Shown piece by piece: positions 1 through 38,008 of a DNA stretch of 38,008 nt. The notes beneath the pieces were generated by a model that saw only the letters and a list, made by a program, of their open reading frames with translations, searched no databases and was not told the DNA's origin. Location of the stretch: positions 1 through 38,008 of the IMG/VR virus record IMGVR_UViG_3300025102_000098; one strand, given 5' to 3'. Source of the DNA: a virus. Numbering within the stretch: position 1 is the first letter of the stretch; every line of letters begins with the position of its first letter. A program made the position numbers and the translations under genes.

Positions 1-3000
1 ATAAGTTACTCGTCTTTACTAATTTTTCACTTAATGAAGTGGCAGTTGTTGTAGCGAAGTTAGCATCATCCCCCAAAGCGGCGGCTAATTCATCTAGTGT
101 GTTAAGTAAAGACGGCGCACCATTTGTTATCGCTGTTATTGCAGAAGCATTTGTTGATATTGAAGAAGCATTTGTTGCTACTTCTGCATCTACATAGGCT
201 TTGATAGATTGTTGGCTTGCTACTTTGGTTGCGCTGTTACTAGCCATATTATCTTCATCTAAAAGGTCAGAAGATATTGCGTAATTATTTGCACTAGCCG
301 CTATTCCGTCTAGTTTTGATTTCAAAGCATTAGTAAAATTATTTTGAGTTAATCCTCCATCCCCTACTGAATATGTAGTATTAGTATCGGTAGATGCGAT
401 AGTTACAGCACCTCCACTTTCAGAAATAGTTACATTACTACCGGCTGTAAATGCTAAGGTTTCACTAGAGCCTAATGTATTTCCACCTGCGGTTACAGTT
501 CTAAAGGTGTTATCATTAGCGGTCATATCATCAACAACAACATTTATCTTACCATTTGTATCATCATAAGTAGCCGCTACCCTTGTTTCAGTATTGCTAG
601 AGAACATACCACCTACAATATCTTGAACTTGTTCAGTAGATAATTGAGTGTTAGTATTAGTATCGGTTGAAGCAATAGTTACTGCCCCATTTAATTCAGT
701 TATTGTTACATTACTACCTGCTGTAAAAGCCAAAGTTTCAGTAGAACCTAGTGTGTTTCCTCCTGCGGTAATTGTTCTAAAGGTATTATCATTTGCCGTC
801 ATATCATCTACAACAAAGTTAATACGACCATTAGTATCATCGTAAGTTACACCGATTCTTGTTTCTGTACCAACTAACATTCCACCTACAATGTCTTGAA
901 CTTGTTCTGTTGTAAGTTGAGTATTGGTATCCGCAGATGCTATTGTTACAGCACCACCTGATTCAGTAATAGTGATATTCGACCCTGCGGTGAACGCTAA
1001 TGTTTCAGTAGAACCTAGTGTATTACCACCCGCAGTAATAGTTCTAAATGTGTTATCGTTTGCGGTCATATCATCTACAACAAAATTAATCCTACCATTA
1101 GTATCGTCATAAGAAACACCAATCCTAGTCTCAGTACCTACTAACATTCCACCGACTATATCTTGAACTTGTTCTGTTGTAAGTTGTGTATCGGTGTTAG
1201 TGTCTGTTGCATTTACGTTAGTGCCACTTATTGCAAGATTATCATTAGGGGTAGCGAAAACGATAGCCCCTGCGGAGTCATCCCAAATGAGTAATCTATC
1301 TGCGCCGGGATCAGATAATGACTGAATACCTAAATGATTAAGATTTACAGTTGCTGAACCACTTGTAGCCCCGCCCGATAATCCCGTTCCTGCAACTACT
1401 GCTGTTATGTCTCCCCCGCCTGTTCCAAAACCTTGCGCTGCTATGTAATCAAAAACAACATCTCCTGTAACTAGCCCTGCATTGCCATTAGCAACAGCAC
1501 CATCACCCGCTAATGTCGAAGCCGTTCCTAATCCTAAGTTACTTCTAGCAGTACCTGCATTAGGCAAATCAGATAAATTGCTTGCTTTTACTAATTTTTC
1601 ACCTAATGAAGTAGAGATAGTAGTTGCAAAACTAGCATCATCACCCAAAGCGGCTGCTAATTCGTTTAATGTATTCAAAGTATTTGGGGCTGAATCAACT
1701 AACCCTGATACTTCAGCATCTACATATGCTTTAATTGATTGTTGGCTTGCTGCTGCCGTAGCACTATTTGATGCAAAATTATCTTCATCAAGTAATGTCA
1801 ATTGAGTGTTTGCCGTCATGTCATCTACTACGAAATTAATCCTGCCGTTTGTATCGTCATAGGTTACGCCGATTCTTGTTTCAGTACCAACCAACATACC
1901 GCCTACAATATCTTGAACTTGTTCAGTAGATAGTTGAGTGTTTGTATTTGTATCTGTTGAGGCTATTGTTACCTCACCACCACTTTCTGTTATAGTTACA
2001 TTAGAACCCGCAGTAAAAGCAAGTGTTTCTGATGCGCCAAGCGTATTACCACCTGCTGTAATAGTTCTGAATGTATTATCATTTGCTGTCATATCATCTA
2101 CTACAAAGTTAATTCTTCCATTAGTATCATCATACGTTACACCGATTCTAGTCTCCGTACCTACTAACATAGCCCCTACAATGTCTTGTACCGCTTCGGT
2201 GCTTAATTGGGTGTTAGTATCAGTAGAAGAAAGTGTTAGTGTTCCTGCCGCATCATCGTAAGTAGCGGTAACATTTGTTCCGCCTACAATAAGACCATTG
2301 ACAAAATCTTCAACCTGTTCTTGAGTCAATTGAGTGTTAGTATCAGCAGACGCAAAAGTAACCGTGTCGCTACCTGCCGTAGTAGTAATAGTTACATTTG
2401 AACCTGCGGCAAACGTAAGTGTATCAGTAGCGGCATCTGCGACTACGTTATCTTGCCCTGATACTGCTACGGTGCTGAAAGCATTTTGATTGTTTTCTCC
2501 ACCTGCACCTGCTGCAACCCAAGTAAAACCACCACTTGCAGAATCATAACTTAGAAGATGATTATCTGTTGGAGAGTTAGTAACTTTTAGATTATCTTCA
2601 TCAACAACATTGGATGCTATGACAGTAGCCCCATCAGCAGTAGAGGTTACTTCACCGCTATGATTAGGATGAACATAATTATTTGCTGATGCTGCGATAC
2701 CATCTAATTTACTTTTGAGGGTATTAGTGAAATTGTTTTGTGTTAAACCGCCATCTCCTACTGAATATTCAGTATTGGTATCAGTAGATGCAATTGTTAT
2801 GTTGTTAGCATCGGTATGAGTCAAAGTAACATTAGTTCCTGCTACAAACTTAATATCTTGTGTTCCACTACTTGCACCACTTTTAGTTAAACGTAATAAG
2901 ATGTCATTAGTCGAATCAACAAACGATGAAGTAAACACATTTTGAGTATTAGTATCTGATGTGAGTTGGCTTGTTAATGCAACCGTTCCTGTTAAGTCAG

Positions 3001-5149
3001 GCAAAGTAATTGTTCGATCAGCACTTACTGTTGCCGCCTTGAGAGTTACTTCATTGTCATCTGCATTAGAGCCTTCAAAGACAACACCATTAGATGTCGA
3101 AACCGTTTCCACATGGTTTGTAGTTGTAGTTCCTGTAACTACAATTGAACCGGGAAATGTAGTAGTCGTGCTACCATCTCCAATTTGAAGTGCATTACCC
3201 CCTATTGCACTTCCCAATGCGGATTTTACGTTAGCAGTATCTGTTACATCGGCAGACGCTTCTACACCATCTAATTTTGATTTAAGAGCATCAGTAAAAT
3301 TGTTTTGAGTGAGTCCTCCATCTCCAACAGAATATTGAGTGTTGGTATCAGTAGAAGTAATGGTAACTGCCCCACCTGATTCACTTATTGATACGTTAGA
3401 CCCTGCTGTAAACGCTAAAGTCTCACTAGCACCTAATGTGTTGCCTCCTGCTGTTATTGTTCTGAAGGTGTTAGTGTCTGCTGTCATGTCATCTACAACA
3501 AAGTTAATTTTTCCGCTAGTATCATCGTAGGTAACTCCTATTCTTGTTTCCGTTCCACCATCAACCATGCCGCCAATTATATCTTGAACTGCTTCAGTAG
3601 ATAGTTGAGTATTGGTTGCTGCTAATGTAATTGTATCTGTTGAATGACTTACAGATATATTTGTTCCGGCTGCAATTTTTACGGTATCTGTTGTGCCGCT
3701 TGAATCGGTCAAAACAATATTTGCATCATCACTAGATACTGCGGTACTAATGCTGTAAGTGGTATTTGTATCGTTTGAAGAAGTATCTATTGAATCTTGT
3801 AAATTATCAAGAGTCATGTATTTCCATGCTGAACCCGATTCATCCCAAAGGAGTATTTTATCATCAGTAGCATCGGTTGATTCATTTAATTCAGAAAGAT
3901 TTGCAGGATCTGCAAGAGATAGCGTATCTCCTGTTAATACAATAGGGGCAGATACTGCAAGATTGGTATTAGAATTAATATCTATACTAGATAATGTAGC
4001 AAGAGAACCCAAACCAAGATTACTTCTTGCAGTTCCTACATTAGCAAGATCGGATAGATTGCTTGCCTTTGCAAGTTTAGTACCTATGCTTGTAGTAATA
4101 GTTGAAGAAAAGGATGCATCGTCATTTAATGCCGCAGCAAGTTCATTCAAAGTATTCAATGCACCCGGCGCAGAATCAATCAATGAAGTTACTTCAGAAT
4201 CAACATATGCCTTGATAGACTGTTGAGATGCTGCATGAGTTGCAGAGTCAGATGCCATGTTATCTTCATCTTTCAAATCTAAAGAAACACTAACTGTGCC
4301 GCTTGTTCCCCCCCCTGTAAGCCCACTTCCTGCTGTAACTCCTGTAATATCGCCCACCTGCGTTGTATAGCCGTAGGATTCAATTTTATCCGCAATCGCT
4401 GCTGATGTCATTAAAGACGTGTTGTTATCTGCAAAAGATTCACTACTCAACTGTATAGTATTTGCAGCAAATTCTGAAATGGTTAATCCTGCCACATTTA
4501 GTGTAACTGCGCCTGATGCACCACCCCCCGATAATCCTGTACCCGCAGTAACTCCTGTTATGTCTCCTGTAACTGCTGAAGTAACCCATGTAGTGCCATT
4601 ACCAATAATTGTATGACCGTCAGTAGGGGTAAGATTTGCTATTGCAGCCAAATCACCATCATAGGTTTGATATGTTGTAGAACCAACTACTGCCCCCGTT
4701 GCAGGATTGACAAATACATCATCAGATGTTGCCAATGATGCAAAAGTAACAACTTCACATTGTAATGTATATCTAAACAATTTCTTTGTTCTATCCGACA
4801 AATCTGTTCTTGTCTTGTATATTACTCTATCAAAATTAGTTCCATCCCCTTTACGGAACGCATAAAGTATTCTTCTTACCTCATCTCTTAATTCACTAAG
4901 TCTCTCTCTACTTTGTGCGGTTCTAACATCAATTGTAATATTGACGTGTTCGTTTACATAGTCATACAATAACTCAGGTTGTGCTTCATTATGTGCTGTT
5001 TCAAATATACGAATAATGTCGCCATCAAGCATTCTTACTCTTTTAGCATCTCCTTTATCTAAATCTGCAATATCTTCGATAGAAGGTGCAGGTGGCTTAG
5101 ACCAATTGGTTACTAGAATATTTCTAAGACCTATGATTGCATCAGCCAT
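1..5149 (-). CDS. Giant repetitive tail fibre protein (C-terminus beyond left edge)
   Basis: One uninterrupted frame runs from ATG at 5149 off the left edge, giving at least 1716 residues. The start has GAAAGGA upstream and overlaps the previous gene's stop by 8 bases. The N-terminal ~170 residues are non-repetitive, probably the attachment domain that docks to the tail or baseplate. After that come Ser/Thr/Asn/Gly-rich repeats of three kinds: units with QVQDIVGGM followed by TETRIGVTYDDTNGRINFVV; glycine-rich units such as GDITGVTAGTGLSGGG; and units with ASQQSIKAYVD followed by LNTLNELAAALNDDASF. These repeats are typical of long fibres in marine tailed phages. Role inferred: host recognition as a trimeric beta-rich fibre. 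The receptor-binding tip would be in the missing C-terminus. Plus-strand open frames across this region are shadows of the repeats. Confidence 0.9.
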   Translation of the reverse strand, partial: MADAIIGLRNILVTNWSKPPAPSIEDIADLDKGDAKRVRMLDGDIIRIFETAHNEAQPELLYDYVNEHVNITIDVRTAQSRERLSELRDEVRRILYAFRKGDGTNFDRVIYKTRTDLSDRTKKLFRYTLQCEVVTFASLATSDDVFVNPATGAVVGSTTYQTYDGDLAAIANLTPTDGHTIIGNGTTWVTSAVTGDITGVTAGTGLSGGGASGAVTLNVAGLTISEFAANTIQLSSESFADNNTSLMTSAAIADKIESYGYTTQVGDITGVTAGSGLTGGGTSGTVSVSLDLKDEDNMASDSATHAASQQSIKAYVDSEVTSLIDSAPGALNTLNELAAALNDDASFSSTITTSIGTKLAKASNLSDLANVGTARSNLGLGSLATLSSIDINSNTNLAVSAPIVLTGDTLSLADPANLSELNESTDATDDKILLWDESGSAWKYMTLDNLQDSIDTSSNDTNTTYSISTAVSSDDANIVLTDSSGTTDTVKIAAGTNISVSHSTDTITLAATNTQLSTEAVQDIIGGMVDGGTETRIGVTYDDTSGKINFVVDDMTADTNTFRTITAGGNTLGASETLAFTAGSNVSISESGGAVTITSTDTNTQYSVGDGGLTQNNFTDALKSKLDGVEASADVTDTANVKSALGSAIGGNALQIGDGSTTTTFPGSIVVTGTTTTNHVETVSTSNGVVFEGSNADDNEVTLKAATVSADRTITLPDLTGTVALTSQLTSDTNTQNVFTSSFVDSTNDILLRLTKSGASSGTQDIKFVAGTNVTLTHTDANNITIASTDTNTEYSVGDGGLTQNNFTNTLKSKLDGIAASANNYVHPNHSGEVTSTADGATVIASNVVDEDNLKVTNSPTDNHLLSYDSASGGFTWVAAGAGGENNQNAFSTVAVSGQDNVVADAATDTLTFAAGSNVTITTTAGSDTVTFASADTNTQLTQEQVEDFVNGLIVGGTNVTATYDDAAGTLTLSSTDTNTQLSTEAVQDIVGAMLVGTETRIGVTYDDTNGRINFVVDDMTANDNTFRTITAGGNTLGASETLAFTAGSNVTITESGGEVTIASTDTNTNTQLSTEQVQDIVGGMLVGTETRIGVTYDDTNGRINFVVDDMTANTQLTLLDEDNFASNSATAAASQQSIKAYVDAEVSGLVDSAPNTLNTLNELAAALGDDASFATTISTSLGEKLVKASNLSDLPNAGTARSNLGLGTASTLAGDGAVANGNAGLVTGDVVFDYIAAQGFGTGGGDITAVVAGTGLSGGATSGSATVNLNHLGIQSLSDPGADRLLIWDDSAGAIVFATPNDNLAISGTNVNATDTNTDTQLTTEQVQDIVGGMLVGTETRIGVSYDDTNGRINFVVDDMTANDNTFRTITAGGNTLGSTETLAFTAGSNITITESGGAVTIASADTNTQLTTEQVQDIVGGMLVGTETRIGVTYDDTNGRINFVVDDMTANDNTFRTITAGGNTLGSTETLAFTAGSNVTITELNGAVTIASTDTNTNTQLSTEQVQDIVGGMFSSNTETRVAATYDDTNGKINVVVDDMTANDNTFRTVTAGGNTLGSSETLAFTAGSNVTISESGGAVTIASTDTNTTYSVGDGGLTQNNFTNALKSKLDGIAASANNYAISSDLLDEDNMASNSATKVASQQSIKAYVDAEVATNASSISTNASAITAITNGAPSLLNTLDELAAALGDDANFATTTATSLSEKLVKTSNL
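598..3625 (-). repeat. Tail-fibre QVQDIVGGM repeat units
   Basis: Seven copies of the segment encoding (E/A)QVQDIVGGM or a variant lie with the motif DNA at about 621, 894, 1161, 1911, 2184, 2307 and 3582. Neighbouring copies are spaced 273, 267 and 273 bases (91, 89 and 91 codons); one short interval is 123 bases. Most are followed by TYDDTNG(R/K)INFVVDDMTAND and a segment ending in FTAGSNVTI. Copies near 600-1200 are the most alike at DNA level, suggesting recent duplication. The 2307 copy (QVEDFVNGL) is the most diverged. Confidence 0.85.
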
Positions 5150-5408
5150 TTCCTTTCACCGCCTTCTTATGATTGTCTTGGGCGGTAATCATGTTTCTAT
5201 ACAAAGGCCCACCCATTATGATTTTATCTACAATCATAGAAATTTCATCATTAGTATATTCTAAGCCATCGGCTTCAGCCATTTCTCTTTCTTTGACTTC
5301 TAAAAGTTGTTTCATAGAAGGGTAAGATGTAAGAAATGCATCTATTGCCTGTTGAAATTGCTTAAGAGCAGCAAGTTCTTTCTTAACATATTCAACTTCT
5401 GACGCAAT
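5142..5408 (-). CDS. Small charged helical protein, unknown
   Basis: An 88-residue frame sits between the connector gene (stop at 5411) and the fibre, whose ATG it overlaps by 8 bases. It reads as a charged, mostly helical protein: an N-terminal stretch with EVEYVKKELAALKQFQQAID, then Glu-rich helices and a Lys/His-rich end. I see no ATG, GTG or TTG in frame after the preceding stop region; the most upstream plausible start is ATT at 5408. The first in-frame ATG would discard about 30 well-formed residues. Position suggests a small neck or fibre-assembly protein, possibly a chaperone, but nothing in the sequence proves this. The start is uncertain. Confidence 0.55.
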   Translation of the reverse strand: MASEVEYVKKELAALKQFQQAIDAFLTSYPSMKQLLEVKEREMAEADGLEYTNDEISMIVDKIIMGGPLYRNMITAQDNHKKAVKGNG

Positions 5409-5410
5409 GA

Positions 5411-7003
5411 TTAACCACCCATACCTGCTACTATGATGCCCTCTTGATATGGGATTAATATTCTTTTGACCTCTTCTTCTAATTTTTGTATTTTTGAGTT
5501 CAAATCAATACCCGCCGCACCTTCGGGGAACATAGCCGTATAATCATCTGTTAGCATAATATCAACAGCAACTAATTTCGTACAAGCCTCTTCTATTGCT
5601 TTATCTAGGTATCTTTCTCCGTATATGTAAGAAATCTTTAGGCTGTGATTTTCAAAGAAAGGATATTGGTTATTGAATAAAATTGCCCCGTTATCTTCCA
5701 TAGACCACCAATCCTTTTGTCTTTGTTCTTCGGTAGCATCACAATCAAACGTAGTTTGAGATATTGTCAAACCATTAGTTAGATTTGCTTGGAATGATGA
5801 TGTAAGATCATCTGCTATTGTTATTGAATTGCCATCTCTTGTGCATCTAGCAACTCTTATTGTAGCACCTGTTCCATAATAATACAAACCATTTCCTTGC
5901 ACAAACCCTGATGCATCACTTAAAACAAAAGTGCTACCTGTTGATGTAACTGTTGATGATACAGTATTAGCCAATGAATATGTAAAACAACTACTATTCG
6001 TAACTGCAATAGTCGAAGAATTCCCTTCATCTAACGATCTTGTGCTGCTAATTAAAATTTTACCATCTCCTTCATCACTATTAGCGGTAGCAAGATATTC
6101 ATGGGTTAAATTAAGTGCAGAACCATTTTCAGTCATAGTTCCTATTTGTATTGCAGCCTTAGATGATTGAGCATCTTGGTTAATTAAATTAGCAATTTCA
6201 CCTGCTACTGTTTTTGAGCCAAAGTCCTTTGCCCATGTGCTTGTTGTGCTTCCACTTGTCAAAGTAGCAGTATGAGCAATATTTGGACATAAGAAGATTT
6301 TATCTGTACCATTAAATAAATGAGTATCTTGAACATTCAATTTTAATTTAGATGACGCTAATTCTCTATATTCATCTCCTTGCCATACCCCTAATCTAAT
6401 AATTCTTTGAATCGGTCTGTTTCTTACATAAACAGCACCTACATAGTCAGTATAGTATCTACGGCGATATGGTTTGAATGTAGTAAAGTTTTGATATTCA
6501 TCTACTATTAATCTAGGTCGCCAAGCCATTCTGCATATCCTGTCAATGTAATCTTGCTTATTTTTAATTAATGTCTCAACTTGTGATTTACTTATTCCTC
6601 TTTGTGAACTGTTAGATAATACTGATGTAGGTTGAACATAAGCACTATTTGCTGTTGTGTAAGCAGTACCTTGATCTGTTGCTTTAAGGTTAATTACTCC
6701 CGATGCACCGCCTGATACAATACCTGTTAGCGTGTATGATTTGCCTAATGCGTCTGCGTCATCATATACTGTAACTACATCTCCCGTTGCGAATCCCCAT
6801 CTTCTGTAATCTTCTCCTGATATTGGTATTTTGATTACTGTAACCCCTCCTTCTGAACCTGTGCTTGTATTTGCAGCCAATGCAGTAGGTCTTGGGGCAG
6901 GTAATTGTAAGAATGACTCAACTTTTGCTACTGTTGAATATACTAATTCATCAGGATAAAGGGGTTGGTCGGGTCTATGCCCCGGTGAAAATACTCTTGG
7001 CAT
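5411..7003 (-). CDS. Probable head-tail connector/adaptor with inserted beta domain
   Basis: A 530-residue protein. The N-terminal quarter carries a small beta-rich segment (EDYRRWGFATGDVVTVYDD). From about 130 to 220 there is helix and basic strand sequence (SQVETLIKNKQDYIDRICRMA, then FKPYRRRYYTDYVGAVYVRN). A Ser/Thr-rich insertion of about 200 residues follows, and a C-terminal helical section (AIEEACTKLVAVDIML ... KIQKLEEEVKRILIPYQ). The split helical core with 'DYIDRIC' and 'KLVAVDIMLTDDY' resembles gp6-like head-tail connectors (HK97/SPP1 gp15 type), which form a ring under the portal, but at 530 residues it is far longer than those (~100-150). Function is inferred from this resemblance and from its place between capsid genes and fibre. 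It could instead be a neck or minor tail protein. Confidence 0.5.
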   Translation of the reverse strand: MPRVFSPGHRPDQPLYPDELVYSTVAKVESFLQLPAPRPTALAANTSTGSEGGVTVIKIPISGEDYRRWGFATGDVVTVYDDADALGKSYTLTGIVSGGASGVINLKATDQGTAYTTANSAYVQPTSVLSNSSQRGISKSQVETLIKNKQDYIDRICRMAWRPRLIVDEYQNFTTFKPYRRRYYTDYVGAVYVRNRPIQRIIRLGVWQGDEYRELASSKLKLNVQDTHLFNGTDKIFLCPNIAHTATLTSGSTTSTWAKDFGSKTVAGEIANLINQDAQSSKAAIQIGTMTENGSALNLTHEYLATANSDEGDGKILISSTRSLDEGNSSTIAVTNSSCFTYSLANTVSSTVTSTGSTFVLSDASGFVQGNGLYYYGTGATIRVARCTRDGNSITIADDLTSSFQANLTNGLTISQTTFDCDATEEQRQKDWWSMEDNGAILFNNQYPFFENHSLKISYIYGERYLDKAIEEACTKLVAVDIMLTDDYTAMFPEGAAGIDLNSKIQKLEEEVKRILIPYQEGIIVAGMGG

Positions 7004-7015
7004 TTGTCATCCCCC

Positions 7016-7321
7016 TTAACTCCCTAAGTTGTAATCCATTACTGCATTGCATCCTGCACACCGAGGTGTCCAACAAAAATGTAGAAGGCTGCACTTGGTA
7101 CATCTAGTACCCGAACCTATGTTTTGAATATCAAACCTTTCTCTCTTTGATAGTTTTACTCTTACATCTGCTGCTTGTGCAAGATTACGAGAACTGAACG
7201 GAGATTCGGATTCTGCTATTGCCCCATCATCAGAAACAATTTCAGCCATGCGTACCTTACGGCGGCGTTCTATTTCGTGTGCTTCTTCAAAGCAAATGTC
7301 GCCTAATTCTAATGAGGGCAT
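7016..7321 (-). CDS. Small zinc-ribbon protein in head-neck cluster
   Basis: A 101-residue protein whose ATG follows a GGGGG ribosome site. The N-terminal 60 residues are charged and helical (EEAHEIERRRKVRMAEIVSDD). The C-terminus holds CTKC and CAGC pairs separated by 14 residues, a classic treble-clef or zinc-ribbon arrangement (Cys near 75, 78, 88 and 91). It lies immediately upstream of the probable connector. Zinc binding is well supported by the spacing; a role in head completion is only inferred from position. Confidence 0.65.
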   Translation of the reverse strand: MPSLELGDICFEEAHEIERRRKVRMAEIVSDDGAIAESESPFSSRNLAQAADVRVKLSKRERFDIQNIGSGTRCTKCSLLHFCWTPRCAGCNAVMDYNLGS

Positions 7322-7335
7322 TTACAAGCCCCCGA

Positions 7336-7650
7336 TTAGGCTCGGCCACCTGTTACGGTGATGTATATTTCTTGCCCTGAAAGGTCGGTGGAGTCTGCTA
7401 CTGCATCGAGAGAAGCACCGTCTGCCCCTGCTTCGTAAGCAAGGATTTTCTTTGCTGATCTATCGTATGCCCAAACATACCCTCCAATATCAGATTCAAT
7501 GTGGACTGTTTCAATATTAGAAACATAAGCAGTAAGGTCTAATGATTCCCCTGCTGCTAACCATGAGGAGTCAGGTGTTACTTTCAAAGCAACAGTTAGT
7601 CTGTTGCCTGTTACATTTGTTCTGCCAAGTTGCGCTACTGTGAGTGCCAT
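7336..7650 (-). CDS. Small beta-rich structural protein, unknown
   Basis: A 104-residue protein starting at ATG 7650 (MALTVAQLG). An in-frame TTG nine bases upstream has no better ribosome site. Alternating hydrophobic and polar residues and many Gly/Ser/Thr indicate a beta sandwich. It ends in YITVTGGRA, a strand-like C-terminus. A TATA-like box (GTTATATAG) lies about 25-33 bases upstream of the ATG, so this may begin a transcript. Position between capsid genes and connector fits a head-decoration, tail-terminator or neck protein. No family is recognised. Confidence 0.6.
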   Translation of the reverse strand: MALTVAQLGRTNVTGNRLTVALKVTPDSSWLAAGESLDLTAYVSNIETVHIESDIGGYVWAYDRSAKKILAYEAGADGASLDAVADSTDLSGQEIYITVTGGRA

Positions 7651-7674
7651 ACAAACCAATCCTTATTTGCAATC

Positions 7675-7683
7675 CTATATAAC
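7675..7683 (-). promoter_or_regulatory. TATA-like box upstream of the 7650 start
   Basis: On the minus strand the sequence is GTTATATAG, preceded by a run of nine A residues. It is centred about 29 bases upstream of ATG 7650. An archaeal TATA box sits about 26 bases before the transcription start, so this would give a near-leaderless mRNA. The gap it occupies (7651-7698) is one of few spaces between genes here. Confidence 0.35.
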
Positions 7684-7698
7684 AACTGTTTTTTTTTC

Positions 7699-8229
7699 TT
7701 ACTCGTGAATTACAAGAACTCTTGCAGTAGTTCCGTTAGTAAACACACCATTTGTAGTCTCTAATTTGAATGTTACAGCACCACATACGAGTCCACTCCA
7801 CGGTGCAGGTTCATCAATTGTTTTTCCGCCGGTAGTAATGCTTGCAGGTGCGCTTACAGTAAAGTGAAGTCCACTTGTAGCCCCACCATCTGCATTCATG
7901 TTACCGCCTTCGGATGTTTGGAAATTATATGCGCCTGTTACAGCAGTTCTAACATCAAAGTTTGCAATTTCATCACAATAAGTGTAGTTCAAAGGTGTTC
8001 CTGCTGAATCTGTCAGATCCATCAATATATTGAATTTTCCTGTTGTTGCTGCATTTGCATTACAAGTAAGCCTACTAACATCAAGAACAACCCTGCCTAC
8101 TTTTCCATTCATTTGAATGGTTTCAGTAATCGTGTTTGTTCCGTCTGCTGTGAGAGTAATCATTTTTCGATTTACTCTAACTCTACTTGCATAGCGACCT
8201 ATGCCATCGTCAATGTCAAAATCAGCCAT
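7699..8229 (-). CDS. Beta-rich virion protein, unknown
   Basis: A 176-residue protein starting MADFDIDDGIGRYASRVRV. After a short basic N-terminus it is rich in Thr, Gly, Asn and alternating hydrophobics, with strands such as MITLTADGT, GRVVLDVSRL and AVTFKLETTNG. There is no signal peptide or membrane segment. Its start abuts the stop of the previous gene. Composition and location fit a decoration, head-fibre or tail-tube-like protein. The family is not recognisable by eye. Confidence 0.65.
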   Translation of the reverse strand: MADFDIDDGIGRYASRVRVNRKMITLTADGTNTITETIQMNGKVGRVVLDVSRLTCNANAATTGKFNILMDLTDSAGTPLNYTYCDEIANFDVRTAVTGAYNFQTSEGGNMNADGGATSGLHFTVSAPASITTGGKTIDEPAPWSGLVCGAVTFKLETTNGVFTNGTTARVLVIHE

Positions 8230-8708
8230 CAGTTAGACCCCGCAACATATTGGCGGGCTAAATCAGTCATAGATGCTTTTGTTGATGTGTTAGCAGTTTT
8301 AATATCCCTTGCTGAACACCATGCCATCATTTGCGCTCTTGTCAAAGAAGAAGAAAATCCTTCTGCTTCAAGTAGAGCCTCAACGTCTAACATAGTTACT
8401 GCTTCAGGAGTAGTAATTACTTCTTCTTCAACAACCTCTTCTACAACAGGTGTTTCTACAACAGGTGCTTCTACTACTTCAGGCTCTAATGCTTCAAGCA
8501 TTTTCTTCTGAGTCTTTGTAGTTTTAGCATCTGCCCCTTCAACAACCCATGATTTAGAACCATTTGCTATCATAGGCATGATCTTAGTTGTGATAAAAGT
8601 TTCATCAATATCATCTCTTACCATGCCTCTTGAAAACCCAATAGTAAGCCCATTTATTCTGAACTCAGTATAGGGTCGTGCGCCTACATATCGTAGAGAT
8701 AGTGCCAT
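8229..8708 (-). CDS. Head-neck protein with acidic linker and C-terminal HeH/LEM-like helical motif
   Basis: A 159-residue protein with three parts. Residues 1-65 form a compact domain (RYVGARPYTEFRINGLTIGF ... SKSWVVEG). Residues ~75-105 are a Pro/Val/Glu linker with repeated VVE and VET units. Residues ~115-159 contain LTRAQMMAWCSARDIKTANT and KASMTDLARQY, resembling the HeH/LEM/SAP-type helix-extended-loop-helix found at the ends of phage structural proteins. Such motifs can bind DNA or other proteins. The ATG follows GGTGAG. The two-domain plan with a flexible tether suggests a connector or decoration role; this is inference. Confidence 0.6.
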   Translation of the reverse strand: MALSLRYVGARPYTEFRINGLTIGFSRGMVRDDIDETFITTKIMPMIANGSKSWVVEGADAKTTKTQKKMLEALEPEVVEAPVVETPVVEEVVEEEVITTPEAVTMLDVEALLEAEGFSSSLTRAQMMAWCSARDIKTANTSTKASMTDLARQYVAGSN

Positions 8709-8720
8709 TAGTGGCTCACC

Positions 8721-9083
8721 TCAACGGTATAGGAAGGTAATTCGTACCGTATCTCCATCTTGACCTGCGGAAGCAGGTGTCAGTTTGAGTAGGGTATTTG
8801 TTGATACGTTCCCTGCAACTGTGAAAGCGTTTCCACCCGCAGTTGTTATGTTGTGTGCGCTAAGGATACCGATTAATGCAGTTCCTGTTATTGCGTTTGT
8901 TGATAGTGCAAGATCGTACACGAAAGCCGCATCTCCATCTGCTACTACTACATCTACCACGCCCATGCTGATAGTGCCTGTTGCAGCACCTGTTTGCCAA
9001 GTAGTATCATCAGAACCTACTCCTGCCCATAGTCGTGTATCTAGTATTGCTGTTCCGTTTCCGGTTAAATTAGTGTTACCCAT
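8721..9083 (-). CDS. Probable capsid decoration protein
   Basis: A 120-residue protein directly downstream of the major capsid gene with a very strong ribosome site (GGAGG, 8-base spacer) before ATG 9083. Sequence is Gly/Ala/Thr/Val-rich with no charged helices (TGTISMGVVDVVVADGDAAF, then LKLTPASAGQDGDTVRITFLYR shortened), implying a beta fold. Small beta proteins placed right after the capsid gene are often decoration or stabilisation proteins, such as lambda gpD. The assignment is by position and composition; no family motif was recognised. Confidence 0.5.
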   Translation of the reverse strand: MGNTNLTGNGTAILDTRLWAGVGSDDTTWQTGAATGTISMGVVDVVVADGDAAFVYDLALSTNAITGTALIGILSAHNITTAGGNAFTVAGNVSTNTLLKLTPASAGQDGDTVRITFLYR

Positions 9084-9117
9084 ATTCTTTTCCTCCGTTT
9101 ATTTCCTACACTTGCAC

Positions 9118-10281
9118 TTAAGCAGCGATATCCCTCACTTTTCCATGCGCTCGGTAGAATAGTTGCCATAGTTCACCCATAGTGTGAAACATACCCATTT
9201 GCCCTAGTCTGTTGATTCCGAAAGGATCTCCGGTTTCAATACCTGACTCGTGGTATAGGGTTGGTTTTGCTGTGCAGAAATACATATAATCTGTATCCAT
9301 GAAATACATTCTTGAAAGTTCGCCTGATTCTGCGAAAACGTCTTTGGATGGGATTAGTGGTACACCGTTGTATGTTGCAACTACGAAACCTGCTTCCATA
9401 CCCGGAACACCCTTTACACCGTTTACACCCGGTACAACTCTCTTCATTTCAGTAAATCTTTGCTGTGGTTGTAAGAGTTGTTGGATTTTCTCTAATGTAT
9501 CGTATCCTGTAAGGATAACTTTAGGCTGTCCTCCTTTCTCCCATACGCTTCTGAACATTCCATCTAAGATGTTTAGAGACAATGCTCTTGCTGCACCTGC
9601 TGAACCTGCATCCACATTAGCATCGTACCATTGTGCAGACCCTGCCCCTGCACCATTACGGGTAATGCTGTATTGGTTGTGGTCTGTAATTGCAGATACG
9701 AAATCTGTTGCAGATTCTGTAAAGGAAGATGATAAAGCACGATCTAGGCTTTGGAAATTGTTTCCTGCTAGTGTATCTACATCTTCTAATAGCATTTTAT
9801 TGATGTGTTCAGCGTGGTGTTTTGCCATTTCCATCTTCATAACTGCTCTTGCATCTCCAAGACCGTCATCTTTGTCTGCTAGGAACATTGCTGTTTCTGA
9901 TAGGTCGAAAGTGTGCGCTACTGTTCTTGGTTTTGTGCTGACTTCCTCAAATACAGGCTTGCTTGTGTCAGGTAGTGTTCCGTTTTCTGCAACACCGCCA
10001 CCGCTTGTGAATGATGGTTTGTCAGTAACGACCCTCCAACCACTCTTTTCCCACGGTTTCTTAGGTAGTATAGAGAACGCATTGAACTCTTGGTTCAGTT
10101 GCGACCAAACTTTACGGCCAAATATAGCCTGATAAGTTCCGGTTGTGCTGCTCACTAAAGGCGAGTCAGCCTTCAAAAGGTCTGTACCGGAGTATGCCCA
10201 TGCGTTAGCACCTGCACCTGCCCCGTAGTATAGCCTTTCCATATCTTCAATTGTGCGTAAGTATCCTCGTGATCCACTCAT
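9118..10281 (-). CDS. Major capsid protein (HK97 fold, predicted)
   Basis: A 387-residue protein starting MSGSRGYLRTIEDMERLYYG. The start is ATG 10281 because a perfect GGAGG sits just upstream; an in-frame TTG five codons earlier would lie across that site. It lies immediately downstream of the prohead protease, the canonical place for an HK97-type major capsid gene. Features consistent with the fold are an N-terminal segment with VWSQLNQEFNAFSILPKKPW, a long central helix region (AVMKMEMAKHHAEHINKMLLEDVDTL) shortened here, and a C-terminal beta region with PLIPSKDVF. Length is typical. There is no separate delta-domain-sized N-terminal extension, in keeping with scaffolding being supplied by the protease gene's tail. 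The assignment rests on position, size, expression signal and general sequence character. Confidence 0.85.
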   Translation of the reverse strand: MSGSRGYLRTIEDMERLYYGAGAGANAWAYSGTDLLKADSPLVSSTTGTYQAIFGRKVWSQLNQEFNAFSILPKKPWEKSGWRVVTDKPSFTSGGGVAENGTLPDTSKPVFEEVSTKPRTVAHTFDLSETAMFLADKDDGLGDARAVMKMEMAKHHAEHINKMLLEDVDTLAGNNFQSLDRALSSSFTESATDFVSAITDHNQYSITRNGAGAGSAQWYDANVDAGSAGAARALSLNILDGMFRSVWEKGGQPKVILTGYDTLEKIQQLLQPQQRFTEMKRVVPGVNGVKGVPGMEAGFVVATYNGVPLIPSKDVFAESGELSRMYFMDTDYMYFCTAKPTLYHESGIETGDPFGINRLGQMGMFHTMGELWQLFYRAHGKVRDIAA

Positions 10282-10317
10282 ATTTTTTTCCTCCAATTAT
10301 CCGTACCCGAAAAACGC

Positions 10318-11697
10318 TTATGCGCCTCTCAAAGCCCTCCTTGCTAGATCTTCAGTAGCAATCCAAGCATCAAGGTCATTGCCCATAGCGGCAAATTCTT
10401 CGTGGGTTGGAATGCGAATATCTGAAACATCAGATTTCTGTATAGATGCTGTCTCGACAGCAGTTGAACGTAGTGAATCAATTTCTGCTTTTAGTGTAGC
10501 AATTTGACCGCTATAATCAGATGCTTTCTGAACTTCTAATGCTCTAGCAGTTTCTGCGTCATAACGTGATTCCCAATCTGACTTAACAAGAGATTTCAAT
10601 GCTTCTTCATCTCTTAGAGATGCGTATGCCCTGTATCCACGCTCTAATCCTTCAGATGTAATTTCATTCTTAATGATGTTTTTACTGCCGGATGGTGCGT
10701 TGTATGCCATGTTTGCAACTCCCGGTTGCTTGATGACGTATTTGTTTCCACTTGGCCCTTCAAGAGATGGGGCAGGTGCAAGTGTTGCATCTTCTCCTGA
10801 ACCGATTGGGTCGCCCTGTCCTCGGTGTGAATATCCGCCGCTACCTTCTTGTAAGTATGCTTTCTCTAATCCGAAGTGGCCTCTTAGACCATCTAAATCT
10901 ACTCCTTGTTCGTGAGCAAACTTCTCAAGAGTGTCAATGTATGCTACTGCACCATCATTACTCTTTTTGGCTTCATCTTTGGATTTCATATCTTTATCCT
11001 CTTTGTCGCCTTTGTATCCCATTTTTTCATCGGATTTTTCTTCGGTCTTTGTTATCGAGTCTGTGTCAAGATGTTTTAATATCCCTGTCAGACTTTCTCT
11101 TATCTCTACTAATGCTTCGCTTTCAGTCATTTTATTTACTTCCTGTATATTTTCATTATCCATTTTGAGGATTGTGTAACGGGCTTCGGGATTAATCCCT
11201 TTCTTGCACAAAGTTATCTCGTGCAATTCCAAGTCCGTAATCTCACGGTGGTTTCCATGTTCAGGTGTATGCTTAGATACACGGAACAATGCTTGTCCAC
11301 CTATTGAAAAGGCACGAAGATCACCATCTCGTACCTGCTTTTGCACTTCTCGTGCTTTCTGAATATCGCTGCGTATTTTACATACTACGAATAATCCGTG
11401 GTTATCTACCTCAGATTTCCATAAGCGACCTTGTGAATCTGTATAGTTATCAACTACTTCTCCTACTTGGATTCCGCTATGTGCTAACTGAACATTACGA
11501 AATGCTTTGTTATCCATGAACTTACTAAATGCCTTAGTTAGAGCAGAAGTTGGTATTCTATCTCCTTGTTTATCTACCATATCTACACTAGCATATCCTG
11601 CTACAAATAGATCTTCTCCTTTAGATTCTTTTAGAATCCATCTATCTGACGTTTCACCGACAGCAGACCATCCCTGACTCATGCTTGCCGTTGCCAT
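10318..11697 (-). CDS. Prohead maturation protease with C-terminal scaffold-like region
   Basis: A 459-residue protein. Residues ~15-170 match the HK97-type (U35) prohead serine protease plan: VAGYASVDMVDKQGDRI strand region, His in QLAHSGIQVG (~71), Ser in LRAFSIGGQ (~130) and the acidic strand LELHEITLC (~158). These would cleave scaffold and capsid propeptides during head maturation. Residues ~190-459 are charged and coiled-coil-like (EEKSDEKMGYKGDKEDKDMK, later ALEVQKASDYSGQIATLKAEI shortened), as expected of a fused scaffold. The ATG has no convincing ribosome site, but a TATA-like box lies about 24-33 bases upstream. It directly precedes the major capsid gene. Confidence 0.85.
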   Translation of the reverse strand: MATASMSQGWSAVGETSDRWILKESKGEDLFVAGYASVDMVDKQGDRIPTSALTKAFSKFMDNKAFRNVQLAHSGIQVGEVVDNYTDSQGRLWKSEVDNHGLFVVCKIRSDIQKAREVQKQVRDGDLRAFSIGGQALFRVSKHTPEHGNHREITDLELHEITLCKKGINPEARYTILKMDNENIQEVNKMTESEALVEIRESLTGILKHLDTDSITKTEEKSDEKMGYKGDKEDKDMKSKDEAKKSNDGAVAYIDTLEKFAHEQGVDLDGLRGHFGLEKAYLQEGSGGYSHRGQGDPIGSGEDATLAPAPSLEGPSGNKYVIKQPGVANMAYNAPSGSKNIIKNEITSEGLERGYRAYASLRDEEALKSLVKSDWESRYDAETARALEVQKASDYSGQIATLKAEIDSLRSTAVETASIQKSDVSDIRIPTHEEFAAMGNDLDAWIATEDLARRALRGA

Positions 11698-11719
11698 TAA
11701 TCGAACATACTTTTCTCAA

Positions 11720-11731
11720 TAGTATATGAAT
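11720..11731 (-). promoter_or_regulatory. TATA-like box before the protease-capsid genes
   Basis: Minus-strand TTCATATACTAT lies in the 59-base gap between the 1118-residue gene and the protease gene, centred about 28 bases upstream of ATG 11697. That ATG lacks a Shine-Dalgarno sequence, the combination expected for leaderless archaeal transcription of a strongly expressed capsid operon. The box is short and AT-rich DNA produces such matches by chance. Confidence 0.35.
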
Positions 11732-11756
11732 AACATCATGACAGGACTGACAGCCC

Positions 11757-14700
11757 TCATAGGACATGATCATCACGAGTGGCTTGCACTACATCGTTTT
11801 CATCTTCATCATGAGTTTTTTCTTTACCGGGATAACGAAGTATTGCTTTTCCCTCTTTCATATCTAAAACAGCCTCTCCGTCATCTGTTGTTACTCTCAT
11901 AGATAATGGCTTAAACATATCATCCATAGTCTCTTCACTTTCTTCCCTTTTTGGATTGCCAAAAGTGGTGTTTTCTTCGTCAGTAATTTCCGTTGGCCCT
12001 GTCGGTGCAGTAAGATCTGCTTGCATTCCCGACCATGCGCCACCATCTGCTGAAGCCCTATTCATTCTAGGAAATGCAAATTTTTCTGCTACATCGTCAT
12101 CAATAGCCTCATTTACAGTCCATTCTCCACTTTCTGTTCTTTCAAGCCCGTATTCATTACCGTACAATTCTAACTTCTTAGATGTCAAACCATCAATAAT
12201 CCCAATCAATCTTTTCTCTTTCATTGATTCATCGGCATTTGCAATAGCCCTTCTTGCATAGCGCATAATAGTTGAAATAGAACCTTTTTCTTCTTCTTCA
12301 GTCATAACTTCAGGGGCTTTATCCATTGATTTTCTTTTTAGAGGGCGTTTTCGAGCAGAATGCAATGGTCGTAATGTTCCGCTATCTGATGACGTAACTG
12401 TTCCCGTATTTGCTGTTGCACCACCTGCCGCACCACCTGCCGCACCTTCTTTGAGGAAAATACCTGCAACAGGACTCCAAATCACAAATTGTGCCTTTGC
12501 TTGTTTAATTAAATGAGATGGCCCTTCGTAATCAACTACAAAGAACCCTTCATCATCCATATCTGTTTTTACAATTACAGGCTCAAATATTGCAGGATAT
12601 TCTAAGACAACTTGATTGCCCTTCAAACTCATTTCAGGCAAAGGAGGCAAAGGAGATGCTTTCGATATATCGTCTTGAGGATAAAGAACCCACTTCGGAT
12701 GGACTTCTTTGCCTTTGATAAAAGTCGAATGTGCATCTCTAATTAGTAAATCACTTTTATCTAATGTAGCAATTGTTTTCATTAATCCATCTTCATCAGT
12801 AGTAACACATGAATTAGGAGATGGGAAATGAACATTGTCTGTTGTTGTATATAGTGTCCTTAATGTATTTACTCGATCACTTAATGGCTCAACTGCCATG
12901 TCTGTATCTTTATGTACCAACAAATCTACAACAGTAAGCAAATCGCCATCAACATAAGCATCAAATGTTGCATCACCCTTGATTGTATCTTTTAGAGACT
13001 TCTTTACTTTAGTGGGCAAACTTGTAGGGTCTATGCTTTTGCCCTTTTTCTTAACCATAATTCTTTTTCCTTTTGGTTTCTTTTGAACTACCCATTCTCC
13101 GCTAAAGCCTTTGAGTGTTTCCATATCATCTAAATCTCTTATGACGTGAGCAGGTTCAATTAATGATTCAAACACGCCTGTTTGTTCATAATCATCAGAT
13201 TTATGTAAATCAGTAGTTAGAGACATACTCCCTGTTGGATGTGCGGATAAAGCATTTATTTCTCTTGTCTTAGGTGTAATAGGGTGCATATGATGATTCA
13301 TGTTTAATCCATTAACTAATCCTTCATGTGCTGTTCTTTGTAATAGATTGAATGGTTGTTCTTTTACATCAAATGATATATCGTTAATACGAGGATCCCA
13401 TTTCCATGCTAGGTTAGCACTCATGTTATGCCCCCATGCATCTGTATTTCCTGAATTAAAGATAGGGGGGGCTACTCTTTTTGAGGATGGATGCACGTTT
13501 CCGAACACGCCCTCTCCGTGTTTTCCTCTCATTAATGCCATGTTAGCAGCCGCAGCCAATTGTTGAATGTTGCCTCTTGCAATAGTATTAGCATTCATAT
13601 CTTCAGTTGTTGTAGGAGAAAACAATGCATTACCATGCTTTTCTCTAAGCCCCTTTGCCATTTCCATCATTTTCATCCTAAGTGCAATATCAGTCTCATT
13701 ATAATGTGCATTGTGCAAATCATGCCACATAGGATTAGAGTTAGGGTGGTTTTCCCTAAACATACCCCCTCTTGCTACTCCTAAATCAGTAACTCCTTGC
13801 ATCGCTCTACCGAATGGGCTAATTGAAAACGCATTTGTTGGTATTGTCATTCTTGCACCTTGACCCCCTATTTGTGAGGGATGAAGATGTTGATGATTTG
13901 CTGCATGACTCCAACTTGCCCTTCTTCTTTCAAAATCAACATCTCCTATTGAAGTAGGGGTATGCATATGTGAATTATCGGGTGAATCTCGTGCCAATTC
14001 AGGGAAATGACTACCACTAAGCATTGCAGGTGAATCTATCTCCACCCCGTTTGTTAAGAAATCAGATAACCAACCTTCATTGAATATATCAGGATATGAT
14101 TGTTTTAAGATAGTGTCAAGAGATTTTGAGTCTCGCCCCACACCGCCCCAACGCTGAAACGGTTGCCACCAATGATGGTTATGCGATTCTTCATCATCAA
14201 TGAATGGATGAATTAAGTGAGATGTGGGGTCTGAAACCATAGGTGATGATGTAGGGCCATGTCTATCGCTTGGCCTCATCCACCATGCTTTCAAAGGAGT
14301 AAATCTATCTCGCCAAGATCGTAATACTCTATCCCATGTCATACCTGCTTTGTTTTGCATATTGTTTCTAATGCTTTTTGATTCGGGAGAAGAATAACTA
14401 TCTGTTTTTGAAAGGTCTTTTAACAAATCTATCATTGATTCATTCTTGTCATTATTACTCCATTCTAAACCAAATAGATAAGGTAACATACCAAATTTAG
14501 ATAGTTGTTCTTTTTTATTCTCTTGCCATTCTTCATAATTGGAATGTCTATTTACGTCTTTTATGTATAAATCTAATATAGATTCATCGGGATTGCCATA
14601 AATCATAGCCTCATCGGGAGATAAACGATTATTGCGTTCTCCTTCTTTGTGCTTATGAGCCAAAGTTAATCTTTCTGATTTTTCAATATTTTCTTCATCG

Positions 14701-15113
14701 CCTAAATGAGTAATAAAATCGAATAAATGATCAACATACAATGGTTCACCCCATGCAGCCCCATGAAGTAATGGGCATGAATTTGACTTCATACCAAATG
14801 GATGATGTTCTCCAAAACGATTATCCTGTTCAGCCATAGGCCAATCATTTAGATATGTAGTTGATAATTTAGTATGCCCTGCTAAGTATTTTTGATATTC
14901 TTGAGGAATTACCATTTGAGATGGAGACATAGGAGAACCTAAGTCTCTCATAGAATATGGTGGACTATCTGCCATCATAGCCAAAGCAGCCATGTCTTGT
15001 TTAGTTATTTCAGAATCTTTCAATACAGATAAGTATTCATCGAAAGGCGGATTTTGTGCATTAACACAAGAAAGAACAACTTCTGTTCTCAATCGTACTA
15101 ATTCATCATTCAT
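11757..15113 (-). CDS. 1118-residue minor head protein candidate with DNA-ligase-like domain
   Basis: Start taken at ATG 15113 (MNDELVRLRTEVV) because GAGGTGG lies at good spacing; the open frame continues 12 codons upstream into the previous gene. Residues 1-650 are His/Asn/Met-rich, polar and low in recognisable motifs. Residues ~670-870 resemble the nucleotidyltransferase core of ATP-dependent DNA ligases: WVVQKKPKGKRIMV (motif I position, KxDG changed to KPKG), FDAYVDGDLLTVVDLLV (FDGEL position), SDRVNTLRTLY, and HPKWVLYP near the motif V/VI region. The C-terminus has Glu-rich helices and APTGPTEITDEENTTF, a motif shared with the gene at 26074-27408. Size and position between portal and protease suggest a virion protein. 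Whether the ligase fold is active is doubtful given the altered motif I. Confidence 0.6.
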   Translation of the reverse strand: MNDELVRLRTEVVLSCVNAQNPPFDEYLSVLKDSEITKQDMAALAMMADSPPYSMRDLGSPMSPSQMVIPQEYQKYLAGHTKLSTTYLNDWPMAEQDNRFGEHHPFGMKSNSCPLLHGAAWGEPLYVDHLFDFITHLGDEENIEKSERLTLAHKHKEGERNNRLSPDEAMIYGNPDESILDLYIKDVNRHSNYEEWQENKKEQLSKFGMLPYLFGLEWSNNDKNESMIDLLKDLSKTDSYSSPESKSIRNNMQNKAGMTWDRVLRSWRDRFTPLKAWWMRPSDRHGPTSSPMVSDPTSHLIHPFIDDEESHNHHWWQPFQRWGGVGRDSKSLDTILKQSYPDIFNEGWLSDFLTNGVEIDSPAMLSGSHFPELARDSPDNSHMHTPTSIGDVDFERRRASWSHAANHQHLHPSQIGGQGARMTIPTNAFSISPFGRAMQGVTDLGVARGGMFRENHPNSNPMWHDLHNAHYNETDIALRMKMMEMAKGLREKHGNALFSPTTTEDMNANTIARGNIQQLAAAANMALMRGKHGEGVFGNVHPSSKRVAPPIFNSGNTDAWGHNMSANLAWKWDPRINDISFDVKEQPFNLLQRTAHEGLVNGLNMNHHMHPITPKTREINALSAHPTGSMSLTTDLHKSDDYEQTGVFESLIEPAHVIRDLDDMETLKGFSGEWVVQKKPKGKRIMVKKKGKSIDPTSLPTKVKKSLKDTIKGDATFDAYVDGDLLTVVDLLVHKDTDMAVEPLSDRVNTLRTLYTTTDNVHFPSPNSCVTTDEDGLMKTIATLDKSDLLIRDAHSTFIKGKEVHPKWVLYPQDDISKASPLPPLPEMSLKGNQVVLEYPAIFEPVIVKTDMDDEGFFVVDYEGPSHLIKQAKAQFVIWSPVAGIFLKEGAAGGAAGGATANTGTVTSSDSGTLRPLHSARKRPLKRKSMDKAPEVMTEEEEKGSISTIMRYARRAIANADESMKEKRLIGIIDGLTSKKLELYGNEYGLERTESGEWTVNEAIDDDVAEKFAFPRMNRASADGGAWSGMQADLTAPTGPTEITDEENTTFGNPKREESEETMDDMFKPLSMRVTTDDGEAVLDMKEGKAILRYPGKEKTHDEDENDVVQATRDDHVL

Positions 15114-15123
15114 TTTTCCCACC

Positions 15124-15651
15124 TCACAGGCGGGCATAGACTTGCTCAATCAAACCCGCAATTTCATCAATTGCACCCAACTGACCTTGCGTTGCGTTCT
15201 TTTTCAAATCCATAAGTGAATCTTCAATTGGTTTTACACTTGAGAAATGTCCACCTGAATGAGTAAGATGCATATGTAGTGAAGATGCATTGACATCATA
15301 ACCTGTTTGTGCTACACTAGGCATTTTTGCAACTTCTGAAATGAATGTTCTTTTTGTTCCTTCTTCAGTATATGGCATTACTTGATTAGTACCAAATCCT
15401 GCTGCTCTATTTGATTCACCTGATACTTCATGGAAATGAGGCATACCATTACTTACATTAGGTTCAACTTGATATTTCTTAATGTCTTTTTCTTTCTTAG
15501 GATTACAAGTAGGGCAATCATCTTCTTTACACCCCATTTTACAACCCATACGATTGACGTTCTTTTCAATACCTAATTCTTTTTCAATAGATTTTAGTAC
15601 GCTTAGTAATCTTCCTTCAGGGGTTTCTTTCATTGGGTCAAAATATTTCAT
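15124..15651 (-). CDS. Cys-rich small head-cluster protein, unknown
   Basis: A 175-residue protein with GGAGG eight bases before ATG 15651. Residues ~34-50 hold five cysteines in CKMGCKEDDCPTC, a likely metal site. The middle is His/Ser/Asn-rich (MPHFHEVSGESNRAAGFGT), with a second His cluster in LHMHLTHSGGHF. The C-terminal 40 residues are helical (QLGAIDEIAGLIEQVYARL). It overlaps the preceding gene's stop. No family is recognised; a minor virion component is plausible from position. Confidence 0.65.
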   Translation of the reverse strand: MKYFDPMKETPEGRLLSVLKSIEKELGIEKNVNRMGCKMGCKEDDCPTCNPKKEKDIKKYQVEPNVSNGMPHFHEVSGESNRAAGFGTNQVMPYTEEGTKRTFISEVAKMPSVAQTGYDVNASSLHMHLTHSGGHFSSVKPIEDSLMDLKKNATQGQLGAIDEIAGLIEQVYARL

Positions 15652-15866
15652 CTATATGCCTCCGTATATGCTCTCATTAAATCTCTACCATCAAGATCTA
15701 GTAGTGTTGCCACATTTCTAACTGCCGACATTACATCCATCCCTTGTTCTACTAAATCTCTTACTTCTGCAACAAAAGCCGCAACACCTTCCGGCCCTGA
15801 ATTATCAACAGCATTACCTATCGGTAAATCTTCTTTAACAAGACCCCACGCTTCTTCAAAACTCAT
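15648..15866 (-). CDS. Tagged small helical protein (SFEEAWGLVK N-terminus)
   Basis: A 72-residue protein starting MSFEEAWGLVKEDLPIG, a member of the shared N-terminal tag set (consensus MTAFDKAWxIVK). The rest is helical and slightly acidic (AFVAEVRDLVEQGMDVMSAV, then LLDLDGRDLMRAYTEAYR). The start codon shares one base with the previous stop (TAATG). It lies in the cluster between portal and protease. The tag suggests delivery to, or assembly in, the same compartment as the other tagged proteins; the body has no recognised family. Confidence 0.7.
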   Translation of the reverse strand: MSFEEAWGLVKEDLPIGNAVDNSGPEGVAAFVAEVRDLVEQGMDVMSAVRNVATLLDLDGRDLMRAYTEAYR

Positions 15867-16186
15867 TATCTCATCTCACTTTCTAAGTCTTGCCACTCTC
15901 TTAATTCATCATGTCGAGATTTAGTAATCATATCGCCGCTACCTGAAAATGGGCCAACATTAGTTGCCATTGGATTAACATCTCTATTGAGGGGGTCAAA
16001 TGTTTCATCTGCATGAGGAGTAATGAATGCTTGCCACCCATTTCTCTTCATCATAATTGTAGGATCTTCTGCTGCTTTGATTAAATCAGCGTTTTCTAAT
16101 TCAAGTTGTTGAACTTGAGCCTTTAGAAGTTTCACTTCTTCTATCATCTCTTTTAGTAATTCAACAGATTCTGCTTCTGATGACAT
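15866..16186 (-). CDS. Coiled-coil protein, unknown
   Basis: A 106-residue protein whose first 45 residues form a clear heptad pattern (VELLKEMIEEVKLLKAQVQQ, then LELENADLIKA). The second half is polar with FITPHADETFDPLNRD and ends in charged residues (WQDLESEMR). It overlaps both neighbours at start and stop. A coiled coil in a portal-protease cluster could act in scaffolding or as an internal core protein; that is inference. Confidence 0.65.
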   Translation of the reverse strand: MSSEAESVELLKEMIEEVKLLKAQVQQLELENADLIKAAEDPTIMMKRNGWQAFITPHADETFDPLNRDVNPMATNVGPFSGSGDMITKSRHDELREWQDLESEMR

Positions 16187-16683
16187 TACATTCGCCTCAT
16201 ATTTCCTTGAGGACTAAAAACAGGGCTTGCTGTTCCCGCCATTAGTCTTTGATTTCCTGTTGGACTCATAGATTGCATAGGATCATTCATTGTAACAGAA
16301 CTATGGCCTTCATTTACTTGTAGTGCTGCTGCTTTAATTTCAAGTAAAATGCCACTTAATTTATGAAGTTTTGCTTGGATTGGACTTAAAGCATCAGTAA
16401 CAACCCCCGCTTTTGCTTGTTGTGATATGGCTTTGTGAACTTGCTGTATCAAATCTCCTTGCATATCAAACGAGTCTATTAATTGGTGAATTGCTTCGCC
16501 AACCCCTGAATAATCTCCTTCTCCCGGTGTTAATGGCATTGTTGCACCATTTGGGCCGGGTGTATTCATAGGAGGTTGTTGACCCATAGATGCAGCCATA
16601 GGGTCATTTTTGATGAGCAAACTATCAGATATTTGCAAAGCCCTTAATCGGTCTGCAATTGAACCTGTTTGTTTCCATGTCAT
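16186..16683 (-). CDS. Met/Pro-rich protein with central helices, unknown
   Basis: A 165-residue protein with a near-perfect ribosome site (GAGGTGAT) before ATG 16683. Central helices (AIHQLIDSFDMQGDLIQQVH ... LHKLSGILLEIKAAALQ) are flanked by disordered Met/Pro/Gly-rich ends containing two NDPM motifs (NDPMAASMG and NDPMQSMSP). Similar DPM motifs occur in the genes at 16694-17038 and 29359-29991. It may form an internal virion or scaffold component; no family is recognised. Confidence 0.65.
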   Translation of the reverse strand: MTWKQTGSIADRLRALQISDSLLIKNDPMAASMGQQPPMNTPGPNGATMPLTPGEGDYSGVGEAIHQLIDSFDMQGDLIQQVHKAISQQAKAGVVTDALSPIQAKLHKLSGILLEIKAAALQVNEGHSSVTMNDPMQSMSPTGNQRLMAGTASPVFSPQGNMRRM

Positions 16684-16693
16684 CTAAATCACC

Positions 16694-17038
16694 TCAATAT
16701 ACAATGTGTGGTCTGTAAATCTTATCTGTTCGACCTGCACGAACAACACCCAATGCAATAGCACCGTCATTTGCATGGAAGTCGTTTTCTGTATTGACGT
16801 GTTTGATAATAGCCCCTAAATCTTGGTCGGTAGTGGTATTAGCCATCTGTTTTGCAAGACTATCATGCAAATCTAAATCACTAGATACTACTGCTAATGC
16901 ATTCAAAGCATCCTTCAAATGTTTCGCTATATCATCTCTATTATTCAAATCAATAGCCTTTTGCATTGCATCAATTGATGCTTGCGCTTTTCGTGCCATT
17001 GGATCCATTTTGCTTATTATTCCAAACCCTTCGCTCAT
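16694..17038 (-). CDS. Small helical protein, possible distant tag variant
   Basis: A 114-residue protein. ATG 17038 is chosen because AAGGTGA lies six bases upstream; an in-frame GTG three codons earlier overlaps that site. The N-terminus MSEGFGIISKMDPMARKAQ faintly resembles the shared tag (WGIVK changed to FGIISK), too weak to count firmly. The body is helical and Asp/Ala-rich (DALNALAVVSSDLDLHDSL), ending in a basic strand (RAGRTDKIYRPHIVY). Function unknown. Confidence 0.6.
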   Translation of the reverse strand: MSEGFGIISKMDPMARKAQASIDAMQKAIDLNNRDDIAKHLKDALNALAVVSSDLDLHDSLAKQMANTTTDQDLGAIIKHVNTENDFHANDGAIALGVVRAGRTDKIYRPHIVY

Positions 17039-17068
17039 GTCGCTCACCTTATTCTAGTTATACCATGC

Positions 17069-17341
17069 TTAATGAGAATTGCCCTTGCCCTCACCACGTT
17101 GCCCGCCTAATCCTAGACGGTTTAATCGAGCATCAATTATCTTTTCAGATGATGATTTCATGTCTCTCTTATCGCCTTTTTTGCTTGAAACACTTGTGCC
17201 ACCTTCGTTACGTTTTACATATTTAGGAGATGAACCTGCTGTATCTCTAAATCTTTGGCTTTCGTCTTGTAATTGACGTAGTGGTGGTATCTCGTGAGGG
17301 ATGGCCTTTACCATTTTCCAAGCCTTCTCAAATGCGGTCAT
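17069..17341 (-). CDS. Tagged basic disordered protein (MTAFEKAWKMVK)
   Basis: A 90-residue protein starting with the shared tag. After the tag it is basic, Ser/Gly/Lys-rich and probably disordered (GGTSVSSKKGDKRDMKSSS; ends GLGGQRGEGKGNSH). Its ATG overlaps the previous stop (ATGA). The positive charge would suit DNA binding inside a capsid, in line with a packaged internal protein, but there is no specific motif. It immediately follows another tagged gene downstream of the portal. Confidence 0.75.
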   Translation of the reverse strand: MTAFEKAWKMVKAIPHEIPPLRQLQDESQRFRDTAGSSPKYVKRNEGGTSVSSKKGDKRDMKSSSEKIIDARLNRLGLGGQRGEGKGNSH

Positions 17342-17637
17342 ATATCATCCATCCATTCATTATAACAATCAGGACATACCATATCCCAATACCTTACTTT
17401 GCCTGTGTTTTGTTCACACAAAGGGCATTGAAGATGCTGATTATTTAATTGTTCTTTCGCAGAAATTGAATCAATAATCCAATCGGCTTCTTCGGGGTCA
17501 AAATTAGGGTTATCCCAATTGGCTTCATGACATTGAGAGCAAGCCAATGCAACATAACGAACTACACCCTTTGATCCGCAATCAGAACAATTAGAATCCG
17601 CTTTTGCAATATCCCAAGCCTTCTCAAATGCGGTCAT
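17338..17637 (-). CDS. Tagged double zinc-ribbon protein (MTAFEKAWDIAK)
   Basis: A 99-residue protein: the shared tag at residues 1-12, then two zinc-ribbon units. The first has CSDC and CSQC (about residues 17-36), the second CPLC and CPDC (about 71-92), separated by an acidic helical linker (PEEADWIIDSISAKEQLNNQ). It starts four bases inside the end of the portal gene, with GAGGATGAG as ribosome site. Zinc ribbons of this kind bind nucleic acid or protein. This shows the tag joined to a compact folded cargo. Confidence 0.75.
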   Translation of the reverse strand: MTAFEKAWDIAKADSNCSDCGSKGVVRYVALACSQCHEANWDNPNFDPEEADWIIDSISAKEQLNNQHLQCPLCEQNTGKVRYWDMVCPDCYNEWMDDI

Positions 17638-19151
17638 TCTAACTCATCCTCCTCAGATTTTTGAACAGGTGGTGCTACGGGTGGTGCGCCCCCGCCGCCT
17701 TGTGCTGCCGCAGCCTCTTGCTGTTTTGCTTGGATTTCTTCGGCAGACGGCTCTCTAAAGTCAAAGTTCAGATACTTATCATCAATCTGATCTCTTAACA
17801 TAGCCTCATATCCTGCTTGCTTCATCTGCATCATGTTACGGATAGCCATCTCATCTCGGCGCAGTTGCATGATTTCATCTTCTTCTTCATGTGGTGATAG
17901 AGTTAATGTCCATTCTGTAATACTAAATGCTTCCATGATTGCAGGGAACACAATACGGTTATACACGGATTGAGCATATGATATTGCCCTATTACTTACA
18001 ACAATCTGCATACCCTCATTATTCAAACCACCGCCCGATACATCATTCATGAATACATTTGATACACCATAGTATGCAGATATACGCTGTCTAATATCAT
18101 CTTTGATTGGTATGTATTGTAACTCTTCAAGCGTGTCCATCATACGAACATACTCTATTCCACCTCTACCTGATTCTGTTTCAACACCTATGGTCGGCAC
18201 ATAGTTAGGATCACGTTCAAGATGTTCTTGGATATTTCTTGCTGTTCTTTCGACAGTTTCCATGTTTGATGACTTGATAACCATGATACCTCTAGGCATT
18301 CTTCTCTTTTGGTATGCTGAATAAACATAGTTATCCATAGCAATCAATGTATTGACTTGTCTCCACATAGTAGCAACAGGACTTCGACCATACAGTTTCG
18401 ATGGCGACCATTTGCTAATGTGTATCACTTCACCCTCAGTATATACTTGCCCGTTTCCAACACCTGCAAGATTCATGTAATGAATTGGCACAACAGGCAT
18501 ACCCGATACAGGGCATTTGCCTTTGGGGTCGCTTGTTCTAAATGAACGGTCAATAAGGCTAGTATATTGTGTGCCTCCTCTAATTCCTCTTTTATCTGAA
18601 AGAATACGCATGAATATAGGGTCAGCCCTTGATACTTCACGAACACGGAAAAATTGAGGTTGCTTAGTCTCAGGATCAACAAAGTATTCTTTTGTAAGAA
18701 TTATGTAGGCATCATCTACTATATTCAAATCCATTTCTACTTCACGAAGAACATCTACAAAGTTTTGAGTCATTCTATTGCCGCCTTTCAAGATTGCATC
18801 TGCATATTCGATTTGGCCTCTATCCGGTTTTCGCACTTCTCCGCCACATGATTTACATTCTTGCAGTTGTTGTTGATACTCTTCCCCGCATTCTTTGCAC
18901 TTGCAAACAAACTTAGCATCCCAATCCCAACCTTTTCTGAATGTTTCAACAGAAAGATGTTGTAAAATAGAACGTAAGACCATACATTCGTAAGCCGCAG
19001 CATACAATGCAGGTATAGTAATTCCTTGTAATAATGCAGGTTCTTGAATACCTTGTGTAAATAATGGCATGGATGGAATAGGTGTGTTATACCTCTCCAT
19101 ATCTACTCCAATAGCAGAAAACAATCTCTCCATTTTTTTGTCATCAACCAT
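17634..19151 (-). CDS. Portal protein with inserted zinc ribbon
   Basis: A 505-residue protein two genes downstream of the large terminase, of portal length. Portal-type features include the N-terminal wing (residues 30-75), a central QVYTEGEVIHISKWSP segment followed by LYGRSPVATMWRQVNTLIAM, a PIKDDIRQRISAYYGV stem region with NVFMNDVSGGGLNNEGMQ, and a helical crown from ~440 (IMQLRRDEMAIRNMMQMKQ). It forms the dodecameric DNA channel and terminase dock. Residues 83-102 hold five cysteines (CKCKEC ... CKSCGG), a zinc ribbon inserted in the wing, unusual for portals generally. The C-terminus is a disordered Gln/Ala/Pro/Gly tail ending in acidic residues. Confidence 0.88.
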   Translation of the reverse strand: MVDDKKMERLFSAIGVDMERYNTPIPSMPLFTQGIQEPALLQGITIPALYAAAYECMVLRSILQHLSVETFRKGWDWDAKFVCKCKECGEEYQQQLQECKSCGGEVRKPDRGQIEYADAILKGGNRMTQNFVDVLREVEMDLNIVDDAYIILTKEYFVDPETKQPQFFRVREVSRADPIFMRILSDKRGIRGGTQYTSLIDRSFRTSDPKGKCPVSGMPVVPIHYMNLAGVGNGQVYTEGEVIHISKWSPSKLYGRSPVATMWRQVNTLIAMDNYVYSAYQKRRMPRGIMVIKSSNMETVERTARNIQEHLERDPNYVPTIGVETESGRGGIEYVRMMDTLEELQYIPIKDDIRQRISAYYGVSNVFMNDVSGGGLNNEGMQIVVSNRAISYAQSVYNRIVFPAIMEAFSITEWTLTLSPHEEEDEIMQLRRDEMAIRNMMQMKQAGYEAMLRDQIDDKYLNFDFREPSAEEIQAKQQEAAAAQGGGGAPPVAPPVQKSEEDELE

Positions 19152-20391
19152 TTATCATCACCGCCTCTCTTTTCCTTGTCATCTCTTCGTCATCAATTCT
19201 TTGAGATTTTAGTAATTGTATTTGTTCTGCTTGGCTCATATTTTCATATGCTAAAACCAAAAGAGCATCTTCATCGCCCCTTAGACCTTTCAACATTTTT
19301 CTTGCGTCAGGTGAGTGTCCATTAAGATATGGTTCTGCTAATTCTAAGGCTTTCTTTACTGCTGATTCTCCGTTTATAACAATCTTATTTGAATTAGACG
19401 TGATATTAGTAGTGTCTAATTCTTTGCATAGTGCGTCTGCATACCACGGTGCAGTAGGCGCATGAAAACCTAATTCAATTCTAGGGTTAAGTCTAGTATC
19501 CATCTTGAATTTTGAATTGTTTTCAATCAAACCTGCAATAAACCGATCTGCATCTTTAATCAATACATCTCTTCTTTTTATGTCATAGAATAAACCTCTA
19601 CCTACTGATTTACTAAATTGCCCTACTGATATTAAATCGAATAAGAAACCATGCGATTTTATCAACGAAGAGATTTCAGCCGGACTTGCTTGAATTCCAT
19701 ATGATTTCAATGTTTGAGCATTCAATGCACCACGAGCATATATTACTTCTCGACATTTTGTTAGTAGATTCCTTTCACGATTAGATAGGCGTTCTGATTT
19801 GTCTATTGTTGTAGTCCATAACAATGCGGCTTTTTCCTTCCCTTGTTCATCTGATGATGTCCATGTTTTTACGAACCTTCTAAATGGCAAATCAAGCCTA
19901 TCTGAATGTTTATTCAAAGCATCATAATCAAAATCAGTAAGAGGCAACTCATCTACAAGATTAGGAGATACGCCTTTGAAATGACTAATTATTGCTTGCT
20001 TCTCCATTTTTAGTAACCCTTGTATGCTATCTAATGTCCTCAAATCTTTTGCTTTGATTAATATCTCACTTAATTCTCTACCTGTCATACCAAAGTTATC
20101 AGTAAACCATGTTTTGCTTATTGGAGGAGGTGCAGTAGCCGGTAATACTGTACCGGGTTGTTCAGTAGGTGCAGAACTGCCTTCTTTGTCTGTACCTTCA
20201 ATACCTGCATTGGCTCTTGCATCTACGGCATTTCTTTGAGCATCTTCTTGCTTTTTCTTCTCTTGTGCCGCAGTTAATGCTTGTTGAGCCATGTCTATTT
20301 CTTGTTGTGCAAGATTATTTTCTGCAAACTTAATTATAGAATCAGACAAAGATTCTACACCATTTATGGGTTCAAGATATTCCTTACGCAT
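19144..20391 (-). CDS. 415-residue protein between terminase and portal, unknown
   Basis: It overlaps the large terminase by 8 bases and the portal by 8 bases, so expression is coupled to both. Residues 1-60 form a Gln/Ala/Glu-rich coiled coil (QQEIDMAQQALTAAQEKKK), followed by a Pro/Thr/Ala linker to ~95 and a folded domain rich in Lys and Leu (WFTDNFGMTGRELSEILIKA; RRFVKTWTSSDEQGKEKAAL shortened). The C-terminus is helical with basic residues. No catalytic motif is visible. The place suggests a packaging accessory or portal partner. Confidence 0.7.
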   Translation of the reverse strand: MRKEYLEPINGVESLSDSIIKFAENNLAQQEIDMAQQALTAAQEKKKQEDAQRNAVDARANAGIEGTDKEGSSAPTEQPGTVLPATAPPPISKTWFTDNFGMTGRELSEILIKAKDLRTLDSIQGLLKMEKQAIISHFKGVSPNLVDELPLTDFDYDALNKHSDRLDLPFRRFVKTWTSSDEQGKEKAALLWTTTIDKSERLSNRERNLLTKCREVIYARGALNAQTLKSYGIQASPAEISSLIKSHGFLFDLISVGQFSKSVGRGLFYDIKRRDVLIKDADRFIAGLIENNSKFKMDTRLNPRIELGFHAPTAPWYADALCKELDTTNITSNSNKIVINGESAVKKALELAEPYLNGHSPDARKMLKGLRGDEDALLVLAYENMSQAEQIQLLKSQRIDDEEMTRKREAVMING

Positions 20392-21799
20392 CTGCCCACC
20401 CTAACCTTTTTTGCCATGTTGGGCCATCTAATATTACGATACTTTCTCTATATTCTTTAGTTGCTTGAACTGCTAATGCTAATGCTATTACCATATCATC
20501 GTGCGCCCCTAAACTTTCCATTTTACCATTAGCAAGCATGGTAAACATAGACAGTTCGTTTAGTAGAGCGTTCATAAGCCTTCTAGTAGAACCTTCGTCT
20601 TTATACGGGATTATGAGATGTTGTTGCTCAAGGTGAAGTTGTAAAGTATGCATGAGTGCTTCTTTTTTCATACGACTCATGTTGAATGGTTTTATCGGTA
20701 AATCGCTTATTTCTTTAAGCACTTGATTGAATGCCATAGCGAAGTTATTTGTTTCTAATTCTATTATAACAGGATTAAATCTAGCATTCAATTCTATGAT
20801 TTTCTCTATCTGCTGATTAAAATTCATATTCTTTTCATGGTGAACATGAACTACCCGCTTATGCCTATTTTCATCCATTGCAATAACTAGCATACAGGTG
20901 TAGTCAGCCCTTCTATCTGCACTTATCGCAGGATCCCAACCAATGTAATAATTCAGATTTTCTTCAGTTTCAGGATAGTAAGATAACGCATATTCTTCAT
21001 CTTTTGCTGCTTCAAGAACATCTTCAGGGAATAAACTTGAATCACTTGCTATTGGTTTACATAGATACTCTCTTGTAAATGCAATAGATGTCATTTCACC
21101 TCTTCTAACATTCAACGCATCTAAAGACCATCTCTCAGGCCATAGTGGTTCTCCTGTTACTTCATTGATTGCAGGGTATTCTCTTACACAATACCCATCA
21201 AGACCTTTTAATTCTGAGTATAAATCAGTAAACGAGAATGGAGTACCTACAACGCACATTTGGGCAGTATGGTGAAGAACAGGTAAAAGAGCAGTATAAA
21301 ACCATGTAGATATAGCCTTTAATTGTGTATCTGCTTCACTAGATAGAATATCGTCTAGTACCACTATGTCAGGGTGCGCCCCTCTCACCGCTTTACCGAT
21401 AGACATAGCACGAATAGAAGATTTATTGGTGAAACGGAATAATTGTTTTGCCCATCCTCTTGCAGGTTTTAGATGCTGCAAAGCAGGAGTTGTCTCAATC
21501 AATTCATTCATTTTACCCATGTGGTCTATTGACTGATGCTGACTGTGGCTGAAGAATAGCACTTCAGTATTAGGATTGTATGCCATTTTCCATAATAGAT
21601 ATACTCTAAAGAATACAGATTTGCCATGATCTCTACTTGCTATAACACATACTTTGTTATTGTTTTCAGCGTTTTCATACCATTCCTTATGGAAATGTGC
21701 TAATTGAAATCCGCATATATCTTCAAAAAAGAACTTGAAATCACGCTTCCCCATTTCCCAATCTATCTTACTTGTGAGGTCATTGATGCCTTCACTCAT
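20384..21799 (-). CDS. terL: Terminase large subunit
   Basis: A 471-residue motor that translocates DNA into proheads and cuts concatemers. ATPase: Walker A variant ASRDHGKS at ~54-61, Walker B IVVLDD at 145-150 with the catalytic acid next in ILSSE, and coupling motif VVGTPFS near 200. Nuclease (RNase H-like): YIGWDPAIS near 287, acidic strand VIIELETNN near 340, and GAHDDMVIALALA near 440. All expected acidic residues are present, so it should be active. The start has GGGGTGG upstream. The recognised SF2-type ATPase/nuclease order and length are typical. Confidence 0.96.
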   Translation of the reverse strand: MSEGINDLTSKIDWEMGKRDFKFFFEDICGFQLAHFHKEWYENAENNNKVCVIASRDHGKSVFFRVYLLWKMAYNPNTEVLFFSHSQHQSIDHMGKMNELIETTPALQHLKPARGWAKQLFRFTNKSSIRAMSIGKAVRGAHPDIVVLDDILSSEADTQLKAISTWFYTALLPVLHHTAQMCVVGTPFSFTDLYSELKGLDGYCVREYPAINEVTGEPLWPERWSLDALNVRRGEMTSIAFTREYLCKPIASDSSLFPEDVLEAAKDEEYALSYYPETEENLNYYIGWDPAISADRRADYTCMLVIAMDENRHKRVVHVHHEKNMNFNQQIEKIIELNARFNPVIIELETNNFAMAFNQVLKEISDLPIKPFNMSRMKKEALMHTLQLHLEQQHLIIPYKDEGSTRRLMNALLNELSMFTMLANGKMESLGAHDDMVIALALAVQATKEYRESIVILDGPTWQKRLGWADA

Positions 21800-22928
21800 T
21801 TTTCCACCCCGTAGGCAACAAACTCATATTATCAACAACGGGGGTATCTGTATTTTTGAAAACCGATGAAGGCAGCAATGACAAATCATCCCCCTCGTTT
21901 GTCTCAAAACCTTCGATTGCGTTTGGTTGTTCTTGTTTGATTAGGTCAATAGGAGGGGTAAATGCAGGTGGTGCAACAAAACCCTTTGGTCTTTCTTTTT
22001 TTATTGAAAAGGCAGACATATCATAGAATGGATTGGCAAACGGGTTCTCGACTATTGTTTGAATGCCTTTTTCAAAAACTTCATCATATTCATCATATCC
22101 ATGATGTTCAACTAAATCGTCTTGATTATTATAGAATATCTGTTTCGCTCGTGTATGGGAACGATGTTGTTCATCTTCGACTATCTCGTGTAGGAATTCA
22201 ATAACATCAGAAGGAGTATTTGCATTAATCGCACCTTCATTCAAAATATCTCCTATGGTTTTATTGTTAGAAAAAGTTTTGGCAGGTTTCTTATTTTGAC
22301 CTAATCCAACCTGTTCGGCTACATTGATACTGTCTTGAATCGTTTGTTCTAGTGATGTTCTTTCACGAGCCGCTTTTATTTCTTCAGTTACAGTTTTAGG
22401 TTTATCGGGCATAACAACTTCGGGGTCTGCACCGCTTAAATCTGCTAACGGTATTTCTGCAACAACCTTTTCATTAGATTCGGGCAAATCAGATTCGGCA
22501 TCGGGTACATTTATCAAAAGCATATCAATCAATTCAGCAATGTTTTGCTCTCGTGTTGCTTCTCTTATCTTCTCCGCCCGATTTTCTTCAATTGCTTCCT
22601 CATAGGTTTTTGTATCCATTTGAAGATACTTCGGTTCGTCATGAACATTGTCTGTCGAACCTTTATCATATACTTCATGTTCTGATTCAGGATGATTTTC
22701 AACAGTTACTCCCTCGCCTTCTCCTTCTATTGGCGGTGCTTTAACTTCAGTTGTAGCATTGGTTCTTATGTTATCAAGCGCAGCAGCGTGTCTTGGCGGT
22801 TTAGGGGGTGTCATTTTTGGTTGGTATCTATCTAAACTTGAATCAAACCAATCAAAAACAGATTTTTCTAAACTCATTTCGCCTTTGGAAAATTCCCAAG
22901 CAACATCAAAAGGGTCAGGAACGGGCAA
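21792..22928 (-). CDS. Acidic disordered protein with tag-like N-terminus (PFDVAWEFSKGE)
   Basis: A start at TTG 22928 gives 378 residues beginning (M)PVPDPFDVAWEFSKGE; GGAGG lies nine bases upstream. A GTG ten codons earlier would put that site inside the gene. The FDVAWEFSK segment aligns with the shared tag FDKAWGIVK. The rest is Glu/Asp/Pro-rich and low complexity (IEGEGEGVTVENHPESEHEV) with a few helices (AEKIREATREQNIAELIDM) and no catalytic motif. It overlaps the terminase start by 8 bases. Acidity and the tag suggest a scaffold-like or internal virion protein. Confidence 0.65.
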   Translation of the reverse strand: MPVPDPFDVAWEFSKGEMSLEKSVFDWFDSSLDRYQPKMTPPKPPRHAAALDNIRTNATTEVKAPPIEGEGEGVTVENHPESEHEVYDKGSTDNVHDEPKYLQMDTKTYEEAIEENRAEKIREATREQNIAELIDMLLINVPDAESDLPESNEKVVAEIPLADLSGADPEVVMPDKPKTVTEEIKAARERTSLEQTIQDSINVAEQVGLGQNKKPAKTFSNNKTIGDILNEGAINANTPSDVIEFLHEIVEDEQHRSHTRAKQIFYNNQDDLVEHHGYDEYDEVFEKGIQTIVENPFANPFYDMSAFSIKKERPKGFVAPPAFTPPIDLIKQEQPNAIEGFETNEGDDLSLLPSSVFKNTDTPVVDNMSLLPTGWKNE

Positions 22929-24237
22929 ACCTAATCGCCTCCGTTGAATCAATTTCACGATAATAAGATTGCTGCTTTTGTAAAGAATATAAATCGTGTA
23001 TCTTTGATTCTAAATCATAACTGTTTCTAACTTGCTGTCCACTCGCAATTGCTTGCATATCTTTTTGGCCTTGTTTTCTTTGATTCCGATTATACAACCC
23101 TCTCGCCGCACCGGACATACCAAATGTAAGCATATTTGACATCAACCCTGTACCAAAACCGCCTTTGGTATTCATTTTTGCTTCGGCGGCATCTACTGAT
23201 TGCTGACCCAACTTTTTCTGTGCTTCTTGTTGGGCGTAATTATTACCCGCAGGAGGTGTAGTACCCGCAGGGGGCGTAGTGCCATCGGCAGGGGGCGTAG
23301 TGCCATCGGCAGGGGGATTTTGATTGTTAGGATTATTAATCCCATCTCTTCTTTTATCACCAATTGCTTGTTGTCTGCCGTCATTATATTGTGCTGCTTG
23401 TTCTCGTGTTTGTTCGGCAGTTAGACCTTCTCTATTCGCACCGCCCTGTGTTACATTATCCCAAACGCCTTGCAAACCTCCTTGATCGCCTGTTAGGGGC
23501 TTGCCTTGTCCACCCAAAACCTTCGGCGTAACTGATTCCAAATAGCCTCTACCCATATTTTTGAGATTAGACATTGCACCACCTGCTACGGGCATATATG
23601 CAGGGGCGTTAGGGTCAGGGGGGGTTGAATTATTTTGGTTTTTATTGTAAGCATTCAAAGCAAGATTACCTAATCCACCTGTTGCCATTCCCAATGCAGC
23701 GTGTGCGCCAAATTTTGCTGCACCTTTTGCTGCACCTTTCATTCTATCCATCATACCCGGTTTTTGATTAACAAGTTGTTCGGGTTGGTTTACATTTGCC
23801 GAATCTCTTGGTTGTGTTCCTGTATTATCAACAGGGTTCAATGAACCAAAATCAGTTTGAACCTTTTCTTGGTATCCTTCGTAGGGAGATTTCCCATTCC
23901 ATGCTCTTTCATAAGCAGTACCCCTCGCTTGTTTAATCATGAAATAATTGATTAACTCATCTTTTGATTTGGTGGTTAAATTGGTTGCAACGCCATTAAC
24001 TGCTCGGTTATCTGCTTGTTGAGCATCAAACTCAGCAGTAGGATTGATTACTTTTGTTTTTGTTTCCTTGCTTGCAACTTGCCCTGTTTTGTTGTTTATA
24101 TCTTCAGTAATAGTGGTTACTCTCTTGATTGGTTGGCCTGTCTTATCATCCAAACCATCTCCATTAGCATCTTGTTGTTCGCCACCTTGCTGCATTTGTT
24201 TCTCAAACAAACGTGCTTGAAGAATCAAATTATCCAT
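22915..24237 (-). CDS. 440-residue Gln/Asn/Gly-rich protein with EF-hand-like loop and PPADGTT repeats
   Basis: Residues ~24-34 form a calcium-loop-like DANGDGLDDKTG motif (DxNxDGxxD, as in dockerin or EF-hand loops). A middle Gly/Ala-rich amphipathic segment (GAAKGAAKFGAHAALGMATG) could contact membrane. Later come tandem PPADGTT/PPAGTTP repeats (~300-325) and a Gln-rich helical end. TAYERAWNGKSPYEG near 107 recalls the AW core of the shared tag but is not N-terminal. It overlaps the upstream gene by 8 bases. Probable virion or internal protein; no family recognised. Confidence 0.6.
   Translation of the reverse strand: MDNLILQARLFEKQMQQGGEQQDANGDGLDDKTGQPIKRVTTITEDINNKTGQVASKETKTKVINPTAEFDAQQADNRAVNGVATNLTTKSKDELINYFMIKQARGTAYERAWNGKSPYEGYQEKVQTDFGSLNPVDNTGTQPRDSANVNQPEQLVNQKPGMMDRMKGAAKGAAKFGAHAALGMATGGLGNLALNAYNKNQNNSTPPDPNAPAYMPVAGGAMSNLKNMGRGYLESVTPKVLGGQGKPLTGDQGGLQGVWDNVTQGGANREGLTAEQTREQAAQYNDGRQQAIGDKRRDGINNPNNQNPPADGTTPPADGTTPPAGTTPPAGNNYAQQEAQKKLGQQSVDAAEAKMNTKGGFGTGLMSNMLTFGMSGAARGLYNRNQRKQGQKDMQAIASGQQVRNSYDLESKIHDLYSLQKQQSYYREIDSTEAIRFARS
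23247..23316 (-). repeat. Tandem 21-base repeat encoding PPADGTT
   Basis: The 21-base unit GCAGGGGGCGTAGTGCCATCG (plus-strand reading; described here by position 23267-23287 and 23288-23308) occurs twice with no mismatch visible, followed by a third partial copy and preceded by shorter diverged copies. It encodes a Pro/Ala/Asp/Gly/Thr linker in frame. Replication slippage would change linker length in seven-residue steps without a frameshift. Confidence 0.8.
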
Positions 24238-26068
24238 TGAGGCTCACCTTCACTAATTGAACGTCAAGAGGGTCTAGGCCAAAAGACTTCGCTATGTTTC
24301 TCCAATCTCCTCTTGTATGATAAATAGTTATTACATCATTAGTGGATCGTTGAATACGACTTGAAAGTATTGTTATATCGGTTGGCGAAGATATATCCAT
24401 TTTCCTTATATCGGTAAAATCTGCTAACACGGTTTCAGCCAACCTCATTTGAACCCCTTCAAGATAATCTTCAAACATTGATTTTTCTAATTCCTCAATG
24501 TTTAATCCATTAGTTAATGATGTGAATAATCTACTCAATGATTCGGGATTCATTGTAGCAGCCCGCCTATCACGATAGCCCGTATCAGACAATGGTTCAT
24601 TAGAGTTTATACCGAGTTCAAATTTCCTTCTATTGATTTGATTAACTAATTCTGCGGGCAATCTATTGATTCTTGGCTGATTTCCAACATTTACTATTCT
24701 TTCAGCATTAGGTTCGGGAGTTATACGGGGTGCGTTAGAACCTACCTTTATTTGAGGCGGTATAACAGGCTCTTTCATTCCTGTTTCAGGGGTGGGTTCT
24801 AAAGGAATATCGGTGGGAGTTTGTTGTTGGTTCATTTGACTAATTAAGTGTGCTAATTCTTGATGAGTATTATTTTTAGTCCTACCCTTTTTTGTATTTG
24901 CCTTTCTATACAATTGTTCTAAAGTTTGTTCATCTATCCCCATGTGTTCTTCAAATGCACGTTTTACTTTTTTAGGAAGTGAGCCAAACGTACCATATGA
25001 TGACTTTCCTGAGCCGTAATCCATAAAATTTGCAAAACCCGGAGATAACGAATGTAGTTCGGGATGAAGTGTATCTCTCCAATTTGGCGGGGTTGGGCTT
25101 CCCTCAACACTTATTTCTTTTCCATCTACTAACATTTCACCATCGGGGCTGCCTTGCCCTGCATCTACCATTGCTTGTCTTTCTGCTTGTCTATCGTTAT
25201 ACTCATGCATTGAAGCATTATCAGAATGGTGAATAGGATTCATATGATGGAACATACTTTTCAAATTTCTAACATCTTGAACGGCTTCAGTAGGATTAGT
25301 ATTACCTTTTATTGTGTTAAACACTTGGCCTAAAAGTCCTCTATCATTCAAATTAACTGTATTCTTATGGACATAATGTGCAGGAATAGATAAATCATCA
25401 ATTTTTCCTTTACCCTTTTTAGTTGGAAGAAATCCCAATTCTCTTGCAGCAGGGCCGTACCATCGTGCATAAGATTCTTCCCGCCCCCCGCTATGTTGTT
25501 TGGTGCTAATTAATCTAGTTACTAATTTACCTTGTGAATTTCTAGGATTAAAATGTGTGCTGTTGGCTTTTGTTTGGTCGTAAATTTTACTTGCAACAGC
25601 GTTTCTATATTCCATCCTCAATTCGCCGCCTTCTGTAAAAGGAAGGGGTTCGTTAGTTCCATTCATTTGATTTTGCTTTCTTGCTGCCTCATTAACTAAC
25701 TTAGCACCTTCACCTAATGCTTTTTTACGAATTTGGGCTATGCCGGGATAATTTTGCAAATCAGGATTATTCAATATTCTTGCTTCCTCTTTTGTTATTT
25801 TTCCTTTCAATGTCGCCATATGTATTGCATCTTCTTCATATGGATTCAAACCTGTATCATTAAAATCAGGATCTAATGAATGGTGTAATGCGCTGTTAGG
25901 GTCGCTTAATTCCTGTTCTAATGTTTGCAAATCCATTTGTGAACCTTGTGGATGATTCATCAAAAAATCAACAAGCATATCTAAATCCACAATACCATAT
26001 GATTTAATCAAAGAATCGGGGGGATGAACAAGAAAATTAGAATGATTGAACATCCATGCTCTACTCAA
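24230..26068 (-). CDS. 612-residue polar protein, unknown (start TTG or GTG)
   Basis: TTG 26068 is preferred because AGAGGTGA stands five bases upstream; GTG 26077 lies within that site. The N-terminus reads (M)SRAWMFNHSNFLVHPPDSL. The protein is rich in Asn, His, Gln, Arg and Pro with helical stretches (ELSDPNSALHHSLDPDF; DEQTLEQLYRKANTKKGRTK). His/Met-rich text such as HHMNPIHHSDNASMHEYN resembles the first half of the 1118-residue gene, possibly a shared style of virion protein. No catalytic motif is seen. It lies in a run of large unknowns between candidate small and large terminase. Confidence 0.6.
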   Translation of the reverse strand: MSRAWMFNHSNFLVHPPDSLIKSYGIVDLDMLVDFLMNHPQGSQMDLQTLEQELSDPNSALHHSLDPDFNDTGLNPYEEDAIHMATLKGKITKEEARILNNPDLQNYPGIAQIRKKALGEGAKLVNEAARKQNQMNGTNEPLPFTEGGELRMEYRNAVASKIYDQTKANSTHFNPRNSQGKLVTRLISTKQHSGGREESYARWYGPAARELGFLPTKKGKGKIDDLSIPAHYVHKNTVNLNDRGLLGQVFNTIKGNTNPTEAVQDVRNLKSMFHHMNPIHHSDNASMHEYNDRQAERQAMVDAGQGSPDGEMLVDGKEISVEGSPTPPNWRDTLHPELHSLSPGFANFMDYGSGKSSYGTFGSLPKKVKRAFEEHMGIDEQTLEQLYRKANTKKGRTKNNTHQELAHLISQMNQQQTPTDIPLEPTPETGMKEPVIPPQIKVGSNAPRITPEPNAERIVNVGNQPRINRLPAELVNQINRRKFELGINSNEPLSDTGYRDRRAATMNPESLSRLFTSLTNGLNIEELEKSMFEDYLEGVQMRLAETVLADFTDIRKMDISSPTDITILSSRIQRSTNDVITIYHTRGDWRNIAKSFGLDPLDVQLVKVSLNG

Positions 26069-26073
26069 CCCAT

Positions 26074-27408
26074 TCACCTCTTACTAACAATATTGAATGC
26101 TAGTGAGGTATCATCAAAGCGATAACCTGCACTATCTTCATCTCGGACTTCTGTTGGCCCTGTTGGTGCAGATGAACGCTCGCTGCTTGCTTGCCCGCCT
26201 TTCTTTGAATGTTCATCTAATACAGGAGAGGATTTTGTTAATTTGTTTAATTTATCTAATAACTTTTGAATTTTGTTCTTTAGAGATAATATCTCGGTTC
26301 TTGACAAAGATTGTGCTTTTGCTACAAGAGGGTCAGATGTTCCTAATGGGTCGCCTATTGCCCCACGAGCAAGCCTGTCTGCTCTAACTCCTGAATTCAT
26401 GTTTGTTCCCATTTTTGGAACTCTAGGCATTCTAGTCGAACCTTTTGTTCCGCCTATGAACCCGCCTCTTGTGCTTTGTGAAGATATACCCGTTCCGCCT
26501 GTTGAACGGTGGTGAGTCATGGCTCTAGGTAATGCGCCTTGCTCTCTCGCCATTTTAGCATTAGCCAATTTACGTTGATATGCCACCGGATCACGAAGTC
26601 TTAACGGAATACCTTCTGCTCTTGATGCCCCACGCATTCTTAGAGGAATACTTCTCGATACGGGGTTGAATGATTGTCGTTTGGAAGAAGTGTCGAGTTG
26701 CAATTTAGCACTCGCTGCTCGTCTTTTAGTTTTTGACTTTGGTTCTCTTCCACCGGATGTGTTGTGCTTACCGCCCACTTTTTTGCCTCTTTTTCCCTTT
26801 CTTTTCTTTTTTCGTCTTTTCTTTCGTTTGGATTTTTCTTCATCCTCATCACTCTCCTCATCTTCGTCATATTTTCGACCTTTGTATTTCCTTCTTGCCT
26901 TTAACAAATCAAAAGCATCGGATATATCGTCATCGAAACTAGCCCTTATTGCACCTCTCGATGGATGGCCGAATGTAATGTTTGGGGTATCGCTTCTAAC
27001 AGAACCCACGTTTGCACCTGCTGATGCGGATAAGCCGTTAGCCCCAATGTCCACACCTAACCTACTTTCAAGTAATTGATTTTCATTCTCCATCATAGGG
27101 CTTCGACCTATTTCTTGGTCTATCTTACTTGGCCTTACATCTACATGAGTAAGACCCGGAACTAATTCTCTTAGTGCTTGTTCTCGCCTTTTTTTCTTAT
27201 CTCGTTGATCACGGCTTTCGCCATCTTCGGGCGTTTGCCTTGTATGATGAGATAAGCCATCTGCGTTCTCATTGGGATTAACATCTAAATCACCATAGTT
27301 ACCCATTTCTCTACCATTGAAGCCGCCCGTAAACTCTTGTGTTCTTGGCCGCCATAGATTACCTATATCATTAGGAGTCGAACTTACTTTGATGATTTCA
27401 TCACTCAT
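26074..27408 (-). CDS. Basic-cluster protein with APTGPTE motif
   Basis: A 444-residue protein: polar N-terminus, an acidic patch then a highly basic cluster (EDEEKSKRKKRRKKKRKGKR, ~residues 180-215), Arg/Gly-rich middle (RGGFIGGTKGSTRMPRVP), a helix near 370 (RTEILSLKNKIQKLLDKLNK) and a C-terminal segment with SAPTGPTEVRDEDSAGYRF. That last motif recurs near the C-terminus of the gene at 11757-15113. The basic cluster would bind nucleic acid, so it may be an internal DNA-associated protein. Overlaps the upstream stop by ATGA. Family unknown. Confidence 0.6.
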   Translation of the reverse strand: MSDEIIKVSSTPNDIGNLWRPRTQEFTGGFNGREMGNYGDLDVNPNENADGLSHHTRQTPEDGESRDQRDKKKRREQALRELVPGLTHVDVRPSKIDQEIGRSPMMENENQLLESRLGVDIGANGLSASAGANVGSVRSDTPNITFGHPSRGAIRASFDDDISDAFDLLKARRKYKGRKYDEDEESDEDEEKSKRKKRRKKKRKGKRGKKVGGKHNTSGGREPKSKTKRRAASAKLQLDTSSKRQSFNPVSRSIPLRMRGASRAEGIPLRLRDPVAYQRKLANAKMAREQGALPRAMTHHRSTGGTGISSQSTRGGFIGGTKGSTRMPRVPKMGTNMNSGVRADRLARGAIGDPLGTSDPLVAKAQSLSRTEILSLKNKIQKLLDKLNKLTKSSPVLDEHSKKGGQASSERSSAPTGPTEVRDEDSAGYRFDDTSLAFNIVSKR

Positions 27409-27926
27409 TTATACAGACTCCCTTTACTACTATAACCATGATACCTATGTTGCATTTCTGCACCCCTATGAAGATTATGTAAATATTTGAATGAAAATTG
27501 CACCTTCAATGGTAAATCAAGATACCAATTGAATAAATGTCCTATGTTATGATATGGTTTAGCGATATAAACAAACTCTTGTTTTAATTCTTTTATTGCT
27601 CTCAAAACATCCATAAACTCAGTTACTGAACTGTCGTTAGACATGAAATCAACTATTGCAAACCTGCAAGCCATAACAGACATTAATGCTTGTGATGCTG
27701 TTTCTTTTACACCTTCGTGATCTTCGGAGGGTAATGAACCAATCATGCCTTCTACCCATCTTTCTAATACGAAATCTAATCCATCTAATAAATCAACTAA
27801 CCTTGCTTCGCTTTTAGGATATTCACCATGCAAAAGCATAGAATATTCTGAATCTTTTAACATTAATGAATGTATTGAGCGTGGATGATGTTCGTTATCA
27901 TCATCGTCTTTTGGCAACCAATTCAT
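27405..27926 (-). CDS. 173-residue helical protein, unknown
   Basis: After an acidic/His-rich N-terminus (DDDDNEHHPRSIHSLML) the protein is mostly alpha helical (EARLVDLLDGLDFVLERWVE; QALMSVMACRFAIVDFMSND; EFMDVLRAIKELKQEFVYIA) with a basic, His-rich C-terminus. It overlaps the next gene by ATGA and follows the candidate small terminase directly. It could be a partner of that protein, but nothing in the sequence states a function. Confidence 0.65.
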   Translation of the reverse strand: MNWLPKDDDDNEHHPRSIHSLMLKDSEYSMLLHGEYPKSEARLVDLLDGLDFVLERWVEGMIGSLPSEDHEGVKETASQALMSVMACRFAIVDFMSNDSSVTEFMDVLRAIKELKQEFVYIAKPYHNIGHLFNWYLDLPLKVQFSFKYLHNLHRGAEMQHRYHGYSSKGSLYK

Positions 27927-28633
27927 TCTCCAAGCACCCCCGCTTCAGCCAATGCATTTCGTAAAACACGCCATTCATCAGGAGACTTCTCGGCAAAGTG
28001 CGCCTGTATCACGGTGATAACAGATACAGATTGGTTTTTATCAATTACCTCTACTTTATCCATCCACACCGCTAAATCATTAAGCGTATCTCTTACTTCA
28101 CGATGTATCTTTACTGCTAATTCCACATCTTTAGGATTAACTACATCAGTACCGCCTAAGAACTGTTCTTCAACACGGTCAATTTGTAATTCATAAATGC
28201 GGTCTAATCTGTTCATATTTTTTTCAATACGAACCAAAGAATCTTTTGTGCTTTCTAAGGCAGAAGGTATCATCTCCAAATCTACTTGTTTTGAAATTAT
28301 AGGTTTGATATGCTTTTCCATATGTTGTGTTATTATCGTTTCTTTTTCATTTAACTCATATGCAAAATCTTCAACTGAGGCTCGACCATCAATAATCGCC
28401 GCTTCTATTTCACTTCTCTCAGGATGCGTACAAATACTACAATCTTGATTACTATTGTTGTAATATTCACCCGAATGCCGCCTCATATGGCGATGAACTG
28501 TACCTGATGCCCATCCTTGATCTTTATCTAAATCTTCATTATCAACTAATCCTGTTCTTACTTGACGTTCTAAAACATCTCTTTCAGGATGTTGACAAAA
28601 GGGGCAATTATTTCTTGTCTTACGCCCCGCCAT
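27923..28633 (-). CDS. Candidate terminase small subunit with tandem zinc/HTH units
   Basis: A 236-residue protein. Two repeats of the same plan occupy the N-terminal half: Cys10/Cys13 + HPER ... His49/His53, and Cys65/Cys68 + HPER ... His104/His108. Each has a helix-turn-helix-like span between the metal ligands (ASVEDFAYELNEKETIITQH in the second). Helices follow (IEKNMNRLDRIYELQIDRVE; AVKIHREVRDTLNDLAVWM), suitable for oligomerisation. CxxCxHPER...HxxxH proteins with an HTH often act as viral DNA-recognition or small terminase subunits. Against this, it lies ~6 kb upstream of terL with unrelated genes between. A transcription regulator is the alternative. Confidence 0.55.
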   Translation of the reverse strand: MAGRKTRNNCPFCQHPERDVLERQVRTGLVDNEDLDKDQGWASGTVHRHMRRHSGEYYNNSNQDCSICTHPERSEIEAAIIDGRASVEDFAYELNEKETIITQHMEKHIKPIISKQVDLEMIPSALESTKDSLVRIEKNMNRLDRIYELQIDRVEEQFLGGTDVVNPKDVELAVKIHREVRDTLNDLAVWMDKVEVIDKNQSVSVITVIQAHFAEKSPDEWRVLRNALAEAGVLGE

Positions 28634-28666
28634 GTCATCTTAACTCCTAACCATCATTATTGGGTC

Positions 28667-29068
28667 TTACGCTTCTTCTTCTTTGAAAGGTAATGGCTCA
28701 GAATGCTTTTTCATGTGTATTCCGCAGTAACCCATAGATGATTTTTCATGCTTTCTTCTCTTGCATCTTTCACCACTAGATACGTTAGAAATACACCTCA
28801 TCGCATCTGAAGGATTACGATAACATTCTACACATACTTGAGTGCCATATTTAGATTTCTTTCTCATCCCTTTACCGCATTCTACGCATTGATATTTGGC
28901 CTTTTTTACGCCATTATCATTATTCCATTGTTCTAAAGCAGCCATCGCATCAGTTAAATCAACTTTACCATCTTCATTGACATCTAGTTTATTTTGTATT
29001 TTCTGCATTGTAGTCGGTTGTCTGTTCGGCATCCTGTATTGAGGGGTAAATCCCCCGCCCCTATACAT
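28667..29068 (-). CDS. Small protein with EF-hand/dockerin-like loop and zinc-binding cysteines
   Basis: A 133-residue protein. Residues ~29-45 contain DVNEDGKVDLTDAMAALE, a DxNxDGxxD calcium loop with flanking helix. Residues ~60-80 have CVEC and CVEC pairs (zinc ribbon), followed by CISNVSSGERCKRRKHEKSS and YCGIHMKKH, a second possible Cys/His metal site. The rest is basic. Small proteins combining a Ca loop and zinc ribbons are hard to assign; nucleic-acid or protein docking is likely. Confidence 0.65.
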   Translation of the reverse strand: MYRGGGFTPQYRMPNRQPTTMQKIQNKLDVNEDGKVDLTDAMAALEQWNNDNGVKKAKYQCVECGKGMRKKSKYGTQVCVECYRNPSDAMRCISNVSSGERCKRRKHEKSSMGYCGIHMKKHSEPLPFKEEEA

Positions 29069-29078
29069 TGAAGGGGCA

Positions 29079-29345
29079 TTACCGAAAGGAAGCGTATGTG
29101 CGACCTGCGACTACAAAAGTAAGCATCAATCCCATCAGCAAAAGCATAGATTGTGTAGGAGACATACTTGGCCCTTTGTAAATAAGAATAACCATATTAA
29201 AAAGCATAAACGCAAGAATAAAAATCATAGTTGCACTTTCAACCATTATTTTGTTAGGACTAAGCATTTGTATAGTAGTATCCATTGGGTTCAAACCACC
29301 ATGATACTGAATCTCTTCATCGTTTTTTAATCTACTTCTCTCCAT
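29079..29345 (-). CDS. Small two-helix membrane protein
   Basis: An 88-residue protein from ATG 29345 (MERSRLKNDEEIQYHGG), nine bases after AAGGAG; other in-frame ATGs closer to that site are possible. Two hydrophobic segments, about residues 33-54 (SATMIFILAFMLFNMVILIY) and 59-83 (SMLLLMGLMLTFVVAG), with a short polar turn, give a hairpin in the membrane. Size and topology are like a holin, but also like small virion membrane proteins. No lysis enzyme is visible nearby. Confidence 0.65.
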   Translation of the reverse strand: MERSRLKNDEEIQYHGGLNPMDTTIQMLSPNKIMVESATMIFILAFMLFNMVILIYKGPSMSPTQSMLLLMGLMLTFVVAGRTYASFR

Positions 29346-29358
29346 ATTCATCATCTCC

Positions 29359-29991
29359 TTAAAGAAGTGCTGCTGCACCTGCACCCATAGCCCCATAGCC
29401 GCCCATTCCTTGTGCTTGATTACCGATCATGCCGCCAATTAAACTACCTAAGAATCCGGGCTGAGGTTGCCCATTGAGCATATTAGAAATTGGGTTGTGA
29501 GCAGAAAGCAACATTTGTATTTGTTGTTGATTCATTTGAGTCTGCTGCATACAACCTGTTTGCAAACTTTGCATGGTTAATCTAATGTTTTCAGCAGACA
29601 TAGATACGAGGTTAGTAGGCAAAGAGTTTGTATCTAAAGTAATATTCCCATCAGCATCTGTTTTGAATGTTACATTAGTAAAGAAATCTTTCATAGCCAA
29701 TGTCATCATTTCAGAAAATAAATCCATTAAAAGACCCATACTATTAGTTTGTATAAATGCCGCAATAGGGTCATTATACTGTAAAAGTCTAGCAGTTGCT
29801 TGAACAGGATCGTTTGCCATTGCTTGCATCATTGGATTTTGTGCCATCTGTTGCATCATCATGGGATCCATTTGCCCTGTCATTCCGTTATTCATCATCA
29901 TACCACCGCCCATAGCAGGTGCTGCACCAAAAGTGCTTGGTGCGCCAAATTGCTGTGTAGGTGCTTCATTGCTTTTACTAAACCAACCCAT
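29359..29991 (-). CDS. Met/Gln-rich protein with hydrophobic Gly-rich C-terminus
   Basis: A 210-residue protein with GAGGAAT upstream of the ATG. The N-terminus is Gly/Met/Ala-rich (AMGGGMMMNNGMTGQMDPMM), then helices (LMDLFSEMMTLAMKDFF) and a beta segment (FKTDADGNITLDTNSL), a Gln/Met-rich helix and a Gly-rich hydrophobic end (GFLGSLIGGMIGNQAQGMGG) that could insert in a membrane. It overlaps the open frame of the downstream membrane protein. Function unknown; part of the membrane-GTPase module. Confidence 0.6.
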   Translation of the reverse strand: MGWFSKSNEAPTQQFGAPSTFGAAPAMGGGMMMNNGMTGQMDPMMMQQMAQNPMMQAMANDPVQATARLLQYNDPIAAFIQTNSMGLLMDLFSEMMTLAMKDFFTNVTFKTDADGNITLDTNSLPTNLVSMSAENIRLTMQSLQTGCMQQTQMNQQQIQMLLSAHNPISNMLNGQPQPGFLGSLIGGMIGNQAQGMGGYGAMGAGAAALL

Positions 29992-30007
29992 TTTTATTCC
30001 TCATTTT

Positions 30008-30949
30008 TTATGTTCCCGCTATTGGTGTTGTATTAGGGGAAAGGGTATTGCTTTGTGGTTGTTGCGGTATTCCTCCACGAGAATTAGGCATTTGGGTAGG
30101 TATTCCTATAATCCCTTGTTGTTTCATAGAATCTTGTATTTGCAAGGCTCTTAAATCAAAAGTAACAGTTACTATATCAGCAACACCTGTTATTGGATTT
30201 GGATGTTGAGTCAAAGTAACGCCTTTTTTGTATTTTACATCTTGTTGAACCATTTTGAAAAATGGCTCATATTTAACTAAAGATTCTGTTGTTGCTCTAT
30301 TCTCGGTTTTGTTGCGAGTTAATCCCGGCACTCTTAGGAATTTTGTTCCTTTTGCAACGGGGCGAGAAAATCCATCGTCTGCTAATTCTTCTTCCGCCAT
30401 TATCTGTTTTAATGTATGAAATATATGTAAATGAGCAGGGCAAAGCGTACTATTCAACTCATCCCCATGATCCCCTTGTGTTCTTGCATGAGGTTTACGG
30501 CTTGAACCATCTTCATTCATCCAATACAAATCAGCAAGGGATAATCCTGTATCGTCATCAATAATATGACTGTAAGCGTTATCTCCTTCTACAAATCTTC
30601 TTACATCTACGCCGCAACAAGCACATTCTGTTGCACCATTATATCTGTATATTTTATAGAATCCTAAATTGTATCTTGGCGGCCTTAATGCTCTCCTTAA
30701 CATTTTAATGTTCTTTTTTCTTGCCTTTCTTGGGTTTTTAGGGTTTGTAGTTAATTGTATTTCTACTGTTGGAACTACGGTTGTATCATTTTCTAATTCT
30801 CCTTGTGAACCCATGTTTGCTAATTCTGCTTTTTGTTGGGCCTTTAACATTGCATAATTAATGCCCGTTGTTGCCGCTAACTGTTGTAATTGTTCATCAG
30901 TTAGTCCGGCTAATCGCACGTTTGGATTCCACCCCGGTATGAAACTCAT
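30008..30949 (-). CDS. Zinc-site protein, unknown
   Basis: A 313-residue protein. A Lys/Arg-rich stretch (NPKNPRKARKKNIKMLRRAL) precedes a metal-site region: CACC (about residues 114-117), several His/Asp residues, then LCPAHLHIFHTLKQI (~178-192). CxxC ... C..H.H spacing suits a zinc finger and loosely an HNH-like fold, but I cannot identify a convincing catalytic His-Asn-His set. The C-terminus is beta-like then disordered Pro/Gln/Asn-rich. It follows the GTPase gene directly and may partner it. Confidence 0.55.
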   Translation of the reverse strand: MSFIPGWNPNVRLAGLTDEQLQQLAATTGINYAMLKAQQKAELANMGSQGELENDTTVVPTVEIQLTTNPKNPRKARKKNIKMLRRALRPPRYNLGFYKIYRYNGATECACCGVDVRRFVEGDNAYSHIIDDDTGLSLADLYWMNEDGSSRKPHARTQGDHGDELNSTLCPAHLHIFHTLKQIMAEEELADDGFSRPVAKGTKFLRVPGLTRNKTENRATTESLVKYEPFFKMVQQDVKYKKGVTLTQHPNPITGVADIVTVTFDLRALQIQDSMKQQGIIGIPTQMPNSRGGIPQQPQSNTLSPNTTPIAGT

Positions 30950-30990
30950 AGCCCTGTCAGACCTGTTAGACTCTTTAAGATAGCGGCTTT

Positions 30991-31674
30991 TTAGATTGCT
31001 TCAATTAGATTTACCATTACTTTCTCAACATTCAGCCCATGTTGTGCAGATATTGCTTCGACTTTTGCTTGAACACCTGCTTTTCTTAAATCTCTTAATT
31101 GTTGTTTGAATGGATAAACTATGGGATGTTCTCTTTGCAATTCGTGCGCCCATAGGTATTGTGCTTGAGGACTCCACCACGCATCCATTTTGTTTATTAG
31201 AAAACAAAACATATCGGGTTTGTACCCATTTCTTGCATTTTTTCTTGCTTTACGAGAAATTGCTTTGGTTCTATCTTTTCCTGTAATATTATCCACAAGA
31301 TATTGCAAAGAAGCAACGGCCTCTTCTCTAAAGTTAGGATGTGTCAAAACTCTATGATCCACCATAAAAAATACAATATTTACTTGCCTACCAAACATAT
31401 CTTCTATCCATAAATTCTTGTATTGAGTATGACCTCCTACATCAGCACTAGATATTGGATGTCTTTCTCTTTTGTATTTTATTTGTTTACGGTGAGCAGT
31501 TGGTAGTTTATATTGCCCATTTACTATTTGATGACTTGTCCTAAACTCTATGGGTATGGGTTCAATATCACCGGGAACTGTAAGATATTGGTCTAATGTT
31601 GTTTTCCCTGTCATGCTAGGGCCATAAACACCAATCTTGTATGGCTTTAATGTTCTATAAACTCTCTTTATCAT
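30991..31674 (-). CDS. Arf/Ras-like small GTPase
   Basis: A 227-residue P-loop GTPase. G1 is GPSMTGKT (18-25); G3 is DVGGH (78-82), of the Arf/SRbeta style DxGG, with His where Arf has Gln; a Ras-like central strand ends in FFMVD (102-106); G4 is NKMD (161-164), the guanine-specific signature; G5 is probably ISAQHG near 213. It would bind and hydrolyse GTP and act as a switch, plausibly at the membrane or in assembly. No lipid-attachment signal is seen. A basic insert (SRKARKNARNGYKP) precedes G4. Neighbours upstream encode two membrane proteins. Small GTPases are rare in prokaryotic viruses. Confidence 0.85.
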   Translation of the reverse strand: MIKRVYRTLKPYKIGVYGPSMTGKTTLDQYLTVPGDIEPIPIEFRTSHQIVNGQYKLPTAHRKQIKYKRERHPISSADVGGHTQYKNLWIEDMFGRQVNIVFFMVDHRVLTHPNFREEAVASLQYLVDNITGKDRTKAISRKARKNARNGYKPDMFCFLINKMDAWWSPQAQYLWAHELQREHPIVYPFKQQLRDLRKAGVQAKVEAISAQHGLNVEKVMVNLIEAI

Positions 31675-31728
31675 ATGCCCTGCGGCAATTATTATATGAC
31701 CTGCTAAGACTGTGCTACTGATGGGGTT

Positions 31729-31956
31729 TCACCCCCTGTTCGATAGCCACTCCCAAACTTGTGTAGGGCTTACATCTCCTAAATTGTCTAAGAAGAAAAG
31801 AGATGCAAAAGTTAGGACTACGCCGCCCACTAACGCCACTACGGTACGCACCCATCCGGCAAGCCGTTCCATCCTACGTTCATAGGCATTTTCCGCAAGT
31901 ATCTGAGACATGGCCTCAGTTTGCCTTTCTTGTTTAGTGCTAAACGGCCAAACCAA
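31729..31956 (-). CDS. Small single-span membrane protein (TTG start)
   Basis: A 75-residue protein starting TTG 31956 with GGGGGG six bases upstream. A basic/amphipathic N-terminal half (SQILAENAYERRMERLAGW) leads to one hydrophobic span at about residues 38-57 (VVALVGGVVLTFASLFFL) and a short polar tail ending WLSNRG. The charged side is probably cytoplasmic. It may anchor or recruit the neighbouring GTPase, or act as a holin; both are guesses from position. Confidence 0.6.
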   Translation of the reverse strand: MVWPFSTKQERQTEAMSQILAENAYERRMERLAGWVRTVVALVGGVVLTFASLFFLDNLGDVSPTQVWEWLSNRG

Positions 31957-31970
31957 ATGCAGCCCCCCAC

Positions 31971-32414
31971 TTATTGTTTATCATTATCCGAACCATCATT
32001 AGGGATTCCAAATAGTTGTTGCCCCGTAACTTGTTGATATTGTTGTTCATAATCAGAATACATCTGCTCACGCTGCATTCTTCGTGTTGCTATCTGCATT
32101 TGATTACGCATCCACTTGTCGTATCTTGTACCTTGTTGAAACTCAGCCCTCATTGAAAGTGTATCTTTAATTCCGCCTACTTGGAATAGAACCATTGATA
32201 TACAAAGGAAACCGAAGGTGATGAGGCCGTATTGCAGACCCATCTCTCCTGACGAGGCAGTTGGCAGATACCAATCTAAATGCGATACAGTAACTGCGAC
32301 CCCTGTAAGCAAAGATTGCCATAAAAGCATAGCAATCAGATTTATATCAATTCGTTGGCTATCATTTGCCCACGGAGGTAATCCTCCCATTGGCGGTGGT
32401 TGTTGCATAGTCAT
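31971..32414 (-). CDS. Two-span membrane protein with long basic/Gln-rich tail
   Basis: Start placed at ATG 32414 (MTMQQPPPMGGLPPW), right after the stop of the RHH gene; a GTG five codons upstream lies in that gene. Two hydrophobic spans, about residues 25-47 (INLIAMLLWQSLLTGVAVTV) and 62-84 (LITFGFLCISMVLFQVGG), are followed by a 60-residue cytoplasmic helix rich in Arg/Gln/Met (WMRNQMQIATRRMQREQMYS). The tail could be a coiled-coil platform for the GTPase. 147 residues; no family recognised. Confidence 0.65.
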   Translation of the reverse strand: MTMQQPPPMGGLPPWANDSQRIDINLIAMLLWQSLLTGVAVTVSHLDWYLPTASSGEMGLQYGLITFGFLCISMVLFQVGGIKDTLSMRAEFQQGTRYDKWMRNQMQIATRRMQREQMYSDYEQQYQQVTGQQLFGIPNDGSDNDKQ

Positions 32415-32415
32415 T

Positions 32416-32556
32416 TTATTTTCCCTCACTCTCTAAATGGCGGAAATACATTTCAATAGCATGATTTAGGTATGAAGATTTAGATTCTCTACCTCTTTTT
32501 GACTCCATCAAATGCCATAGATCATCTCTTAGGATAATCGAAACGTGCTTCCCCAT
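32416..32556 (-). CDS. Ribbon-helix-helix transcription regulator (46 residues)
   Basis: A 46-residue gene. It reads MGKHVSIILRDDLWHLMESK, then RGRESKSSYLNHAIEMYFRH and LESEGK: a beta strand (VSIIL), helix A, a Ser/Ser turn, and helix B (SSYLNHAIEMYF). This is the ribbon-helix-helix fold of CopG/Arc/MetJ-like dimeric DNA binders, where strand residues contact operator bases. It heads the membrane-GTPase module and may autoregulate it. Its upstream gap (32557-32621) contains GATATATG and an AT-rich stretch that may hold the operator. Confidence 0.75.
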   Translation of the reverse strand: MGKHVSIILRDDLWHLMESKRGRESKSSYLNHAIEMYFRHLESEGK

Positions 32557-32621
32557 AGAGCGTTGTGATATATGTTAGGGTTATTACGGTTGTCATGTCT
32601 GACGGTTCAGAATAGTGTTTT

Positions 32622-32648
32622 CTAACTAATAAAATCAAATGCGGTCAT
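32622..32648 (-). pseudogene. Truncated tag minigene (MTAFDFIS stop)
   Basis: ATG 32648 overlaps the previous stop as ATGA, the usual arrangement here. It reads M-T-A-F-D-F-I-S then TAG. The first five codons match the shared tag start exactly, followed by an early stop. This looks like the remains of a tagged gene whose body was deleted, next to the RHH gene. It could also be a translated leader peptide, but there is no sign of that. Confidence 0.6.
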
Positions 32649-33673
32649 TCATAGCCCTCTTCTTCTTTCAAATAGTTTTTCATATAGGCATCGAAACTTT
32701 TTGTGTCTAAATGATCATCTCTAAACTCTTCATCATTCATGGCAGATATTATTTTTCGCTTTTCCAATTCAAATAATCGTTTATATCCTTCACCGTCAGC
32801 CATTCCGGTTTTAGGGTCATAACCATAATTATTATCTATACCTTTTTCAGCCAAAGCACGATGAACCAAATTGTTGATTGTTTGTGCGGCATTCATAACA
32901 TACGCTTGATTTACTTTTTGTTGGTGTTGATCTTCATCAACAAAATTTAACATATCAAATATCTCCATATCATCTTCATTATATTCTCCCCTACCTATGG
33001 AATTGTAGCGTTCTTCAAGATTGGCTTGTAATTCATCATCTAATATTTTTTCCCAATTAACATCATCCCAAGTTCTTTCATTATCTTTTAGTTCCTGTTC
33101 AATCGCACTACCCTCAAGCATTTCAATCATCATTTCTGCAAAAGAATCATGGTCTAAATTGTCGTTAGATATGGCATTTTCTACAAAATCTTTTCTCATT
33201 TGATACAATCCATAATCGTTATCAAAATGCAAACCTACACGCCATGTAGTATTTTCACGCCTAACATTAGGATCAGGATGATAGCCTATCTGCCCGTTTC
33301 TCTTCATAGCATCAATCATGGCTCGCTCTTGAGTATCCATTAACTCATCGCTTTGTTCGGATGTCAAACCTTCATAACCACTATATTTTGTTTCAAAATC
33401 CGGCACTTCATCAAGTATATTCTGCATTGGCTCTATGTCGTCAAAAGGAACACCTAATGCATCCATAGCCTCAAATGCTTGATTAAATGCATCCTTTTGT
33501 TCGTTAGGAACAATTTCTACATTTTTTGAATTTTCATTAACATATCTTTGAGCGCATTCGGGGTAATGTGAGAAATACCAATTGCCATCTCCTATTTCTC
33601 CACATAGAGGGCATTTTATCTGCCCATCTTCTTCTTTGACTAAACCCCACGCTCGGTCAAAGGCTTCGCCCAT
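32645..33673 (-). CDS. Tagged 342-residue acidic protein with zinc finger (GEAFDRAWGLVK)
   Basis: N-terminus MGEAFDRAWGLVKEEDGQIK is a variant of the shared tag. A zinc finger follows at once: CPLC then HYPEC (Cys near 21, 24, His ~36, Cys ~40, like a C2H-C finger). The remaining ~290 residues are acidic and helical (QKDAFNQAFEAMDALGVPFD; KILDDELQANLEERYNSIGR), with LTSEQSDELMDTQERAMIDA. LTxEQ also occurs in the tagged gene at 35703. It is the largest tagged protein of the accessory arm. Confidence 0.75.
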   Translation of the reverse strand: MGEAFDRAWGLVKEEDGQIKCPLCGEIGDGNWYFSHYPECAQRYVNENSKNVEIVPNEQKDAFNQAFEAMDALGVPFDDIEPMQNILDEVPDFETKYSGYEGLTSEQSDELMDTQERAMIDAMKRNGQIGYHPDPNVRRENTTWRVGLHFDNDYGLYQMRKDFVENAISNDNLDHDSFAEMMIEMLEGSAIEQELKDNERTWDDVNWEKILDDELQANLEERYNSIGRGEYNEDDMEIFDMLNFVDEDQHQQKVNQAYVMNAAQTINNLVHRALAEKGIDNNYGYDPKTGMADGEGYKRLFELEKRKIISAMNDEEFRDDHLDTKSFDAYMKNYLKEEEGYE

Positions 33674-33827
33674 GATGCCCGTTTATGTCAATCCTTGATA
33701 AGGTGTAGGGAGAGGGGGGAGAGATGAAAAACAAGATGATGAGTCCAAGAACCTTATCGAGCCATGCCAATGATGATAAGATATATCCTCTCCCTACAAT
33801 ATTTGTAAAAAGACAATCATTAATCAA
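33674..33827 (-). promoter_or_regulatory. Noncoding gap with 12-base inverted repeat and AT-rich TATA-like segment
   Basis: This 154-base gap is the largest clearly noncoding stretch between genes. TGTAGGGAGAGG at 33704-33715 is repeated in perfect inverse at 33787-33798. Inside it, GATAAGG at 33697-33703 pairs with CCTTATC at 33752-33758. On the minus strand GGATATATCTTATC (about 33775-33788) resembles a TATA element. It may hold a promoter with operators for the 32645-33673 gene, a terminator, or a replication signal. Confidence 0.4.
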
Positions 33828-33941
33828 TCATTCTTGAAATAACGTAGAAAACGCCCAAGCAAACGGATATATCATTACTATTAGTAAGGCTAATGCAAGA
33901 GCCGAAAAAAACTCTTTATACAATTCTGCTTGTAACTTCAT
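33828..33941 (-). CDS. 37-residue membrane micropeptide
   Basis: A short gene from ATG 33941 (overlapping the previous stop as ATGA) to TGA 33828-33830. It reads MKLQAELYKEFFSALALALL, then IVMIYPFAWAFSTLFQE. One hydrophobic helix spans residues ~12-31 with a charged N-terminus. The start overlap matches real genes in this window; a chance frame is the alternative. Confidence 0.5.
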   Translation of the reverse strand: MKLQAELYKEFFSALALALLIVMIYPFAWAFSTLFQE

Positions 33942-34633
33942 TCCCAATCTTCAGGTCGTGTGATTCGTAGTTTAGGTTTAGGTTTTGCGTTTTCTCGTCT
34001 TGCTCTACTCAAAGCACGATCTAATGCGTTTCCATTACTTCTTGTTGGTAGTGGTGTTCTGTTTCTCAAAGCCTCTCTTGCTTTATCATTACGAGCATTT
34101 AGCCTATCAATATCTTCTTGACTCCATTTTGCTTTCTCTCGATTTTCTTTGAAATTAAAACTTGTATCCCAATCTGCTGCTTTAGCGATACCCCAAGCCG
34201 ATTCAAAACTATCCTTGCTTCTGTTTAGGTCTTGCCAATCAGGAGGGAAGTTTCTTTTAGGATCAAAACTACCTTTCCCATGATGGGGGTATTCACGATT
34301 ACTAAATATTGCTTCTTCCATACGTTCTTTTTCTTCTTCCATACGTTCTTTTTCTTCATCTTCGTATTCTTGAACTATTGCAGAAGCACATTCAGGACAA
34401 TGTGCGCCACTTTGACTCATTACATCATTATATGCGGGATGTATATCATCATCCATATCGCCCCGATAACCGGGATAACCGTATTCATCATTTGTCATAC
34501 ATTCTTCACAAATGTCTTTACCGCATCTTTCACAACCATATTGATTACCATCAGGGATTGAGACTCCGCAATCACCGCATTCAGGATCATCATCATACTT
34601 AGCAACGCCCCAAGCCTTGTCGAATGCTGTCAA
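33938..34633 (-). CDS. Tagged zinc protein with a second internal tag
   Basis: The start is TTG 34633, giving MTAFDKAWGVAKYDDD; GGAGG lies eight bases upstream and the codon overlaps the previous stop (TTGA). A zinc region follows with CGDC, CERC, CEEC and CPEC pairs (residues ~18-85), then a Glu/Arg/Met repeat (KERMEEEKERMEE, 21-base tandem repeat at 34313-34354). At ~140-152 SFESAWGIAKAADWD is a second copy of the tag. The C-terminal third is basic (REKAKWSQEDIDRLNARNDK). Two tagged genes may have fused here. Confidence 0.8.
   Translation of the reverse strand: MTAFDKAWGVAKYDDDPECGDCGVSIPDGNQYGCERCGKDICEECMTNDEYGYPGYRGDMDDDIHPAYNDVMSQSGAHCPECASAIVQEYEDEEKERMEEEKERMEEAIFSNREYPHHGKGSFDPKRNFPPDWQDLNRSKDSFESAWGIAKAADWDTSFNFKENREKAKWSQEDIDRLNARNDKAREALRNRTPLPTRSNGNALDRALSRARRENAKPKPKLRITRPEDWE
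34313..34354 (-). repeat. Perfect tandem 21-base repeat (KERMEEE)
   Basis: Positions 34313-34333 and 34334-34354 are identical 21-base units encoding a Glu/Lys/Arg/Met heptad, part of a charged helix. Two exact copies indicate recent slippage. Confidence 0.85.
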
Positions 34634-35088
34634 AAGAATTGCCTCCAATTACCTTTTTCATCCATTTCTGCTTGGCCGCCACAATGCCCACATCTACCTG
34701 TTGATTTCATCCATTTCTTAGCACGACCCATACCTCCTTGTCCGAAGGCCATTTCATTCATTAATTCACCATATAACTCTTCTATATCTTCATCAGGATT
34801 ATTTTTTATTTCTTCTTTAAGGCGTTCTTCCATGTAATCTCTTTTATCTTGTTGGCTCATGTTACAATCGCATGACTGAGATTGATACCAATGTTGTGCT
34901 AGTGCTTCATCCTCATCCATTTCAGTAGGTTGTTCTGCTCTCCATTTAGAATAAGGCAAATCGGTACGAGGATATTGATCATCCATATCTCCACTAAAAT
35001 AAGCCTCTAACCACTCATCTAATGAATTGAAATATTCAGAATTGAAAGGACTTTTAACGACATCCCAAGCCTTGTCGAATGCTGTCAT
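34630..35088 (-). CDS. Tagged acidic zinc protein (MTAFDKAWDVVK)
   Basis: ATG 35088 gives 152 residues beginning with the tag; a GTG three codons earlier has no ribosome site. The body is acidic (SLDEWLEAYFSGDMDDQYPR; KRDYMEERLKEEIKNNPDED shortened) with CDC near residue 77 and CGHCGG near 137, possibly one zinc site. The C-terminal part is basic (GRAKKWMKSTG). It sits between two other tagged genes with stop/start overlap downstream. Confidence 0.75.
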   Translation of the reverse strand: MTAFDKAWDVVKSPFNSEYFNSLDEWLEAYFSGDMDDQYPRTDLPYSKWRAEQPTEMDEDEALAQHWYQSQSCDCNMSQQDKRDYMEERLKEEIKNNPDEDIEELYGELMNEMAFGQGGMGRAKKWMKSTGRCGHCGGQAEMDEKGNWRQFF

Positions 35089-35093
35089 ATTAA

Positions 35094-35255
35094 TCACGCA
35101 CCTATGTGGCCGGACATCCCGCCTGAATATACATATTCTCTTTCATCTGCCCTTTTACATCTTTGAGAACAATAACTGCTGTTAGACATACGGGGTTTGT
35201 TACACCTTCTACAAGTGTTTTTTGAAATATCCCAAGCCTTGTCGAATGCTGTCAT
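35094..35255 (-). CDS. Tagged 53-residue zinc-finger protein
   Basis: A short gene from ATG 35255 to TGA 35094-35096. It begins MTAFDKAWDISKNTCRRCNK and continues with CSQRC and basic residues, ending GGMSGHIGA. The four cysteines (residues 15, 18, 29, 33) form CxxC-x10-CxxxC, the pattern of FCS/MYM-like small zinc fingers. Its 24-base start segment is identical to that of the gene at 35700 across the tag core. It is the smallest intact tagged protein. Confidence 0.8.
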   Translation of the reverse strand: MTAFDKAWDISKNTCRRCNKPRMSNSSYCSQRCKRADEREYVYSGGMSGHIGA

Positions 35256-35256
35256 C

Positions 35257-35700
35257 TTAATCATCACTCGCCGTGCGTGTTACATTATGCCACCGTTCAA
35301 CCCTCGGCCAATCCGCAGGTTCAACCCGTTGTATCCATTCAATCATATCCATATCGTGCAAGTCATCAGCCCTGTCATCTATCTCTCGTTGTAATTCCCG
35401 ATCACATGAAGTGTAAAATCCTTCCAACCCCTCATCCAATTGCCACTTTACGCCTTCGCAATACTCCGGCGTTCCGCCTATTTCATCACAGAATGTGCAA
35501 GGGATGACAAAACCATCAGGATGTTCAGGGGCATCTATCTGAGACAACAGCCCGCCGTGCAAAGGCGGATCATCCGGCCCATAAGAAAACTCATGGTATC
35601 TGTCGGCCATTTCCTGACTATCATGCACATCCCAATTGATGCGATTCTTTGGCGAACCATCTGCCTTCACGATTTCCCAAGCCTTGTCGAATGCTGTCAT
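35257..35700 (-). CDS. Tagged acidic protein with Cys pair (MTAFDKAWEIVK)
   Basis: ATG 35700 gives 147 residues. The GTG two codons upstream has no role. After the tag (MTAFDKAWEIVKADGSPKNR) the body is acidic with His/Asp-rich text (HDSQEMADRYHEFSYGPDD) and a cysteine group CTFC ... YC (~residues 70-83) plus a later Cys, a possible zinc site. Helical acidic section EIDDRADDLHDMDMIEWIQR precedes the end. Unknown function. Confidence 0.75.
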   Translation of the reverse strand: MTAFDKAWEIVKADGSPKNRINWDVHDSQEMADRYHEFSYGPDDPPLHGGLLSQIDAPEHPDGFVIPCTFCDEIGGTPEYCEGVKWQLDEGLEGFYTSCDRELQREIDDRADDLHDMDMIEWIQRVEPADWPRVERWHNVTRTASDD

Positions 35701-35702
35701 CT

Positions 35703-36041
35703 TCACATCTCCATTATTTTTTGCCTAAGTGCGATAAGAGCCTCGGCATTACCAATGGCTACCGCCTCGTCAAAACCACCTGAATCTCGTGCATCTCTCA
35801 TCTGTGCCACTTCATCGGTTGTAAGTCCTGTAATGCCTTCTTCTCTAATTACATCTATGAGTTGTTCATTGGTTAAACCGTGATAACCGGGTATATTTTC
35901 CGAAACTATGGCTAAAAGCCTCTCCATTGATTGATATGTTCCATCTCCATCTTCATCAACAGGTGGCCCTTCCATTCTTCTAGTAGGAGATACATATTCA
36001 TCACCCTTCACGATTTCCCAAGCCTTATCGAATGCGGTCAT
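35703..36041 (-). CDS. Tagged acidic helical protein (MTAFDKAWEIVKGDE)
   Basis: ATG 36041 is preceded by GGGAGAG; a TTG five codons earlier overlaps it. 112 residues: the tag, an acidic linker with DEDGDGTYQ (a partial Ca-loop look), and helices (SMERLLAIVSENIPGYHGLT; NEQLIDVIREEGITGLTTDE). The two LT(N/T)(E)-type motifs suggest an internal repeat of a short helical unit. No cysteines. Function unknown. Confidence 0.75.
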   Translation of the reverse strand: MTAFDKAWEIVKGDEYVSPTRRMEGPPVDEDGDGTYQSMERLLAIVSENIPGYHGLTNEQLIDVIREEGITGLTTDEVAQMRDARDSGGFDEAVAIGNAEALIALRQKIMEM

Positions 36042-36043
36042 AT

Positions 36044-36256
36044 CTATCTCTCCCAATCATGCGGCGGATCATGTCTATCAAAGAAATACTTAGAACCACT
36101 CCAACAATCCATACTACAAAACGGCCCTTTTTGTGAATCAAATGTTCTGCCCATGTAAATGCCATTATCCTTATCTATCATTTTACGACATCCAAGACAC
36201 GGTTCTTCATCCTCATCGTTCTTCACGATACCCCAAGCCTTGTCGAATGCCGTCAT
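36044..36256 (-). CDS. Tagged zinc-finger protein (MTAFDKAWGIVKNDE)
   Basis: ATG 36256 gives 70 residues; an upstream open extension of 29 codons covers the previous gene and is rejected because the tag marks the start. The body carries CLGC (residues ~20-23) and FCSMDC (~45-49), CxxC-x21-CxxxC, a FCS/MYM-like zinc finger, and ends in an aromatic/His-rich tail (FFDRHDPPHDWER). One base separates it from the previous stop. Confidence 0.8.
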   Translation of the reverse strand: MTAFDKAWGIVKNDEDEEPCLGCRKMIDKDNGIYMGRTFDSQKGPFCSMDCWSGSKYFFDRHDPPHDWER

Positions 36257-36257
36257 A

Positions 36258-36437
36258 TTAACACCCAAACTCTTGTCTAAACTTCTGCTCGGCTTCTTCC
36301 TTTGAATACCCTTGATACCTCTTTCTCTTACGCTCGCCATCAATTATGCAAGATACTTCGATAGTTTCACGCCCTACTGAAACAGAAACGGGGTTTTCTT
36401 CTTTCACGATTCCCCAAGCCTTGTCGAATATTGTCAT
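36258..36437 (-). CDS. Tagged 59-residue protein (MTIFDKAWGIVKEE)
   Basis: ATG 36437 gives 59 residues. The tag (Ala3 changed to Ile) is followed by a compact beta-alpha piece: PVSVSVGRETIEVSCIIDG, then ERKRKRYQGYSKEEAEQKFR, resembling the small strand-strand-helix of integrase Arm-type or AP2-like DNA-binding modules (YxGYSKEEAExKFxxE). That similarity is suggestive only. It ends GC and adjoins the next tagged gene. Confidence 0.7.
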   Translation of the reverse strand: MTIFDKAWGIVKEENPVSVSVGRETIEVSCIIDGERKRKRYQGYSKEEAEQKFRQEFGC

Positions 36438-36442
36438 CTTAA

Positions 36443-36814
36443 TCACCCCATTGTCATATCTAATACTTGATTGTTGCACATAATTCCATGAGGTGTTATG
36501 TTCTTTTTACCTATACATGGTAATGCGCCGTATCTGCAAACACTACATCCACCCATGCCTTTCTCAACTTTTTTGTTTTTTAAGGCGTTTTTCATAGGTT
36601 CTTTCTTATCACCATCTCCATCGAAATCAAGATAATCCGGTTTAGAACCTTTTTTGCCTTTGTTTATACTAAACCACACTTCTTCAAAAATATCATTAGA
36701 TTTACTCATTTTATCACTACATCCTTTGCATTTGTACGGCATACCCGACCACATAGGGCCACGTTTACCACAATCGCTACAAGTATCAATTACCTTACCT
36801 TTGTAATCGGTCAT
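36443..36814 (-). CDS. Zinc protein with internal tag-like segment and DGDGD loop
   Basis: A 123-residue protein. Zinc ribbon: Cys12, Cys15, Cys29, Cys32. Residues 42-52 (IFEEVWFSINK) match the tag pattern IFDKAWGIVK loosely but internally. Then PDYLDFDGDGDKKEPMKNAL, an acidic calcium-loop motif with following helix that is familiar from small proteins of marine phages, and a second Cys group (CSVC ... C). It begins one base after an inverted repeat (36815-36836). Function unknown. Confidence 0.7.
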   Translation of the reverse strand: MTDYKGKVIDTCSDCGKRGPMWSGMPYKCKGCSDKMSKSNDIFEEVWFSINKGKKGSKPDYLDFDGDGDKKEPMKNALKNKKVEKGMGGCSVCRYGALPCIGKKNITPHGIMCNNQVLDMTMG

Positions 36815-36836
36815 GGAATGTATGAATGGACATTCC
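36815..36836 (-). promoter_or_regulatory. Inverted repeat just before the 36814 start
   Basis: GGAATGT (36815-36821) and ACATTCC (36830-36836) form 7-base arms around an 8-base loop, directly abutting ATG 36814 and 13 bases after the methyltransferase stop. In the mRNA it would fold over the ribosome-binding position. It may be an attenuator, regulator-binding site or weak terminator. Confidence 0.4.
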
Positions 36837-36849
36837 TTCTTAGAGTTTC

Positions 36850-37980
36850 TTATTGAAAGAATCTATCTAAGTTTTGTTGTTCAGGGAAACCTCTCAATGC
36901 TAATAACTCCGCTTGTGCTTTGTTATTGGCCTTTGGTTTTCTAAGCCACGGATGTATATCATAACCTGCATCTAATAGTGCTTCAATGTATTCATAAAGT
37001 GGTTCTCCACTATCTTTTCCATACATATAATTAGATATTATAGATGGGCCTTCATGCTGCTCGCCTACTCTAATTACATCTCTTTGAAGTTGGTCGAAAT
37101 CTTTACCCTCTTTCTGTTCTTTTGTTCCGCCGTAATCTATATCTCTACTAATATATGGCGGGTCTAAATACAATAAATCATGTCTCCCTAATAAATTAGC
37201 GGCATCTTTGAAATCACCTTGATGTATTTCAAAGTTTTTCATACGATCTGCATATCCTGTTAAGTCTATTGAACCTGCATCAAAAGGAAACCTTCTAAAG
37301 TTTTTATCGCCCGGTTTTACATTTTTACCCGGTTTTCTAAAAGATGGCCTTTTAATGAATCCTTCAGTATATCCTTTTGGTACTGCGTTAGGATATTCTT
37401 CATCCCAATCTTTGTATTTGAACATACCTTCAAAATGTTGCATATTAGAACCTGCAAGTAATTCAACCAATTTACGTTCATCTCCATAGTCTAAATCTTC
37501 ACCAAGAATATCTCTTCTGTATCTTAATTTATTTAAGTTATCAACTGCACGTTCCAATTCTTCTTGATTTTGAGGGATTTTGTTTACTTTCATACCATCT
37601 TTCAGATGCCGCATTGTTGTTACTAAATCAGGATTCAAATCATTGAAGAATCCTTTATTCCTGTTTTGACCCAAGACAAAAGAACCGCTACCTCCAAATA
37701 CTTCAGCAGGTCTTAAATGACTTGCACCTAACTTTTCAGCCAATGCTCTCATTTGGGGTTGTATTTGTGTTTTCCCACCTTGCCAATTTAATACAGTTGG
37801 AAGCATTTCATTAGATCCTCTAAATCCTTTAGTTTTTTCCATAAAGGGAATACTTGGGTCTTTACCTGCCATTCTTGCTTCATACATTTTTTTCCACGGC
37901 ATACCTCTTCTTTTACCTGAGTTTCCCCACGGTAAAGGGGGTTTATGTTTTGGATTTGTAGCCATTACGTGTCTTATCAT
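36850..37980 (-). CDS. Dam-like (D12 class) DNA N6-adenine methyltransferase, 5' end unresolved
   Basis: The frame stays open to the right edge, so the true start may be beyond the window; ATG 37980 (MIRHVMATN) and ATG 37965 are candidates. Motifs: LNWQGGKTQIQPQM (~66-79) and FGGSGSFVLGQ (~94-104) for AdoMet binding, FNDLNPDLV, and the catalytic LLYLDPPYIS with DPPY near 272. This transfers methyl to adenine N6, probably to protect viral DNA or mark it for packaging. No restriction partner is seen. The basic N-terminus (GKRRGMPWKKMYEARMAG) is a Pro/Lys-rich extension. 376 residues from 37980, longer than Dam (~278). Confidence 0.88.
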   Translation of the reverse strand: MIRHVMATNPKHKPPLPWGNSGKRRGMPWKKMYEARMAGKDPSIPFMEKTKGFRGSNEMLPTVLNWQGGKTQIQPQMRALAEKLGASHLRPAEVFGGSGSFVLGQNRNKGFFNDLNPDLVTTMRHLKDGMKVNKIPQNQEELERAVDNLNKLRYRRDILGEDLDYGDERKLVELLAGSNMQHFEGMFKYKDWDEEYPNAVPKGYTEGFIKRPSFRKPGKNVKPGDKNFRRFPFDAGSIDLTGYADRMKNFEIHQGDFKDAANLLGRHDLLYLDPPYISRDIDYGGTKEQKEGKDFDQLQRDVIRVGEQHEGPSIISNYMYGKDSGEPLYEYIEALLDAGYDIHPWLRKPKANNKAQAELLALRGFPEQQNLDRFFQ

Positions 37981-38008
37981 TTCATCAACATCATTAATAT
38001 CGTCTGTA

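Follow-up and report, generated by a model that had tools for sequence, protein, structure and literature searches.

The window analysed here is the whole 38,008-base virus record. On its minus strand, a large gene sits between the portal-proximal genes and the genes for the prohead protease and the major capsid protein. The terminase, the portal protein (17634..19151 (-)), the S78-family prohead protease (10318..11697 (-)) and the HVTV-1/SU10-like major capsid protein (MCP; 9118..10296 (-)) are all encoded on the strand of the large gene, and a gene for a 175-aa protein (15124..15651 (-)) is always located directly upstream of it. In each of the 20 loci compared, the order of 175-aa gene, large gene, protease and MCP was kept over the part that the locus covers. 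The large protein shares with the packaged MuF and polyvalent proteins that it is encoded within the head cluster of a portal–terminase virus. Elsewhere in the window, a 415-aa protein is encoded between terminase and portal (19144-20391), in an order conserved in relatives, and gave no match in PHROGs, Pfam or NCBIfam. At 36850-37980, a Dam-family adenine methyltransferase-like protein was noticed (NCBIfam E 1e-12, below the NCBIfam cut-off; PHROG DNA methyltransferase).

Poseidoniales, the hosts of magroviruses, are very common marine archaea, and their viruses are abundant in the ocean. A relative with 65% identity in the domain discussed below was found on the 106-kb contig CACGHY010000002.1 of the single-cell genome Ca. 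Poseidoniales AG-422-I20. This contig bears the same head cluster as the window and therefore links these viruses to a Poseidoniales host. By capsid protein, the nearest named relatives in the phage records are of the HVTV-1 kind. These observations fit a magrovirus-like archaeal tailed virus, magroviruses being tailed viruses that infect Marine Group II archaea (PMC10160649, PMC10768690, PMC12999244).

Layout of the large protein

The minus-strand open reading frame (ORF) spans 11757-15149 and comprises 1,130 codons, opening at a TTG at 15149. The likely start is the ATG at 15113, residue 13 of the 1,130-aa ORF, because the starts of homologues cluster at the aligned methionine and a GAGGTG lies immediately upstream. 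The gene of the large head-cluster protein would then cover 11757..15113 (-) and encode 1,118 aa; residue numbering follows the 1,130-aa ORF throughout. No homologues were found among 50,697 phage records, nor did the full protein yield a sequence match in Pfam, PHROG or the PDB.

The structure of the N-terminal region (residues 13-629, 13263..15113 (-)) was predicted confidently with AlphaFold2 (AF2). The model of residues 14-650 (pLDDT 87.6, pTM 0.88) consists mainly of helices, apart from one long beta hairpin, and gave no significant Foldseek match against PDB or BFVD. A new fold is not proven thereby, because a model of 637 residues can hide single-domain matches. HU-like beta-arm matches reached an E of about 5 and were not significant, and ligase DNA-binding domains were absent among the matches listed. 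As Foldseek gives no relative, a head function cannot be read from this region. With Pfam and PHROG, no MuF domain (PF04233) was matched in the window protein or in 51 N-terminal relatives, although a remote version could escape these searches. PHROG 4938 matched two members over 28 residues only, which is likely due to chance. The conserved His/Trp-rich motifs of the region (window 13200-15110) resemble SHxHHWWxPFQxWGGVGRD and NHHHLHPSE and could bind metal.

The N-terminal region is followed by the ligase-like adenylation-fold domain (residues ~660-835, 12645..13172 (-)) and by a segment of four strands and two helices in the AF2 model (residues 836-905, 12435..12644 (-)). This segment occupies the place of the OB domain of a ligase and might be a reduced OB domain; no motif VI was recognised in it by eye, and a few structural alignments reach into it. 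A variable linker rich in Gly/Ala and basic residues (906-955, 12285..12434 (-)) leads to the C-terminal region (956-1130, 11760..12284 (-)), which contains a conserved block (GEYGLERT..WTVNEAIDDD..GGAWSGMQAD..APRGPTEL).

Fold and active-site positions of the ligase-like domain

An earlier note on this DNA had proposed a DNA-ligase-like domain inside the large protein, and had suggested a profile–profile search and a structure prediction to examine it. The peptides on which the proposal was built are present in the ORF (VVDLLVHK from residue 740, SDRVNTLRTLY from 757 and HPKWVLYP at 817-824), and both approaches bore it out. Residues 630-908 were modelled with AlphaFold2 from an alignment of 32 sequences, resulting in a mean pLDDT of 79 and values of 80-95 over most of the domain. 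Among the best 50 Foldseek matches against the PDB, 49 were DNA ligases or ligase complexes with archaeal ligases leading (top match 4eq5, E 1.4e-8), the only non-ligase being a chain of a vaccinia RNA polymerase complex at rank 48. The best rows of VIA-align reached Z scores of 15-17.6 over ~164-171 residues at roughly 2.5-3.1 Å (model residues about 25-204), including Z 17.1 over 168 residues at 2.5 Å for the P. furiosus ligase. By both programs, the model has the nucleotidyltransferase (adenylation) fold of ATP-dependent DNA ligases. As to a closer kinship to mRNA capping guanylyltransferases or RNA ligases than to DNA ligases, nearly all fold matches listed were DNA ligases, although a family outside the listing may match as well.

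On the sequence level, Pfam DNA_ligase_A_M (PF01068) matched 20 of 32 family members (best E 8.7e-4); the matches are weak and colinear, and their score, at most about 16 bits among the matches listed, lies below the cut-off of 26.2. When whole virus contigs were searched with PF01068, the large ORF was picked in 7 of 20 records and no other ORF was. Solely ligase models of NCBIfam matched the domain, in three relatives and up to E 2e-5, again weakly and colinearly. In hhalign, the domain family scored 42.5 (E 1e-4) against 25 archaeal ligases, while the reversed ligase alignment scored 28.6 and 30 column-shuffled controls at most 25.4, which places the likeness above all controls and beyond chance. 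A PDB profile search using the domain gave no match; the fold emerged solely from the Pfam and NCBIfam searches with the domain alone and from the AF2 model. Since the model matches are joined by sequence support from PF01068, NCBIfam and hhalign, we regard the predicted adenylation fold of an ATP-dependent DNA ligase for residues ~660-835 as firmly assigned.

The closest solved folds are the adenylation domains of ATP-dependent ligases (PF01068; the archaeal 4eq5 and 2cfm, human LIG1/LIG3/LIG4). The window domain shares with them the fold over ~165-170 residues, the motif order and the fold-shaping residues FD, PLxxR, SxF/Y (SxF in this family) and W. Unlike these ligases, it has a much shorter stretch between motifs III and IIIa, lacks the catalytic residues of motifs I, III, IV and V, is embedded in a 1,120-aa protein and stays below the Pfam cut-off.

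The motif equivalents were read off the ligase alignment and counted in 51 representatives with less than 90% identity. Motif I corresponds to KPKGKR (residues 691-696, 13062..13079 (-)), with KxDG falling on 691-694. The position of the catalytic lysine, Lys691, is K in 32 representatives, M in 16, R in 2 and V in 1, with at least six changes among these residues on the tree. The earlier supposition that this lysine may remain is correct for the window and for the 32 representatives, but not for the other 19. The motif I Asp, already noted as lost, is absent from 51 of 51 and is replaced by Lys693 in the window. In the motif III equivalent FDAY (729-732, 12954..12965 (-)), Asp730 is retained, and the Glu is found in 0 of 51, with Tyr, Val or Phe instead. 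The motif IIIa equivalent VVDLLVHKDTDM (740-751, 12897..12932 (-)) holds the invariant D742, H746 and D750 and is followed by PLSDR (755-759, 12873..12887 (-)), which corresponds to the PLxxR helix of ligases. LLIRDAHSTF (801-810, 12720..12749 (-)) takes the place of motif IV, with motif IV proper aligned to 799-804; its Glu is kept in only 4 representatives, and its Lys has become an invariant Arg804. In the motif V equivalent HPKWVLYP (817-824, 12678..12701 (-); aligned to 820-824), the Trp is retained, while the first lysine occurs in 1 of 51, the second in none, and the window has neither. SDRVNTLRTLY, which had earlier been taken as IV-like, belongs to the PLxxR helix after IIIa, and the motif IV equivalent at 801-810 had been missed.

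Besides D742, H746 and D750, the residues Q689, P692, G694, D730, D758, R759, R804, D805, S808, F810, K812, H817 and W820 are invariant in all 51 representatives. The domain shows the pattern of a pseudoenzyme, since the chemistry is lost while the scaffold is retained. It is an evolutionary relative of the adenylation domain of functional DNA ligases; because the residues that define ATP-dependent ligases (motif I KxDG, III Glu, IV Glu and Lys, V lysines) were tested and are absent, it is not a functional member of that group and, judged by its motifs, not a working ligase. The Lys691 of 32 representatives leaves room for some covalent chemistry, which may persist in part of the family.

Selection and ligases in related viruses

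The dN/dS of the domain was ~0.02-0.08 in close pairs with measurable dS, and in most of the pairs with measurable dS it was below that of the N- and C-terminal regions. One copy of the large gene was present on each of ten magrovirus contigs of 86-108 kb. Such strong preservation of a ligase fold that has lost the parts for joining DNA suggests that it now serves a purpose other than catalysis.

The ten contigs, the completeness of which is not established, gave no ORF in which a canonical motif I of ATP ligases stands in ligase context. The KxDGxR pattern used recovered 25 of 25 archaeal ligases as a control. The scan, in which ORFs were split at 20-kb joins, could miss ligases that are NAD-dependent or very divergent. 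A PF09414 search found no RNA ligase in the same contigs. ON649702 and OR863078 are published reference genomes that bear a ligase. ICTV profiles ascribe an ATP-dependent DNA ligase to magroviruses (PMC10768690, PMC12999244), and according to a survey almost all magroviruses encode a DNA ligase (PMC10160649). The ten large relatives of the window virus, in contrast, show the inactive domain and no canonical ligase. In other clades, the ligase of the literature may have a gene of its own; this is a point of annotation to be checked, and no contradiction is shown.

Probable role of the domain

The computation shows the ligase fold and its lost active site, purifying selection, a conserved single copy and a constant gene order. 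Because of the gene position, a head-associated protein is the most likely reading, and its presence in virions is plausible on the same ground. We infer a location in the virion, a function in the head and a ligand for the domain, and consider it likely that the ligase-derived, catalytically dead domain serves as a non-catalytic binding module and not as a nick sealer. On this reading, the adenylation domain of an ATP-dependent ligase has lost its catalytic residues and lies midway in a ~1,120-residue protein, which as a whole would be portal-proximal or internal to the capsid. Binding is the most likely activity of a domain without its chemistry, and the partner that it would hold is either a second protein of the head or DNA close to the portal. 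Its charge is near neutral (26 K/R, 28 D/E), therefore simple DNA binding is not favoured, and both DNA and protein are candidate partners. More tentatively, an ancestral magrovirus might have acquired a ligase that became part of a portal-proximal head protein, the fold of which is otherwise unmatched, and that persisted without catalysis as a clamp on the packaged DNA end or the portal vertex; we regard this scenario as possible, but not probable.

Of the two options raised earlier, the repurposed nucleotidyltransferase fold is the better one, and the fold as such is strongly supported by Foldseek and VIA-align. The other, an active divergent ligase or nucleotidyltransferase that would travel in the virion and, e.g., seal nicks of the ejected DNA, would be useful, as the ten large contigs show no other recognisable ligase, and Lys691 is retained in the window and in 32 of 51 representatives. 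However, motif I Asp and III Glu are absent from all 51, the V lysines from 50 and 51, and the IV Glu from 47, Lys691 itself is replaced in 19, and an OB domain with motif VI was not recognised, which makes this option very unlikely. Nucleotide binding could also have been kept without transfer, so that the domain would sense or regulate assembly or packaging. The invariant Q689, P692, G694, D730 and R804 at the positions of motifs I, III and IV speak for such a role. In ligases, the motif III Glu binds the ribose and a motif IIIa position stacks on the adenine. In this family, however, the former is replaced by Tyr, Val or Phe and the latter is mostly Val or Ile, and we consider a sensor improbable.

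A real rival to the head-associated binding module is an early effector of the sort proposed for MuF-fused and polyvalent proteins of phages. The protein would travel inside the head and leave it together with the DNA, and once in the cell the dead domain would bind a nucleic acid or protein of host or virus. In the capsid relative HVTV-1, a similarly placed gene encodes a protein of 1,313 aa that carries zeta-toxin and ADP-ribosyltransferase domains. MuF and polyvalent proteins that are packaged, and an inactive nuclease domain in Mu gp30, have been described as well (PMC5512222). Yet no sequence relation to the HVTV-1 protein was detected, and the domains do not vary between family members, whereas polyvalent proteins swap their effector domains; the ejected effector thus appears rather unlikely, if less so than the sensor.

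The HVTV-1 protein in question, gp115 (4458-8399 of its locus; zeta-toxin E 3e-20, ADP-ribosyltransferase E 1e-8), resembles the large protein of the window in being very large, encoded upstream of prohead protease and MCP and carrying embedded enzyme-like domains, but these are of the kinase and ADP-ribosyltransferase type instead of the ligase fold. The gene before gp115 gave a weak MuF match. A comparison of the large protein with vir519_00020 to 00023, 00028 and 00030 to 00032, proteins of a Methanofastidiosa virus, gave no sign of kinship.

The DNA ligase fold is chiefly familiar from enzymes. A ligase-fold pseudoenzyme in virions or in a viral head cluster was not found described in the searchable literature, outside of which most subscription journals lie. 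Dead enzyme domains in phage structural proteins are a known kind, and as far as found the ligase fold has not been seen in that role. In phage Mu, MuF (gp30) carries an inactive, nuclease-like PBECR domain proposed to bind RNA (PMC5512222). The window protein is comparable in that a catalytically dead enzyme domain with a predicted binding role is part of a head protein, here a probable one, and differs in fold and protein, no MuF domain having been found in it. Catalytically inactive DNA ligase IV can act structurally in end joining (PMC9638927, PMC10858965), but this is a cellular ligase of DNA repair, inactive through engineering or mutation. A dead ligase fold under strong selection in a head-cluster protein would be a clear case of the reuse of an enzyme fold in virus architecture. 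The Snurportin-1 m3G-cap-binding domain (PF21974) gave a weak, non-significant match in 3 of 32 members; it is a non-catalytic relative of the ligase/capping fold, and Snurportin-1 is a eukaryotic RNA-cap import adaptor.

Follow-up and report, generated by a model that had tools for sequence, protein, structure and literature searches.

A portable peptide tag as a candidate capsid-loading signal in a tailed-virus group that most likely infects archaea

The window analyzed here, a complete stretch of 38,008 bases from a virus record with a head module of the archaeal tailed-virus type, carries 13 copies of a short peptide tag on 12 ORFs. With a probability of about 0.77, and in the absence of virion proteomics or binding data, the tag of these archaeal tailed viruses is interpreted as a portable signal for capsid loading. 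Virion loading is accepted mainly because a presumably head-interior portal domain is tagged exactly when it is made as a separate protein. The initial annotation of this DNA had proposed virion loading by an N-terminal leader that is perhaps cut after its IVK region. The portal split, the enrichment of Lys sites in head-module proteins, the resemblance of the cargo to injected proteins and the co-occurrence with the portal favor this reading. The restriction to an N-terminal leader could not be maintained, and packaging and cleavage are still inferred.

The tag and its carriers

A tag profile was built from the window sites, refined on relatives and used with a threshold of at least 13 bits to scan 38 genomes or records, 35 of which had matches. 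The refined profile gave 342 matches compared to 1, 2 and 4 for three column-permuted control profiles. Therefore, chance is excluded and the tag is a real feature of these genomes. It has a length of 11 to 12 residues and the consensus [TDS][ASP]F[DEN]xAWx[IVL][VLAT]K. The conservation in 323 distinct contexts is highest for Trp at position 7 (314), Lys at position 11 (309), Phe at position 3 (304) and Ala at position 6 (289), and the information content drops towards background a few residues past the Lys. The helical hydrophobic moment of the consensus is 0.58, a value reached by 3 % of shuffled sequences (mean 0.30), and the single confident cargo model places the tag, with low confidence, in a separate helix outside the folded domain. 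The profile yields a few false positives, nearly all of which lack the Trp. Among 144 tagged representatives, a chaperonin (ERAFDDAAGVVK) and a tape-measure protein are such false positives and were not counted as cargo.

All genes given with coordinates in the following are located on the minus strand. The sites reported in the initial annotation were recovered in full, comprising eleven N-terminal tags and a variant near 22928, and they are distributed over the accessory arm and the region beside the portal and TerL genes. Its statement that at least twelve proteins with unrelated bodies are tagged also holds, as payload-against-payload BLAST searches within the window gave no match at E<1e-3. 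In the accessory arm, the gene at 36258..36437 carries the tag MTIFDKAWGIVK (36437-36402) ahead of a small basic domain whose homolog is tagged in record G010, the gene at 36044..36256 combines MTAFDKAWGIVK (36256-36221) with a Cys-rich payload, and the gene at 35703..36041 combines MTAFDKAWEIVK (36041-36006) with an acidic helical payload that has tagged homologs in G001 and G007. MTAFDKAWEIVK also opens the gene at 35257..35700 (35700-35665). This gene is followed by one with a zinc-ribbon-like payload at 35094..35255 (MTAFDKAWDISK, 35255-35220) and a tagged relative in L108, and by the gene at 34630..35088 (MTAFDKAWDVVK, 35088-35053), whose homolog is tagged in G038. The gene at 33938..34633, which uses a TTG start codon and encodes zinc-ribbon cysteines, is doubly tagged, with LTAFDKAWGVAK at the N-terminus (34633-34598) and an internal copy, DSFESAWGIAK (34213-34181), that had been overlooked in the initial annotation; the structure prediction for this protein is poor (mean pLDDT 53). 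The gene at 32645..33673 starts with MGEAFDRAWGLVK, contains the tag GEAFDRAWGLVK (33670-33635) and has a zinc-ribbon-like start and a DUF7249/phrog_871 region.

Directly after the portal gene, the gene at 17338..17637 carries MTAFEKAWDIAK (17637-17602) on a zinc-ribbon payload, and the adjoining gene at 17069..17341 carries MTAFEKAWKMVK (17341-17306) on a payload that corresponds to a detached portal C-terminal domain. The gene at 15648..15866, whose orthologs are tagged, begins with MSFEEAWGLVK from 15866. The variant near 22928 (PDPFDVAWEFSK) belongs to a conserved gene beside TerL (21792..22958) with the tag DPFDVAWEFSK at 22916-22884. An alignment of 11 orthologs of its product revealed a variable middle part and conserved C-terminal NPFANPF and LSLLP motifs. 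A look-alike at 36688 (NDIFEEVWFSINK) was not counted, since an additional residue precedes its Lys and its score is -1.4 bits. A basic protein encoded at 26074..27408 has a degenerate site, DDISDAFDLLK (8.4 bits), at the position where its ortholog in G041 has the tag ESFEDAWSISK.

The modularity of the tag is directly observed. It is mostly N-terminal, and it also occurs internally, several times per protein (17 ORFs have two or more copies) and in several ORFs only a few residues from the C-terminus, with the endings KSM, KQIA and KESR before the stop codon. The same zinc module, ECKGCGLAHG(T/S)PNSEYCS, is preceded by a tag at the N-terminus in G028, whereas in G025 and G012 the tag ahead of it is internal. 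In 31 of the 323 contexts, the tag Lys is immediately followed by Met, compared to around nine at each of the fourteen positions further on (Poisson p 4e-9), a sequence pattern that looks as if the tag had been put ahead of existing start codons. The internal and C-terminal copies indicate that targeting is independent of a free N-terminus and that tag removal would not be universal; a cut after the Lys would leave C-terminal tags in place. Tags on unrelated payloads are more alike within than between genomes (0.299 vs. 0.241, 0 of 200 permutations), and no such likeness exists for the 20 residues after the tag. In the window, this likeness is partly copied DNA. Since it could stem from copying or from co-evolution with a receptor, it was not used as proof.

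In total, 321 tagged ORFs were found in 35 records, most of them without a recognizable family, and their 318 usable bodies form 157 BLAST clusters. Where the 144 representatives could be assigned to a family, they comprise zinc ribbons, D12 DNA methyltransferases and domains of unknown function. No replication enzyme family was present among the 25 most-matched Pfam or the 25 most-matched PHROG families of these representatives, which, like the diversity of the payloads and the Met after the tag Lys, counts in favor of capsid loading.

Head module, portal split and the Lys junction

The assignments of the head genes were confirmed by Pfam and PHROG matches. They comprise TerL, the terminase large subunit (20384..21799), a short portal protein without C-terminal extension (17634..19151; PF04860 and phrog_18178), an S78-type prohead protease with a scaffold-like C-terminal part (10318..11697; Peptidase_S78 PF04586 with 4e-10 and related PHROG head maturation proteases) and a major capsid protein (MCP) with an HK97-fold of the SU10 type (9118..10296; SU10_MCP/phrog_24667). 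With all four proteins present and relatives among archaeal viruses, the window meets the description of a tailed archaeal virus with an HK97-type head module.

The long portals of relatives (about 580-615 residues) end in an additional domain of approximately 100 residues, which is preceded by a Gln/Gly-rich linker. With its 505 residues, the portal of the window lacks this domain, which is instead encoded by the neighboring tagged gene at 17069-17341. A search profile for the portal-tail domain, from which the tag was left out, detected the domain as a C-terminal part of the portal at 53 loci (34 distinct). At 35 portal-bearing loci, it is encoded by a separate ORF (20 distinct, including the window clade). 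None of these 53 and 35 loci has both versions. All 20 distinct separate versions are tagged and none of the fused ones is (Fisher p 3e-15), nor was a tag found inside any portal ORF. Two apparently untagged separate ORFs, L055 and L075, were rejected because the stored DNA breaks off at their start, which makes them truncated fused portals. Hence, the tag is observed in the place of the covalent portal link. In tailed-phage portals, the C-terminus normally points into the capsid interior. Since only the detached tail is tagged, the tag appears to substitute for a covalent tether into the prohead, provided that the interior location of the tail, which is taken from other portals, applies here as well.

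The junction itself points to a putative cleavage site. In 28 of the 34 fused portals, two hydrophobic residues and a Lys precede the tail domain, mostly followed by Arg (MMFK/RT, VFK/RD, DIWK/RN). The tag Lys of the separate versions aligns at this junction in 13 of 20 cases (VVK/RDGL, VAK/RSVR); among the remaining ones, four align there with an offset, and three have the sequence VVEKYCGR, not VVKR. The same hydrophobic-hydrophobic-Lys motif is conserved at the N-termini of the MCP (TDLLK/ADSPL) and the protease (DFILK/S) and in the C-terminal part of the protease. It is enriched 2.29-fold in the head-module proteins (39 vs. 17.0 expected), compared to 0.94-fold elsewhere, and the corresponding values in relatives are 1.89 and 1.02. 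The head-module enrichment applies to Lys only and not to Arg, Glu, Asp or Gln, although it could partly reflect helix content. The HK97 prohead protease belongs to the same S78-type protease family. The HK97 MCP, which shares the capsid fold, is cut after a Lys, at K103/S104 (PMC10275583); there, however, the protease cleaves the scaffold domain of the MCP, and no cargo tag has been described. The shared Lys junction, the head-module enrichment and the HK97 site together make cleavage by the S78 prohead protease after the tag Lys likely, but this remains inferred and unproven.

Spread among viruses and the probable host

Per genome, roughly ten to twenty proteins with no other relationship carry the tag. 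Genomes fetched by their MCP alone, and not by the tag, contained 19 (G049), 17 (G053), 17 (G057), 10 (G041) and 6 tags (G056). Searching a DNA pattern for MTAF[DE]KAW yielded 38 virus contigs, 26 of which encode this portal, and the same applies to 16 of the 20 records checked for a second pattern (MTAFDTAW). Several portal-less records have a thermosome in common with portal-bearing ones and are probably fragments. One record found by the DNA pattern (G024) has only an internal match and no profile match in the 20 kb read and is probably a chance hit. In about 85,000 cellular genomes, the MTAF[DE]KAW pattern gave five stray matches, and a profile scan of the halovirus HVTV-1 detected no tag. 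The tag is rare outside viruses encoding this portal and capsid. G043 and G047, however, have a close MCP and a single tag each, and such genomes with few tags count against capsid loading.

Within the phage collection, the window portal matches only Haloarcula and methanogen viruses, with 25-27 % identity, and its best matches include the Haloarcula viruses HVTV-1, HCTV-5 and HCTV-1; no named magrovirus genome was found in this collection by the portal search. This kinship, together with an archaeal thermosome encoded in related records, suggests from sequence evidence that the host is most likely archaeal. Poseidoniales are a likely host, inferred from the haloarchaeal kinship and the thermosome without any host link being shown, and the virus family probably infects marine archaea.

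Possible explanations and related systems

In the proposed mechanism, the amphipathic tag helix, with its conserved Phe, Ala, Trp, two hydrophobic residues and Lys, would bind a component in the prohead interior, so that the tagged carrier is already inside when DNA packaging begins. A cut after the Lys, probably made by the S78 prohead protease, would then free the payload, which could enter the next host cell together with the ejected DNA. The interior location, the receptor and the ejection are inferences, as is the cleavage. A narrower form of capsid loading, in which the tag binds the portal and the cargo sits at the portal vertex or in its ejection channel and is not spread through the scaffold core, is possible but doubtful. 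It is favored by the detached portal tail, which is the head protein most clearly tagged, and by tagged genes adjoining the portal and TerL, yet ten to twenty tagged proteins per genome would have to compete for few portal sites, and no receptor data are available to settle this.

Other explanations do without a loading role of the tag. The tag may dock on a partner outside the virion, such as a host protein or an intracellular viral hub, and so gather early effectors there. Most payloads do resemble host-directed effectors or small zinc proteins, and C-terminal and internal tags are what would be expected of ordinary short linear motifs. This explanation is nevertheless unlikely, as it accounts neither for a portal tail that is tagged only when detached, nor for the tags on the conserved gene beside TerL, nor for the Lys junction in common with the fused portals. 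Still less support remains for the tag being merely a processing site of the prohead protease, with each payload providing its own targeting: the invariant Lys and the motif enrichment in head proteins are compatible with it, but Phe and Trp are conserved as strongly as the Lys, the head-protein sites DLLK, DFILK and MMFK lack the F..AW part, and C-terminal tags do not fit. Selection mainly at the DNA level, with a 5' segment spread by recombination that aids translation start or gene swaps and a peptide without a role, is scarcely tenable. The window copies are near-identical DNA (ACAGCATTCGACAAGGCTTGG), and pairs of identical residues use the same codon in 62 % of cases compared to 49 % expected, but this does not explain the in-frame internal and C-terminal copies, the residues conserved with other codons or the portal split.

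The tag is carried not only by accessory cargo but also by the conserved gene adjoining TerL and by the detached portal tail. If capsid loading is correct, the tag would make it possible to read off, among the unknown small genes of these archaeal viruses, which proteins the virion delivers. More tentatively, and with slightly less than even odds, virion delivery in these viruses could be open and modular: any gene gaining the 11-residue helix would become head cargo, each genome would carry ten to twenty effectors with a rapid turnover, and strings of tagged domains in polyproteins would be separated in the head by a Lys-specific prohead protease. Such a portable address label could also serve for loading proteins into capsids.

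Neither a published description of this tag nor a capsid-targeting signal in archaeal viruses was found in the literature searched. Short helices fused via disordered linkers bring cargo into the protein shell of bacterial microcompartments (PMC12339742), although this shell is not a virus capsid and no prohead protease step is involved. In phage P1, an N-terminal signal takes the anti-restriction protein DarB and a reporter into the head (PMC9024508), but it is described for DarB and not as a tag that recurs across a dozen genes. The closest parallel is the capsid-targeting sequence of T4, where about ten N-terminal residues hold both targeting and processing and are sufficient for packaging (PMC9026906), and which is the only feature that the diverse T-even internal proteins have in common (PMC3012670). 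Like this sequence, the tag is a short peptide on unrelated proteins of one genome, as seen for the 12 window ORFs and the 157 clusters in relatives. Unlike it, the tag ends in hydrophobic-hydrophobic-Lys instead of the L/I-x-E cut by gp21, is accompanied by an S78-type and not a gp21-type protease, and is not confined to the N-terminus. It also differs in host domain, in its ten to twenty carriers per genome and in its presence on a detached portal domain. Because the two signals differ in sequence, cleavage motif, protease family and positional rules, the tag does not belong with the T4 signal, and by analogy it works like it while being unrelated. If this holds, loading variable cargo with a single short label would suggest a repeated origin.

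The likeness to T4 extends to the cargo. T4 packages the ADP-ribosyltransferase Alt (PMC9026906), and one payload group in the relatives consists of KptA-like proteins with a profile E-value of 8e-5 to KptA. Their predicted fold is nearest to KptA in structural alignment (Z 9.5 over 90 residues), and Foldseek agrees. By sequence and predicted fold, these payloads qualify as ADP-ribosyltransferases, with catalysis only inferred.

A possible scaffold or core protein, a head-module protein and a chaperonin of related viruses

The conserved tagged protein adjoining TerL (21792-22958, minus strand) differs greatly between orthologues in its central part. Two motifs in its C-terminal part, NPFANPF and LSLLP, are conserved, and the protein is possibly a scaffold or core protein. 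Also encoded on the minus strand is a head-module protein of 1130 residues (11757-15149) without a match in Pfam or PHROG, in which 10 hydrophobic-hydrophobic-Lys sites were counted, compared to 5.2 expected. A gene for an archaeal thermosome (group II chaperonin) is present in several related virus records, including L227 (11543-13102, plus strand).

The methyltransferase at the record end and its neighbor

The open reading frame of the D12 DNA adenine methyltransferase (36850-38008, minus strand) is still open at the contig end. Since the upstream extension of its orthologue in the related virus record G012 reaches the tag DPFINAWEIAK, the methyltransferase of the window may, judged from sequence, also be tagged, with the tag outside the record. 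The protein encoded at 36443-36814 (minus strand) carries a Ca-binding-like motif, KPDYLDFDGDGDKKEPMKNA, adjoining a loose tag look-alike, NDIFEEVWFSINK.

Repeats at the window start

Several similar stretches, such as SVEAIVTAPP...VIVLKVLSFAVISSTTKLI, recur in the ORFs at 648-3530 (plus strand), which suggests that one of the two strands encodes a repeat-rich gene.
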